This document shows positions 1-64,000 of a DNA stretch of 64,000 nucleotides, piece by piece. Location: the NCBI GenBank assembly GCA_027604705.1, contig JADHYV010000065.1, positions 38,652-102,651 of the forward strand, in the 5' to 3' direction. A program made the translations under genes and the position numbers. Under the pieces are notes generated by a model. The model made no database searches and had not been told where the DNA came from. It saw only the letters and a list, made by a program, of their open reading frames with translations. The number at the start of each line of letters is the position of its first letter. Position 1 is the stretch's first letter. Source of the stretch: Allomyces arbusculus. Lineage: Eukaryota > Blastocladiomycota > Blastocladiomycetes > Blastocladiales > Blastocladiaceae.

Positions 1-355
1 TCGCGTCGTGGCACGTCTCAACGACATCAGGCACGGCCTTGACGTTGGGCGGCAGCTTGATGTTGGGCAGGTACTTGACGTTCTCGTGCTTGGTGTTGAT
101 GATTTCCGTGAGCTTTTCGCCGTTGATCATTTCCTCAAACACCCACATCTTGACCTCCCTGTCGAACCCGGCGTGCTCGGTCACGTTGCGGCCGACAATC
201 TTGGCAATAGCCGAACCCCTATGCGTGCACACAAGCAGCGTGGTAAGCAAAAATGATACGAAACCGGCCAGGAGAGAGCGAGCAGAACGTGAGCACACTG
301 GTGCGTACCAGTTGCCAGAGCCAATCAGGCACGCCTTTTCCTTGTACTGCGTCAT
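1..355 (-). CDS. gpd1: Glycerol-3-phosphate dehydrogenase (NAD+), N-terminal part
   Basis: Partial gene running off the left edge. Exon 1 is 309-355 (start codon 353-355). A GT-AG intron at 219-308 begins GTACGC. Exon 2 is 1-218. The joined reading gives the Rossmann dinucleotide-binding start [15 protein letters not shown], then [20 protein letters not shown] and [13 protein letters not shown], a pattern specific to cytosolic/peroxisomal GPD1. The enzyme reduces dihydroxyacetone phosphate with NADH, feeding glycerolipid and osmotic glycerol synthesis. The catalytic C-terminal domain lies outside the window. Identity is near certain from the motif string; the splice sites are by eye but keep frame (47 nt + 1). 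Confidence 0.92.
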
Positions 356-2309
356 GGTCGAATTGGGAGCGTTGAAAAGGGTCGGACGAGACGAATGGAG
401 CCCGCGAGCGAGAGCGGGAGATGGACGCGGTTCGGTTACGGAATTTGCGGCGCGTGACAAGTGCCGAGCGAGAGCAGGCGGTCCCGACAAGATTGGAGCG
501 TGGGTTGCGGTCAAGAGCGAGCGTTGAGCAGCCGGTCCAGCTGTCGAAATATTGCGCGCCGAGAGCGTGGTTCTGCCGGCGTGCAAGACGGCTCGGCAGG
601 GATAGATGCTTGTCGTGGTGACGAGGCGCGTTCGAGGCGAAAAAATGCGGTAGCTGCAGCGCTGTGGTGCCGTCGCGATCATAATACGCGCGGTCGGCCG
701 CGAGAAAGAGAGGTGGATTATTTGGAGGCAACGCGCGAGCACGACGAGGGCGAGAGGCGGGGCGGACGCGCGAGATTGCGGAGCACGACGGAATGAGCGT
801 TGGTTCGTGTTGTTCGTGGTGGTGGGGGTGGGGTAAAAATGATGTGGGCGGGACAACGTGGGGCGCGGTCACGCGAACATGACAACACCGACCCAAGGAA
901 ATGGGCAGGGATTTCGAAAAGTAAGAAATGGAGGACCCAGAAAATGATGCCACTATCGTTAGTCGTCACGTCCTTGGATCGCTCCCATCGCGCCGCCGCT
1001 GCCGCCGCCTCTGCCATCGCGACCTAATCAACCTGCAACACGCCCGGGTCTGCCCGCCGGATAACTTGCTGCACTTGTCTCGGTCGCCGCCATCCGGACA
1101 CGCTCCGAGCGCGCGACACGGGGCAGTTGCGCTCGTGGCGGGAATCCGGTCGCGGTGCCGCCATCCGTCGCTTACGCTTGCCATTGCTTGTCGAGCGTGC
1201 AACAGCATCCGCGAGCGCAAAACGGCCAAGGAGCCGCCAGCCGCCTTGACGACGGCGACAGAGCGATGTGCAGCAGCGAAAGATCGGCGGGCGGGTGTTG
1301 CAGCGTGTCGGGCAAGCACGATTTTTGGAATGCCCGTACCTCACAATTTCGGTGGTCGTGAATCCAATCGAGTGCAAGTCACGCTGGCGGTTGGTCGTAT
1401 TGGTCGTGTTCGACAAGCCAAATGCGCAATGAAATGTTGTTGAGCGATCAAGAGCGAGGAGACCGACACGAACGCAAGAGGGAGAGAGTGGAATCGTCGC
1501 GGGCCTGGCCGCCTTTTATTGTCAGTGCCGGTGCGCGAGACTGGCCGACACGCACGTCGTGCTTTTGGCGCGTCCACGGTTCGCCGTAGTCGCGTCTCGA
1601 GGGCTGGCAAATGACGTCGTGCGTGGCGAGGGGGCGGCGGACCGGGCCTGTCGTTGGCGGCGGCGGGTCGCGAAACGCGTCGCGTCTCAACTTCTCCCTT
1701 GGCGCGGCGTCGACACGCGCCCGCATTACGTCGTCGTGCGGGGTAATCAGCCCCTCCTGGCCCCCATGACAAGGATGCACGGCACGCGATGCTAGACGCG
1801 CCTGGGTCCCGGTCTGGAGATTTGTAGGCGGTGATCTCATTTGCAAGGGCGAAAGTCGTAACAGGAAGGTGGGCTGACCAGTCTGAGGTCTGGCCAGCCG
1901 TTCTGCAAGTCAGTCGGCATCCCGGGACGGGATATTTTAGAGAATCCATCGCCGCCGCCGGCGCGAAAATGCCAAAAGCGCCTCCTTGAGGACAAAGGCA
2001 ACATGCGCGCTTCTGGGTCCCGGCCGCAAGCCACCGACGCCGCCATGGCATCACCGAGCAACCCCGCAAGCATTGTCTCGACCAGCATGTTAAAGTCCCA
2101 GTAGGTAATAATTACTGGAGTCTTGATGCTGAATGATTGCAATGGCCCTCGGTTTGCAGGGGAGAAATCGGAAGAGATGTTTAAAGCGCTCATCGTCGTG
2201 GGCAGAGCAGCACGAATCATCCACTCCACCCAATGCGTCCCAATTTCCTCCAAATACCATTCAGTATGTCCCATGGGCCGGCCAAAGTCGTCCACCCGTC
2301 GCCGCGGCA
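356..2309. other. No supportable gene; GPD1 upstream region and unassigned DNA
   Basis: About 2 kb. The part next to GPD1 must contain its promoter and 5' UTR. Several overlapping open frames exist, but they are Arg/Ala-rich readings of GC-rich DNA with no recognisable domain. One minus-strand stretch near 1837-2313 reads as less biased protein, but I recognise nothing in it and see no clear start or splice sites. Confidence 0.5.
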
Positions 2310-3600
2310 TCACTGTATCTGCGCCAAGCTGGACCGGCTCGCCGTGCGCTTCTCGATGTTTCCACCCGCCTTCGACCCCGGCACGAGCGCGAGATTCGAC
2401 ATGCGACGACGGTCCCCACCACCCCAGGGCGGATGCTGTTCACCACCCAGCCTCCCAACATTCCCACTCCTATCGGGTCCCGACGCGGACATGGCCGCCT
2501 CGAACCCGCCACCCAAGATCCTCATTGGCGCGCCATGTAAACTACCGGCATGCGTGAGCCCGCCCGTCGACGTGCCCAACACGACACTCCCTTTGTGGGG
2601 CACCGTCGCCAGGTCTTTGCGGGATCCCGACGCGCCCTGCGGCGGCGGCGCCTCGACACTCGCGCGCCGGTAGAAACTGGCCGGCGATGCGTGTACCCAT
2701 TGTTGACAATGACCTGACAGCACTCCAGAATTGCGCGACCGTAGTTGCACGTCGAAGTGACCAGCGGCAAGTCGAACGAGACGGAAATGCCCGTCGCCGA
2801 CACGACCGTCGCCTCCAGTTTCAGCAGGCGGGGCATTGCAGCTAGATGACCGGGTGGAATTGTGTCAGCGAGGGACATGGATCACGGGTGAGGTGAAGAA
2901 TGAGGTGGCCAGCGGACCTAAAATTGCCTGCCGACGTTACGCCTTGCGCTCCTCGCCTTGGGTCTTTCGACACAGCTTCCACGACTTGTAAATCGACAAG
3001 GACACGATCTCATTGTCCCTTCCCGAGTCAAGTCAGTCAAGCGCGGATAGTAAAAGGTCGAATGTGGATGCCGGCAACCAAACACGTACTCGGACCGTGC
3101 TCTCCAAATCCTCAATCTTGTCCGTATATAGCATGTTTTTTTGCTCGAGGACCTGGATCTTCATGCGCAAGCCGGTTGACTTCCTATCGAGGCGGAAAAA
3201 GATGTCAGTCGCGTACTTGCGCGCGACGGTGGAGGAAAAAGAGACGTGAACGAACTTGGCAAATCGTCTCCGTTTTTGATATGTTGCACTTGACGTCGTC
3301 AATCTCCGACTGGTGATCGGCGCGCACGCGCAGGTCTTGCTGCGCGACAATGGCCTCGATCTCGGCATTGCGCGACTTCGCCTGGTCGAGCTGCTCGGTG
3401 AGCAGCTGGATGCAACGGTCTTGCATGCCTTGGAACGCGTACCTACTTTGAGCTATTCTTTGAGCGAGAAATGGGGCCGTCAGAGCAGCACACGTCGAGG
3501 GAACTGAGGGCGACTGCGTACTTTGAGCCCTTGCACTTCCTCGCGGAATCCGCGAATAACGCGCGGCGCGTCCTCGTTGCACATCTCGAGTTCGGGAGTT
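2310..3600 (-). CDS. Hypothetical coiled-coil protein, multi-exon (boundaries tentative)
   Basis: Successive minus-strand segments read as a heptad-rich helical protein: around 3290-3445 (MQDRCIQLLTEQLDQAKSRN, then SEIDDVKCNIS) and around 3085-3180 (LRMKIQVLEQKNMLYTDKIE). A later exon ending near 2941 (WKLCRKTQGEERKA) can be joined in frame to 2310-2841 through an intron at 2842-2940 (GTAACG...CTAG). The last exon is a Gly/Ser/Pro-rich disordered tail. The first coding exon probably starts near 3585 (MCNEDAPRV). I could not make all introns agree in phase, so the model is incomplete. No family recognised; the role is unknown beyond likely oligomerisation. Confidence 0.4.
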
Positions 3601-4744
3601 CACGCTGCAGTCACCAGCGCTGCCTTAGCAACGGATCCTCCAGACCGCATCTGACCATTATCAACACGGAGCGTAACTATCGCCGCCGCTCCGCTGCACG
3701 CGCGGGCGCCGAGTTCGCCGGGTACCACAGGGACCAGCACCTGCGCTCGTTGCGCACCAATCACCACAGGCGCACGCCCACTTAATCCATTGCAATGACA
3801 TGAATGCTCCCACATGCTACCCGACTACATTCGAAATTACGTCAACCCTGTCCCGACCCGACCAGGTCACCGGCATTATTTTGTCCCTCGCCGCCGCCCC
3901 GTTGCGCGACAATTGTTTGCGGTTCCCCATGCACAAGCACCGTGATTATGCCCCCGCGCTCTGCTCGATGTCGCAGGGCGCCGCCATGCGCGGACCAGGT
4001 ATTTCCTGCCATTTGCTCTACATTGCGACATCGCCCCCGAAACTTGAGGCGCCAGGAGCCTGCTGGCTCCCGCTTATCTTTCTTGGTGCTGAGTTGGAAT
4101 AATGCTACCTTTATGCCTTGCACGCTGCTCGCGGACATTGATTTCAAACTGGTTTCAGTGTGTATTGCGCTCACGTTGCTGCTCCTCAACTTGGCCGAAA
4201 AATGAGCGCTGCCTCGTGATTGCCATCCCACATCATTTCCAATGCACTCAACCTTTCCGCGCTAGCACCTGTAATCCGGTTTCGTCGCGTATTGGGAAAT
4301 GTTTCATTGTCTCGCATGGCTTCCGTGAGGCACAGCGAGCAAGCGGTGCGCCGTCGCCAAAGCCCACGGACGTGACCATCGCATGACCGCGTCGAGAGCC
4401 GGCGTGAGACGTGCGAGACGCGCCTGCGCTTCCACCACATCTAGCAGCATGTGCCAGCAGCTCCTGTCCGTCGTCCGTGACGCAACACCGACGTTCAGCG
4501 GCACCGTGTAACGAGCACGAGATTCACCCGACTGCCCCCCTCCCCCCCCCCCCCCCCCCAACTATTCGCATCGACGCGTACATTGCCGCACGTCGGTCGG
4601 CCTCGCGATGACGCGAGCATAAACTTGCAGCTATTGGCATTACCGCCTCCTTCTCGCAAACACAGACGGGACTCAGAAATCGATCGATTCCGCAGATTAC
4701 ATCCACTCTCACGCAACCATTCCCACCCCTCATCTCCATCCGTC
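3601..4744. other. Intergenic region with an 18-C homopolymer tract
   Basis: No convincing coding exon. A pure C run at 4542-4559, interrupted from an earlier C6 by a single T, lies about 180 bp downstream of the remodeller stop codon. The rest looks like the upstream region of the coiled-coil gene and the 3' region of the remodeller. Confidence 0.5.
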
Positions 4745-7700
4745 CTAATCCACCCCCCGCATCCCCGGCGTCCCCGGCGGCATCCCCACTCCTCCGAACC
4801 TCCTCACCGCGACCGCCGCCGCCGCGCGGGCCTTGTGCAACTCGTGCGCGCGCAGCAACAACTTCAGAAGCGGCGGCCACATGGGCGGCGCCAACTGACC
4901 CGATGCGATGCGCTGCAACTGCGTCTCGACATAAACCGCATCCTGCAATGCGCGGCACTGCGTGGGCAGATGGTACCGCGGGTTCATGGCCGCGTAGGGC
5001 GTTTCGCGACATACCCAGCACGGTGTCTGCTGCGCGAACAAGTGCGCGACGCGCGCCGACCCGCCGAGGTGCGCGGACCGCGTGAACTGCACGGGGGTCA
5101 CGGTGCGCGAGGTCGGCGTGCTCGTGCCGGACGAGGATGCGGTTGCGGGCGCGGCGGGGACGGACGGTGGGGGCGGTGGTGGTAGTGGTGCTGGTGGTGG
5201 TGGTGGGGCAGGGGCGGCCGCTTTCGCCAACTTGGACGGCCGCCCACGCCGCTTCGGCGCGCCTTTGCTCGCGGTTGGCGCAGGGATCAGGACCACGTTC
5301 GGTTCCGCCGGCGGTAGTGGTGGCGATGGTGGCCGTGCGGTTCCGGTACCTGGGGTCGACGCTCCGTTTGCAGTGGCCGGAGTTGAAACAGAGCTGGCGG
5401 TCGCGATGTCACCGGCCGTTTTGGTCTTGCCGCTCGGCACCTCGCTCACGGCCCGTGCAACGCATCCCGCGGTCGCGGCCGTTTCGGCAGGCGCGTCTGG
5501 GAGCGGCACCGACGCCGACTTGCGCGACCGCAGCGGTGGTGGTTGCGGTACGACGACAGCGGTTGCGGGAATGGTGGCGAGGGACTCGTTTGATGGCGGC
5601 GGCGGGCTGGCGGCAGCGGCACCAACACTCGGCGGCGGCAGTGGTGGTGGTGGCGTCACGGCGGCAGTCCCGTCCTCGACAAGCTCGTTGAACAGCGTCA
5701 CCACCAGCGACGACGATCTGGGGGGCCCGTCACCACTTGTGCGCGGCGGGACTTGGTCCACGTCCATTGCGTCCTCGGCACTCGTGCTGGCCTTGGCACT
5801 CGCCGCGGGAACTGCGGCGCCCACGGCGCACACGGCGTCCACGACATCGACCGCCATTGGCTCCCCGCCCGCGTCTGCGTTCTCTTCCACGGCCACCGCT
5901 TTCCTCACGGCCGCCAACGCCGCCGCGATCGGAATCCGCGCTACAACCTCGACCTCCCCACCGCCATTTGCTGCCTCCTCGGCCTCCTCTGCGCCGGTAC
6001 GACTGCGTTTGGTCTCCCTTCCTTCCTCCTCCTCATACAGCTCGTCCTCGTCAATGTCCTCCTCATCCCCGTCCAGCTCGCGGTAACTCGCGTTGCGCGC
6101 GCGCTTGCGCGACTCGGCGTTTGCGCTCAACTTGGCCGCGCGGGGCACCCTCTTCCCATCGCGGTCGCGGTCCGACACGGCTTGGAGTTTCGCTAACAGA
6201 TCGAGCCACGCCTGCTCGTCGAGCGCGGGTCCCTCTCCCTCCCCTACGAGCGACGCGACTCCCGCCGCCGTCGTCGACTCGGTCTCAACCGCCGACACCT
6301 CCGCATCCGCCGCCGACGTCGGATCCGCCTTGCCGGCCCCGCGCAACCACACCGTCTCGAACCCAAACGCCACTCCCCCACCACCCTGCTCCTCCCCTCC
6401 GGCCTGCGCGCGATCCAGCAACCGGTCAATCTCGTGCGTGTCCCACGCGGTTGGGACGGCCGCGTCGGCGGCCTCGTCGTCGACGACAGCCTGCGCGCCG
6501 TACTGCAGAATGCCGGCCAGATCGGTTTCGTTGAGTGCGGCGTCCTTCATTTTCTGCACGACGACGTGGTCAAGCGCCAGTTTCTTGCGGCCGAGCGCGA
6601 CCATACGTTCTTCGGCGGACCGCGAGGTGACGAGTTTGAACGCGAGGACGGGTCGGGTTTGCCCGATCCGGTGTGCGCGTGCGATGGCCTAGTTGGAGGA
6701 GAGGGGTGCGGCGTGAGCGCGAGGCGAACGCAGACGGGGCGCGGCCGGCCACATTCGTGTTGGCGTACCTGCAGGTCCTGGTGCGGGTTCCAATCAAGCT
6801 ACATATATTAGATCCAACAGTGTCGTCAGTTCCATCCCCGCACGACCGCATCTTGGCAGCCCAGCGCAGCAACATACGTCGTGCAAGATGACCGTATCCG
6901 CGGCCGTCAAGTTAATCCCGACCCCACCCGCCCGCGTCGACAACAAACACACAAATGCGTCCTCGTCCTGATTGAACGCATCGATCCGGTCCTGCCGGTC
7001 GCGCTGCTTCGTGTTTCCGTCCAACCGGTAATACCGGAACGGCCTGACCGCCCCCGTCGCTCCACCTCCCACGACCGGCCCGAACCGCTGCAGCCCGACG
7101 AGATAATCCTCCAAGATATCCAGCGTGCGCAAGAACTGCGCGAAAATCAGCACCTTGTGCCCGTCGGCCCTGAGCCGCGGCAGAATCTGGTCCAGTAACA
7201 CGAGTTTCCCCGCGGCCTCGACCAGCCGGCGATGCTCGTCGCGCGCGTCCGCGAGTCGCGGCAGGCCGTTCTCGACGTCTGGCAATGTGTACGGATGCGA
7301 CAGGACCTTGCGGCACTGCACGAGCACGTTGTGCAGTGACGCCGACCGCGCGCCCGCGGCGCCCGTGCGGCGCGCCGATTGCCCGAGCGCCGCGAGAAGC
7401 ACGCCGTTCTGCGAGTAAATGTCGCGGATTAGCGCGCGTTGCAGCGCAGTCATCCGGACCGGCACGAGCAGTTCGGCTTTTGGCGGGAGCGTCAGGTCGA
7501 CGTTCGACTTGATCCGGCGCAGAAAGTAGGGGCGTAACAGGTCGTGCAATGCCGCGAGTTTCGCCGACGCTGTCTCGGTCGTCGGCGTCGCTACGCCCGC
7601 CCGGTCCCCGTCGTCGGCCTCGCCTTCGGCGGCGTTGGGCGTGCTCGTCTTCGCGGCGGCCACCACCGCTGCCGCTGCTGCATCCAAATCGTACTCCCTT

Positions 7701-10073
7701 GCGAGCACCTCCGGGTCCGGGAACGCGTGCGGTTGAATGAAATGCAGCAGGTTGAGCACTTCGCGCACGTTATTCTGCAACGGCGTGCCGGTCACCAGGA
7801 CCGTATGATCGATTTCGAACGCGGCCAACCGTTCAAAGAGTTTCGACGCGTCGTTCTTGAGCCGATGCCCTTCGTCGACTACCAACAAATCCCAATGCAC
7901 GCTCTTGAGCCGACTGGCCGCCATGACCGCCTCGTAACTCGCAATCACGACATGGCACTTGACGGAACTTCCACGCGCCGGGTCCGTGAACACTTCGTGC
8001 GCGAGCGTCAGGTCGCGGTCCACCGCAGTCCCCGGAACCAACACCGCGTGCAGTGCGGGCGCCCATTTGCGGAACTCGCGGTCCCAGTGCTTGAGCGTCG
8101 AGTTCGGCGCGACGACGAGCGCCGGGTACCGCGCGTGCCGCGTGACGAGGTACAGTACAAAAGCCACGATCTGGACCGTCTTGCCGAGCCCCATTTCGTC
8201 GGCGAGGACACAGGACGTGCGCGCACACCAGTTGCCGAGCAACCAGTTGAGCCCGTCCACCTGGTACGGCTTCAGTTTGCCGATCCCGTCCAGTTCTGCG
8301 GGCTGCGCTGTCAAGAGTTGGAACGACGCCGGGTCCGGCCGCGTGTCGTCCCCGCGGGGCCGCATTGCGCGGTCGCGCACCGAATCGAGTTTTTGCGCGT
8401 CGTGGAAACGCGCAAGGGCCGAGTCAAATTCGGGGTCCACGTCGCGGGCCAGAGTCGCACGCGTTTCCCACGTGGCTGCGGAAATCGGCAGGCCGCGCCA
8501 CTTGACGAGGAACCGGCCGCCGTGCTGGACAGCGACCACCTTGTGCACGTGCGTCCATGCCGGATCAATCGCGTGCTGCTCGGGGATCGGCCACGTGCGA
8601 TACTTGTCTTTCGCGACAGCGCGGTTGAACGCGCGCAGTTTGAGCCTCCGCGTGCCGAGCAACCAGTCGGCATGCACCCACCGCACCGCGCGGTATGACC
8701 GGCCCGCAAACTTGACCAGGTACTCCCGCGCACCTTCAGGGGAGTCGCGGTAAGTCAAAATCTTCTCGACCTCGTCGGCGCCGACGACGCACAGCGAGCA
8801 GTGCCCGTTATCGAGGAGCTCTAGCAGCGCTTCATCGCGCGATAGCTGGTCGGCGGCGACGCCCGAGTACTCAGCCATGATCGCTGCAGCCGCGCAGGTC
8901 CAGTGCGCGGCGCAGTGACACGCGCGGCACCGGAAGGTGGTCGAGGTCGGGTACGCCGCCGGGTGGTCGTCGGCGGGGACCGGGTTGTGGCAGACGGCGC
9001 ATTTCGTCCCGGCCGGCGGGTCCTGGCACCGCGGGCACACGAACTGGTGGTCGAGGAGGTATTTGTCGAACGCCGTGGGGGTGCGCGAGTCGCGCTTCGG
9101 TAGACACGCCTAGATCGGCATCCGTGGTCAGACTCCGCCGGTTCGCTCCAGCAACGGTGGGTGGGAGTCGTACTCCGTGGTAGACGTTCGTGCACCGCGT
9201 GCACGGCCGGACATCGCCAAGCGGCAGGTAGTCCTCGTCGTCGTCGTCGTCGTCGCCCGACGACCCGGCAAACACGTACTTGGACTCGCGCGCCGGCCGC
9301 TGTTTTTCCTTCCTGCGCCGCGACGACCCGCTCCCGCGGCGCTTGGTCGGGCGAGCCGGGTCGGACGCGCCGCCGCACATGCAGCACCGCGTGTCGTGCG
9401 GTGGGGCGGCGAAGCGCGCGGTCAGAGTCGCGGCGAAGTCAGCCGAGGGTGGGGACGGCTCGGGTTCGGGCTCGGGCGGTGCGGGCGCCGTGGGCGGTGG
9501 TGGTGGTGGTAGTGGTGGTGGGGACAGGTCGCAGACGACGGGCGCGGGTCCCGGGTCGGCGTCGTCCTCGTCGTCGGAGACGGTGATCCGGCGATTATGG
9601 CGGCGCGACGCCGCCGGGGGGACGACGAGCTGCGCGTCGTCTCTGCTCTCCTCCTCCTCCTCCCCCTCCTCCTCCACCGCCGGTTTTGGGACAGGCGGCG
9701 GCGGCGGTGTTGGCGGCAGCGATCTCAGCTCCGTCTCTTCGCCCTCCCCTCCCTCCTCTTCAGCTCCGGGCGGCCCATAAACCTCCCACTCCCTCAACAC
9801 CTCGGCAATCTCCTCTGGCAAGTCCGGCTCATTCCTCCCTTCGCGGGCAGCGACCTCGGTCTCGTAGTCGAGCACCGCGTACGGGCATGAGGTCAGGTTG
9901 GCGAGCGGTTCCCAGGTGGAGGTGCCGTCGGACCAGAGCACGCGGTACTTGATGGTCCCGCGGCGCGCCTTTTTGCCGGTGATCGAGCGCACTTCGTATT
10001 CGTCGTCCTTGGCGTCAGTCACTGCGGGGTCGAGGCTGGGGTCTGCCGGATCGGGTGGAGATGGGTCGGCCAT
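4745..10073 (-). CDS. CHD/Mi-2-like ATP-dependent chromatin remodeller
   Basis: Four phase-0 exons: 9174-10073, 6878-9109, 6769-6798 (30 nt) and 4745-6688, giving about 1701 residues. In order: an N-terminal chromo-like segment (IKYRVLWSDGTSTWEPLANL), acidic/proline-rich linker, PHD-type Cys clusters (CTRCTNVYHGACL, CPRC, CAVC, FRCRACHCAAHWTC), chromodomain-like segments (YLVKFAGRSYRAVRW, FLVKWRGLPISAATWE), then a SNF2 ATPase with motif I ADEMGLGKTVQ, DEGH box (VVDEGHRLKN), motif III GTPLQNN and motif VI AIARAHRIGQ. The long C-terminus is Ala/Pro-rich. PHD plus chromodomains plus SNF2 fits the CHD3-5/Mi-2 class, possibly the fungal Mit1 type. It should slide or space nucleosomes in the nucleus, probably in a silencing complex. 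The 30-nt microexon carries the conserved DWNPHQDLQ. Confidence 0.9.
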
Positions 10074-10463
10074 GGTTGGTGGAGCGGGCGAGTGACGTGG
10101 ACGGTTGAATGGTGCAGTTGGTGCGGTTGGATAGTGGTGGGTGCAGTGGCCGGGGGCAGCGACCGCGTCGTCGTCTTAGTCGTGCGCGGCGAGTGCGCCA
10201 GGTCGCAGCGCGCGCGGGGGCGGGCGCGCCGTTGTGAGCGCCGGTCGTCGAAGTCGCGGTGGAGGTCGCAAGAGGCCGGATTCGCGCGGGCCGCGTTTGC
10301 GTCACTGGTAATGCAGTGAGCCGGCGGCCGAGCAGCGAGCAGAGCTGGCCGACCATCTTCCCCATCAACAACCGCTTCGGCACCTGCAATCCACCAGCAC
10401 GATACCGCGACCGCCGACCGCGACCCGCTGCAGCACGACCGCGCGCCCGCACTCGCCGACACC

Positions 10464-11698
10464 ATGGCCGCGCTCTCCACCACCGCCGTCACCGCGGCCG
10501 CCCCAGCAGCCGATGCACCACCAACCCCTGCTCCAAGGCCCTCCTATTTCGGCCGCGGCCAGGCGGCCGACCAAGCCGCCGCGGGGTTTCTCGCGGGGGC
10601 CACGTCCACCGCGCTCCTGCACCCATTGGACCTCGTCAAGACGCGGTTCCAGGCCGACACCTCCTCGAAACGCCCACGCATCACCCTGCTCGCGTCGGCG
10701 CGCGCACTGGCCAATATCGCGCGCGGCTACGGCGTGCGTGGGCTGTACCAGGGGCTCGCACCGAATTTCGCGGGGGCCACGGCCAGTTGGGGATTGTACT
10801 TCTTCTTCTATGCGCGGATCAAGGAACACATGCTGTTGCAGAAGCGCGGATACGTCGGGGTCGGGGACGTTGCCGAATCTGGCGGCAAGTTGGCGAGGGG
10901 GGAGCATTTGGTCGCGGCGGCCCAGGCGGGTACGTTGTCTGTGATGCGTGAGGTTTGGGAGGGGGTCGGGTGACTGACGGTGCGAGCGACATGGTGTAGG
11001 CGCGCTGACGTGCCTCGCGACCAACCCGATCTGGCTCGTCAAGACGCGCATGTGCTTGCAGTCGCCGACGGCGCCGCAGTACAAGGGGCTGTTTGGTACC
11101 CTTTCCTGTCTGCCGTGCTCTCCTCGCCCGTCGATGGTCCCATATTGACCAAATTCCGAAACCTCACCAGACGCCCTCTCGCAAATCGCGCGCACCGAAG
11201 GCCTGCGCGGCCTCTACCGTGGCCTGACCCCCGCTTTATTCGGCGTCTCGCACGGCGCCATCCAGTTCATGGTCTACGAAGACCTGAAACGGCACGCGTC
11301 CCACTACACCTCCACCCATTCCGGCGAATCGTGGCTGCTCGGCCCGACCTCCGAGTACATCTTCAATGCGGTCACATCCAAGGTGGTGGCCAGTGTGGCG
11401 ACCTACCCGTACCAGCTGGTCAAGACGCGGCTGCAGTCGGGTGCGACGCGGTACAGTGGCGTGGTGGATGTGGTGAGGCAGACGTGGAGGGGCGAGGGGC
11501 TGGTCGGGTTCTACAAGGGGTTGGGCGCGAATGTGTTGCGCGTGATGCCTGGGACGTGTGTCACGTTTGTCGTATATGGTACGTCTTCGGGGATGGGGGG
11601 GGGGAGGGGGGCGTGGAGCAGGTGGAGAAGGCAGAGAACTGACGAGCCAGATGCGTGTAGAGACGACAAGCAAGTTTTTCCGCACGCACGCGCAATAG
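10464..11698 (+). CDS. flx1: Mitochondrial FAD/folate-type carrier (SLC25A32/FLX1-like)
   Basis: Exons 10464-10929, 11000-11095, 11171-11578 and 11661-11698 join in constant phase 1 to give about 335 residues, a normal length for the SLC25 family. Three carrier signatures are visible: HPLDLVKTRFQ, NPIWLVKTRM and YPYQLVKTRLQ. The tryptophan-containing NPIW in repeat 2 and SWGLYFFFYARIKE in repeat 1 are characteristic of the FAD/folate subgroup (yeast Flx1, human SLC25A32). It is an inner mitochondrial membrane transporter with six membrane spans. It is transcribed away from the remodeller from a roughly 390-bp shared upstream region. Introns begin GTACGT, GTACCC and GTACGT and end TAG, CAG and TAG. 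Confidence 0.88.
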
Positions 11699-11936
11699 CC
11701 GATCGTCGCCGTGCGTCGTTGGGAGCCTGTATGTATTTTCGTGGGACGCTGCAATATAGCGCAGCGTGGATTAGACGCCCCTTTTCGCTGTTCTCGCGAC
11801 CAAGTCGGATCCGGATCGCTGCACTCCGAATTTAACTAGCTGTCCCGTGCTGGACCACGACAAATGCGTCTATTTCGCATCAACACCAAATCCAAACCAG
11901 GACCGCGCACCGGTCCCCCTTCTCCACCTCGTGAAT

Positions 11937-12802
11937 CTACATCTTGCTCACATGTCCGACCGCTCGCCACCGCTGGACCAGCTCGACCATCGTCGGCTGG
12001 CCCGGGTTCGTCCACGCGTACGCTGGGTCGCGCGCGTACGCGATGCGTGCCTACACACCCCACCCGACTCTGGTCAGAATCCCGTCAAGCAGCACGCGAG
12101 AAGGTGGCAGCACAACGTACCAGCTCAATGCACACGGCCGCCGTCAGCCCCCACACGCGAAACTCCTCCCCCCGCCACGGCACCCGAAACTCGTGAAACT
12201 TGCACTGCACGCCGAGCCACCGCAGTTCGAAATCCGCGTGCACCTGCTCGTCGGCTTCCAAGAAGGTGCGGACCGGGACACAAAACACGGCGGCCACCTC
12301 CTCGTCGTTCAACGTCAACGAATCGACCAGCTCGTCGGCGCTGTCCGAATCGCGGAGTTGCACGACGACGGGGTAGACGAGCGAATTGATCCTCGAAATG
12401 TGCGGGTGCAGCGTCGTCAAGTAACTGGAACGCGACGGCGGGAGGCCGATTTCTTCGTGCGCTTCGCGCAGCGCGGTGGCCAGGATCGACGCGTCGGTTT
12501 CGTCCCATTTCCCGCCGGGGAAGGCGACTTCGCCGGCTATTGATGTGCGATTACCGGTCAGCGCGTGTACGGCTCGCCCCGGAATGGCACCCGGAGGAGC
12601 AGTTACCGTGCGATCGCAGGTGCGCCGCACGGAGCGTCAAGACGACGCAGAGTCCGCGCGTGCGGCAGTTAACAAGCGGCACGAGTACGGCGGCCTTGTT
12701 GGCGTGCGGGAAGTCGTCGACGTGCGGGTCGTAGTTCGCGAGTCGCGCGAGCGCGGCCAGGTCGGCCTCGGTGTCGATGCGATTGCTGGCGTCGTCGGTC
12801 AT
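11937..12802 (-). CDS. Nudix hydrolase, CoA-pyrophosphatase type (PCD1/NUDT7-8-like)
   Basis: Exons 12607-12802, 12121-12536 and 11937-12050 give 241 residues. The Nudix box is intact: GGKWDETD followed by ALREAHEEIGL, preceded by AGEVAFP. The pattern SRINSLVYPVVV after the box is typical of the CoA pyrophosphatase branch (yeast Pcd1, NUDT7/8), which splits CoA and related nucleotides and is often peroxisomal or mitochondrial. The last exon (ending VGHVSKM) is not a classical PTS1 tripeptide. Without that third exon the protein would read into an early stop; the spliced reading is much more protein-like. Convergent with the FLX1-like gene. Confidence 0.85.
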
Positions 12803-13143
12803 GGCGGGCGACGCGCGTGTGGTTGGTCAAAAGTCGAGATATGCGATTCCTGGCGGGAAAACTTGGTCGGCAGGAGGAGATGGGAGGGCCAAGGCGCCAG
12901 CAGGCCGACCGGCCCGACCGGGCGTGAGGAATGAAATGGATTGCGACAGTGAGTCACTGTCACGCCCGACATCTCCGCGCTCTTCGTCCGTCGTCGCCAG
13001 TCGCGACCACCGCGACCGCCGTCGGCAACCTCCACCACGCCCGCCCCGAACCCGCGCGCCGCGCGCGACTTGCCGCACTCGCCCTGCGCGCGTGCATTGG
13101 CACCAGCCAGTCCAGTCCCGCTGCATCCACGCGCCGCATCAAG

Positions 13144-15641
13144 ATGCAACCGACCGACCCTGCCGCACCTCCACCACCGCCGGCATCTGCACCATCAACG
13201 GCCGTCACCATCTTCCCCGCCACGCCGAGCGGCGACACGATGACCCCACCCTGGATCGACGACCCGTCGCGCCCGCTGCTCTTCCAGTGCCGCGCCTGCC
13301 GCACCATCCTGGGTGACTCGACGGCGTGGTGGGCCGCGCATCCAGCCTTGGAGTTGGTTGCGCTGTTTGGTAAATCGATCTGGGTGGAGTGATATGAGGA
13401 TGCGTCAAGTAACGACCCGGCCGGTTAATTATGGTAGCGCTGCCGACATCACTCGTGCAGGACACGGCGATCATGGTCGAGACGGCCGGGCTCGCGCGCG
13501 GATGGTGTGTCTTTGTGGCGCGCTCCCAATCCCTCGCTGGTGGATCACGGACTGAATTCTCGAGCACGCTATAGCGCCTACTACCCGCTGCGCTGCAAGG
13601 CCTGCGCAACGTTTGCCGGCAAATACTACGCGACGTCGAACGATCTCGTCGACACGATCCGGTACCCCACCTTCCCGACCCCCCTCCCCCTCCCCCTCCC
13701 CTCCCCTCCCTAACCCACTCTCCTGATAGCGAAATGTACTGCCTCGCTCTGCGATCCGTCGACGTCTACCAATTCGGTGATGCCTTCGCCAACGACACCT
13801 CTTCGAAACTCTCCACCCGTCAAGTCCTGGCGCTGCCGTCTACCATCGACGTTTCGAACCGGCTTGACGACATGCAAAGCTACTTGGCGCACCAGGCGGG
13901 GATGCAGAAGCAGTTGGATAAGGTACACGCGCCACCCCATTCTCTCTCCCCCCCCCCCTGCACCGCACCGCACCGCATATTGGACTCACCCCCTGCGTAG
14001 CTGCAAACAACGCTCATGACGTTTCTCGAAACCATGTCCGCGCGCACGTCCACCTCCGCGCAGCCGGCAGCGGCGGCGGCGGCGGGGGCGGCGGCCGGCG
14101 GACCGCGGCCGGTCAACGGCACTGCCCCCGCCGCCGGTGCCGCCGCGACTGCGCGCCGCACCACGACCACCACCGGGGTCGGCGCCGTGATGCCCCCACC
14201 TCGATTGGCGGCGGTCGCCGTGGGCCCGAATTCACGCACCCCGTCGATCGACCGCGCGCCGCTCCCGCCACCGCATCCGCCAACGGCGGCACCCGCACCC
14301 GCACCGGCGCCCGCGCCTGGCACGGGCACGCCGCCGGGGTACGCGCACCTACAGCACGTTATGCACCATCAGCATCCGCAGCTGCAGCACCAAGCTCTGC
14401 AGCAACAGCAGCTAGCCCTCGCACAGCAACAACAACAACGCGCGCTGCACCTCCAACAAGCGCAGGCGCAAGTGCAGGCAGCCGCGATCCAGCAGGCGCA
14501 CGCGATGCGACTCCAGCAGCAGCAGCAGCAGCAACAGCAGGCGGCGGCGCAGGCCGCACTGGCAGCACAGCATCCGACACGTCGGCGTGTGATGGCCGCC
14601 GCCGCCGCCGCACACCAGCAGGCGCAGCAGCAGCGCGTCAGCGGAAGTGGCACGGCGGCGCCGCCGTCCCCCGCCGCGCCGTCCGCGCCCGCGCACAGGG
14701 TCCGCGTCCCGGCCCCCGCGGCCGCGGCCGCGGGCCCCGCCGCAGTCCTGCCCGCCGCTGCACCGGGCTCGACGGCGACTGCGGCCGCGAAACGCGCGCG
14801 ACCGCCCGCACCCGCATTGGCCACAGTGCCTCCGGCAGCGGCGGCAGCGGGCCCGCCCGCGCGGCCGGCGACGATGGCCGCAGCGGTGACTGCGGATATG
14901 GATGGCGGTGGGGATGAGGCGCACACCGTGTCGGCATCGCCGCCGCCGCCGCCGCGATCAACGCCCGGTGCCGCGCCTGCTGGCACCACCACCACCACCA
15001 CCACCACCACCTCGACCTCGACCTCGACCTCGACCGGCACGCCGACGACCGCGACCGCGACCGACGGCACCGCCGCGCCCGCGGCGGCGGCGGCAATCGC
15101 CGAGTCCACCGCCAGGTTCGCGCTCGTGCCGGGAACCGATTCCGCAACGGCGGCGCGCAAGCGCGCGGCCTCCGTCGAGGAGGGCGCCGCCGGTGGCGAG
15201 AGGCGTGGGAAGCGCGCGAGGACCGCGTCGCCGCCGGCGGCGGTCGTGGCGAGCATCGACGACGGCGCGAGTGGTCCGGCGGCCGCGACGACCGGGCGCG
15301 GAGGGGTGCCGGATCGCGCGCGCGCGGGAGGACGACGGGACGCGCGCAGCGCGTCAGCGCCGCTCCTGGCGCCGCTGCCGCTCCAGGAGCCGTTGCAGCT
15401 CCAGGCGCCGTTGCCTCTGCAGGCGCCGTTGCCGCCCGCGCCGCCGGAGGAGGAGGAGGAGGAGGATGAGGAGGAGGAGGACGTGGCGGATCGGAAACCG
15501 GATGCGGGTGGCGGCGGCGGCGAGGAGGAGGAGGAGGTGGGGCCGGCACCGGCGGTGGCGGCGGCACCAGCAGCAGCAGGAGCAGCAGCAGCACCGCGGC
15601 GGGTTATCGATTTGTCGGATTCGGACGGCGGTGGGGATTGA
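13144..15641 (+). CDS. mis18: Mis18-domain (Yippee-fold) centromere protein with long low-complexity tail
   Basis: Exons 13144-13369, 13438-13504, 13575-13661, 13730-13922 and 14001-15641 join in frame to about 737 residues. The N-terminal third holds the Mis18 zinc fold: FQCRACRTILGDS (first CxxC) and, two exons later, LRCKACATFAGKYY (second CxxC), followed by MYCLALRSVDVYQFG and a short helical segment around exons 4-5. Mis18 proteins help load CENP-A at centromeres. The last exon is oddly long for this family: over 500 residues of Ala/Pro/Gln/Thr-rich sequence with Gln runs, an acidic block and a terminal VIDLSDSDGG, which resembles a SUMO-interacting motif. The tail may be partly a product of trinucleotide expansion. 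The upstream start is chosen from the first Met with sensible composition. Confidence 0.75.
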
Positions 15642-17684
15642 TGGATGGATGGTCGCCCGGCCGGGTTGGTCGGCTCAAGGTAATTCTCTTCGATCAGGTC
15701 AACATGATTGATTGATGGTGTGTGGTTTGTTGTCAAACGAGCGAGTGGCGCGAAGCCGCCGTTATCGCGGGCAGGTCGTGCGCGACGTGACGCGCGCGCG
15801 CGCGAGAAGGGGGACTTCCATGAGCAAGAACGAACGCGAAGGCTGGCGGCACGACAGCTGGCCAAATGGCTAGCAAGCATGGCGAGCAACGAGCAACGTG
15901 AACCAATTAGGAAGAAAGCGGCCCGAGCCCAGGTCGTTCATTATCCGTCACTTGGAAAATAAAGCGAGAAAAAGAAGGCGCGGGCGGCTGTGAGACGATG
16001 GGCCACGTTGAAGGCGGCGAGATGAAGAGAGAACGAGGATGGAGAGCAGAGAGAAAGGTCTGGACGTCGTCGAACGGCGCCCTGAACAGGGAGCGGAGCG
16101 AGCGAACGGCCAATGGTAAAACAATAAGAAAGGACAACGAAATAAGGGCGCGGAGGGGAGAATGGAGGGCCGAAGGGAGTGGGGCAGGCGAGGGAAGAGG
16201 GGGGGGGGGGGGGCGAGGGGCAGGCGAAGCTTGGCCGTGAGACGACGGGGCGCGAGGGGGCATGCCAGCACGGTCGACTTGGTCAGCACGGCGCACAGAT
16301 GCGGGCGCGATCAATAAGCGCGGGACGCTGGGCCGTAGCGGCACGAGCGGGAACATGCGGCGCGGCGGAACGAGCGGATGCGTCGAGGAAGCCTGGACGT
16401 GCATGGACGTCGAGAGCGAGCGCGAGGACCAAGTCGAGCGTGCCGAGCGACGAGACGAGAGCGTCAGCGTGAACTTGATTGACGGCAGTACCGTCGCTTG
16501 CGCGACATGCCACGGCCAATACTTGGCCGCTGTTCGAGAGCATGCCGCGACGACGGCACGAGCAAGAGCGAGGAGGCAACGACAACAGAGTCGGCGACGA
16601 CTTGGTATCGAAACGGCTTTCGTCATCACTTGCGCACAACGGCCAAGGCCACACGCCGCGCACCCACGCGAAAACACCAGTTACTCCACCAAGACGAAGA
16701 CGGGTTGAGCGGTCTACGTGCGGAAGCGGCGCGCCTGCGCGCGCTTGCACACGACGACGACGGGCACGACGAGAATGGCACGGGCACATCGAGAATGGCG
16801 CCACACGCACGAGCGAGAACGGTCCACTGGCGCACTCGCCTGGCTTAAGGGCCGAATGCGACCCAATCAGTCGCTGCTCGCCGCGGCGGTGGCGGCGGCG
16901 ACGTCAGACGACTCTACTCCATTCCAAACCAAACACAACAACAACCAAACGCGAACGCAACGGCAGCGGCAGCGCGCGCAACGAGTTCTAGGGCACCGGA
17001 TCACAACTGCGGGTATGTCGCGTGCCGACCAACCAACAAAGGTGCGCGCTGCCGAGGCGCCGCCGCGGGGGCCAAAAACGAGAACGGGAACGGGAACGAC
17101 AGAGCAACGGGAGGGCGAGGGTTGGCGCGGTGCGCGTCGGCCCGGGCGGGCGCGGGCGAGCGGGCGGGCGGGTGCGAGATCGAGACACGGTGCGACTTGG
17201 TCCGGGCAAGCGGACAGGCGAGGAGCGCGGGGCACGTGGGAAGAGCGCGGGCGACGTTCGCGGGCACACGGGGGTTGCGCACGAGCGGCGCGCGCAGACG
17301 AGGAACGGCAGAGCACGCCAACGAGACAGACCCAAACAAAACGAGGAAGAGCAAGAAACGGGGAAGCGCACGGAACGGGGTTTCAACGGCAATGGGAAGA
17401 AACAAGGAAAGCGAACCGAAAGAACAGGGAGGGGAACTACAAGCATGACGAGAACGGAAACGCGAAGAGCAGAAAACGAGAACGAGAACGCGAGGACAGG
17501 TAACGGGAACAGAAGACAGAGCAGCCGAAAAGACACTCAAAATGGCGAGCAACATCATCAACAACCAGCCAGGAAACCACAAAGCGGCGCAGCGCGCCAG
17601 AGCGCGCGCGCAGGCGAGCAGCCGACCAAGGCCCGAGAACCCGGGGGTCGGGGCGCGGCGGGGAAGACTTCAACGTCCGGATCG
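15642..17684. other. Two kilobases without a supportable gene; purine-rich + strand and G tract
   Basis: Convergent intergenic region between the Mis18-domain gene and the gene at 17685. Open frames here translate to Arg/Gly/Thr/Ser-biased strings without domains. A run of 15 G lies at 16199-16213. From about 16000 to 17680 the + strand is strongly enriched in A and G with many GAGAACGGGAACGG-type stretches. It could hold long 3' UTRs or an unrecognised non-coding transcript. Confidence 0.45.
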
Positions 17685-19096
17685 TCACGGCATTGGCACG
17701 TCAATCCGTAACATGGCGCGCAGATCACGTGCGAGCGCGTCGGCCGCACCCGTCGGCACTGGGGCCGCCGCGTGCATCGGCGGCGGCGGGACCGCGAAGA
17801 CGGGCGGTGCATAGTGGTGCGCGTGGTGCGCCATGGCCCACGGGGACGGGATCGCGACGTGCGCGGGCGCGTACGGGTGCGAGTGCGCGTAGGCGTGGCT
17901 GACGGTGATCGGGAAGTGCGGCATCGGCGCGGGCGCGGGGGCGTACCCTTGCATCGGAGGCGGCGGCGGGACCGCCATACCGTGCATGCCCGGGGCCATC
18001 GCGCGCATCGCCGGCGGCGGCGACTGCATCTGCGCCAACGGGGCTGGCGGCGGCGGCAGCGCGTGGAAGACAGGTGCCGGCACGGGCGACGGGACCGTGG
18101 CCACAGCAGGCACAGGTGCGGCGGGTGTGGCGGGCGAAGCCGCGACGGCGCCGGCCATTTCGCGCATCCCCGCGGCAGCGAGGAGCGAGAGCAGTTGCCG
18201 CGACCGTTGCCGGAGGGACGTGGTCGTCTCGGCAGCCTCGTCCGACGACGACGACGACGAGGAACCGGCCTCGTCGTCACTCTTGTTCCCCGACGCGGCG
18301 GTATTCTTGGTGGCCGCGGGGCTCTTGGGCCGCGTGGGCGAGGCCGGCGGCGACCTCGTCCCGCGCAGCGCCGGCGGCGCCGTCGCGAACCCGCCGAAAT
18401 CGGGCATCGGCAGGGCGTCGGGCGCGGGCGACTCGAGGAACGTGGCGCCGGCGTAGGCGCGCGACGACGACGTGCTGGAAGCCGTAGCGGGGCGCGCCGA
18501 GTGCGGTTTCGCGGGTGCCTGCGAAGAACGCGGCGGTGTCGCTGGGGTCGCATTGGCGGTCGTGGAGCGGCGCTGGGTCGCGGGCGAGCTCGGCACGGGT
18601 TTTGGCGCGGCGGCCGACGGGACCGAGGCGCGACGCGGGCGCGGCTGCTGCGGCTGCGAAGAGGTGGCGGCCGAAGGGGCCACGTGCAGCAGACCGGGCG
18701 CGGGGGCGGCGGTCACGGCAGCCGGGGCCGAGCGCCTGGCGGAGAGGAGAGAGCAGAAGGGGTTGAGCGTGCGGCACAGCACTACTTTCAGCGAGTGAGC
18801 GATGCGTACTTTGCGTTGCTCGGGTGCTGCGTGCGCTTGGGCCGCGGCGGCAGGCCCGGGCTGGCGGCCTCGGTGGCGGGCGCCACGGGCGGGAGCGCGT
18901 GCGCGGCAAGGGCGGCGAGGTGCGCGGCGGCCGGGGCGGGCGGCGCGACGGGCGCAGCCGTGGTGGTGGACTGTTTCGGGTGGTGGTGGCGGCGGTGGGC
19001 GCGCCGTGTTGCGGAAGCCGGGGACGACGGGGCGGCGGTCGCGGCGGTCGTCGTCGTCGTCGTCGCGGACGGTGGTGATGGGCCAGTGGGCGACAT
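17685..19096 (-). CDS. Disordered Pro/Ala-rich protein with a Dcp1-binding-like motif (EDC1/PNRC-like?)
   Basis: Exon 1 is 18810-19096 and exon 2 is 17685-18735, joined by an intron starting GTACGC and ending CCAG, to give 445 residues. Most of it is low-complexity Ser/Thr/Pro/Ala. One conserved-looking short motif stands out, YAGATFLESPAPDALPMPDF. It matches the pattern YAGxxFxxSPxPxxLPxPxF of fungal proteins related to Edc1/PNRC decapping activators. Downstream are a Ser/Asp block followed by a helix-prone LRQRSRQLLSLLAAAGM and a C-terminal LARDLRAMLRIDV. If the motif is functional the protein would bind the Dcp1 EVH1 domain and stimulate mRNA decapping; this is inference from one motif. 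Confidence 0.6.
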
Positions 19097-19905
19097 GGTG
19101 GCTGGGTGGTGGTGGTGGTGGTGGTGGTGGTGGTGTGTGTGGGGTGACGGCCGCGGGAGAGGAACGCGTGCGTGCGTGTGCGCCTGTGTCGGAGATGAGC
19201 CAGGTGACTTGAGAGTGAGTGAGTGATGGTGCGTGCAAAACGCAAACGCGGCCAGCCGGCACGGAGCCAGGCCGCCCCCCAACCGGGCGGCCGAGCCAAC
19301 AACCAACGAGCGGCCGAGCGACCGAACGCGCGGCCCGGCCGGCCGTCGCCAACCGAGGCGAGGCAATGCGATGCGACGAGCCGCGGCATGGGAAGCGCGG
19401 AAGAGCGCACCTGCGATCGCAAGTCAGGAGCGCGGTGAAGGGTGAAGGGAGCGCGCGGCGGGAGGTGCGTGCTGGTGCGTCGATGGCGCGGCCGATGGAC
19501 TGGGACGGCGCGACCTGCACGGGAGCGGGCAGGATGCGCGCGCAATGGATGGACGGCGGCAGCGTCGGCGTCGGCGCGGCGGCAGGGAGGAGGGCCTCGG
19601 CAATGGAGGCAAAGGGCGGGCGGGCGGGCAGTGGGCGCCGGACAAGTCGTGGGGGCCGAGGCGGGGGGGAGCGATGGCGGGAAGGAGCGGGAGCGCAGGC
19701 GGGAGCGCAGGCGAGAGCGCAACGACAGCAGAGACGGCCGGCGGTTGCGGCCGGGAAACGCCAACGCGGCCCGTGGCTTGCCGTGGCCGCTGCACGTGCG
19801 CGCGGCAGCATTAGCCCACCGACCGCCGCTTCATCGCCGCGTCGCGGTTCCCCATCGGCCATCAACGCGATATGTGTTGTTCCTCTCCCGCCCGCAAACC
19901 AACAT
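19097..19905. other. Intergenic region upstream of the disordered-protein gene
   Basis: Contains a (GGT)n tract just upstream of the start codon at 19096 and GC-rich DNA with overlapping low-complexity frames. I see no additional gene. It should include the promoter and 5' UTR of the minus-strand gene that starts at 19096. Confidence 0.45.
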
Positions 19906-19962
19906 CAATTCATCCCCATTCAATTCATCCCCATTCAATTCATCCCCATTCAATTCATCCCC
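19906..19962. repeat. 15-bp tandem repeat (about 3.8 copies) overlapping the TFB3 stop
   Basis: The unit CAATTCATCCCCATT is repeated perfectly from 19906 to 19962. The final copy overlaps the TFB3 stop codon (19955-19957). Confidence 0.95.
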
Positions 19963-21128
19963 TCCTCGGCCCCACAAACACCCCGCGGTAGCTCGCCTCG
20001 AGCGACCGCAGATACGTGACCGCCACCGCAAACCCGCCCGCCTGGCACGCGCGCGCCTCCCGAAACGCGCCCCCGTACGCGTCGTGGTAGCTCGTCTGCA
20101 TCACATACATCCCGTCCTCGACCGCGTCGTCGTGCTCGAGCGTCGCAAACGCGTCGACGACCGTGTCCACGTCCGAGAACGTGACCACGTCCGCGACCAC
20201 GTGCCCAAACCCGGCGCGGTGGTGCTGGTGGTGCGCATTGCCGACGCTCAAATGCGGCACCACATGCATCTGCTGCTGCCGGTGGTGCGCCAAGATCGCG
20301 TCGGCCGGCCGCGACGAACTCGCCATTTCATTCAGGATCGCCTCGGCGCGCGACTGCTCGGCCTGCTCTTCGTCGCGCCGCCGACGGAGTTGCTCGGCGC
20401 GCGCCGCGAGCCGCTGCTGCTGTTCTTGCTCCACAAAGGCCTTTTGCGCCTCGACTTCGCGGTTCAGCTTGGCCGTGTTGATCGCAATCTGGTCGTGGTT
20501 CTCGCGCTGGAACTTGCGCATGCGCTCCATGGTCGCCTCCACGTCCACGTCGTGCACGAGATTGAAGACTACGTTCTCAGAAACGTCAGTTTCACGGTTT
20601 GACGATGAGCGAAGAAAGAAAAGAAAAGAACAAGCAGCAACAGCAGCACCACATACCCACGTCTTCCACCATCTCCAGGAAATCATTGTACTCGCGCAGT
20701 GTCGCAAAATCCTCGCGCCGCTTGTTAAACCTACACGCCCCGCGAGACCGGTAAGCCAACATTGTCCCGCGCGCGATCCAAATTCCGCATCAAAACGTAC
20801 ACACGCAACGCTCGCCGCCGCTCACGCACCTCCTTGTCGACCATCAAGTTCTCAAACACGGGTGCAATCACGTCCTGCTTGCGCAGATCCGTCCCGCAAA
20901 TCGGACACGGCGCCTTGCCCAGTTTAAACACACGGCCAATGCATTCTTCGCAACTACATGCATCCGCGTGAGTGAGTCCTCCGTTGCGGTTTTGGAGAGA
21001 GATGGGCAGGACTGGGACACGAACATGCGATGGTTGCACTTGCTCACCAAAATCTTCAGATTCGGCTTCAGGTACCGCGAAAACTTGCACACCTGGCACG
21101 TCACTTCCTCGCCGTTGGTGCCGTCCAT
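19955..21128 (-). CDS. tfb3: TFIIH/CAK assembly factor TFB3 (MAT1)
   Basis: Exons 21025-21128, 20801-20953, 20661-20730 and 19955-20575 give 315 residues, matching the usual 300-320. The N-terminal C3HC4 RING is complete: CQVC, CNH split by intron 1, then CEECIGRVF and CPICGTDLRKQD. It continues with the diagnostic FNKRREDFATLREYNDFLE and FNLVHDVDVEATMERMRKF, then a long charged helix (QQQRLAARAEQLRRRRDEEQ). MAT1/Tfb3 bridges the cyclin-dependent kinase module (Kin28/CDK7-cyclin H) to core TFIIH. Intron 3 uses GTGGGT; the alternative downstream GTATGT site would break the phase. Confidence 0.92.
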
Positions 21129-21615
21129 GGTCAAGGAGCGTCACGGTGGGAGATGGTGCGGGTCGAAGGGTTGCAGCGGTGCTGGTGCTCCGAGATTCGG
21201 TCACGTCGAAAGATTCGAACTGAATTGGCCCCAATGTTGGGTTGCAACAAGTAGCTGGCGATTGTTGTGCTGGTGGTGGAGGATTGATTGGTGGATCATC
21301 GACATTGATGAGGCGAGCCAAGTGACTTTTTGGGACGTGGTCAGGGAATCTGACGTGGTTTGCGGGAGGTTTGACTCGGACTCGCGCTTGGTTTGACGTG
21401 GAAAACCAATCAGGTCCACTGCCTGCTCCGCTTCACTTCCCCCAGCTGTCGCAGCGCGAATCATGTGTGCGACTGCGGTCTTGTGAGGGATAAAATTCTC
21501 AGATAAGAGAGAAGAGCTATATAATGATGATTTTGCGCTGGACCTGCCGGCCAACTGGCTCGCGCAATGCCGTGGCAAGATAACGGGAAAAAATATAAAC
21601 GGGGCGTCATCGGCA
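21129..21615. other. TFB3 upstream region
   Basis: Between the TFB3 start codon and tRNA-Gly. AT content rises toward the tRNA (AAAAATATAAAC near 21587-21598), as expected upstream of a Pol III gene. No coding region supported. Confidence 0.5.
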
Positions 21616-21686
21616 GCGCCGTTGGTCCAGGGGTAGGATACCACCCTCCCAAGGTGGTGGCTCGGGTTCGAATCCCGGACGGCGCA
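21616..21686 (+). tRNA. tRNA-Gly (anticodon CCC)
   Basis: A full cloverleaf can be drawn: acceptor GCGCCGT/ACGGCGC, D arm TGGTCCAGGGGTAGGATA, anticodon stem CCACC/GGTGG with loop CTCCCAA (anticodon CCC), and T arm CGGG-TTCGAAT-CCCG. Discriminator A at 21686. A and B boxes are intact and there is no intron. Confidence 0.93.
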
Positions 21687-22597
21687 ACGTTCTAATTATA
21701 CAACTTCTTCACTGCTGCATTTGAAGGCCCACTTATACATTTTTTGCTTTGCTCCCATTTCAAGTTGTCTTTTGGTTCAGAAGTGAGGGAGGTTTCTGGT
21801 TGGGTTCTGGTCATTGTGTTTTTCACCAAAAAGTTTCGTTTTTTGGGATTTGGCCAGCTCCATCAAGAAACACACACATGCCACACCTGTCTACTGCAAC
21901 CCACATGCACTTGCCACACCCATTGCAAATGGCAACATGGCTCAATGCTGCAAACCGGCTAATGGTAGCTCACGCGACGTTCAAATCACTCCAAGTCAAC
22001 AGGGTAGCATACTAGTAGATGCCAACTTGTGAACAGAGACCCACCAAATTCCAAACATCAGTGCATGCTTGGTGGTGGTGACCAACAGCAGCTGAGGTGA
22101 CATGTCCCAGCCTTGATGCCACAGTTGTAAAGCATAGGGAGTGCCAATTACAACTCTGATTGTGGTGTGGTCAAACAGTAATTCAAATTGCACATGATAT
22201 TCAAGTTTGTGAGTGGGCTAAAGGCATGGTTTTTCAGAAGCAAAGCTGCCAATTGTACTGGGGAACAGGACTGACATGTACTCATCACAAACAATGAAGA
22301 GGAACCAAAGCAGCCACAACAACAAACAATGGTGTGCAGCCTGTTGCACTCTGGCATGACAGACAGGTTGCACAGCCATGTCCTTGATGAAACCCAACAG
22401 CAGTCAGCATGATGGGCTGTGCAGTCCAAAAATGTGTCTCTGCAGCCTCCTTCCACTTGTGCACACTCGCAATGCCATCAAGTCAATGCCCAAATGCATC
22501 TGCCAGTTTGGCATGATTTACTTCATTCCATGCAGCCTGGGCTGAGTTTAGGCGGCCTGTCTATTTCCAATTGTAGTTCCCATCATCATCATATGCT

Positions 22598-22665
22598 CAG
22601 TGGGCATGCAGTGTTGCATACCTACCCACAGTGCTGGTTCAGGTTTGAATCCTGGACAGTATTTG
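22598..22665 (+). pseudogene. Decayed tRNA-Gly copy
   Basis: The segment GGTTCAGGTTTGAATCCTGG corresponds to GGCTCGGGTTCGAATCCCGG of the intact tRNA-Gly, differing by C-to-T or G-to-A at CpG-type positions. The 5' half (around GCATACCTACCCACAGTG) is further decayed and cannot fold. Confidence 0.55.
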
Positions 22666-23120
22666 AGCATGCAGTCAATGCAATTAGGTCAATCCTGCCC
22701 AACAGATATGCCTTCATGGGGACGCCTTTCTGTAACTGATTGACAATTTGGCCCTCACATGACTTGCACTGCCATTCTTCAGCTACCTAGCCTGAGCTCA
22801 AGACATTGAACAGATTCTGCTGTAACTCACAATACACATCATTGTTATGTCCTGGGCCCCTATTGGCCTTTTGCCTCTGGTACAACTTGCTAGCAGCCAC
22901 ACATGCTCTCCATCTCCAACTGTGCTTATTTGGCCACATGTGCATTGGGCTTGCCAGGAGCAGGCGCCAAATTGTACAAATGCTACCCACAACACCTTCT
23001 CTGTTGGTGTCATGGTCGTGACTACAGACATCGCCAGACGGTGTGGCGCAGCCAGCCAGACGCACTGTTGGGTCCCACATGTAACTGTTGCATCATAATC
23101 CAAACCAGTGCAGGTCTTCA

Positions 23121-23187
23121 GCACCATTGGCCCAGGGTAGGATACCACCCTCCCAAGGTGTTACACAGGTGCAAATCCCAGACGCTA
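23121..23187 (+). pseudogene. Decayed tRNA-Gly copy, anticodon arm preserved
   Basis: CAGGGTAGGATACCACCC followed by TCCCAAGGTG is identical to the D/anticodon part of the intact tRNA-Gly at 21616. The acceptor (GCACCATT for GCGCCGTT) and T arm (GTGCAAATCCCAGACG) carry CpG-loss changes and no longer pair. Confidence 0.7.
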
Positions 23188-23549
23188 TAGAGGGTTTATA
23201 TTCGCCCAAGTGCGCTGGGCATTGGTTCTTGAAGTTTTTGGATTGCTCTGAGGTTTTTTGCCTTATCATGTTCAATCCTCAGCAATGATTGAGTAAAATC
23301 GCTACTTCAAGGATTGGCGCCAGGTAATGCGTTGTGTCCTTTCTGCAGTGCATACTCGACGTTTGAAGCGCGCCTAATTACTCTTTTCCATGCCACAGCC
23401 GAGTTCAGGGAAGCAAACGGTTGGATTATCGCACACGACACGCATCATCATCAAGACTCGGGCTCATTTGGGCCCTACACTTGGCCCTACAATTCTGGTA
23501 TAGCTCAATTCGAGCGCACAACGCGCTCGTCTCCCTTCTCCAACAGTTC

Positions 23550-24617
23550 TCACTTGGCAGCACGCGCATTCCGCTTGGACACGGCAGGCGCCGACTTGGG
23601 CAACTGCGCGGCCATCCACGCGGGGACGCGCGACGCATCAAACATCCAGGCACCCGTGCTAAACGCATCATCCGGGTCCTCGCGCACGGCGCGCGGCGCC
23701 TGCACGGCCGTGGCCCACGACATCTTCATCGGCGTTGCGGTCGCGGGACGGGACTGCACCGTCGGCGCGGCGGCAGCACGAGCGGTCTGCATCTGCGGAT
23801 GCCCCGAAACCGGGCGCGGCGTCTGCGTCGCCTGCGTCTTCGGCACTTTCGGCAGTTGCGCCTGCATCCACGCGGGCGCGGCCGACGCATCAAACAACCA
23901 CGCGCCCGACGTGAACCCGACGTCGGGGTCCTCGGGGCGCACAGGCGACGTGCGGCGACGGACCGAGACACTCACCGTCGCGTGCGCCTGCGCCGGCTTG
24001 CGCGCGACCGTAACCACACGCCCGCGGGCGCGCGGCGCGAGTTCCGCTGCCAACCACGCCGGCGCTGACGACGCATCGAACATCCACGCGCCCGTGAAGA
24101 AGGCGTCGTCCGGGTGCGACGCGACGGGGCGGGCGGGGCGGGCGGGTTGCACGCGCTGCGGTTGTTGCTGTTGCGGGCGAGCGGCTTGCTGCTGTTGCGG
24201 GCGCATGGCCTGCTGCGGCTTCTGCGTCGTGCGCGCGGTCGGATGAGCGGCCGCCTGTGCGGCAAACAAGGCCGCGGCGGCCGCGTGCACCTGGTGCATG
24301 AACTGCTGCGCGGCCGGGGACGTCGGCGACCGCGGCTCCGCCTGGTGCATGGTCGAAGCATTCGCGGCCTGGGCGGCCGCAGCGCGCGCAAACTGGGTCG
24401 CGGCCTTGAGCGCGGCCATGGTCGATTGCTGCTGCAGCGGAGAGAGGGGGGCCGGCGCGCGAGCCGCGGGGGTGGGTTGCAGCGCAGCCGGACGAGCTTG
24501 CGCGGGCGCTTGAGCGGGCGCAGGCGCCGGGCGAGCTTGAACTTGCGCGGGTTGCACCTTGGCAGTCACTGGGACGGCGGCGCGGTGCGAGGAGCGAGCA
24601 GAGTGGGTGCGGCCCAT
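23550..24617 (-). CDS. Hypothetical Ala/Gln-rich protein with three SGAWxFDASxxPAW repeats
   Basis: Intronless frame of 355 residues. The N-terminal half is Ala/Pro/Gln-rich with poly-Gln stretches. The C-terminal half carries three copies of a roughly 26-residue unit at about 169-193, 231-256 and 314-341, all fitting [DE]DPDxxFxxGAWxFDAS then PAWxxAxL. Basic linkers separate them. The repeats are too regular, and the linkers too different, to be recent DNA duplications, so they are probably selected binding motifs. I recognise no family. A TATAAAAAG sequence about 80 bp upstream of the ATG supports the start. Confidence 0.75.
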   Translation of the reverse strand: MGRTHSARSSHRAAVPVTAKVQPAQVQARPAPAPAQAPAQARPAALQPTPAARAPAPLSPLQQQSTMAALKAATQFARAAAAQAANASTMHQAEPRSPTSPAAQQFMHQVHAAAAALFAAQAAAHPTARTTQKPQQAMRPQQQQAARPQQQQPQRVQPARPARPVASHPDDAFFTGAWMFDASSAPAWLAAELAPRARGRVVTVARKPAQAHATVSVSVRRRTSPVRPEDPDVGFTSGAWLFDASAAPAWMQAQLPKVPKTQATQTPRPVSGHPQMQTARAAAAPTVQSRPATATPMKMSWATAVQAPRAVREDPDDAFSTGAWMFDASRVPAWMAAQLPKSAPAVSKRNARAAK

Positions 24618-24694
24618 TTTCTTGGATTGAAATTGAGATGAGAGTGGAGGTAACTCGAGAGTGGAGAATCGGTGGAAGGAGCGGGGTCGCGCTG

Positions 24695-24703
24695 CTTTTT
24701 ATA
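24695..24703 (-). promoter_or_regulatory. TATA box of the triple-repeat gene
   Basis: TATAAAAAG on the minus strand, 78-86 bp upstream of the start codon at 24617. It is the clearest TATA element I noticed upstream of a host gene in the window. Confidence 0.5.
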
Positions 24704-25667
24704 ACGAGCGGGTCCAGGGCATGAAGCGAGCGTGATGCCTCTTGTGCATCGTCAAGACATCCAACACCCACAAGGCATCGATAACCTGCCTGCAACATGT
24801 CAATTCACATTCGGGCGCCGCCGCGGAATATTGACGAGGCGAGCGTTGCACCCACCTTTTGTGCGGCGCCAGGGCTTGGCCGCCTCTGCTGCTGGCTTGC
24901 AGCGAGTGGTGGCCATGTTGAGCGGCGGGAGTGCGGCGGAAAATTCACTACGTCGTCGTTGAGGAGGAGGGCGGGCAACAGAAAATTTGAGGAATATTAG
25001 GCACGTGACCGCGTCGGGCTGCTTCACCTCTTCCAGTCGGCGCGAGCAGGTTGTAGCCAGTAAATATCAGTCGACGGCAAAAACGCGCCACAAAGTCGAA
25101 TGCTTTCCACCAACATCTTTGAGGCTCGATCGTCGACCGATGCCGTTCACCAGTGACGAGTGACACCATCACTTTGCGGCAGTGCGATGGGACAGCGTTC
25201 TGGCGTCGGAATGTGAAATGTCGCGCACTGGCGCGTCCATTGCGACTGCTGCTGATGGTTTCACTTTTTTTGCTCAATGCAGGATGTGTGTTGGACACTT
25301 TGTTCTGTTACTGATTCCATAGCTCTTGCGACAGGAAGATAAACGTCGCGTCCTGAGCCTGTCAAGGTCGACGAAAAGTACGACGAAGGCACAGCACCGG
25401 TATGTTTCGTTGGTCGCAATCGACGAACAACATTGGAATGTGCAAGAGCGGTGAATGAGGACAGGACCTGTCCAAGATTTGTCATCAAATTGACCGTTGC
25501 TGCTGGAACGGCTCATACTTGCTGGATTAGGACACAGCCACAACGGCCTTAAATTCAGGTCAACCGTTGCCTTTGCTGCACGTCGCTCTCTCCATCACAC
25601 GATCACAGCGTCCGGTTTGAGCTATTTAGTCGACCATGATGGCGCACTCCAAAACAACTCCTTCTAC
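24704..25667. other. Intergenic region left of the integrated element
   Basis: No gene recognised between the triple-repeat gene promoter and the insertion site. The last 200 bp (pyrimidine-rich CTCTCTCCATCACA near 25590, then ATGATGG at 25636) resemble a promoter and translation start. They may belong to the gene continuing at 40560 beyond the insertion. Confidence 0.45.
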
Positions 25668-25672
25668 CAACT
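25668..25672. repeat. Target-site duplication, left copy (CAACT)
   Basis: CAACT directly precedes the element end TGGCGCC. The same five bases directly follow the other end (40556-40560). Confidence 0.85.
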
Positions 25673-26039
25673 TGGCGCCGACCTTGAGGTCAGCGCCACA
25701 TGTGCCCTAGGACCCTGCCCTAGGTCCAACCCTAAGTGAAAATGCTGTCCTAGGTCCAAGCGCTCCTGGACCACCACCTCCTTGAACACCCCACCGCGGC
25801 CACTACGATTACTTCTTCGGGCAGGGCTCTGGACATGCCCCTGTAAGCCTGGGGACCTGGGACAGGAGTCTGGGACCTAGGTCCATGGCCATTGGTGAAT
25901 GGGAATCGGGGATATGTACCGCGAGCATGTCTCAGAACGGGTGCTCGGGAAGGTTGGACAGGGAAAATGGACCTAGGAACATGGGTCTTGGACCTAGGTC
26001 CACGCGCGGGCAGCGCAGCTGCACTTAACCAGGGGGTTC
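25673..26039 (+). repeat. Left terminal inverted repeat (367 bp)
   Basis: Matches the reverse complement of 40189-40555 with no gaps. Differences are confined to the terminal palindrome loop and a 14-bp patch near 25979-25992. It begins with an imperfect palindrome (TGGCGCCGACC-TTGA-GGTCAGCGCCA) and contains six CCTAGG hexamers. Confidence 0.95.
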
Positions 26040-26113
26040 AGCGAATGGTTGGTGATGGGTTGGGGAGACGTTATGCAAATCCAATAACATGATACGAATT
26101 CCTGGAGACGTTT

Positions 26114-26216
26114 TGTGAATTTCAGAAAACGTTATGTGAATTTCAGGGGGCATATTGTGAATTTCCGACCTGGATGGCTCATTTTGTGAATATCGGGGAG
26201 GCATTCTGTGAATATC
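26114..26216. repeat. Iteron-like array, five TGTGAATWTC copies
   Basis: TGTGAATTTC or TGTGAATATC starts at 26114, 26135, 26156, 26185 and 26207, i.e. spaced 21, 21, 29 and 22 bp, just inside the left terminal repeat. Flanking bases (GACGTTT/AACGTTA/GGCATA/GGCATT) are partly conserved too. The near-helical spacing suggests a protein-binding array at a replication origin or promoter. Confidence 0.7.
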
Positions 26217-26339
26217 ATGGTCGGGGGTGGGTTGGAAAAAATCTCTCCAAGTGGTTACCCCAATTGTTCCTGAAATTGTGCTGTGAGGACTCTCAAAACC
26301 GTGGACACGACCTTGAAAATGGGACTGAGATGCGTCTCG

Positions 26340-26547
26340 ATTGGCCTCCCAGGCCTGTTTTTTGAGTGTCCACGCTGTCCACGGTTTTTGGGGGTATTTT
26401 GATAGGGTCCAGAAAAAAGGAGAAGGAGGGGTATATCCCTTGCAATACAACCCTTCCTCCTTTTTTTCTGGACCGATTTAAAACACCCCCAAAACCGTGG
26501 ACAGCGTGGACACTCAAAAAAAAGAGAATAGGTCCGGGAGGCCAATT
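26340..26547. repeat. 208-bp imperfect palindrome (hairpin)
   Basis: Left arm (26340-26430) from ATTGGCCTCCCAGG through GAGTGTCCACGCTGTCCACG to GGAGAAGGAGGG. The right arm (26451-26547) is its inverse, CCCTTCCTCC ... CGTGGACAGCGTGGACACTC ... GGGAGGCCAAT. The loop is about 20 nt. Lies between the iteron array and the 3' end of the replication gene. Confidence 0.85.
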
Positions 26548-26635
26548 GCCATTTTATTGAACTGTCTGTCACTCAAAATCGTGGCCATTTCAAGCCATCT
26601 CACGGTCAGTTTTAAGAACAATTGGGGTGAGCAAC

Positions 26636-28948
26636 TCACTCCTCATCATCTGAAAGGTCCATAGCCCCTGGCCCCAGGTATACCCACATGACCTCACGAT
26701 GGCCATTCACCCGAACCCGTTGCTTCATAAACAGCCGTGCATCACCACCACGCTGAAGGTCAATGGCATCCCGCAGATGCACACCAAAGGCGGTCATCGA
26801 AATGACATGGTGCCCTGGGAAGCGCTTCTGGACAAACTTCTGGTAGGTCTCATAGAGCTCCGTGCTTGACATGCTCTGCTCCACCTCCACCTCGCGGTTC
26901 TGCTCCATGAGGTTCCGCGGGAAACCACCATACTCGGTGATTTCCTGGAACAGCGCGGAGATAGGGTCAGCAGACGCCTCCACAATGGCATCACGGTCCT
27001 CATTCCGTGGGAAGTTGGCCAAGTCAATGTCGCTGAGGTCCACGTTGCAAAGGTACGTGAAAATCTTGTCGGCATTGGCCTTGACATACTCATCCAGATG
27101 GCGGAAGTACATGCGGTCGCAGCGGCGCTTGTTTGACACGTTCAGCACAAACACACGGCGGCCGGACTTGGTCAAAGGCAAGATGTTCTTGTTGTTTGAC
27201 GCAATCATAAAGTTGTTGACGTTCTTGACCTCGTAGCGACGAACGCACTTTTCGTTGATGATGGTCCGTGTGTCCGTGACCATGTTCTTGAGCCTGTCAA
27301 ACGCAGCCATCCGTTCACGACCATTGGACACTGGCATCTCGTCGAACAGCACCAGTGACTTGTTCTCAATCTCGGAGTTGAACGACCCGGCCAAGAACTG
27401 AGCGGCATTGTTGAGCGGCACACACAGCTTCTTGCCCAGCATGTACGTGGAAATTGACTCGAAGAGGAATCCCTTGCCCGCACCCTCGAGGCCAGTCAAA
27501 GCCAGCACCACACCATTCGCTGTGCCACTGGTGAAGAGCTCCTGCAGCCACTTGAGGACGAACTTGTACTCTGTCTCACGACCGCTGCAAATGACTTCAA
27601 GAATGTAGTCCAAGTACATGGACACCTCGTCCCGTGGAATCGTCTGCTTCAGGTTCGTGGCTGCAAACCCAGGGAACGCGTTGAAGTAGTCAATGTACTT
27701 CTTGCCCGAGCAAGGTCCCCACTGTGGCTTGTAGAAATCGAAGATGCGCTTCTTGATGATAGGCGCAAAGTCCTGGCCAATCGACGCCACCATGTCCACA
27801 GTGCCGTGCGAAACGTTCAGGCCCCAATCATCATCGACACATGCCCGGAAATAGAACATGCCGACAGTCAGGTCCTTGCGTAGGAACTCGCCAACATACG
27901 TGGACACGACCTGCTCCCACGAATCAGCATCATCGGCCTCCTTGCAGCGCTTCATGTGGTTAAGCACCTTGCGCACCCACTCCTCATCATAGTGCGTGTT
28001 CTCTTCAAGCTTGGCCTTGACAAACTCGTCGACATTTTCACAGCTCTCTGGGAAATCGCGCTTCTCGAGGTTTGCATCTTTCTTGAGTTCCTTTTCTGCC
28101 CATTTGATGTCGAACCCAGTCCGTTGGACCGTGTACTGGTGAAGCTCCTCCAGCAGCTCCTCGTTGACCTTGTCGTCCTTGACCACCATCAAACCGTCAA
28201 AGCACAGCACACTGGGGACGAGGTCACGTGCACGGAAGAACTCGACCGCCTCCATCAAAACGAGACTCTCGACCGCCTGAAAGACATTCGACATGAAGGA
28301 GCCCTTGTTGATGGTCGTCATGGTCCGTGTCTTTGAGGCTTGCAAGATGTTGGGATAATCAGCAGACAGTCGTGGATACGCAACCGTGTACAGCAAGTGG
28401 TGCATCTCCATGAGCTCAGGGTGGAGGGTGGTGTACAGGTGCTCGCTGAACATGATAGCGAGGAAGTCCGACTTTTCCTTGAGCTTGTACTTGGTCAGTG
28501 CCTGCTGGCGGTCCTCCAGGTATGTGTCCAACGCCTTGCTCTGGAGGTCATAGTGGGCCAGGATGCCCTTGAAGATGGAAGGAGCAGCAGCCACCATGTC
28601 GATATCCTGGAGCACCCCAGCTGCGAGGGCACCACGGGAATCCTTCTTCAGCGATTGCAGGGACACGCTGGTCGCATAAAGACGTCCAAACTCCTTGTTG
28701 CCCCGACGGTCCTTTGGGAAACAGTACACCGTCTCCTTGCCTTCCCCATAAGTCGATTGGAGAAGGGTCAAATAGGCCCGGAGCTTTTTCTTGAGGTCCT
28801 GGTGAACGCCAGAGTGCTTCTTGGAGAGGTCCTTGAGCACTTCCATGTTGACAAACTCGCGGAGGACAATGCGGCGAGTGTCATCGAATGGAGCCTTGTC
28901 AAGACGGTCCATGAATGCCTTGAGCTGGGTCGATGTGGCGTTCTCCAT
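26636..28948 (-). CDS. TVpol-like polymerase fused to SF3 helicase (replication protein)
   Basis: 770 residues, intact. The N-terminal half matches the transposon-virophage polymerase (TVpol, family-A-like) pattern: GRLYATSVSLQSL with R105, DIDMVAAAPSI (116-126, the usual DIDMVNxHP with the Asn-x-His changed) and FDGLM (250-254). The C-terminal half is a superfamily 3 helicase: Walker A GLEGAGKG (486-493), Walker B LVLFDEMP (533-539), motif C FMIASNNKN (580-588) and an arginine-finger region SGRRVFVLN. This fusion is known from virophages and PLVs and replaces the protein-primed polymerase of Polintons. It should prime, unwind and copy the element DNA. The missing His in the DIDM motif may affect polymerase activity. 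It is the only rightmost-to-left reading gene in the left arm. Confidence 0.85.
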   Translation of the reverse strand: MENATSTQLKAFMDRLDKAPFDDTRRIVLREFVNMEVLKDLSKKHSGVHQDLKKKLRAYLTLLQSTYGEGKETVYCFPKDRRGNKEFGRLYATSVSLQSLKKDSRGALAAGVLQDIDMVAAAPSIFKGILAHYDLQSKALDTYLEDRQQALTKYKLKEKSDFLAIMFSEHLYTTLHPELMEMHHLLYTVAYPRLSADYPNILQASKTRTMTTINKGSFMSNVFQAVESLVLMEAVEFFRARDLVPSVLCFDGLMVVKDDKVNEELLEELHQYTVQRTGFDIKWAEKELKKDANLEKRDFPESCENVDEFVKAKLEENTHYDEEWVRKVLNHMKRCKEADDADSWEQVVSTYVGEFLRKDLTVGMFYFRACVDDDWGLNVSHGTVDMVASIGQDFAPIIKKRIFDFYKPQWGPCSGKKYIDYFNAFPGFAATNLKQTIPRDEVSMYLDYILEVICSGRETEYKFVLKWLQELFTSGTANGVVLALTGLEGAGKGFLFESISTYMLGKKLCVPLNNAAQFLAGSFNSEIENKSLVLFDEMPVSNGRERMAAFDRLKNMVTDTRTIINEKCVRRYEVKNVNNFMIASNNKNILPLTKSGRRVFVLNVSNKRRCDRMYFRHLDEYVKANADKIFTYLCNVDLSDIDLANFPRNEDRDAIVEASADPISALFQEITEYGGFPRNLMEQNREVEVEQSMSSTELYETYQKFVQKRFPGHHVISMTAFGVHLRDAIDLQRGGDARLFMKQRVRVNGHREVMWVYLGPGAMDLSDDEE

Positions 28949-29078
28949 TGTTTCTTATATTTTGCTGAGGAAAAAAAAAGGAGGAATAACGCTCGCTTAA
29001 ATGCGTTTGAACGCATCGATAATCCAGCCGCATCGCAAATTAAGTCCTGGAATTCACAAATTGGTACGAATTAGAGAA

Positions 29079-29807
29079 ATGAACGACATCTACCTTGCAG
29101 ACCACGACAAACCCGAGATTTGCTACTGGTGTGCTGTCCCTGGAGACCAACAGCCGCTCAAATCACCTAATCGGCTCGTTAGACGGCTGTCTGCCTTGTT
29201 GAATATGCCTGTCGAAAAGGTTGAGCTGAAAATAAAGCTCGGGACCTTGCTGCAAGGTTTCAAACGCACTTCACACCGTGTAGCACCTGATGATAGTTTT
29301 CTGACGTGTCTGTGCGGAGTCCATGTCCAAGAGTTGTGGATTGTCGAAAATGGCACGGTGCGAATTGGCATTGGGACAAAGTGCATTGAACGGATTGACG
29401 AGGCCATGAGTGAAGAAGTCCAGAAATTAATCAGAGAACGTAACCGGAAGACATTTGACTGCATGCCCTGTGGAAAGCGCCACCCAAAAACACAGGGATG
29501 TCCACTCGACAAGAAGCCTGTCCAGATTCAAACGCGAACCCCGAGTCCACTGCCAGCCTACTCTCTAATGCCCCCAGTAAAAACGTGTGTCAAATGCTCA
29601 AAACCAAATTCGACCAAGTACGCCACATGTCAGCCATGCATGCAAAAAGCAAAGCATTGCGCGACAAAAGGATGCTCCAAGCTCGTGTTCAAGGAGGGTC
29701 ACCAGATTTGCTATCACTGCCACATTCAGGCGTCAGGTCCCACAAAACAGTGTCGCTGTGGCAAAATCATCAAGGCAACCTACAACAGATGCTTCCTTTG
29801 TAAGTAA
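29079..29807 (+). CDS. Cys-rich zinc-binding protein of the element
   Basis: 242 residues from the ATG at 29079 (upstream in-frame codons are in the divergent promoter region). The N-terminal part has CYWC, then CLCG followed about 30 residues later by GIGTKCIERID. This CxCG...IGxxC module resembles small zinc domains seen in DNA-virus proteins (resemblance only). The C-terminal third is a string of CxxC units (CVKC, CQPC, CATKGC, CYHC, CRCG, CFLC). Probably a nucleic-acid-binding or regulatory protein. Divergent from the replication gene with 130 bp between start codons. Confidence 0.65.
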   Translation: MNDIYLADHDKPEICYWCAVPGDQQPLKSPNRLVRRLSALLNMPVEKVELKIKLGTLLQGFKRTSHRVAPDDSFLTCLCGVHVQELWIVENGTVRIGIGTKCIERIDEAMSEEVQKLIRERNRKTFDCMPCGKRHPKTQGCPLDKKPVQIQTRTPSPLPAYSLMPPVKTCVKCSKPNSTKYATCQPCMQKAKHCATKGCSKLVFKEGHQICYHCHIQASGPTKQCRCGKIIKATYNRCFLCK

Positions 29808-29839
29808 TTCTCAAACGCGTTTTGGACCTAGGATTATTT

Positions 29840-29858
29840 TTCTTGTCCTAGGATAAAC
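29840..29858 (+). promoter_or_regulatory. Element promoter motif TTCTTG-N8-TAAAC before the recombinase-like gene
   Basis: TTCTTG (29840), 8-bp spacer containing CCTAGG, TAAAC, then ATG at 29863. A second CCTAGG lies just upstream at 29827. Confidence 0.7.
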
Positions 29859-29862
29859 AAAC

Positions 29863-31023
29863 ATGGAACATATTCTTCAGCAGCTTCTCGAGGGTCAGGC
29901 CATCATGATGAACCGCATTGCTCAGCTTGAACGTGGCATGGCAGTCATGACACAATTCGTCGAACGATTCCAGGCAGCCATGGGTGTGAAAGTCGAGGAA
30001 CCACCCCAGGAACTGCCTCTGGAACTGCCCCAGGACCAGCCCGAGGAAGTTATCGAGCTGCCCGTTGCCGATTTGGAATCAGAGATTGTGATTCAGGTAC
30101 ACGAACCACTCGAGGAATTCGTTTTCGAGCCGCTCCTCAAGGAGTACGTCCATGATGCCAATGACAAACCGTGCGAAAAGGCCACCAAGAAGCGCCGCGA
30201 AAATTTGCTGACGTGGTTCAAGGGCAATGTGTCGCAGATGAAAGGAAGTGAGGGGCTCGACATTGTCACCGAATGGTCACAGCTGTTTGACCTGATGAAC
30301 GTGCGTCAGCTAAAGGACACGGCCGCTGCCTTGAACAGCATCAAGCTGTCGGGCAAGCGTTTCTCGAACGTGGACATTGAGGACCTCCACCACCAGTGCC
30401 ATGAGCGGCGGAAAACCAAGGACAAGATGACCAGTGTGCTCAATGCAAAGAAGCCCCTGGTGGTGTCCCTTGACCAATGCAAAGCCTATGCTGCAACCGT
30501 CCCTGTCCAGCCATTGCCAGACGGTCTCCTGGCCATTTTCATTTCAGCTGCTGTGGGCCTGCGGTGTGACCCAGTGTACCTGACGTGTGCCAAGACCAAT
30601 GACTACCCCTACCTCAAAGTCGAGGGTGAGCACCTCTGGATGCGCGGTCCGATTATGAGCGCCAAGGCCAAGGACAAGGGGTACAACATCAATGTGCTCA
30701 TCGACCCAGCATTCGCCAGCCACATCACCGCCAGCGTCCAAGAGCGTGCCAAAACGGGCCAGAAATTTGTTTTTGCCGATTTGGTGGACGAGGACAAGGA
30801 CAAGAGCTTTGACCGCTATTCCAGACTCATCCGCACGGCATCTCAGAGCATTCCGGAGTTGAATGGCGCAAGTACTGTCGATTTCCGCAAGGCTCACGTG
30901 ACCCACGACCTGGGCCTGTACAAGCGCAACGCCATGACCTATGAGGAGCTCAATTCCCGGTTCTCTGCACGTGGGCACAGTCTGGCCGTGCTGGACCATT
31001 ACTACCGCCCGGACGCGGAATAG
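29863..31023 (+). CDS. Tyrosine-recombinase-like protein
   Basis: 386 residues. N-terminal coiled coil and acidic linker (1-90), a helical core-binding-like region (100-200), then a C-terminal part with the layout of a tyrosine recombinase catalytic domain: box I SAAVGLRCDPVYL (R234), TCAKTNDYPYLKV in the position of the beta-hairpin lysine, box II DFRKAHVTHDL (R342) and ARGHSLAVLDHYYRP (H372, Y380/Y381) at the very end. The R-R-H-Y spacing fits the family, but the sequence is divergent and the match is by eye. Such enzymes cut and rejoin DNA at specific sites. Alternative: an unrelated structural protein. Confidence 0.55.
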   Translation: MEHILQQLLEGQAIMMNRIAQLERGMAVMTQFVERFQAAMGVKVEEPPQELPLELPQDQPEEVIELPVADLESEIVIQVHEPLEEFVFEPLLKEYVHDANDKPCEKATKKRRENLLTWFKGNVSQMKGSEGLDIVTEWSQLFDLMNVRQLKDTAAALNSIKLSGKRFSNVDIEDLHHQCHERRKTKDKMTSVLNAKKPLVVSLDQCKAYAATVPVQPLPDGLLAIFISAAVGLRCDPVYLTCAKTNDYPYLKVEGEHLWMRGPIMSAKAKDKGYNINVLIDPAFASHITASVQERAKTGQKFVFADLVDEDKDKSFDRYSRLIRTASQSIPELNGASTVDFRKAHVTHDLGLYKRNAMTYEELNSRFSARGHSLAVLDHYYRPDAE

Positions 31024-31026
31024 ATT

Positions 31027-31045
31027 TTGTTGAGTTACTGTAAAG
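31027..31045 (+). promoter_or_regulatory. Element promoter motif (TTGTTG-N8-TAAAG) before the integrase
   Basis: Same two blocks and 8-bp spacing as at the other genes; the integrase ATG follows directly at 31046. The motif starts 4 bp after the preceding stop codon. Confidence 0.55.
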
Positions 31046-32326
31046 ATGGCCAAGAAGCAGTCCAAGGAACAAGACCATAGCAATGACCCAAATCGCCAGC
31101 CGCTGAGTGGACCCCAGGAGCTATTCTTGAAATGGTTGTATTATGAACGGTTTCCAGGCGCAGGGTACCATGCTCTGTACGAGGCAGTTGTGTGTGAGGC
31201 GCCATCGACTCTCCCCCACATTTACTGCAACCAGGTTCGGGAATGGCTGAACACACAGGAACTGTATCAGCGCAACAAGCAGCCCCCTCCCAAGCGCGAC
31301 ATTCGACGCATCCAGGCCACCTCTGTTTCGCGCGTCTACCAGCTGGACCTCATCGACATGGGCGAAGAGCGTATGTGGAAGGGCTTTCGCTATATTTTGA
31401 ACGTGGTGGACGTGGCCAGTCGCAAGCTGTTCCTGGAGCCACTCAAGAAAAAGACACAGGACACAGTGTACCTCGCATTCAAGAAAATCGCCAAGCATGA
31501 GCACTTTGGCAACAAGCCGACCATCCACATGGACAATGGCGGTGAATTCGCTGCGTTGAAACGCGACCCGAGCATTCGATGTGTGCTGGGCAAGCCCCAC
31601 GTACCCATGGGCCAGGGCATGGTCGAGTCGCTGAATAAACAGGTGCGGCGTTATGTCAACATGTATCTGCAGCAAGGCTACAATGATTGGCCCATGGCTA
31701 TCCCTCGATTCCAGGACTCGTTGAATTCTTTGTCGCGGAGAGGCACTGGCGGTCTGTCGGCCAATGAGGCTCACGAGATGCCCAAGGAAGAGTCCAAGGT
31801 ATATTTCGAGGAACTGAAAGCAAAACGAACGCGCAACGACGACCCGCTCAATGACAATTTGCTGCCACTCGGTGCCACTGTGCGCTACCGATTGCCATAC
31901 AAGAGTCAGCTGGAGAAAAAGAACATGCCCACGTACAGTGCCACGCTGCATACCATTGTTCAGCGTCGAAAAGGCACGGGCATCAGCAGTCCTTCGTATA
32001 AAATTTCAGACATGCCTCGGTGGTACAATGCCAGCGATTTGCAGGTCATCAAAAAGGTCGAGGCGTATGAACGTGAGAAGCGGCCTGTGGTGCAGCGCGT
32101 CAAGAACACTTCGAATGTGGTCATGGTCCCGGCTGAGCAGGTGCTGAGGCGCTCAGAGCGTCTCTGCAGCAAGCAAGCGCCAGAAGCAGCGCCAGTGGAG
32201 CCTGTCCCAGAGCCCGCCCCAGAGCCAGAAGAAGAAGAGCCATTCGTGCCACGTCGCTCAAAGCGTATCCAGAATAGGTTAGCGCAACAGGTAGAGACTC
32301 AGGGTAACATGAACGCCAACCGCTGA
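31046..32326 (+). CDS. Retroviral-type (rve) DDE integrase, Polinton-like
   Basis: 426 residues. RNase H-fold catalytic core with YQLDLIDM (D101), IHMDNGGEF (D163) and GQGMVESLNKQ (E194). A helical N-terminal region precedes it. The C-terminal region has a short beta-rich segment ending SDMPRWYNASDLQVIK, as in Polinton and Ty3/gypsy integrases, and a basic RRSKRIQNR tail. It would cut and join the terminal repeats into host DNA and accounts for the 5-bp target duplication. Its 3' end overlaps the convergent fibre gene by 48 bp. Confidence 0.9.
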   Translation: MAKKQSKEQDHSNDPNRQPLSGPQELFLKWLYYERFPGAGYHALYEAVVCEAPSTLPHIYCNQVREWLNTQELYQRNKQPPPKRDIRRIQATSVSRVYQLDLIDMGEERMWKGFRYILNVVDVASRKLFLEPLKKKTQDTVYLAFKKIAKHEHFGNKPTIHMDNGGEFAALKRDPSIRCVLGKPHVPMGQGMVESLNKQVRRYVNMYLQQGYNDWPMAIPRFQDSLNSLSRRGTGGLSANEAHEMPKEESKVYFEELKAKRTRNDDPLNDNLLPLGATVRYRLPYKSQLEKKNMPTYSATLHTIVQRRKGTGISSPSYKISDMPRWYNASDLQVIKKVEAYEREKRPVVQRVKNTSNVVMVPAEQVLRRSERLCSKQAPEAAPVEPVPEPAPEPEEEEPFVPRRSKRIQNRLAQQVETQGNMNANR

Positions 32327-34294
32327 CAGAGTGACATCACTCATCCAGTTGAAGCAGTAGGTGTGGGTCGAGTCAAGATACACTGGGGCTGATGCACTCA
32401 TCCATGTATTGCCAGACTTGACGCTCTGGGCAGAGACCAGGGTAAGTGAACCAGGGAAATTGCCTGATGTGCTGCTTGTGTAATCGTAGAGATATACGGT
32501 GGCATTGTGCTCAGCAGACGGATTGCTCGTGTACCAGCACAATGTGTTTGTCATGTACCATCCACTGGTTGAGACAGTGAAACACCCACCAGTGCCGGAC
32601 GCGTTAAATGCACCTGCAGGAACTGAGCTGTTGATGATGGCTGTCTGCATGTTTGTGCCAGCGAGTTTCACAAATGAGGTGGCTGTGAACGCAATGGGCG
32701 CTGAAGAGTTGAACATAATCTGGCCGTAGCGGAGGGTTGGAAGCATGCTCGCCTGCACCTGTCCCCATGTTGCCGCGTGGTTGTTTGCCGTGGCATCTGA
32801 ACACTGGACAGTCCCGTTCACTTGCAGCTTTGAGGTCCCACTGGGAGCCGCTCCAATCGACATGTTCCCCCCAGCACACACTTGGATACTGTTGCTGCTG
32901 CTCGTGTTCAATTCACCGTAACCATATGCGCGGTTGAAGGCCAAATTCATGAGCTTGGAGCCCATGAGTGTCGTGAAATCAATATAACACACGCCATTAC
33001 TGCCCCCACCATCGTTGCAGCGCATTTCAAAGCCTGCATTCCCGCTGTTGTAGAGGTACAACCCTCGGGTGGTTGCCCAGTTGGCCCCGATGCCGCCAGA
33101 GACAACGAGTGCACCCGTTGTTGCACTGGTCGTGGCAGTGGTATCAGTGATGCGTGTCTGGCCACCAACCCACAAGGCTTTCCCTACACCCACCCCACCC
33201 GATACGACCAGGGCGCCAGTCGACGAACTGGTACTGTCAGTGGTGTTGGTGAAAGTGTTTTGGTTTGCTGTGCTGACCATTCCAGCGGTCCCAGTGGCAA
33301 TCAGTGAGTTGACTTGTGACAGGGGCGTCAGGTGAGTGCCCACGGTAGCCGTTGCACCACTGACATTCCCAGTTGCAACCACATTGCCGCCCACATACAG
33401 ATTCTTTGCAACGCCCGCCCCACCAGCCACTGTCAGTGCACCACTGCCAGAAGACACGCTGTCAGTCGTCAGAGTCAGTGCCACGGCAGACGATGGGGTG
33501 AGAAAGCCCGTGGTGCCTGCTGAAATCAAACCCTGAACCTGTGTGAGGGTCGGCACATGGGAGCCGGCGACAGCCGTGGCAGCTGTAAGGTTCCCTGTGA
33601 CGGTGGCATTGCCGCCAATGTTGACGCTCTTTGCCACGCCCAGACCCCCCTGAATGACAACACCGCCCGTTGACATTGTGGTGCTCTCTGTCGTGTTGCC
33701 AAAAGTGAATTGCTGGCCCAATCCAAGTGTTGACTGCGATAGTGTTCCGCTCACAATGGACCCATTCAAAGACGACACCTTGGTGCTCACGTCTGGCAGA
33801 TTGGCCAGCGGGACGGTCCCAGTCAGTTTTGTTGAGTCGAGACCTGAGATTTGCGTGTTGGAAACCTGGCCAATGAGCTTGGTGGCACTCAGACCAGTGA
33901 GACTTGTGTCGCCAAAGGTGCCTGTGACCTGCGATGAGGGGATGCTCAGGAGGACACTCAGAGGCAGCACGCCTGAAGTAATTTTGGCCGCGTCCAGTGA
34001 CACGACCTTTGCATTTGTAACCGAGGCGTCAGTCAGCCGTGAGCCATTTACAGTGGACAGCTTGGCGTCTGAAATACCACCATCTTTCACAGACAGCTGG
34101 TTGTTGGCATTCACGGAAAAGGTGGCCGTGTCGTAAGCCAGACTCACATTGCCACCAGTGACTGTCAGGGGAGGGGTTGCCACTGTGGATGCTGTGCCCG
34201 CCACTACATTGGCAATTGCTGTGGCCAATTCAGCGTCCGTGGCATACGAGCTGTCATCCACAATGAGCCCAAATACGTTTAGTGGAGTGTTCAT
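32279..34294 (-). CDS. Virion fibre: tail-fibre-like repeats plus C1q-like head
   Basis: 671 residues. The N-terminal shaft has low-complexity beta repeats (VTNAKVVSLDAAKITSGVLP type). The centre has four to five copies of a roughly 50-residue unit ending in SGALVVSGGVGVGKALWVGG-like sequence, a unit common in phage tail fibres and large DNA virus fibres. The C-terminal 150 residues (from YGQIMFNSSAPIAF to FNWMSDVTLSAVGVHVTLSL) have the order of a C1q/TNF-like jelly roll. This is a trimeric receptor-binding spike by analogy. It is the only capsid-module gene on the minus strand and is Ser/Thr/Gly-rich. Its weak promoter overlaps that of the divergent 92-residue gene. Confidence 0.75.
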   Translation of the reverse strand: MNTPLNVFGLIVDDSSYATDAELATAIANVVAGTASTVATPPLTVTGGNVSLAYDTATFSVNANNQLSVKDGGISDAKLSTVNGSRLTDASVTNAKVVSLDAAKITSGVLPLSVLLSIPSSQVTGTFGDTSLTGLSATKLIGQVSNTQISGLDSTKLTGTVPLANLPDVSTKVSSLNGSIVSGTLSQSTLGLGQQFTFGNTTESTTMSTGGVVIQGGLGVAKSVNIGGNATVTGNLTAATAVAGSHVPTLTQVQGLISAGTTGFLTPSSAVALTLTTDSVSSGSGALTVAGGAGVAKNLYVGGNVVATGNVSGATATVGTHLTPLSQVNSLIATGTAGMVSTANQNTFTNTTDSTSSSTGALVVSGGVGVGKALWVGGQTRITDTTATTSATTGALVVSGGIGANWATTRGLYLYNSGNAGFEMRCNDGGGSNGVCYIDFTTLMGSKLMNLAFNRAYGYGELNTSSSNSIQVCAGGNMSIGAAPSGTSKLQVNGTVQCSDATANNHAATWGQVQASMLPTLRYGQIMFNSSAPIAFTATSFVKLAGTNMQTAIINSSVPAGAFNASGTGGCFTVSTSGWYMTNTLCWYTSNPSAEHNATVYLYDYTSSTSGNFPGSLTLVSAQSVKSGNTWMSASAPVYLDSTHTYCFNWMSDVTLSAVGVHVTLSLYLLR

Positions 34295-34326
34295 GTGGAT
34301 TATTATATTCTATGCACAAAATTAAA

Positions 34327-34605
34327 ATGAACAGCTTCGAAGAACAGTTTGAGACACTGGATGAGGTCGGTGAGTACCTTGGTCTGCCCAAAGCCTTCTA
34401 TGACCTCGATGATGGGGCCAAGGAGGCCTACATTGACCGCTACATGAAGGAGAAGCAAAAGAAGCTGCGCCGGTACCGGTTTGTCAAGGACACCACAGAC
34501 CAGGACCGTGCCTCAGCAGTCCATGACCGAATGCATCTCAAACTAAAGAAACGTGAGTTGGAGCGGGAGAGGGTCCAGTTGAACATGCTCCTTGGACTTG
34601 CTTGA
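34327..34605 (+). CDS. Small charged helical protein of the element
   Basis: 92 residues from the ATG at 34327. Acidic start (FEEQFETLDEVGEYLGLP), then a strongly basic helix (KEKQKKLRRYRF ... KLKKRELERERVQLN). Unknown family. TTCTAT-N9-TAAAA precedes the ATG, a weak form of the element promoter. It lies first in the rightward capsid module, so it may be a capsid-associated or DNA-condensing protein; that is inference. Confidence 0.55.
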   Translation: MNSFEEQFETLDEVGEYLGLPKAFYDLDDGAKEAYIDRYMKEKQKKLRRYRFVKDTTDQDRASAVHDRMHLKLKKRELERERVQLNMLLGLA

Positions 34606-34612
34606 ATTTTAT

Positions 34613-34631
34613 TTCTTGGTCTTAGTTAAAC
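34613..34631 (+). promoter_or_regulatory. Element promoter motif TTCTTG-N8-TAAAC before the 541-residue gene
   Basis: TTCTTG GTCTTAGT TAAAC, ending 14 bp before the ATG at 34646. The motif begins 8 bp after the stop codon of the preceding gene. Confidence 0.75.
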
Positions 34632-34645
34632 ATTTTCAACCAAAC

Positions 34646-36271
34646 ATGCCTCCCAAGGGTGCTAAACAGAGGGACACTGAAGCCCGCAAGGAGATTATCC
34701 GGAAAATCCTTGCAGAAAATGCTGATGTTATTGAGCCTTATAAGGATGGTACTGGTTTTCGCATTCTTAGAACAACACGGAAGAGGGATTATCAATCATC
34801 CGTGTCCTGGTTCCTGCGCGACCTGATGCGATACTTCAGGTCAATCAAGCGCCAGCCACTTCGGAGTGATGAAGACATGAGGACACTCAACGAAATTGTG
34901 TCACAACTTCGTCCCATGAAACACCAGGGAGACGGCGAGTTTATCAAAGACTCTGAGCTTGGTGAGGACAACATGGACGTGGACAACAATGCAGAGGACG
35001 ATGGCGGGCGGCCGTACATTGAAATCTCAAGCAATGAGGACGACGAACCAGATGATGCAAACCCCAATGCAGGTGAGCAATATCCCCCTCCTGATGACAT
35101 GCGGGTGACGCGTGGACGTGCACAGCCTGAGATTGTCATTGAAGTGCCCCGTCCAGATATGCAAATGGTGCCCGCTAACCGCTCTCTCCCTCCCGTCGTT
35201 GCTCCAGGTGGGCAAATGGTACCTGTAGACCCCTCTCTCCCTCCCATCCTTGCTCGCCAAATGGCAGAGGAACCGCCCACTGCTCTTGTGCCTGTGCCGG
35301 ACGATTATGAGCGAGCAGTATCAACCGCACGAAACAACAATGGTGTCGCCGGCCCAGTGGGTGCACACTGGAACCCAACAGTGGGTGGCAATCACCAGGC
35401 AGTCATGCTCGCACAGCAGAACAACACCCTGAACCAGCAGAACATCCAGAACAACCTTACGCAGAACAATCTCATGCAGAACACACTCAACCAGCAGAAC
35501 ATCCAGAATATCCAGAACATCATTCAGACATACCCAGGCATCGAACCAGCACTCGCCACACTGTTCCAGGGCATCCAAGCCACATTCCTCAATGTCAGTG
35601 AGCGCAACGATGCACTCCTGCAAGCCCTGAATGGCCTGGAGATGGAACTCAAGGCAGAGGGTGGGAACACTGCCCAGCTTGCAAGCCAGTACGTCCAAGA
35701 GCAGCTTGACCGCTTTACAAGTGAGCAAACAGTGCAAAACTTTGAAAACAATCGCGAGATTAAGGACAACAAGGCGCGAATCAACAAGATTGGGCTCATT
35801 ACAGAAGCACTCGCAGATGGGCAATCTTTGATGCAGGCAACGCTCGAGCAAGTCCCTGAGCAGCTCTCGAGCCTCCCTGGTCGTGTCATTGACGCTCTCA
35901 ACCAGTCAGCCAATAACCCCCTCAACAAGTTGTCAGGCATCCTCGAACAGGCGCAGAACACGGTGGAGGTCATTGGTGCCAATGGTGGGAGCCGTGGTGG
36001 TGAAGGAGATGGTGGTCCAGGTCTCCAGGAGCAGAAGATGATGAACGACATGCTCAAGCAAATTGCCAGTGCACTTAATAAGACCCCTCGCATGCCATGG
36101 GACGACAAGCCACGCACTGTCGACAACTACTTTGCCACTGTTCCCCGTTTCCGCAAGAACCCACGTGCGCCTTTCACAGTGCCAGCAAAGGTTGGGGCGC
36201 GTGTCATCAAACCACAGGGACCAAAGGTCTACTATGTCCCACAAGGCTTTGGTGGTGTCCAGGACAAATAA
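34646..36271 (+). CDS. Large helical, Q/N-rich structural protein of unknown function
   Basis: 541 residues. Basic N-terminal domain (about 1-110, with SSVSWFLRDLMRYFRSIKR), an acidic/proline-rich linker, a Gln/Asn repeat section (NQQNIQNNLTQNNLMQN, duplicated), a long helical region, and a conserved-looking C-terminus (NYFATVPRFRKNPRAPF). Placed directly before the packaging ATPase, where PLVs often carry large variable proteins. Could be an internal scaffold or a DNA-associated minor virion protein. No family recognised. Confidence 0.6.
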   Translation: MPPKGAKQRDTEARKEIIRKILAENADVIEPYKDGTGFRILRTTRKRDYQSSVSWFLRDLMRYFRSIKRQPLRSDEDMRTLNEIVSQLRPMKHQGDGEFIKDSELGEDNMDVDNNAEDDGGRPYIEISSNEDDEPDDANPNAGEQYPPPDDMRVTRGRAQPEIVIEVPRPDMQMVPANRSLPPVVAPGGQMVPVDPSLPPILARQMAEEPPTALVPVPDDYERAVSTARNNNGVAGPVGAHWNPTVGGNHQAVMLAQQNNTLNQQNIQNNLTQNNLMQNTLNQQNIQNIQNIIQTYPGIEPALATLFQGIQATFLNVSERNDALLQALNGLEMELKAEGGNTAQLASQYVQEQLDRFTSEQTVQNFENNREIKDNKARINKIGLITEALADGQSLMQATLEQVPEQLSSLPGRVIDALNQSANNPLNKLSGILEQAQNTVEVIGANGGSRGGEGDGGPGLQEQKMMNDMLKQIASALNKTPRMPWDDKPRTVDNYFATVPRFRKNPRAPFTVPAKVGARVIKPQGPKVYYVPQGFGGVQDK

Positions 36272-36273
36272 TT

Positions 36274-36292
36274 TTCAGCGTAAAGAGTAACC
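36274..36292 (+). promoter_or_regulatory. Element promoter motif, weak form, before the ATPase
   Basis: TTCAGC-N8-TAACC immediately before the ATG at 36293; same spacing, weaker first block. Confidence 0.4.
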
Positions 36293-37081
36293 ATGTTCAC
36301 TGTGAAAGCACTTGACAACCAGGCCCACCGAGGGGGTCCCTATTTGGTCCCCAAGATACCAGCAACAGTGTGTATGTTGGGGCCCAAAGCAGCGGGCAAG
36401 TCCACGACGGCCCTCAACATGATTTTGTCACCGCAGTGTTGGCAACACTGTTTCTCGAAAATTTACGTCTTTTCGCCCACCTCGCACCTTGACCCAAAGT
36501 GGCAACAGCTTACTGAAACGCCTGTCCTCAAACACGACCCAAAAGCCCCCTACAACCCAGAGCTGCTCGCCGTGTCGCGTGACTGCTTCATTCACGAGGT
36601 GGACGAAATGGAGGCCAAATTAAAGGAAATCGCCATGCTCCAGGACCCGGAGAAGCGCGACTTTACAAAGCATCCTGGGACCATTGACAACATTCTTATT
36701 GTGCTGGATGACATTGCAGGCACCAAGTTTGCCCGCTCGCGCTTCCTCGACAGCTTCATTGCACTGTCGCGCCATCGAAAGTGCTCCATGATTATGTCAG
36801 TGCAGCTGTTCAAGGCCATTTCCCCACTTGCTCGCAATAACATGTCATACTATGTGCTATTTGAGACGTACAATAAAAACGAGTTGCGGACCATTTACGA
36901 TGCATGTGGAGGCCCATTCACGTGGGAAGAGTTTCTGGCAGTGTGCAACGAAATTTTTGCAACACCACATGCCACGTTGAACATCAACATGCAGAATCCA
37001 GGCGTCAGGTATCGTTACAACAATTCATTCCACTCGTTTATTATGCGAGAACAGCATCAACAGGAAGACGAATACTCGTAA
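36293..37081 (+). CDS. A32/FtsK-HerA-type DNA packaging ATPase
   Basis: 262 residues. Walker A MLGPKAAGKSTTA (G30-S37), Walker B NILIVLDDIAG (133-143), then SRHRKCSMIMSVQLFKAIS where the family has its sensor region. The segment KIYVFSPTSHLDPKW is typical of the poxvirus A32-like clade found in PLVs, virophages and Polintons. It should pump genomic DNA into the preformed capsid. Sits directly upstream of the major capsid gene, the usual order in this lineage. Confidence 0.9.
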   Translation: MFTVKALDNQAHRGGPYLVPKIPATVCMLGPKAAGKSTTALNMILSPQCWQHCFSKIYVFSPTSHLDPKWQQLTETPVLKHDPKAPYNPELLAVSRDCFIHEVDEMEAKLKEIAMLQDPEKRDFTKHPGTIDNILIVLDDIAGTKFARSRFLDSFIALSRHRKCSMIMSVQLFKAISPLARNNMSYYVLFETYNKNELRTIYDACGGPFTWEEFLAVCNEIFATPHATLNINMQNPGVRYRYNNSFHSFIMREQHQQEDEYS

Positions 37082-37087
37082 TTTTTT

Positions 37088-37106
37088 TTCTTGTGACTTT
37101 GTAAAC
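37088..37106 (+). promoter_or_regulatory. Element promoter motif TTCTTG-N8-TAAAC before the major capsid gene
   Basis: A T8 run leads into TTCTTG TGACTTTG TAAAC; the ATG follows 8 bp later at 37115. Confidence 0.75.
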
Positions 37107-37114
37107 ACCCCAAC

Positions 37115-38428
37115 ATGACTTCACCCGTGACTAACTTTGCCAATGTTCTCCCGACGTCACTTGGCAAGGAGATGATTTACACTCCGCCCAAGCAGGCGCC
37201 AGTTGCTGACCGCACGACCATCAAATTCCCGTGCACACAGGGTTCTGCATTCTCTGCATCTGGCAATGGTCTTGGTTCGACCATCCGTTTCCAGATTCCG
37301 GCTGTGAACAAGATTGTGGACTTGTCGGCTGGTGTGCATTTTTCGTTCAAGGCCTCGACGTACAAGGATGCAGCGTGCACTCAGCCCACGACTGCTGGTG
37401 CTCCAGAGACATACTTTACCGAAGGTATCCACTCGTGTGTTCAACGCCTTCGTGTGCTTAGTTCCTCTGACCAATTGCTTGAAGACATTGATGTGTATGG
37501 CTTACTTTCACGGATGTTGAGTGATGCCACTGTCCCATCCGCGCTCAAGACCACAGTGCTATCAATTGGCCAGGGCTATGGCGACCCTGTGCACCGCTCA
37601 GGCTCAAACCGCCAGTTCATGTTCCCACTGCACTCTGCTCTCCTGACCCAGGACCGCTGGCTCAACCTCAAGCACACTTCAGGCCTCATCATTGAAATTA
37701 CGCTCACTGAGCCCAAGGCTTGCATGATTAACACCACGGGCACAGTTGGTGGCTATGTGGTCAGTGAGCCATACCTTATGGTCGACACAGTGACCCCCCA
37801 CGCTGCCCAGCTTGCTCAACTCGATGCTGCATGGGCCTCAGCTGGTGGCGTCATGTTCACTGGTACCACGTGGGCATGCAAGACTCCTGCCTTTGTCACC
37901 CCCACAGGCTCGATTGTCGTGTCGGACCGTCACAGCATGCAGAAATGCATCCTTGCAGCATTCCGCACGCCCCAGTACCATGGCAAGGCCAACGTGGACC
38001 CCTTGGCTCGCGGTCTGCCCATCACGAGTTACCAAATCAAGAACGCCGATGAGATGGTCCAGCTGCGTCCCATTGACTGCACAGGCTATGCCCCAGAGGC
38101 CCTGCATGAGCTTGAGGTCTTTGCAAAGGGCCACACCGTTGGTGAACTGACACCTGCCAAGTGGATTGACCGTGGCAATGTCTCAGGCGGCGCGTTTGTG
38201 CCACCTCAGGGTCAGTTCATCCTTGCACGCACTTTTGAGACCTCCTCCCTCATCTCAGGTTCAGACAAGGCCAAGAAGTCGGGTGTCGACCTTGAGATTC
38301 TCACGACTGGTGACCCTTTCCCAGTTGACAACACCCTTGGCACTGTTGCCTATCGCTGCGATGTCTTTGTTGGCTACGTGACCTCGATTTCCTTCAATGC
38401 TGACGGCTCAGTGGATGTCTTCAATTAA
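37115..38428 (+). CDS. Major capsid protein (double jelly roll)
   Basis: 437 residues. Beta-rich with the pattern of PLV capsid proteins: an N-terminal GSTIRFQIP / FSFKAS strand set, YGDPVHRSGSNRQFMFPLHS, the LLTQDRWLNLKHTSGLIIEI segment that marks the end of the first barrel, and a second barrel ending TSISFNADGSVDVFN. Position between the ATPase and penton genes supports the call. It would form pseudo-hexameric capsomers of an icosahedral shell. The length is rather short for a double jelly roll, but PLV capsid proteins of this size occur. Confidence 0.82.
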   Translation: MTSPVTNFANVLPTSLGKEMIYTPPKQAPVADRTTIKFPCTQGSAFSASGNGLGSTIRFQIPAVNKIVDLSAGVHFSFKASTYKDAACTQPTTAGAPETYFTEGIHSCVQRLRVLSSSDQLLEDIDVYGLLSRMLSDATVPSALKTTVLSIGQGYGDPVHRSGSNRQFMFPLHSALLTQDRWLNLKHTSGLIIEITLTEPKACMINTTGTVGGYVVSEPYLMVDTVTPHAAQLAQLDAAWASAGGVMFTGTTWACKTPAFVTPTGSIVVSDRHSMQKCILAAFRTPQYHGKANVDPLARGLPITSYQIKNADEMVQLRPIDCTGYAPEALHELEVFAKGHTVGELTPAKWIDRGNVSGGAFVPPQGQFILARTFETSSLISGSDKAKKSGVDLEILTTGDPFPVDNTLGTVAYRCDVFVGYVTSISFNADGSVDVFN

Positions 38429-38430
38429 TT

Positions 38431-38450
38431 TTCTTGATAGATAGTTAAAC
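38431..38450 (+). promoter_or_regulatory. Element promoter motif TTCTTG-N9-TAAAC
   Basis: TTCTTG ATAGATAGT TAAAC between the capsid stop and the ATG at 38459. Confidence 0.75.
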
Positions 38451-38458
38451 CCCCTCCC

Positions 38459-38713
38459 ATGAACATCCGCTCAATCTGGACCTCATTCAAGCTTGCCCTT
38501 GCAGCTTATGGGCATCACCTCATGAACAACTTCAAGAACATTACTTATGGTATTCGTGAGGTAGCCCGTTTTGCAGCTGTCATTCCTCCACTGGCTGGTC
38601 CTGCTGCATTTGTGGCCAGTGCCACCAACATTGCAGATGACATCTATGACCTCTTTGACGCATGGTCAGGTACAAGCCCCTCGGACAGTGGTGGAACAGC
38701 AGGAGGCGTGTAA
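38459..38713 (+). CDS. Small amphipathic/hydrophobic element protein
   Basis: 84 residues with its own promoter motif. Begins with a helical, basic section (IRSIWTSFKLALAAYG) and has a hydrophobic stretch (FAAVIPPLAGPAAFVASATN) and a Gly/Ser tail. Position between the major capsid and penton genes suggests a minor virion component, possibly membrane-active or cementing. Function not recognised. Confidence 0.6.
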   Translation: MNIRSIWTSFKLALAAYGHHLMNNFKNITYGIREVARFAAVIPPLAGPAAFVASATNIADDIYDLFDAWSGTSPSDSGGTAGGV

Positions 38714-38718
38714 ATTTT

Positions 38719-38737
38719 TTCTCAGATAGCTTTAAAT
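38719..38737 (+). promoter_or_regulatory. Element promoter motif TTCTCA-N8-TAAAT before the penton gene
   Basis: The TAAATG block overlaps the start codon at 38736. Confidence 0.6.
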
Positions 38738-39518
38738 GTCAGTCCCTCGCATCAAATATATCACCGTGTGCTCCAAGGACCTGGAGAATGGGGTCTCATG
38801 GCGCCTCCCACGTGCCATCCAGACCCGGGGCATTCGAGTGGTCAGTGCCATGATTCCCAACACATGGTACAACATCACTGAGAGTAACAATGTACTCTAT
38901 ATCCGTGGCAAGAATGGCAGCTATTTTGATGGTGGGGCTGTGGTGCCCCCTGCATATTACACTCCACAATCACTCTGCGACAAGCTTACAGAACAGCTCA
39001 ACAACAACAATGCTGAATTTCACTGGACAGGGACGTGGTCCGTGACCTGGAACTCGGCCACTGGTCGTGTCACCATCGCCAACAATGGAATGACATTCCG
39101 TATTCTCCGCATCAACAAGCCCAATAGCATTCACCGAAACCTCGGATTTGGCACTGAGCCTTGGTCGGACGATAGTTTGAATATTGCAAATGAAGGCTAT
39201 TCATTGACTGGTGATTACGCCATCGGCCTTGCCCGCATTGAGACGATTCACCTCAAGTCCAACCTCGGGACCATGTTGGCAGACTACACCCACTCGTCCT
39301 TTCCCAATGTTGGCTCACTCGTGGCGTCTTTCCATGTGCAGGGCGGTTGGGGTCAATCATTCGTATACCAGAACTCGTCTAGTGAATTCTTCAACTTTGA
39401 TTCGAAAGCCATCACTGAGGAAGTCACGGAGATTGAGCTTGAACTGTGTGATGACAAGCTGCGACCCATCAACTTTAATGGCCACAACTGGACCATCCAG
39501 CTCGCGTTCCTGACCTAA
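38736..39518 (+). CDS. Penton (minor capsid) protein, single jelly roll
   Basis: 260 residues. Starts VSWRLPRAIQ...IRVVSAMIPNTWYNI and has the diagnostic YYTPQSLCDKLTEQLN helix-strand element followed by TGRVTIANNGMTFRI, as in penton proteins of PLVs, virophages and Polintons. The C-terminal strand region ends NGHNWTIQLAFLT. It should occupy the fivefold vertices, where the fibre probably attaches. Confidence 0.82.
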   Translation: MSVPRIKYITVCSKDLENGVSWRLPRAIQTRGIRVVSAMIPNTWYNITESNNVLYIRGKNGSYFDGGAVVPPAYYTPQSLCDKLTEQLNNNNAEFHWTGTWSVTWNSATGRVTIANNGMTFRILRINKPNSIHRNLGFGTEPWSDDSLNIANEGYSLTGDYAIGLARIETIHLKSNLGTMLADYTHSSFPNVGSLVASFHVQGGWGQSFVYQNSSSEFFNFDSKAITEEVTEIELELCDDKLRPINFNGHNWTIQLAFLT

Positions 39519-39531
39519 TGAAAATTTATTT

Positions 39532-39550
39532 TTGATTGTATATAGTAAAT
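39532..39550 (+). promoter_or_regulatory. Element promoter motif TTGATT-N8-TAAAT
   Basis: Ends in TAAATG overlapping the ATG at 39549 of the spliced membrane protein gene. Confidence 0.55.
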
Positions 39551-39885
39551 GCTCGGCTTTGAAGTTGCGATTCTGTGCGTGAACATCGCCATCCTCCTGT
39601 CGCAGTTTGCCATCATTGGCTACAATGCCCGCCACAACAAGGGCCGCAAATTTAATCGTGAGTAAGTCTAAACGCAAACGCACATGTGCCTCGTTTTTTT
39701 ATTCAGACTCAAAGACAAAGGCAATGAAGGTTCTCGGGGCGTCAACTCAAAACCTCCACGGGCAGGAGCCAAAGACAGTGGAGCAACCACCCAGAACAAC
39801 CAACCAGAGAACCCAGCCAGTCTTCCCTACAGCAGTCCGCGTACAGCTCAAGCCCGGCGAAGTCTACCGCCTATCCTTTAACTAA
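39549..39885 (+). CDS. Small single-span membrane protein, apparently spliced
   Basis: Unspliced, the ATG at 39549 gives 38 residues (one transmembrane helix, VAILCVNIAILLSQFAIIGY, then a basic end). A GT-AG intron at 39658-39706 (49 nt; 5' site GTGAGTAAGT, CTAAAC in a branch-site position, 3' T7 tract and TTCAG) joins 39549-39657 to 39707-39885 in frame. That extends the protein to 95 residues with a disordered Thr/Pro/Gln-rich tail ending RVQLKPGEVYRLSFN. The downstream frame alone has no good promoter motif. The splice site quality is better than in most host introns here. The function may be virion membrane or entry related; this is inference. Confidence 0.65.
39658..39706 (+). other. Candidate spliceosomal intron inside a viral gene
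   Basis: GTGAGTAAGT at the 5' end, polypyrimidine CGTTTTTTTATTCAG at the 3' end, phase 1. Removing it keeps one open frame across both exons. Confidence 0.65.
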
Positions 39886-39933
39886 CCGTGTCTCGCACAC
39901 TGCACGGAAACCATTCGTGCAATGTGTATTCAT

Positions 39934-40131
39934 TCATTCATATCGTGGAGGTGGTGGAGGGTCATTTTCGTGGCGTGTCCAGTTGGAGCGGGCTACAACG
40001 ACAATGGTCCCACAAACGTTGCAGAGGTACTCGACGTATATCACAAAGTTGGGCACGCGCGTGCACCATTTGGCTGGTCTTGTGCAGATGCAGCCGTTCT
40101 GCGTTTGGTTTGAAGTGTTCATGGTGTTCAT
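39934..40131 (-). CDS. Small Cys-rich protein with PPPPPRYE tail
   Basis: 65 residues on the minus strand: CICTRPAKWC, then CNVCG, then a C-terminal RHENDPPPPPRYE. The Cys pattern suggests a single zinc ribbon or redox site. It is supported as real by a full promoter motif upstream on its own strand (TTCTTT-N9-TAAAC). Lies between the membrane-protein gene and the right terminal repeat, convergent with the capsid module. Confidence 0.6.
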   Translation of the reverse strand: MNTMNTSNQTQNGCICTRPAKWCTRVPNFVIYVEYLCNVCGTIVVVARSNWTRHENDPPPPPRYE

Positions 40132-40132
40132 G

Positions 40133-40152
40133 GTTTAGGAGATGGCAAAGAA
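40133..40152 (-). promoter_or_regulatory. Element promoter motif TTCTTT-N9-TAAAC (minus strand)
   Basis: TAAACC directly abuts the start codon at 40131. Its presence on the opposite strand argues that the motif is a true promoter and not a spacer relic. Confidence 0.6.
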
Positions 40153-40188
40153 AACTTTGGTGACTTCCCAAAAAGGAACGAGCACAAA

Positions 40189-40555
40189 GAACCCCCTGGT
40201 TAAGTGCAGCTGCGCTGCCCGCGCGTGGACCTAGGTCCCAGACACACATTCCTAGGTCCATTTTCCCTGTCCAACCTTCCCGAGCACCCGTTCTGAGACA
40301 TGCTCGCGGTACATATCCCCGATTCCCATTCACCAATGGCCATGGACCTAGGTCCCAGACTCCTGTCCCAGGTCCCCAGGCTTACAGGGGCATGTCCAGA
40401 GCCCTGCCCGAAGAAGTAATCGTAGTGGCCGCGGTGGGGTGTTCAAGGAGGTGGTGGTCCAGGAGCGCTTGGACCTAGGACAGCATTTTCACTTAGGGTT
40501 GGACCTAGGGCAGGGTCCTAGGGCACATGTGGCGCCGACCTTGAGGTCGGCGCCA
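40189..40555 (-). repeat. Right terminal inverted repeat (367 bp)
   Basis: Reverse complement of 25673-26039 with about seven mismatches and no gaps. Ends in the perfect palindrome TGGCGCCGACC-TTGA-GGTCGGCGCCA at 40530-40555. Confidence 0.95.
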
Positions 40556-40560
40556 CAACT
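40556..40560. repeat. Target-site duplication, right copy (CAACT)
   Basis: Directly follows the element end and matches 25668-25672. Confidence 0.85.
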
Positions 40561-43500
40561 ACGAGCAGAACGGGCGGGCAGCCTACCCATTTCCCGATGT
40601 GTTGTTAATTGGCGTCATGCTGCCGCGGGGCGGATCGACGAGCGCGGCAGTCTTTACATGGGCGTCGCCAAACCTTGCCCCTGGTCTGTGAACGGTCGCC
40701 ATTCACTTGATTTTTCCGAACTAGTGACATCTGATGATTCACGGTCTCCAGATTGGCGCGATGTGCTGGTCAAGGACTTCAATACCTGCAATGGTGGCGT
40801 GGCAGGCGAGGTGATCGAGCATTATGGCGCGCATTCTTTGAGCTGCAAGTGGACGGTTTGTCATGGCGGCGTCGTCACTTCGCTGCCAGACTCACGCTCA
40901 ACTCGAAGCACTTGTACGAGCTACGCTCTTTATGAACGTGAATTTTTCGCAGCTCAACCGTTGCTCCCCAAAAATTGCTTCTAGGCGTCGAGGCCGAAAC
41001 TGGCGTCGTCGTCGTCATTTACGTTGACTCGACGTTTTGGCGCTACCACCATTTCAGCACCGTCGACATTGTTGCTTGTGTCATGCATGATTGCCACCAA
41101 AACCCAAGCCACTTCTCGGAGCGGACCCTGGCCGAGTTGGTACATGCCATGACCGCCTACCTCGTCATGCCTGAAGGCATGCTGACCGACGAGGTGCGCG
41201 CGCTTTCAGCCGAGCTGACAGCTCTGCAATGGCCCGTGCCGACGCCCAAAGCGCTGTCGCTTATCTCTCCACCCGACGACATGCCTCGTGCTGCTGACGC
41301 TGGTGGTTCTACAGCGTTACGATCCAGGACGCTGCCAAAGCCGCAGTTTCGCGTCGATCCGGCGGGCATCCAGGCGATCCGCTCTCTTGTCGGCGGTGCT
41401 CTGTTTCCAGTCGGCGTGCTTGGCAATTTGCGCGAGGGCAAGTCGACGCTGCAGAATTTGATCCTGCGCGCGGCCTTGCCGCACGCCACATCTGCCCAGC
41501 TCGCGCAGACCGAGTTTTTCTCGACGAGCAACGGGTACCTGTCGACGACCAAGGGCTGCTCATGCGCGCTTGTGTCGCACCCGACCGTCTCGGACGGTTG
41601 GATCCTGTTGTTTGATTTTGAAGGGTTTGGCGATTTGACCAAGGACCAGGCGTATTGCGCTGATTATGACGCGCGGCTGGCTGCGATTGCATTTGCGTTT
41701 CTCAAGTCGCTCGTCTACAACACCAAGTCGGGACTCGATACTTATTTGCTTGACCGGCTCAGCACGTTCAAGCTCGCGGCCGACATTCACTTGAAGAAGC
41801 GCGGCAAGTCGATCTTGCGGCGGTTCATGTCGGGCATTACCACCAATGGCGGCTCGTCAGATGCTGCTGACCGCGTCCTGCTGACACTGGTGCTCCGCGA
41901 CTTTGCCCTTGATGGCGAGATTGGCGGCCAGTCAGCGGCCGAGCACTACCAAGCGCTCATCCAGGACGAGATTGCCTCGTCCCCGTTTGCGTTGCTCACG
42001 AAAATGTTTGACGACATCCTCGTCCACACGCTCCCGCGGCCCGTCAGTGACGCGCGGCTCATGCCGCTTGTCTCACAGCTGCCCACGTCTAAGCTCGACG
42101 CACGGTTTCGGCACCAATTCAGGTTGATGGTCAACGACCTCTTTGCCAAGAGCCCGCGTTTGCACGTGCCCGGGACCAACAGCAGCAGCGCGTCGGCGAC
42201 CGCGCAGGGTGAGTACCTCGCGAGCCTGATCGAGAGCGCCGTGAGCGTCGTCAACTCGGGCAAGTCGCAGCCGCTGCTCATGACGGCCATGAACGAGCGG
42301 ATCGCGGCGCGGTCGGCCGCCCAGGAGCACGAGGCGCAGCTCGATGCGGCGGTCGCGGAAATCAAGCAGGCTCTACCGCTCAACATGCACGATCTGGAAG
42401 CCGCATTTGGTGACGCATGCTCCCGCATCGAAACAGCGTTTGCGGAACGGCTCGAGGCCATGGGCGTGACGACGGTCACGGTCGCAGGCGAATTCAAGGA
42501 CCAGCTCAAGCGCGCCATTGATCAGCACCTTCGTGCGCTCACCGACGCGAACGTCGTGTGCGCAACGCAGGCCGCGGATCGTGCGCGCAACACGGCTATG
42601 GCCGCGATGCCGGACAAGTGCGAGTTCACGTTCCCGACGGGCGACGAGGGCCGGTTTGCGCAGTGGATTGAGCGCGCCCTCCGCGATTTGCGTGAGAACC
42701 TCGTGGGGCCCGACGAAATCAAGACCAAGGTCTGCGACCAGCTGCGTAATGAGCTGGATCGCCAACTCGGCGTGTACCGCGAGTTCAATGCGACGCAGCG
42801 GGCCTTGGCCGAAACGCAGGAGCAAATTCGTCGCGACATGGAGCAGCGCGAGAAGGAAGCGCAAGAGGCGATGCAGAAACTCGGGGACGCGATCGAGTCA
42901 GGTGCTGGGCTCGAGGCGGCCAAGGCGGCGCTGCAGCAGCAGGTCGACCAGTACAAGCTTCAACTCGACCAGGTCGTCGAGAACCATCGGGTGGAGATGG
43001 AAAAGGTGACGCGGGAGCACGCCGAGGCGCTGGAGCGCAACAACAGGGAGCTTAAGGACCAGCATGATGCGCACTTGAACCAGACGCGCAACGAACTGCA
43101 GGGCCGGATCCATTGGTTCGAAAACGAGCTCAACAAGGTGCGGCACCGCGTGCAGGAGCTACAAAACGAGATCGACTCGCATCGGCACAACAATGGCGGT
43201 GGGTGCTTCCCTGGGTCGGCTCACGTCGAGGTGTGGGGCCACGGCCGCGTGGCCATGCGCGACCTGGCCATGGGGGACATTGTCCGTGTCCACGAAGACC
43301 GCTGGGAGCCGATCGTAGGCTGGTACGACCACGACGCGTCGGTGACGCGCACGTTCCTCGCTCTCGATTTTGCTCGGCTCGACGGATCCCTCCTGTCGAC
43401 CGTGACCATGACGCCCAACCACCTCGTCTTTATCGTGGCGGGCGACAGCGGAGCTCAGTACTCGACCGCCGCGTGCCAGGCGCAGCACGTGCACGTGGGC

Positions 43501-43911
43501 GACAAGGTGTGGGACGCTGAGTCGCACATATTTGTGGACGTTGTCGCGATTCGCAACGTGACGTGCCGAGGCGTCTACTCTCCCGTGCCGGCGTGCTCTG
43601 GGACTCTGATCGTCGACGGCGTGCTTGCGAGCGTCTACGCCAAGCCAACGGCGTTCCAGGTGGTGGACGTTGCTGACACGCTCGTGCACACGATTTCGCA
43701 CTGGGCGACGTACCCGCTGCGCACCGCGTGGGCGCTAGGACTCGTGGTGGACAAGGTGCTGGACTCGGTTCTCCACCACTTTGCGTGCACGTCGGGGCCG
43801 AGTCGCGGCAAGGCGCTGTCGCGTGCAGAGCCGACGCCTCCTTGGTTGCTCCCGTACCTGAAGCTCGTCGTCGGGGGGCTCGTCGCTGTCTTGTCGCGTG
43901 TTGTTGGCTAG
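40560..43911 (+). CDS. GBP/atlastin-like GTPase with C-terminal Hedgehog-type Hint (Hog) domain
   Basis: Main exon 40985-43911; upstream exons 40560-40691 and 40726-40916 are tentative, and the original start was probably left of the insertion (25636). Counting residues from codon 40975, the G domain has P-loop GVLGNLREGKST (148-158), DFEGFGD and the GBP/atlastin signature LVLRDFALD (R308-D309). A helical middle and a coiled coil (REKEAQEAMQ ... EMEKVTREHAEAL) follow. Then GGGCFPGSAHVEV (C744) opens a Hint domain with TPNHLVFI (H816) and SGTLIVDGVLASVYA, followed by HTISHWATYPLRTAWAL as in Hedgehog C-termini, and a terminal hydrophobic helix. Known Hog domains self-cleave and attach sterol to the upstream part; here that would lipid-anchor a membrane-remodelling GTPase. 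Confidence 0.85.
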
Positions 43912-44227
43912 TCTCTGTTTGTATTTGGTGCTGTTGGAGGTGTGTTGATCGACGTTGGGTTTGCTGCGGGCTGTCTGTTTACATGATACGAAATCTCGAT
44001 CAGATTGTTGCGTTGGTGTCCATCGTCTCCATGCTCGAACGTGAACACTGATCGATGCACTGTATTGAATCCAACGGCCGGATCAGCACACATCCCGCAT
44101 CCAACTTCCCCTCAACACATACTTTGCACCACGCGTCGCCACTTCACTGCTGCACGTCGATACGGTGCCAGGCCGTGCTCAGGCACTTGATCTTGGCCTG
44201 GATGTCGTCAGCCATGCCGCAAATGAA
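43912..44227. other. Convergent intergenic region
   Basis: Short 3' region between the two GBP-like genes; moderately AT-rich, no gene seen. Confidence 0.6.
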
Positions 44228-46984
44228 CTACATCGTCGACACTTTGAAGCCCACCGGGGTGCGGTCGGCAGCGGGTGCGGTATTTCCAGCAATCGCAGTG
44301 CTGACACCGCTGCGTGAACGGACCTGCGCCGCGAGCTGGGATGCGCACGTATCGTCCTTGGTCGCTGGTGACGGCCCATCTGCGCCGCTGTTGTCGGCGG
44401 GCACACAGCGGTCGCGAGCGAGCTGGTTGAGATGCTTGATTGGGTCGTGCGTGCGTACGGGCGGAGCCGGCGCGACCTTCGGCACCGCGCGCATCACAAA
44501 TTTGCGCATGGTCTTGGCCATCGCGCTGACTTGTTCGGCCGGCGTCCGAGCCGTGCCCTTGGCAGCGTGAATCGCTGCGGCCGCGAGTCCGCTGTCGCGC
44601 ATGCCCCCAGTAAGTGTAGCCGCCAAGAGCGGCGCCGCGGCCTTGGCCATGCTGTTCCCGGCGATCTGGCCGAGACCGTGCACCGCCACCTTGACCGCGG
44701 GCTTCGCCACCACGGCCGCGAGTCCAACCGCCGCGCCCGTCGCGTACGCCTCGCCCCACGAGTCCTTGCCGTCGCCCGCGACAAGGTGCATTGTGGTCGC
44801 GATGCCCGCCGACAGGAGCATGCTGCCGACCACCGTACCGACGAGGCTCGATGCATGAACGAGCAACGCGATCCCGCCAATAACCGACGCGCCCGTCATT
44901 ACCGCACGCAGAATGTCCTGCCGGATCTGGTCCTGGCGGATCTGGTCGCGCTGCATTTGCTTGAGCATCGCGGCCGCGTCCGTCAAGTCTTTTCCCACCG
45001 TGTCCACCGTTTCGCGCGCGCGGTCGAGTCGGTCCGACAAGTCCTTGGCGAGGGCATCTGCATCAAACACACTCTCCTGCGCGACCACGACCGCCGCATC
45101 CAGTGCACGCTGCAATTGTCTGTCGAGCTCCGCCCCGCGCGCCGCGTACTCTTTCCGCACCGCATCCATCGCCGCCTCCGCGCTGGTACCCAGTTCCGCC
45201 GCGAGCGCATCGGCCTCGGCCTGCACTTGCGCCTCGACCGCGACCAGTGCCTCCACCATAATCGCGATCCGGGCGACGTCGTTTTCGCGCACCACCTCGG
45301 CCATTTCCCGCATCTTCTCCACCTCCTCGTCCGCCAACTCGGCCTGCACGCGCGCCAAGTCGACGACCGACGCGATCCACCGTGCCTGGCTGCGCATGTA
45401 CTCCATGATCACCGGCGTCGCCGTCGGCCCCCTCGCGCGTTCGCGGTAGCTCGTCTCCCACGCGGCAACCAGGTCAGCAACAACCCGCGCGGCCTCAAGT
45501 CCTGTGCCGAGGTAGACCTTGTCGTCGATGGCCGACACTAGCCGGTTCCATTCGGTTTCAGCGACGGCACGGTTGAATTGCGCCGCAGCGCGGTCAGTGG
45601 CGGCCGTGATGCGGTCGAGTTCGGTCCGGAGACGGGAATTGAGGTCGAGCGTCCATGACTCGTGGTCGATGCAGAACGCGGCGTGGACTGACTGCATGAC
45701 GGTAACGTGCTTGGCGATCAGCGTGGGCCGGTCATAGTACTGCGCGTCGTTGAGAACGTCGGCCATGGCCGAGCGGTACGCGTCGACGGCGTCGTCGAGT
45801 TGCTGGTGCGCGTGGTCTTGGGCCAAACGCGTGAACATGGACGACGACGACGGCGTGCGCGAGGTCTCGGCGGTGGTCATGGCGCGTTGCAGGAGCGTCG
45901 CGTAGGTGTGGCACGACATGGGCGCGGTCGAGTCGGTGCCGGTCGAGTGGGCTTGGATGCGCGCGATTTGAGCATTGGCCAGGATGGACGAAAAAATGGT
46001 ACTGTCGTTATTGGCGAGGTCGCCACGAGCGACGATGGCGGAGACGCGCGAGAAGATGGGATAGCCCTACATATCAAATAACGCGGCAAAAGTATCAGCG
46101 TGACAGTTTCGAGCACGAGAACCCCGCCCCAATACCCGTACCTTGGCGTCTGCATTGGGCGAAGGCAAGAGCGTGCTGAACAAGTGTTGAATATCCCGTT
46201 GGACAAAGTCGGCAGGAGCGGCAAGCTCAAAATGAGGAAAAACAATAGCGAGCTGCGGCGGCACCAGGCGCGCGATCGTCGCGTCCATTTCGTCGTCGTG
46301 TACGCTGGTCGTGTCCGAATCGAATCCAATCCCGTCATCTTCGTCCACTTCCTCATCCTCGCTATCGCTCGCGGACGACGACGAATCGCCGTCCGAGCCC
46401 TGAAAATAGTACGCGTCCACGATGTCATGCCCATCATCATCGCCGCTCGTCCACTCCTCGGGCACTACCACCCGGCTCTCGTTCGCCAGCGCACCCACCC
46501 CCGCCACTAACCGGCTGTACAAATCCCAGTTCACGACCGCGGCGTTTGTCACGTAGAGGACATTGAACGCTGCCACGTACGCGGCACCCGCAGCCCACTC
46601 GTGCGCAAGCAGCAATAGCAGTGTGCCCTGCCCTCGACAAAATAGCAGGCCAAACAAGCGCGGATCGTGCGGCGAGTCGTCGTCGTCCGGTAAGCAAATC
46701 ACGCGTTTCTCGTCATTGAGCGCCGAGGCCGCGAGTTGGCGGTACACGTCGCGCGTCGCGCCGCGCGCGTCGCCCGTGACGGTTATTACGGTCAGCGGGT
46801 CGGACGAGGAAGAGAGCGACGCGTAGATCGGGTGCATCGGGTCGCTCGTGATGTGGGTCGCGACGAGCGTGGTTCGGTCAGAGCGTGCCGAACGCCGCAA
46901 ATCGTGCACAAAGCTGTCCGTTGCCATGGAGGCGGTGGGCTTGGACGAGGTCGGCGTCGCGTTGCCGACTTGCATTTGGGTCAT
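44228..46984 (-). CDS. Degenerate GBP-like protein with coiled coil and C-terminal membrane hairpin
   Basis: Exons 46142-46984 and 44228-46066 (intron GTACGG...GTAG) give 893 residues. The N-terminal third has a nucleotide-binding-like order (LTVITVTGDARGATRD where a P-loop would be; LLFCRGQGTLLLLL; YVAAFNVLYVTNAAVVNWD) but lacks a GKS/T, so it probably does not hydrolyse GTP. An acidic Ser/Asp/Glu linker, then a long helical segment (AELADEEVEKMREMAEVV, AAMLKQMQRDQIRQDQ) and a Gly/Ala-rich double hydrophobic region (SVIGGIALLVHASSLVGTVV and VGLAAVVAKPAVKVAV). The order resembles the neighbouring GTPase without the Hint domain. The family assignment is tentative. Confidence 0.6.
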
Positions 46985-47292
46985 GGTTGCTGGTTGTGGG
47001 AGTCAAACACGGAGAGCGGGACGAGTGCAAGCGACGAGAGGAATCGCACGGCGAGCAGAGCGAGCGTGAAGGCCCTTCAAGGCTGGCCATCATGTGCGTC
47101 GGCCGTCCAGGGTGCGGTCAGTTCTTGGACAGAGCTGGTGCAGCAGTTGCCTATTTCGACGACTGTCATGCGATGTGAAGCGGCAGCAAGAACAATATCT
47201 ACAACAGCGCGCTCTATTGCCGTGAAATGCACATGAACCTACTGGACAGCGCTCAACAACATCATGGACGACACTCGAACCGGATCATAATC
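46985..47292. other. Intergenic region upstream of the degenerate GBP-like gene
   Basis: About 300 bp; promoter of the gene starting at 46984 and 3' end of the carboxypeptidase gene. Nothing else seen. Confidence 0.5.
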
Positions 47293-48978
47293 TTACAGCT
47301 CGATACCGTAGAGCGCCGAGTACTTCTGCTTGAGATGCGCAATCAGGTACTTGGGCGACAACTTCTCGCCGACCGTCTCCTCGAGCAACGCGTCGGCCGA
47401 CTCGGGCACCGACGCCTTCTTGTGCACGTTCTCGTTGAGCCAGTGCAAGATCTGCTTGAACTCGCCCTGCTCAATCAATTCGTCGAGGTCCCCGAGCTGC
47501 TCGCGCATCGCGTGCGCCCACTGCGCGGCGGCTACCTGGCCGAGCGTGTAGGTCGGGAAGTAACCGACGAGCCCCTCGGGCCAGTGCACGTCCTGCAAGA
47601 CCCCATCCTTGTCGGACGGCGGCGCGATCCCGACGTAGTTGCTCATCCGCTCGTTCCAGATGCGCGGCAGGTCGTTGACCTCGATTTCGCCGTTGAGCAA
47701 GAGCGTCTCGAGTTCCCACCGCAAGACAATGTGCATCGGGTAGTGCACTTCGTCCGAGTCGACGCGGATCAGGCCGGGCCGAGCGACGTTGATGGCCGCG
47801 TAGAGGTCGTCCGCGGTCTTGTCCTCGGGAATCGCCGGGAAGAGTTCGCGGATCTTCGGGAAGAAGTGCCGCCAGAAGGCGCGCGACCGGCAGACAAAGT
47901 TTTCCCAGAAGAGCGAGTTCGACTCGTGCACGCCGAGCGACAGCGCGCGGCCCACGGGCTGGCCGTCGAGGTCGTGCGGGAGTCCTTGCTCGTACATGGC
48001 GTGGCCAACTTCGTGGACCGTGCTAATGGAAACAAAGCGATGTGGTGGTCAGTCAGCGCTCTCGCGCACACAGGAGGTTCAGAACGCACGTACCCGAGGA
48101 TACCCTCGGCAAAGTGCGTCGGCGAGTAGCGCGTCGTGATGCGCACGTCGTACGTGTTGAAGCCCGACGTGAACGGGTGCACCGACGCGTCAAGACGGCC
48201 GCGCGTCTGTTTCGATACCAAGCCCAACAGTCAGTTCAAAAAATTCACCACAGCCGGCTCGACGAAATCCATGAAGACGCACAAAGTCGAACCCAATCTC
48301 CTGCGCGATATGCTTGCACAGCTCCTCCTGCTTCTTGACGTCCCAATGAATCGCGTCCAGCCACTCGGTATCCGGGTGCTCGGCGGCATTGATCGTGTGA
48401 ATCATGGGCACGAGCGCCTCGCGCAACTCCGAGAAAATCTCGGCGAGTCGCGTCGACGGCAAGTTACGCTCGTACTCGGCGACCAAGACGTCGTAGACGG
48501 GCCGGTCGGCATCAACATACTGCGCGTACTGCTTGCAGAAATCGAGCGTCTTGGCGAGGACCGGCGCATACGCCGGGAAGTCGTCGGCCTTGCGCGCCTT
48601 GACCCAGGCCGCGTGCGAGAGCGACGTGTGCTCGCGGTACTCACGCACAAAGCTGGTCGGCAAGTTCTTGTTCTTGCGGAAGTCGATGGCAGCCAGCTTG
48701 AGGTTGGCGCGCTCGACGACCGTCAGTTCCTCGTCGAGGTCCGGCTGCGCCTCGAGCTCGTCAATCAGGGCGCCAAACGACTCGGCGGTCGATTTTTCGT
48801 GGACCAGGCCCGAGAGCGCGGCAAGGGCCTTGCCGCGCGCGGCGGTCGCGCCGTCCGACGAGGGCAACAGGACTTGCTGGTCCCACCCGAGCACGTGCAG
48901 GCCCTGCGAGAGCGACGCGATTTCTTGCAGCGTCGCGGCGAGCTTCGAGTAGAGTTGGCGGGTCGTCGATTCGGCCAT
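47293..48978 (-). CDS. M32-family metallocarboxypeptidase
   Basis: Exons 48283-48978, 48094-48206 and 47293-48022 join to 512 residues, the usual M32 length. The catalytic zinc motif is intact: TVHEVGHAMYEQ (HExxH), followed by HESNSLFWEN, where the distal glutamate ligand lies. Other family blocks: VLGWDQQVLLPS, GRLDASVHPFT, RITTRYSP, WPEGLVGYFPTYTLGQ. It removes C-terminal residues from peptides, in the cytosol. M32 enzymes are common in prokaryotes and known in trypanosomatids and some protists; they are scarce in familiar fungi, so this is phylogenetically notable. Introns start GTGCGT and GTACGT. Confidence 0.92.
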
Positions 48979-49755
48979 GGCTCTTGGTTGGTTGGTGGAG
49001 TCGTGCGTTGGGTGCTGGACGCGCGATGGGCGGCGGGCGTCTTTATATCAATTGCGGGCGACAGGGGGACACGACGCGCGCGTGGTTTCGAGATCCTCTC
49101 GGTCCAACTTTGCGGGTGGTGGCGCCGGCTTGGAGGCGAGCAGGGAGGCAGCGTGCGTTGTCCGTGCCGTCGCGGAAGAGACCACGGCGTCGCGTCGGTC
49201 ACGACGATCGGGTGGAGCACGTCTCGCGGCGTGCGTCGAGTCGGTCCGAGTGCGTCAAGCTGGCGGCAGCTGGCGCAACCTGTCGCGAAACCGACGAGCC
49301 GCAATCCTGAAACCAAAACGACGTGCACGCCCATCGCAGAAAACATGCTGTTGCAAATGGACAAATGGACAAACTGTGGAACAAAAACGACGTGCCCCCC
49401 CGCGCAACCCTCCATGGCGACGACGGCGACGACGCGCGCGGCACCCGACCGGCGCGCGGTCCGGCACATCACGCGAGCCGATGGAAACCCCAGACCCAGA
49501 CCCGAACGCCCGTGCTGACTGAACTCGACACGAACGCGGAAAAGGATCCCTTGCAGCGGGGACGTGGAAATGAACAACGATACAGACAGGTCGACAGGTA
49601 GATACAGGCGGCGCGCCTGTCGTCGCTTCCGGCAGCACGCGCGGCACGCACGGCTGGTCGGCGTCGGCGGCTGGGCGGCGCTCGACGGCGCGTCGCGAGG
49701 GACCATACACGCGTCGCGATGGCAATGGCGCCCCATGAACGTCACGGCTTCGCAT
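48979..49755. other. Intergenic region upstream of the carboxypeptidase gene
   Basis: GC-rich; long antisense or out-of-frame open readings here have extreme Arg/Pro/Ser bias and no domain. No gene supported. Confidence 0.5.
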
Positions 49756-50292
49756 CTACGCGTCTTCGGCGGGCGCTGGCGCGTATTTGTCAACGACACC
49801 GAGCACCGCGGCCACGGCCTCGTCAAACGCCTGGCGCTGAGCGTCGGTCGGAACGATCTTGTTGGGTCCGCGCTGGCACGCCGTGGGCGGCACGTTCTGC
49901 CAGACCTTGACTTCCTCGACGCCACCGCGCTGGAGCATATCGCGGTCGCGGTCGCAGAACCATGCGCGCGCAATCGAGTCCACGTCGTCCTTGATATCGG
50001 CCACGTGCCCGACGGCGAGTCGCGTGTTGCGCTCGTACAGGTCGTCCGACGCGCCCGGGGTCGATTCGATCGGAAGCGAGTCGACGAGGGACGCGACGCG
50101 GTCGAGCAGCGCGTGCGCTTCGGCGGCGGGCACAGTCGCAGTCGCGGTCGTGTATTGCTTGCCGCCCGTGTGCCGCTCAACGTGCAGGTGCGCGGCCGCG
50201 TCGGAAGTCGATTGGTGCAGGCCCACGCGCAGTTGGTGGGTCGCGGGCATGAACCCGCCGACGACGCCCTCAACAAGCTTGATGTAGCGCAT
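49756..50292 (-). CDS. Hypothetical protein, 178 residues
   Basis: Intronless frame with balanced composition starting MRYIKLVEGVVGGF. Contains LRVGLHQSTSDAAAHLHVER, an alpha-rich middle, and DDVDSIARAWFCDRDRDMLQ followed by VEEVKVWQNVPP; acidic Ala/Pro end. Nothing recognised. Frame quality and the near-absence of low complexity argue it is real. Confidence 0.6.
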   Translation of the reverse strand: MRYIKLVEGVVGGFMPATHQLRVGLHQSTSDAAAHLHVERHTGGKQYTTATATVPAAEAHALLDRVASLVDSLPIESTPGASDDLYERNTRLAVGHVADIKDDVDSIARAWFCDRDRDMLQRGGVEEVKVWQNVPPTACQRGPNKIVPTDAQRQAFDEAVAAVLGVVDKYAPAPAEDA

Positions 50293-50481
50293 GGTGGCGG
50301 TGTTTGCTGGAGTTGAGCTTGGAGCGTCGGGGAGGCAGAGAGAGCTGGGAGATGCGGGCAGGGATGAAAGTGAGCTGGGGTGGACTTTCGGCAGCGATTT
50401 GTGGAGTCTGGGAATCCGAGACCATGACTAGATATATGTTGCGTTTGGCTTGATAATTCAAGAGGAGGTCCTCTCAAGCCT

Positions 50482-50554
50482 GTCACCGTGGTGTAGTGGT
50501 TATCACGTGAGTCTCACACACTCAAGGTCCCCAGTTCGATCCTGGGCGGTGACA
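50482..50554 (+). tRNA. tRNA-Val (anticodon CAC)
   Basis: Acceptor GTCACCG/CGGTGAC, D arm TGGTGTAGTGGTTATCAC, anticodon stem TGAGT/ACTCA with loop CTCACAC (CAC), T arm CCCAG-TTCGATC-CTGGG, discriminator A. No intron. Confidence 0.93.
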
Positions 50555-51323
50555 TGAGCTGATGCATTCTGCAAATGCTCGTTAGTTTTGTCTTTTCTTG
50601 GAACACAAGCGAGCAGCTGTCTGCGTGTTGTTGGGAATGCGAAAGTTAGAACTCGCCCAGCCGATCTTCCCCCGCAGTTTGAGACTTGGGCAGCTGTGGT
50701 GATGTGAAGGTCAGGGCAGTGACGTGGAGCTTTAGCCCTGACACTGATCACCTGGTTGATCATAGTGCATCTCCGTCTCGGGCACGACGCGTAGCTGACC
50801 ACCGACTGGCACGCACCCGCAACCCTTTTCTCCTCCTTGGGCACCCCTGTAACTGTGAGTTTTCACAGCCACAGATCAGGGGCCTGGTTGTGTTCACGCA
50901 GAATTGACAGCGCGACCTGGTCAGCGCACGCGCCAAGGCCATGCAGCTCTGCACGAGGAATGCGTAGCTGTCGTGCGGAAGCTGTGGAGCTGTGAGATGA
51001 CCTGCGTTCGCGATTTTGCCTTGCCATGCAGGAGCACACAAGGACGTGTCAGTTCATTGTGGTGCGTCAATAGCGCTGGCTGGGAGTTTCGCAGACTCGA
51101 CGACCCCAGTCCGGTCCCGATCCTGGGCGGCAGTTCTCCTGTGGCCAAGGGCGAGCTGACCCTGAAACCCAGGCGAAGGGCTGGCGAACGCGTGCCGCCG
51201 ACATTTTTGTTCCCACTCTTCCATGTTTGGATAGGATTTATCGGAACCGTCCACAATAATGGTCCCATTCCACAACAGCTGAAACATGCCCAAAAACCAT
51301 CCTAATCCATTATCCACCTCCTC
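50555..51323. other. Region downstream of tRNA-Val with a possible tRNA relic
   Basis: No gene recognised. Around 51053-51135 the order TCATTGTGGTG ... CAGACTCGACGACCCCAG ... CGATCCTGGGCGGCAG recalls a degenerate copy of the upstream tRNA-Val, but it cannot be folded. Confidence 0.4.
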
Positions 51324-53198
51324 TCATCCCCTTCTCTTCCATCCTGACACCCCTGTCCCCCCAATTCCTCCCAATCCGACTCCGCTATGCACCCCCAGCC
51401 CTGCTCCACCTATTCCACTCACAGGCCCTGGTGCCACCACCACCGGCAACGCGAACGCCGATGGCATCGCCGGCGCTACCACCGGCTGCTGTTGCATCGC
51501 TGCCGCCGCCGCTGCATCCTCGGCCCCACTCTCCCCCGCCGCCTCGTCCGTCTCTGGCACCGCGACCGCGGTCGTTGCCTCCAACGCGCGCGCCAACTCC
51601 CGATCCTCGGCGGCCGGGTGCCACGTGCGCGCGAGCGCGCGGTCGAGAATGTGCGGCGCGTCCGCGGCGCGCGCAGGAGTCAAGGCCAGCGCGGTCGCGA
51701 GAGTCGGCAGCGTGAGCAGGGTGTCGCGGCGCGCGTGGTCGTCGGCCGGCCGAGGCGGTGGTTGGGGAGGTTTGTGCGGCGACGCGGGGGCGGCGCGCTT
51801 GCGTCGTGGTGAGCCGACGGCCGCGTCAGGCGCCGACGAGGCGGGTGCAGGCCGTGGCGAGGATGCCGGAACCGGCGCCGACGGTGGCGGCGGCGCGGAC
51901 GCGTCGGCGGTCGTCGCGTCAGCGTCGGTCGAGGTTGCCGCGTCCGGTTCGAGCTGGACGCGCACGCACGTGTCGAGGATCGTCTTGAGGTAGTTCTACT
52001 CAACCGCAACGCTCTCGTTAGTCCGCACATCAATTGACGTGTAGTGCGTGGGTCGGTCGTACCTCAAGCGCATGCGCGACCAAGTCCACCGCATCGTCCG
52101 CAACCCGCTCGATCCCCTGTTCGTAGGCCATGCACTGCATCCGGTCACGCAACGTCGCGCGGCTCGGCAGTTCCTGCTCCATTTGGCACGTGGGGGTGGC
52201 GAGCAGGCGCACGTAGTCGCCGTGCAGGTCTGTGCGAGGCGAGGGGAAGTAAGCAACTCAAACCAAGTGGAGCCATGGCACGCATCCAAGACGCCGAGGC
52301 ATACATACGCGGCCGGACCTTGGCGTGGGGCGCCAGCACGACCGGGTGCTCGACGGGCGCTGCGCGCTTGCTTTCCTCCTGCTAAAAAATTTGAGACAGA
52401 CCGTCAGTCCTATGCACTCACCGTAATCGTCGCGCAAGGCAGACTGCGCACCTTTTTCATCTCCACCCTGATCCGGTCCCGGTCGGGCTTCGGCAACATC
52501 ATCGCCTCCCCGCGCAACCGCACCCGCCTCGTCTCGGCCGTCTCCATCCGCCGCCGTTTCCGGCGGTACGGGTATCCCAGCCCGCCATCTCCCACATCTT
52601 CGCCCGCCACGCCACGCGCCGCACGCAACACGCTCATAATCAGCGCATTGTGCAGCTGCACGCCCTCGCGCGGTAAACTGACCGCGACCACGCGCTCGAA
52701 TTCGCGGCGTGAGATTTTGGCGGCCAGGAACTGCGAGAGAGACGCCGTATACCGCGCGGCGGCTGCGGGGCCCACGTGTGAGACGAGACCGTCGAGGATC
52801 AGCGACGGTTGGCCCGCGGCACGCGTCAGGACGGCGGTCACGACGGATGGTGGGGGTGGAGGTGGGGCAGGGGAACGTGGTGGCGACGTCGGGCGCGTCC
52901 GTGCGGCAGCGGTGGGCGAGGTCGCCATGCGTGACGGGGAGCGCGTGTCGTTGCCGTTGGTAGCTCGTGGCGTCGCGGGCGGTGGTGGCGGTGCGCGGGC
53001 CGCGGGCGACCGCGGTGGGGAGAGCGGCGGGTCGACGTCCATGTCCGACGCGGACCGTGGCCGGGTCGGCGATGCCGGCTCGAGCTTGATCGGTGCGGCG
53101 ACGGGTGCCGACGCCGCGGAGCATGGTGGCGACGGGTGGACGGCCGGGGCCGTGGGAGGCGACGGGGCGGGCGGGTGCGAGGTCATGGTCGTGATCAT
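51324..53198 (-). CDS. hfi1: SAGA coactivator subunit HFI1/ADA1 (TADA1-like)
   Basis: Exons 52422-53198, 52309-52381, 52063-52229 and 51324-51995 give about 562 residues. After a Pro/Ser-rich N-terminus comes the Ada1 helical block YTASLSQFLAAKISRREFER and LHNALIMSVLRAA, then RDRIRVEMKKVR. Exon 3 gives LPSRATLRDRMQCMAYEQGI and VADDAVDLVAHALENYLKTI, the conserved histone-fold-like segment of Hfi1/Ada1. The tail is low-complexity. The protein scaffolds the SAGA histone acetyltransferase complex in the nucleus. Introns: GTGAGT...TTTTTTAG, GTATGT...CACAG, GTACGA...GTAG. Confidence 0.8.
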
Positions 53199-53631
53199 TG
53201 GCCTCGGCGTTGGCCGATGAAATCGCGCGCGGATTGGGCCGTGGATCCGGCCGGTGAGGTCGGGCGCGGCCGGGTGCCGGAATGCGGGGAGTCGCGAGCG
53301 GGTTGCGTGCGCTAGAGGAGAGGGGCGCGGAGCGCGTGGAGGGGTGGTGGTCGGTGGATCGAATCTGGTGGGCCAGCCTGCGGCAGCCTGCGCGTTCTGC
53401 CGAGAGCGTGCGGAGCCGAAGCGTCCACCGCAGAACTGATGTCACGGGGCGACACTCCGCTGTTGGAAACGACGTGGCAGGCAGACGACTGCGGAACAGA
53501 GCTCCGCTGCTTCGCGGACCGGGTCACGCCTCGCGGCAGCAGCCTGGGCCCAGCGCGCCGGAGTTGCTCTTCTCCTCCTCTCCGCTGGCCGTTGGAGCCA
53601 TCCTCGCCAACGACAGCTGCAATCCACCAGC
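53199..53631. other. Divergent promoter region between hfi1 and the Maf gene
   Basis: About 430 bp; start codons face away from each other. No further gene. Confidence 0.5.
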
Positions 53632-54433
53632 ATGTTCGACACGATCCCCGAGCTGCACGGAAAGCGCATCGTGCTTGCCTCCAAGTCGCCGCGCCGCGTC
53701 GAGCTGCTGCAGCAGCAGGTATCATCATGATCCCGACACTGTCGTCAACCTGCCATGCCTGTGCTCGCCACCAACCAACCTATCCGACGCGTCCATGACC
53801 CGGCTAGGGCCTCGTCTTTGACGTGATCGGGTCCACGTTCGCCGAGGACCTCGAGCACCACCATTTTGACGCGCCCGAGCACTATGTCGTGACCAACGCG
53901 CGCGAAAAGGCGCTGCAAGTCTACCATTCCCTGACGTCGCCAGCCGACCTGGTCATTGGCGCCGACACGGTCGTCGTTGCGCCTGAAGGCACGATGCTAG
54001 AAAAGCCGAGCTCGCGCGTCGATGCTGTGGCCACGCTCCGCCGGCTGCGCGACGCCGAGGCGCACCGCGTCGTCACGGGCATTTGCTTGGTGTTGCGGCA
54101 GGGGCAAGGGGAGCCACGCGTCGTCACGTTCACCGAATCGACAGGCGTCAAGTTTGGTAAAGTGTCGGATGAGGATATCTCGAATTATGTCAATTCGGGT
54201 GACCCGATGTGCGTTGCACTTTACGAGCGCATAATGGAGCCATGTCCCAAGGATGCTGACGGTCGCGTGCGGAATATAGGGACAAGGCCGGCAGCTACGG
54301 GTACCAGAGCCTCGCCGCGTGCCTGATTGCCGGCATCGATGGGTGCTACTACAACGTCGTGGGTCTGCCGCTGCACCGGCTCTACCGTGAGCTGAAAGCG
54401 GCCGTCCAGGAGCCACCGTCGGCCCTGGCATGA
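53632..54433 (+). CDS. Maf/Ham1-like nucleotide pyrophosphatase
   Basis: Exons 53632-53718, 53808-54208 and 54280-54433 give 213 residues. Family motifs in order: [15 protein letters not shown] near the N-terminus, [47 protein letters not shown]-type [26 protein letters not shown] (spliced across intron 2) and [14 protein letters not shown] at the end. Maf proteins hydrolyse non-canonical or UTP/TTP-type nucleoside triphosphates, a house-cleaning role. Complete for the family (about 200 residues). Confidence 0.9.
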
Positions 54434-55298
54434 CGGGTCCGGGTGGACAATTTGGCGCGTGGAGAGAGGAAATGAAATTTAATTGCTAAAGAACATATCT
54501 ATCGTTTTGATCAGTCATGAGCTGCTGCGGCTCCAGCCAACACTGGCTTGGCGAGGCGGTGATGGTTCTCCTTGCACGTCATGGTGGGCTTTAATCGTTC
54601 ATCGGTGGGCAGGGAGAGGTGAAGCGTTGCTCGTGAAAGAACGAAAAGACGACGATGGTGACGATGGGAGAACTTGGTGGCCAGATGGCAACGTCCCTGT
54701 TGGTGTGCCGTCGGCGAAGTTGGAGCAGGAAAGTTGGCCGGCCGACGTGGCGAACCTGACGAACGCGCCCAGTCGCTTTCTGGTCGTCAACGACCGTCAA
54801 TGAGAGCGAGGCCGACCAGCACCGCCGCGCCCCTCCACCACGACGCTCCTAGCGCCGCTCAACGCCCGGCACTTGCTGCAGCCGACGCGCCGCCGTGCCC
54901 TGATCTCAACGTGCCCCGACTGCAAGTGCAACTGTGTGCAGCAACTTGCGCTCTGGCCGCTGGCGGTCGCCAAATCCTCGACGGTTGACCGCTGCAACCA
55001 ACGAGGCGCACGCACGCACGCACAATCTCGAGTACCAACGCACACGGACAACTGCCACTTTCACCGACTCAGCTGCGCGCCCCTCCGCTCCCCCCCCCCC
55101 CCCTCCCTGACGGCCACCTCGTCCGCCCCCCGTCGGACCCCAGTTATCCGGCACAACCGCATCCATTCCGCGCCGATTGTCTGCGCCCGGCGCTTCGCCA
55201 CGGCGCTCTTCTGTTCCCGCTCGCATCTCGCCGCTGCTGCTGCTGCCAACCCGCTCGCAACCCGCTGATCGCACGCTCTCGCCGCTCGTGCCGCTGCC
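54434..55298. other. Intergenic region with a 14-C tract
   Basis: Promoter and 5' UTR region of the flippase gene. A C14 run lies at 55090-55103 and the final 100 bp are pyrimidine-rich. No gene seen. Confidence 0.5.
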
Positions 55299-58200
55299 AT
55301 GTCGTGGCTCGCCCGGCTAACGGGCCGCGGACCCTCGACCTCGGATCTCGGGTCGCGGTTTATCTACCTAAACGACACAGTCAAGAACGATGCGCAGTCA
55401 TTCCTGCACAATGGCATTTCCACGGCCAAGTACACGGCGTTCACGTTTCTGCCAAAGTTCCTGCTCGAGCAGTTTTCCAAATACGCCAACGTGTTTTTCC
55501 TCTTCACGGCGTGCATCCAGCAGATTGGCGACATTTCGCCCACGTCAAAGGTACGGCCCTGGAGCGATGACGATGATGGCGACGGCGAGGACTTGATTAC
55601 GCGACTGCCGCGGACGAGAAGCTGACGTCAATTCCGACATGTAGCTCACGACCATCATCCCGCTCACGGCCGTACTCATTGCCACGGCCTTCAAGGAGGG
55701 CATGGAGGACCTGAAGCGGCACCGCGCCGACAACGAGGTTAACTCGCGGCTCGTGAAAGTGCTTGCCGGGCAACACTTTGTTGAAAAGCGGTGGGACCAG
55801 GTCAAAGTCGGCGACATTATCCGCGTCGAGAACGGCGAGTTTTTCGCGGCCGATCTGCTCCTGCTCTCGTCGTCCGAACCCGACGCGGTGTGCTTTATCG
55901 AAACGTCAAATCTTGACGGCGAGACCAACTTGAAAATCAAGCAAGGCCGCCGCGAAACGGCCGACCTGCTTTCGCCCGATCAGGTGGCGCGGCTCTCGGG
56001 CGTCGTCGAGTCGGAACAGCCCAACAGCTCGCTCTATACGTACGACGGCACGCTGCGGCTCAGCGACGGTCGCGTCGTCCCGTTGGACCCGAACCAGATT
56101 CTGTTGCGTGGCGCGCAGTTGCGCAACACGCCGTGGGTTTATGGCCTGACTATTTTCACGGGGCATGAGTCGAAGTTGATGCGTAATGCCTCGGCGACGC
56201 CGATCAAGCGCACCAACATGGAGCGCATGACCAACGTGCAGATCGTGTTCCTGTTTGTGATCTTGCTCACGCTCGCGCTCGCCTGCTCAATTGGCACGCT
56301 CGTCTTTGATATGAGCGAGGACGTGGAACACCCGAAACGGTGGTACCTATACGGCGCCGGCGCGATCGTGCGCGAGTACCCGCTCGGCGTGCAGTTTTTG
56401 CGCAACGTGCTCACGTTTATCATCTGTACGCTGGGCCTTTCTTCGCGCCGCGCTGCCTTGAAGCAAAACTGACTCGCTCAATCGCACTGAACAGTGTTCA
56501 ACAACCTGATCCCGATCTCCCTCATGGTCACCATGGAAGTCGTGAAGTACCAGCAGGCACAGCTGATCAACGCCGACCTCGACATCTACTACGAGCCGTC
56601 CGACACGCCGGCCCTCTGCCGGACCTCGTCTCTCGTCGAGGAACTCGGCCAAATCGAGTACATTTTCTCCGACAAGACCGGCACCCTGACGTGCAATGTC
56701 ATGCAGTACCGGCAATGCATCATCGCCGGCCGCTGCTACGCCGACGAGTTGCCCGAGGGCAAGCGCAATGGCGACCCGCTGACCGACGGCGGCCACTTGC
56801 GCGTCTACGACTTCCAGCACATGATCAAGGACCTGGGCGGGTCCGAGTTTGGCCCGTCGATCCACGAGTTTCTTTTGCTGCTCTCGAGTTGCCACACGGT
56901 CATTGCCGAATTGCCCGATAGCAACGACTTGAAGGGCGAGATTAAGTACCAGGCATCTTCGCCCGACGAGGGCGCGCTGGTCGGCGGCGCCCGGTCGTTG
57001 GGGTACGTCTTCCACACGCGCCGCCCGACGTCGATTGGTGTGAACGTGCGCGGCCGCGACATGGAAATCGAGGTGCTTAACATTTGCGAATTCAACTCGA
57101 CGCGCAAACGCATGTCGGCGATCTTGCGATTCCCGGACGGGACCATCAAGTTGTACTGCAAGGGTGCCGATACCGTCATCTTGGAACGGCTCGACCAGCG
57201 GCCGGGGTCCAACCCGAACGTCGATTCGACCATGGCCGCGCTCGAAGACTACGCGTCCGAGGGTTTGCGCACGCTGTGTATTGCCTACCGCGTGATTTCC
57301 GAGGCCGAGTACGCGCAGTGGTCGCAGGTCTACGACAAGGCGGCGACGACGCTCGTGAACCGCGGCGAGGAGCTGGACCGCGCCGCCGAATTGATTGAGC
57401 GCGACTTGGTGCTGCTGGGCGCAACGGCGATCGAGGATAAGCTGCAGGACGAGGTGCCGGAAACGATTGCGACGCTCGCCATGGCCGGGATCAAGATTTG
57501 GTACGTTGGGAACGGGTTCACGGGCGCGCAGAGACCAGCAACTGACACCGCCAATTCGCAATCGTGTGTAGGGTTCTCACGGGCGACCGTCAAGAGACTG
57601 CAATCAACATTGGCTACAGTTGTAAGCTCTTGACCGAGGACATGAATCTGCTTACGATCAACTACGACAATTTCCCGGAAACCAAGAAGGAGCTCGAGCG
57701 GCAACTGCAGCAAGTGCGCACGCTGCGCGCGACGGGCGGTGGGACCGCGACGGGCAGCCAGTACGGCAGTTCGACGCACCTGCAAGGATCGGCGAACCCG
57801 TTACAGGGCGGCGGCGCGTTGAACGCGGGCAACGGAGAGAACGAGTCGCTCGCGCTGATTATCGATGGCCGCACGCTCGATTTCGCGCTCGAAAAGGAAC
57901 TCGAGGCCACGTTCTTGGAACTCGCGTGCATGTGCAAGGCCGTCATCTGCTGTCGTGTCTCGCCGGCGCAGAAGGCATTGGTCGTCAAGTTGGTCAAGCG
58001 GCACCGCAAGTCGTTGCTGCTCGGTACGTCGCGGTTCTCTTTGAGTGTGGTGCGGAGATGCGAGTGGATTACTGACGCGTGCGGGCCAATTTGTGGGATA
58101 GCGATCGGCGACGGGGCCAACGACGTGTCGATGATCCAGGCCGCGCACGTCGGTGTCGGCATTAACGGCATGGAGGGTTTGCAAGCGGCACGCTCGGCCG

Positions 58201-59226
58201 ACTTCGCGATCTCGCAATTCCGGTTCCTGCGGAAACTGCTGCTCGTGCACGGCGCGTGGTCCTACCAGCGTCTGTCCAAGCTCATTCTCTACTCGTTCTA
58301 CAAGAACATTTGCCTGTACATGACGCAGTTCTGGGTACGACGGCGATGCTAGGAAGGGCTTCCGGGCTCGACGTATTGGGCACCTAACCTGACCATCCTC
58401 GTCCACCTTCTAGTTCGCCATCTACAACATGATGTCGGGCCAAACCGTCTACGAGTCGTGGACCATCTCGTACTACAACGTGGCGTTCACCGTGCTGCCG
58501 CCGCTCGTCATTGGCATCTTTGACCAACTGGCGTCGGCGCGCATGCTTGAGCGATACCCGCAAATGTACATGTCGGGCCAGCGCGGCGAATTCTTCAACG
58601 CGCGCATCTTTTGGTCATGGACGATCAACGCCGTTTGGCACTCGGTGATCCTCTACTTTATCGCCATGCTCATCTTTGACCCGGACGTGATTTTCTCCAC
58701 GGGCCGCGTCGGTGGGCACTGGGCTATGGGCGCCACGCTGTACACGGCGGTGCTCGCCACCGTCGTGCTCAAGGCCGCGCTCATCACCGATCTCTGGACC
58801 AAGTGGGCATGGATGGCGACTGCCGGATCCGTCGGGTTCTGGCTCGTCTTCTTGCCCGTCTACTCGCTGATCGCGCCGCGACTCAAGTTCTCGTCGGAAC
58901 TGCTCGGCATGGAGATGCTCTACACATCGGCGCCCTTCTGGTTCACGATTTTTGTGCTGCCCGCCGTGTGCCTCGTGCGCGACTACGGGTACAAGTACTT
59001 CAAGCGCATGTACGGGACAAGGCCTTACCACGTCGTACAAGAAATTCAGAAACTGAATATCCCGGACTACCGCCCGCGGATGGAGCGGTTCCGGCAGGCC
59101 GTGCACAAGGTTCGCATGATCCAGCGGCTCAAGCGCAACCGCGGGTTCGCGTTCTCGCAGAACGAGTCGGGCCAGGCCGATTTGATTCGCGTCTACGACA
59201 CGACGCGCCGGAAGCCCAAGGGGTAA
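55299..59226 (+). CDS. drs2: P4-type ATPase, phospholipid flippase (DRS2-like)
   Basis: Exons 55299-55550, 55645-56425, 56495-57500, 57572-58023, 58102-58334 and 58414-59226 give 1178 residues. Family marks: FLPKFLLEQFSKYANVFFLF (TM1 region), SNLDGETNLK (DGET), LIPISLMVTMEVVK (PISL in TM4), FSDKTGTLTCN (phosphorylated Asp), KYQASSPDEGALV, VLTGDRQETAINIGYSC and IGDGANDVSMIQAAHVGVGI. After TM5-10 comes RMYGTRPYHVVQEIQKL. It moves aminophospholipids to the cytosolic leaflet of Golgi, endosome or plasma membrane. The N-terminal cytosolic tail is short compared with yeast Drs2. A Gly/Ser/Thr insert (TGGGTATGSQYG) lies in the N/P domain. Confidence 0.92.
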
Positions 59227-59818
59227 GCCGGCCATGTCGGGCGTACGGCGCGGCGCGCGCGCGCGTGTTATTCGTTTTTCACTTTCTTTGTCATTTCGTT
59301 GCCTTCTTTTTTGGTCGTTGGTTGTGGCTTCTTTTTCCGTTGCGAGTGTCGCGCGTCGCCGGCTCGGTCCACACGGCCTGCGCGCGCCAGGTCGTGGTGG
59401 GTCGTGCACGGGTTGGATTCGTTTTTGGCCATTTGCTTTGCCGCTACGGTTGGCGCGCCGCGGAGGTCGTGTGCGTGCGGCCTGGTTAGATTTGATGCTC
59501 TGGACTGTAGGTATCCCATCCGTCTATCCACTGTTGCGGCCAGGCATGGCAGGGCATTCAGAGCGAGGTTTGGTGGAAACGGGCTCGCTCATTCCAGCGT
59601 TTCCCCTGCCGCGTCGTGCAATGAAGCGTGCTGGCGCTTTGGCCTTGCATTCCCCACTTTTGCACTGAAGTCTGCACCAGCGACGTCGGCCATTGTATTC
59701 AAAAAGCCGACGTTAATTCGCAGATCCGCACGCCCAACTCGCTGAAATCCATTCGCGGCACCCGGAACCCGCATCGCTCCACCGGCTGCGCGACTGGGTC
59801 CAGGGAACAACAATCACC
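59227..59818. other. Intergenic region
   Basis: 3' region of the flippase gene and promoter of the G-alpha gene; T-rich just after the flippase stop. No gene seen. Confidence 0.5.
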
Positions 59819-61531
59819 ATGGCGCCCCCACCCGTCCCCTCATCAGAGGCATCGGTAATCTAGGCGTCCCAGGCCGCGACACTCGTCAACGAACCGAACC
59901 AGGCCCCAACGACTCCACCTGCGCGCGACCTGTAGGAACGCGACCAAGCGACGCTTGCGCGCAAGCACTCGGCGCGACTCGACCGCGCGTTGCGCGCTGA
60001 AGCCGCGGAGCGTGCGCAGTACTGCAAGCTGTTGCTGCTCGGGACCGCGGAAAGTGGCAAGAGCACGGTGTTGTGCGTGGTACTTGGCGAATTCGGCCCT
60101 GATCGCGACACGGTGGGTGACCGTGAGCGCTCGGAATAGGAAGCAAATGAAATTGATTCACACGGGCAACCTGCTCGACGTGGCTCCAGACGGCGCAACA
60201 TTGCCAAGCGCAACAAGCTCGATGGCTGCGTTACCGTCCGTAACCCCGACGAGCGGCGGGGTCGGTGGACTAGGCCATATGGGCCAGGCGGATTGGGCCG
60301 TCGTGATTCGCAAGAACCTGTTCGATTCGCTCGTGCTGCTCCTGCAGTATCAAGCCGAGCGCCTGGCAGCGAGGCCATGGGCAACGCCTAATGCCGAGGT
60401 GTGCTGCTTGACGTTGTTCTTGGACCCGCTCTCGGGCGCGTATTGACCGTTTCGCCCGGAAATAGTCGGCAGCCGCGACGTTGCGGTCCATTCTTCTCAA
60501 CCTTCAGGCCAACCCGTCACTCTCCAACGCATCCGCCGACGAGCGTGCTCAACTCGTCGCTGCGGTCCAGGCACTGGCGGCGGACGCGACATTTCGAGAC
60601 TTGATTCGGATCGGTAGCCAGTTCCAGCTGCTCGATTCGGCCGACGCGTACGCTGTTTCTCCCGTCTCGACCGCAGTAACGGCACCAACTGATCACATTG
60701 CGCGAAAATCGCCAGATTCATTCGTGATGCAGCGACCATCTTGGACCCGAGCTACGCGCCGTCCAACGACCACATTTTGCTCGCGCGTCAGCCCACAGCC
60801 AACATCACCGAGACCAAGATTGTGACAGTACTGTAGATCCTGACCATGTCCGCGTTTTACACCCCCTAACTCACCCCGCTCGACTGCATCCAACAGGCGC
60901 AAGGGTACAAGTACCTCGTCTACGACGTGAACGGCTCGCGGCGCGCGCGGCATACGTGGGTGAAATTCTTTGACGACGTCTTGTGCATTCTCTACGTTGC
61001 GCCCATCTCGTCGTACGACCAGCCGCTCCCGCCCGGCGACATGCTCGCACGCACTACCGGATTCGACGACGCTGCCGCTTTCCACCGTCCGATGGGCCCC
61101 ATGTCGCGGCTGCTCGACTCGCTGCTGGTGTTTGAGCAAATCATGCGGCACCCGCTGCTGAAATCCACGGCCGCAATCGTGTTCCTGAACAAATTTGACG
61201 TGCTGCGCGCGAAATTGGCCGACCCGAACGCGGCACGCGTTGCGGATTACTTCCCGGATTACCATGGGCCGCAAGAGTTTGACCCGGTGTGCCACTACGT
61301 CTCGAACCGGTTCGCCGACGCGGTGCGCGGGCAGACGGCGCGGAAACTGTACATTCATTTGACGTGGGCGACGCAGACGAAGCAGATTCAGGTCGTGCTG
61401 AATACGGTGAACAAGATCGTGATCAAGCTTAATTTGGCCAAAGTACGTGTCGGATGCGGTTTGCGTGCGTCTCGGCGAGACGGTAGGCGCTGATAGTTGT
61501 TGCTGTCCGCGTGTAGGTGAACCTAGTGTGA
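59819..61531 (+). CDS. Divergent heterotrimeric G-protein alpha subunit
   Basis: Exons 59819-59854, 59936-60072, 60140-60398, 60466-60647, 60716-60821, 60897-61442 and 61517-61531 give 426 residues. P-loop LLLLGTAESGKSTVLKQMKLIH (48-56 core), switch I region ARQPTANITETKI, FLNKFDVLRAK (NKxD), HLTWATQTKQIQVV in place of TCATDT, C-terminus NLAKVNLV. A Gly/Ser/Ala insert sits in the helical domain. Switch II reads YDVNGSRRARHTW instead of DVGGQRxERxxW, so the catalytic Gln and a key Gly are gone and GTP hydrolysis may be slow or absent. No N-terminal MGxxxS myristoylation site. The start at 59819 gives a short first exon; an alternative is possible. Confidence 0.85.
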
Positions 61532-63147
61532 CGGGTGAGCCTTGGGGACTGGAGCGCGTGCGTTTGCGCACACGACGATGACGACGGGTGGGATGCGCAC
61601 ATTGGACTGGACTTGGCCGTGGATCTCCTTTTAGCGAATGCATTTGTATGATGTGCTGCGATTGTTGCACCTTTGCGGTCTGTGGTTCAAGGGCCATGTC
61701 GATGCAGAACGGCTCAAATTCCTGGCACCATTTCCCGGACACACTGGCCACGCAATTGCGCTCACCTCGGCCACACTAATATTTCGGCGGGCAGGACAGG
61801 CATCAACACCAATCTTGCGACCCGTTCGTTCACGCCGCTGCCCGCTGCCACGCGTTTCGCGACAGCGTCAGCAATGCCAAGAAGCTACTGCCAACGCCAT
61901 CGAATTTTGTAATAAACACGGTCGAGTCATCTTGTGCTGAATCTAACCGTTGCGCGTGGCATCTGGATGATTAGTGGTTGTTCATCTTCTCTGGAAGTTG
62001 CGAACGACGCGTGCCTGCTCGCTTGCTCCATTGACCTGACTACCTCGTACCTCATCTACCTCCTCTCCTCGTCTTCACAGTTACGGTGCAAGCACATCCT
62101 CCCCGGCCGCTCTCCACCCGCTTTCTTTTCATTCACGCGTAATGCCAGCTGCGTGGTGGTGATCGTCATTGAAACACGCCAATGTTAGTGTGGCCAGCCA
62201 GCTAACCACTCCACATCCAATCGCATCGGCGATACACGACAGTCGCATCCTACACTCGTCTCTGAGCACCGAGCAGAAAACGCGGGGGAGAGGGGAGGGG
62301 CTGCAGAGGAAAAAGTAACGCCAAAGTACGACGCAGCAATTATGGCATATTGCACAAAGCAACCTAACATGTCAATAACGTCCGCAGGTTTCGATCCTGC
62401 GGCACGAAGGACGTGAGCCCAAGACGCTTCTTCATCACTCTTCGGCCATAAATCGGTTGACCTTCCCCTCTCGTCATTGTCCCAGATGTTCAGCAGTTGT
62501 GCGCCTTGCACTCATTGCTCAATTTAGGTAGGCCTGTTCGACATTTCTGGCATTGGCATTGTCCCCGACCAATAAGCCGCACTTGTACCGACCTCCACGT
62601 GTGTGGCAGGACGCTGACAGTGTTGCAATCGTTCATCCGTGAATACAAGAGAAATATCGTCTACAGCTGGCTCGCGGCCAGCGATGGGAACACAAATCAT
62701 TGCTTTTACACGAGCCAATTGCCTCGACCGACACGCGGCTGGACTTGCGAACCAGTAAAAGAAAGGCGGGAAATATGTACATCAATGCCAAGCGTAGTGT
62801 ATCAACCAATCATCAGGGGCCGTGCTGCTCATAAAAGCAAGTCGTGATTCCACGCTGCGAAACGCGCCACTCATCCATGGCCGTAACGCGAACTTGCCTT
62901 GCTTGTGAGGTCGTTGACCACTTCACTAAGGCCACGGGCGCCGCATCGACCTTTTGGAAGAAACTACGCTTCTCTCCCTCGTCCTAAGTACCTGTGCGCT
63001 GTTCTTTTAATGGAATGGTGCTGGTTTGTCACAAACGCGACTGAGAGCCCGCCTGTTGCTGGCGATTGTATAAATTGGTGGTCACCCCTCCAGCCAGGTC
63101 CAGCATCATTGCCTTGAACACGCTCTGATCGACCTACGCCGCCAACC
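61532..63147. other. Long intergenic region, locally AT-richer
   Basis: About 1.6 kb with no supportable gene. An AATAAA lies near 61910 in TTTTGTAATAAACACGG. A short palindromic piece at 62381-62402 (CCGCAGG...CCTGCGG) looks like a tRNA T arm, but no acceptor partner was found. Confidence 0.5.
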
Positions 63148-64000
63148 ATGTCTGCCGCTGCCGTCTTTACCGCACCTGCTCTCGCTGATTTCGCACCGGT
63201 CATCCAGCCAGCTGGTAGTGCAGCGGCCTTGGAGACAGTGTCGATGCCCATTGAGGACGACCTTCTCAATGCACACGCTGCTGTGCTCAAGGCCGTTGAG
63301 AATGGTGACGAGGTCGACAAGGACGCGCTCGCCAAGCTGCTCGCGGTGATCACGGAGCAGACTAAGGACGTTGTCTCGCGCGACCTGATTCTCGCGCACC
63401 TGGCGCTTCTTGCCACGTTCCACCAGCAGCTGCACGACACCAACAATGAGGCCAAGGATCTGTACGTGCATTCCTATTCACTTTACACCTGCGAATTTCC
63501 GTTTGGTAGTTGATAGCTGATAATCCTCCAAACAGCGCGTACCTGTGCACGACTGAAGTGCGGTACCTTGCATTCATGGACGCGCTGGGCAAGGCCATTG
63601 CCAAGGACGCGTCGCTGATCGAGAACCCGCCGCTGCCGCCGCTCGACGTGGCCATGATGTGGCACTCGCACGCGGTACGCCAGTTGGCGTTGAGCACAAG
63701 GATGCATTCGAGAGCCACTCACACATACGCGCGCCGACTCTGTCCATAGTTGAGCCCGATTCGTTACGCCGATGATATGCAGCGCCTACATGGCCTCGAT
63801 ATGATTCAGGTCGCATTTCCGATGATGTGTTTGGTACGTTCATTTCCTGAGATTGAACGCAAGAGTATCAGCAATAACCGTGAGGCTCATTGTGCATGTA
63901 TGGTCGGGTCATGTAGTCCAACATCACCACGGGCACGAACCAGGAGGATCTCGACGCTGGCCGCGCGTTCTGGGCTGCGCACATGCCCGCCGACATGCCC
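63148..64000 (+). CDS. DUF1399/glycine-rich-domain-like (GRDP-like) protein, N-terminal part
   Basis: Partial, running off the right edge. Exons 63148-63461, 63536-63674, 63750-63833 and 63917-64000+. The diagnostic block is PPLPPLDVAMMWHSHALSPI, followed by RYADDMQRLHG (spliced at intron 2), matching the PPLDVxxxWHxHxLxPxxYxxD signature of fungal and plant glycine-rich domain-containing proteins. The biochemical role is poorly known. Introns begin GTACGT, GTACGC and GTACGT. Confidence 0.8.

What the first reader, a model, noticed from the sequence alone, without database searches (positions are those of the whole stretch)
25673..40555. Intact polinton-like virus integrated in a fungal-type genome
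Seen: complete 367-bp inverted repeats, CAACT duplication, and intact frames for capsid, penton, packaging ATPase, TVpol-SF3 helicase, rve integrase, fibre and small proteins. Known: this gene set defines PLVs/virophages, mostly described from algae and other protists. Inference: the copy is recent or still active, because its repeats are nearly identical, no main frame is broken, and it lacks the CpG decay seen at 21.7-23.3 kb. PLVs in fungi are little described, so this may be a new lineage.
Basis: partly seen in the sequence, partly recalled or inferred. Interest (0 to 1): 0.88.

Follow-up and report, generated by a model that had tools for sequence, protein, structure and literature searches.

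The report
Complete small-virus genome inside a fungus
A water fungus carries in its chromosome a complete, apparently intact small DNA virus of a kind known mainly from algae and other protists; relatives were already noticed in a sister species, so it is a well-preserved new member of a known kind rather than a new kind.

Summary
Window 25673-40555 is a 14,883-bp insertion with 367-bp inverted repeats (360 of 367 identical), a CAACT duplication and 12 main open frames: TVpol-SF3 helicase, rve integrase, A32-type ATPase, fibre, capsid and penton candidates among them. Host: Allomyces arbusculus, a blastoclad fungus. Best reading: an integrated Polinton-like virus (PLV). Remnants, repeat ends and a diverged 14.9-kb relative in the assembly, and a 99% identical helicase in A. 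macrogynus, argue against contamination. PLV genes were already reported in A. macrogynus and a PLV in Spizellomyces (Bellas & Sommaruga 2021), so PLVs in fungi are not new. The capsid candidate has only two other relatives in a 5.8-billion-protein search. New detail: CpG deamination accounts for most differences in the three closest A. macrogynus helicases; repeat ends are 26-bp palindromes; CCTAGG occurs six times per repeat and twice in one promoter, never in 49 kb of flank; virion genes show dN/dS 0.24. The assembly also holds a giant-virus stretch, a possible helper; a shared promoter was not established. The capsid fold could not be tested (structure prediction failed). 'Lacks CpG decay' is only relatively true.

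The parts
25668..25672 (.). target site duplication CAACT, left
25673..26039 (+). left terminal inverted repeat, 367 bp
   Evidence: 360 of 367 identical to right
25673..25698 (.). outermost 26-bp palindrome of left repeat (11 of 13 mirrored pairs)
25706..25998 (.). six CCTAGG sites in left repeat (starts 25706, 25719, 25749, 25876, 25972, 25993)
26355..26524 (.). large imperfect inverted repeat (80-nt arms, 78%) between left repeat and helicase gene
26636..28948 (-). TVpol-SF3 helicase, 770 aa
   Evidence: Pfam DUF5906; PDB 'Primase' chains 6k9c/6k9e; A. macrogynus copy 99%; TVpol name of the N-terminal part recalled
29001..29807 (+). 268-aa protein, Cys-rich towards its end by eye, function unknown
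   Evidence: no Pfam hit
29827..29852 (.). two CCTAGG sites (29827, 29847) just before the 386-aa gene, the only two inside the element outside the repeats
29863..31023 (+). 386-aa protein, proposed repeat-end-binding protein; possibly a tyrosine recombinase relative (motif recalled, not confirmed)
   Evidence: counterpart in C182, 24.5% over 200 aa; no credible profile hit
31046..32326 (+). rve integrase, 426 aa
   Evidence: Pfam rve 33.3 bits
32279..34294 (-). fibre protein, 671 aa, with repeats
   Evidence: Pfam Av_adeno_fibre 23.8 bits; C182 counterpart
34312..34605 (+). 97-aa protein with counterpart in C182
34646..36271 (+). 541-aa protein, part with counterpart in C182
36293..37081 (+). 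A32-type packaging ATPase, 262 aa
   Evidence: Pfam Pox_A32; 53% to C182
37115..38428 (+). major capsid protein candidate, 437 aa
   Evidence: position; relatives; fold not tested
38459..38713 (+). 84-aa protein between capsid and penton candidates, counterpart in C182
38736..39518 (+). penton (minor capsid) candidate, 260 aa
   Evidence: Pfam DUF5901 28 bits; 40% to C182
39625..39885 (+). 86-aa protein
   Evidence: matched in remnant copies C32 and C11; no match in C182
40189..40555 (-). right terminal inverted repeat, 367 bp, six CCTAGG sites (starts 40230, 40251, 40347, 40474, 40504, 40517)
40530..40555 (.). outermost 26-bp palindrome of right repeat (12 of 13 mirrored pairs)
40556..40560 (.). 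target site duplication CAACT, right

Best explanation
An integrated Polinton-like virus of Allomyces, complete at the level of its genes. Shown: the insertion, its repeats and target duplication, the intact gene set, relatives in the same and sister species, and purifying selection on virion-candidate genes. Inferred: the rve integrase inserts linear viral DNA and leaves the 5-bp duplication; TVpol-SF3 replicates the genome; the A32-type ATPase packages it into an icosahedral capsid built of the 437-aa and 260-aa proteins; fibres attach the particle to zoospores or other cells. The 386-aa protein is proposed to bind CCTAGG in the repeat ends and before its own gene, coupling end processing to its own expression. 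After integration, copies decay to a large part by CpG deamination, which fits host cytosine methylation; the lineage persists because fresh copies spread from a slowly changing source.
For: TIRs and TSD. Pfam and PDB family matches. Of the 12 window proteins 10 have a counterpart (E 1e-7 or better) in the same order on contig C182 at 24-53% amino-acid identity. Remnants with genes on C32 and C11 and repeat ends alone on C111, C94, C48. Helicase copies in A. macrogynus and A. javanicus. dN/dS 0.236 over 370 codons of capsid end, 84-aa gene and middle of the penton gene against C32. CpG transitions explain 5 of 6, 13 of 22 and 38 of 55 amino-acid differences to the three closest A. macrogynus helicases, against 16 of 108 and 7 of 210 for the next two relatives. 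PF00145 cytosine-methylase matches in the genome. CCTAGG: 6 in the left TIR against a shuffle mean of 0.20, 6 in the right, 0 in 49 kb of flank (shuffles 1.72 + 1.50), both interior copies 16 and 36 bp before one start codon.
Against: No profile, PDB or structural support that the 437-aa protein is a double jelly roll (structure jobs failed). The CpG excess is not seen in the capsid (3 of 26 against P0002) or ATPase (0 of 2 against P0004) comparisons. The 268-aa and 86-aa proteins have no counterpart in C182, and the C182 integrase match holds a TAA. The number of interior CCTAGG sites is not above shuffles (2 against 1.22), and the link to the 386-aa gene is positional only. No expression, particle or free-genome evidence. 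Host divergence between the Allomyces species was not measured, so 99% helicase identity cannot be called horizontal spread.
Confidence: 0.87

Rival explanations
1. Virophage-like satellite (an addition to the best explanation, not its opposite): the PLV depends on the giant virus whose genes lie on contig C22 of the same assembly, shares its transcription signals, and may protect the fungus against it.
For: NCLDV capsid matches at C22:93.7 kb and 311.9 kb, with RNR small subunit, DNA ligase, A32-type ATPase and a helicase near the second. The C22 rve integrase is 30-31% identical to the PLV's. Fibre repeats match C22 fibre-like proteins at up to 85 bits against 57 bits for the best of 3 phage records (low-complexity filter on). 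A TAAAC-type motif is enriched before genes of both: 4 of 12 PLV and 11 of 44 giant-virus genes against shuffle means 0.84 and 2.41.
Against: The PLV's stronger motif (ATTTT, gap, TAA; 7 of 12 window genes, shuffle mean 0.63) is in 2 of 12 C182 genes (0.45) and 1 of 44 giant-virus genes (0.68). The giant-virus motif ATCGAT occurs once in the window PLV, no more than shuffles; in C182 it is over-represented (19 against about 4) but scattered through genes. TAAAC is at background in C182 (1 of 12). Fibre repeats and integrases move between viruses. Motifs were chosen after looking at the sequences.
Confidence: 0.2
2. A transposon-like or domesticated relic that no longer makes particles and moves, if at all, only inside the genome.
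For: CpG depletion of the whole element; broken siblings in A. arbusculus (helicase piece with TGA and TAG on C11; penton in three pieces on C32) and decayed helicases in A. macrogynus; no known particle.
Against: The 12 main frames are intact; capsid and penton candidates under purifying selection; fibre and packaging genes kept, also in the diverged C182 relative.
Confidence: 0.2
3. Assembly join or contaminating virus.
For: GC 0.529 against 0.619-0.645 in the flanks.
Against: Exact TSD at both ends; related remnants or repeat ends on five other contigs; A. macrogynus helicase relatives on contigs up to 3.1 Mb.
Confidence: 0.02

Closest known systems
PLV genes of Allomyces macrogynus (Bellas & Sommaruga 2021, PMC7805220; passages read)
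   Same: Same genus; MCP, ATPase and DNA helicase reported there. Here a capsid relative (AMAG_17996; 93% of aligned columns; 82% over the query) and a 99% identical helicase (AMAG_17811) are found in A. macrogynus.
   Different: In the passages read that report gives no complete element with repeats for Allomyces; here ends, TSD, copy inventory and decay pattern are described in A. arbusculus. That their MCP is AMAG_17996 was not checked.
TVpol-S3H PLVs such as PgVV, PLV-YSL1, PLV-RED1 (Yutin et al. 2015, PMC4642659; passages read)
   Same: TVpol fused to SF3 helicase; TIRs and capsid genes.
   Different: Their sequences were not at hand, so no tree was made; here an rve integrase accompanies TVpol-SF3.
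Cryptophyte PLVs (PMC12220804; abstract start and passages read)
   Same: TIRs of hundreds of bp, TSDs of about 4-6 bp, lineage-specific expansion, TVpol-S3H widespread.
   Different: Host is a fungus; copy number here is low: one complete, one near-complete relative, two gene-bearing remnants, three repeat ends (the tool's counts are lower bounds).
Polintons/Mavericks
   Same: rve integrase, TIRs, ATPase and capsid-type cassette.
   Different: No family B polymerase match in 12 of 12 main frames.

Membership tests
Polinton-like viruses | 14-40 kb element with TIRs of hundreds of bp | tested here: met
   14,883 bp, 367-bp TIRs; range from PMC12220804
Polinton-like viruses | short target site duplication | tested here: met
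   CAACT
Polinton-like viruses | A32/FtsK-type packaging ATPase | tested here: met
   Pox_A32, 34.6 bits; C182 homologue 51.3 bits
Polinton-like viruses | double jelly-roll major capsid protein | tested here: inconclusive
Polinton-like viruses | single jelly-roll penton protein next to MCP | tested here: inconclusive
   position and DUF5901 match; no PDB sequence match of note; fold not tested
Polinton-like viruses | replicase such as TVpol-SF3 helicase | tested here: met
   SF3 part: DUF5906, PDB 6k9c/6k9e; the TVpol naming of the N-terminal part is recalled from motifs, not from a profile hit
Polinton-like viruses | integrase (rve or tyrosine recombinase) | tested here: met
   rve
[quoted passage not shown]
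   no such Pfam match in 12 of 12 main frames; small frames were not scanned
Virophages (Maveriviricetes) | virophage-type MCP and maturation cysteine protease | tested here: inconclusive
   no such Pfam match in 12 of 12 main frames, but whether Pfam models these families well enough was not checked
Virophages (Maveriviricetes) | dependence on a giant virus | not testable with these tools
   giant-virus genes co-resident; promoter comparison inconclusive

The most novel reading that the evidence does not exclude
Allomyces hosts a three-party system of fungus, giant virus and PLV, in which the PLV is an integrated satellite that shares attachment fibres with the giant virus; its linear genome ends in self-complementary palindromes processed by the 386-aa CCTAGG-binding protein.
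Probability: 0.13. Interest if true: 0.85.

Novelty: new member of a known kind. Interest (0 to 1): 0.5.

Why it matters
Capsid-bearing PLVs are known mainly from protists, and the large 2023 survey left fungi out (PMC10120064, passages read). A well-preserved copy in a fungus that, from recall, can be grown in the laboratory, beside a giant-virus stretch in the same assembly, makes the question of fungal PLV/giant-virus interplay testable from sequencing data. The A. macrogynus helicases give a clear picture of how integrated copies decay through CpG deamination.

Tried and rejected
IMG/VR scans with capsid (two queries), ATPase, TVpol, penton and a distant TVpol: 0 relatives in 6 of 6 scans; the patterns were short and specific, so a miss is weak evidence.

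Flip-flop hairpin ends: the TG/CA difference at the palindrome centre looked like terminal inversion, but an ancestral CpG mutated on either strand explains it equally well, so it is not claimed. Two mirrored pairs that differ between C111 and the right end (positions 3/24 and 6/21, by my reading) are changed on both sides and are not CpG changes; they support only that the palindrome is maintained. The pair 7/20 in C11 is explained by CpG changes.

The 7 TIR differences are not used as a clock: 3 lie in the terminal palindrome and 4 in a 10-bp patch (308-317); 17 CpGs are intact in both arms and one is left only in the right. No date is given.

Tyrosine recombinase for the 386-aa protein: C-terminal motif resemblance is recalled; no credible profile or PDB hit. 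Shared PLV/giant-virus promoter: see rivals. The rRNA search for the host did not complete three times and became unnecessary.

Literature searches on which statements about what is in print rest: (open-licence PMC only; listings seen, and passages of the papers named).

Full report
Observation. The window holds a 14,883-bp insertion, 25673-40555, bounded by 367-bp inverted repeats with 7 differences and by CAACT on each side. The lengths of twelve main frames sum to 12,900 bp. Pfam names rve integrase, DUF5906 helicase, Pox_A32 ATPase and, weakly, fibre and DUF5901 domains. The helicase part also matches solved primase chains 6k9c and 6k9e at about 1e-24.

Host. The capsid candidate is 96% identical, over 100% of the query, to GGF31_007594 of Allomyces arbusculus on a contig of 102,651 bases, the length of the window's own contig C65. 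The database protein lacks an 18-residue stretch of the frame, probably a mistaken intron call, since C182, P0002 and P0003 keep that stretch. A. arbusculus is a blastoclad fungus.

Copies. In the same assembly: C182, a 14,871-bp contig with counterparts of 10 of the 12 proteins in the same order (ATPase 53%, capsid 48-50%, penton 40%, 84-aa protein 39%, rve 35%, others 24-28%), no match to the window's TIR, no match to the 268-aa and 86-aa proteins, and a TAA inside its integrase match; remnants on C32 (capsid end, 84-aa gene, penton in pieces, 86-aa gene, repeat) and C11 (penton end, 86-aa gene, helicase end with stops, repeat); repeat ends alone on C111, C94 and C48. The tool calls its counts lower bounds. 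C182 has no host flank and GC 0.427, so its origin, integrated, free or foreign, is open. Its helicase groups with those of C22 and A. javanicus and not with the window's, on long branches.

Relatives elsewhere. Capsid: 3 proteins at E<=1e-3 of 6,951 candidates in a 5.8-billion database, one of them the window's own. ATPase: one of 1,940 candidates, from A. javanicus. Helicase: 18 of 8,000 scored candidates (a capped list), of which 12 are from A. macrogynus or A. javanicus, one is the A. arbusculus C22 protein and 5 are unnamed. The word-based search misses distant kin. Six IMG/VR scans gave none. In the phage collection the helicase has matches in 173 records, in the 20 listed within residues 399-734, and the capsid none.

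Decay and selection. For each difference between the window protein and a relative I asked whether C-to-T or G-to-A at a CpG of the window codon gives the other residue. Helicase: P0005 5 of 6, P0006 13 of 22, P0007 38 of 55; then P0009 16 of 108, P0008 7 of 210, P0010 10 of 256, P0011 8 of 269, P0012 6 of 215, P0013 6 of 397, P0014 9 of 406. Capsid: P0002 3 of 26, P0003 0 of 217. ATPase: P0004 0 of 2. P0015-P0022 were not put through this test. So the three nearest A. macrogynus copies look like descendants of a very similar sequence that decayed mainly at CpG, while older divergence follows other substitutions. The genome has cytosine-methylase matches (PF00145, 11 exon-level matches, two of them on C22). 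Window against C32 gives dN/dS 0.236 over 370 codons (0.148 capsid end, 0.218 84-aa gene, 0.29 middle of penton; the frame-shifted ends of the C32 penton and codons with stops were left out), so virion-candidate genes were under purifying selection somewhere on the path between the copies. The element's own CpG depletion (0.72), with 17 intact CpGs shared by both repeat arms, suggests that much of that depletion predates this insertion; this is inference.

Ends. The outermost 26 bp form a palindrome: 12 of 13 mirrored pairs in the right end, C111 and C48, 11 in the left, 10 in C11; C32 and C94 do not keep it and were not in the count. C111 differs from the right end at two mirrored pairs with complementary changes. 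CCTAGG occurs 6 times in each arm; shuffles of the left arm average 0.20 and none of 400 reaches 6. It is absent from 49 kb of flank, where shuffles predict about 3. The interior has two, no more than shuffles predict in number (mean 1.22; 136 of 400 reach 2), but both lie within 40 bp before the 386-aa gene. Given two sites, both falling within 45 nt before the same one of 12 starts has chance about 1e-4 by a rough calculation. This is the basis for proposing that gene as the end-binding protein.

Giant virus. Contig C22 (333,850 bp) has NCLDV capsid matches at 93.7 and 311.9 kb and, in the part fetched (243-333.85 kb), dense long frames at GC 0.48-0.53 as far as about 321 kb, with RNR small subunit, DNA ligase, A32-type ATPase and capsid. 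C22 below 243 kb was not read. PLV and C22 share fibre repeats and distant integrases. The promoter comparison is mixed and post hoc.

Prior knowledge. Bellas & Sommaruga 2021 reported PLV MCP, ATPase and helicase genes in A. macrogynus and an integrated PLV in S. punctatus, and suggested fungal hosts from chitinase genes (passages). A D5 primase-helicase in A. macrogynus was earlier taken as NCLDV (PMC5294986, passages). The 2023 survey excluded fungi (PMC10120064, passages). Hence the verdict: real, well preserved, a new member of a known kind, with some new detail on ends and decay and one open question, the capsid fold.

Noticed in passing
G000 contig C22 (L022, L023, L031-L036; capsid matches at C22:93.7 kb and 311.9 kb): A long giant-virus stretch in the A. 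arbusculus assembly with two NCLDV major capsid matches, RNR small subunit matched in two stretches, DNA ligase, A32-type ATPase, helicase-methyltransferase fusion and very long fibre-like proteins.
   Followed up: partly
C22 243-317 kb: ATCGAT is rare overall but lies within 100 nt before 12 of 44 giant-virus genes (expected 0.91), a likely promoter element.
   Followed up: partly
window 21700-23300: Patch with CpG observed/expected 0.19 and TpG/CpA 1.68/1.86, a strongly deaminated-looking sequence just after a tRNA-Gly gene at 21616-21686.
   Followed up: no
window 41083-43911: Host gene just downstream encodes a guanylate-binding-protein GTPase domain joined to a Hint (hedgehog/intein) module.
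   Followed up: no
L020 5849-8599: The C182 fibre ends in a Peptidase_S74 chaperone domain with no such match in the window's fibre: fibre tips seem to be exchanged between relatives.
   Followed up: partly
window 26355-26524: 80-nt imperfect inverted repeat between left TIR and the helicase 3' end; origin or transcript-end hairpin possible.
   Followed up: no
window, 50 nt before PLV genes: ATTTT, gap 6-22, [AGT]TAA[AC] lies before 7 of 12 PLV genes (shuffle mean 0.63; pattern chosen after inspection), a candidate late promoter.
   Followed up: partly
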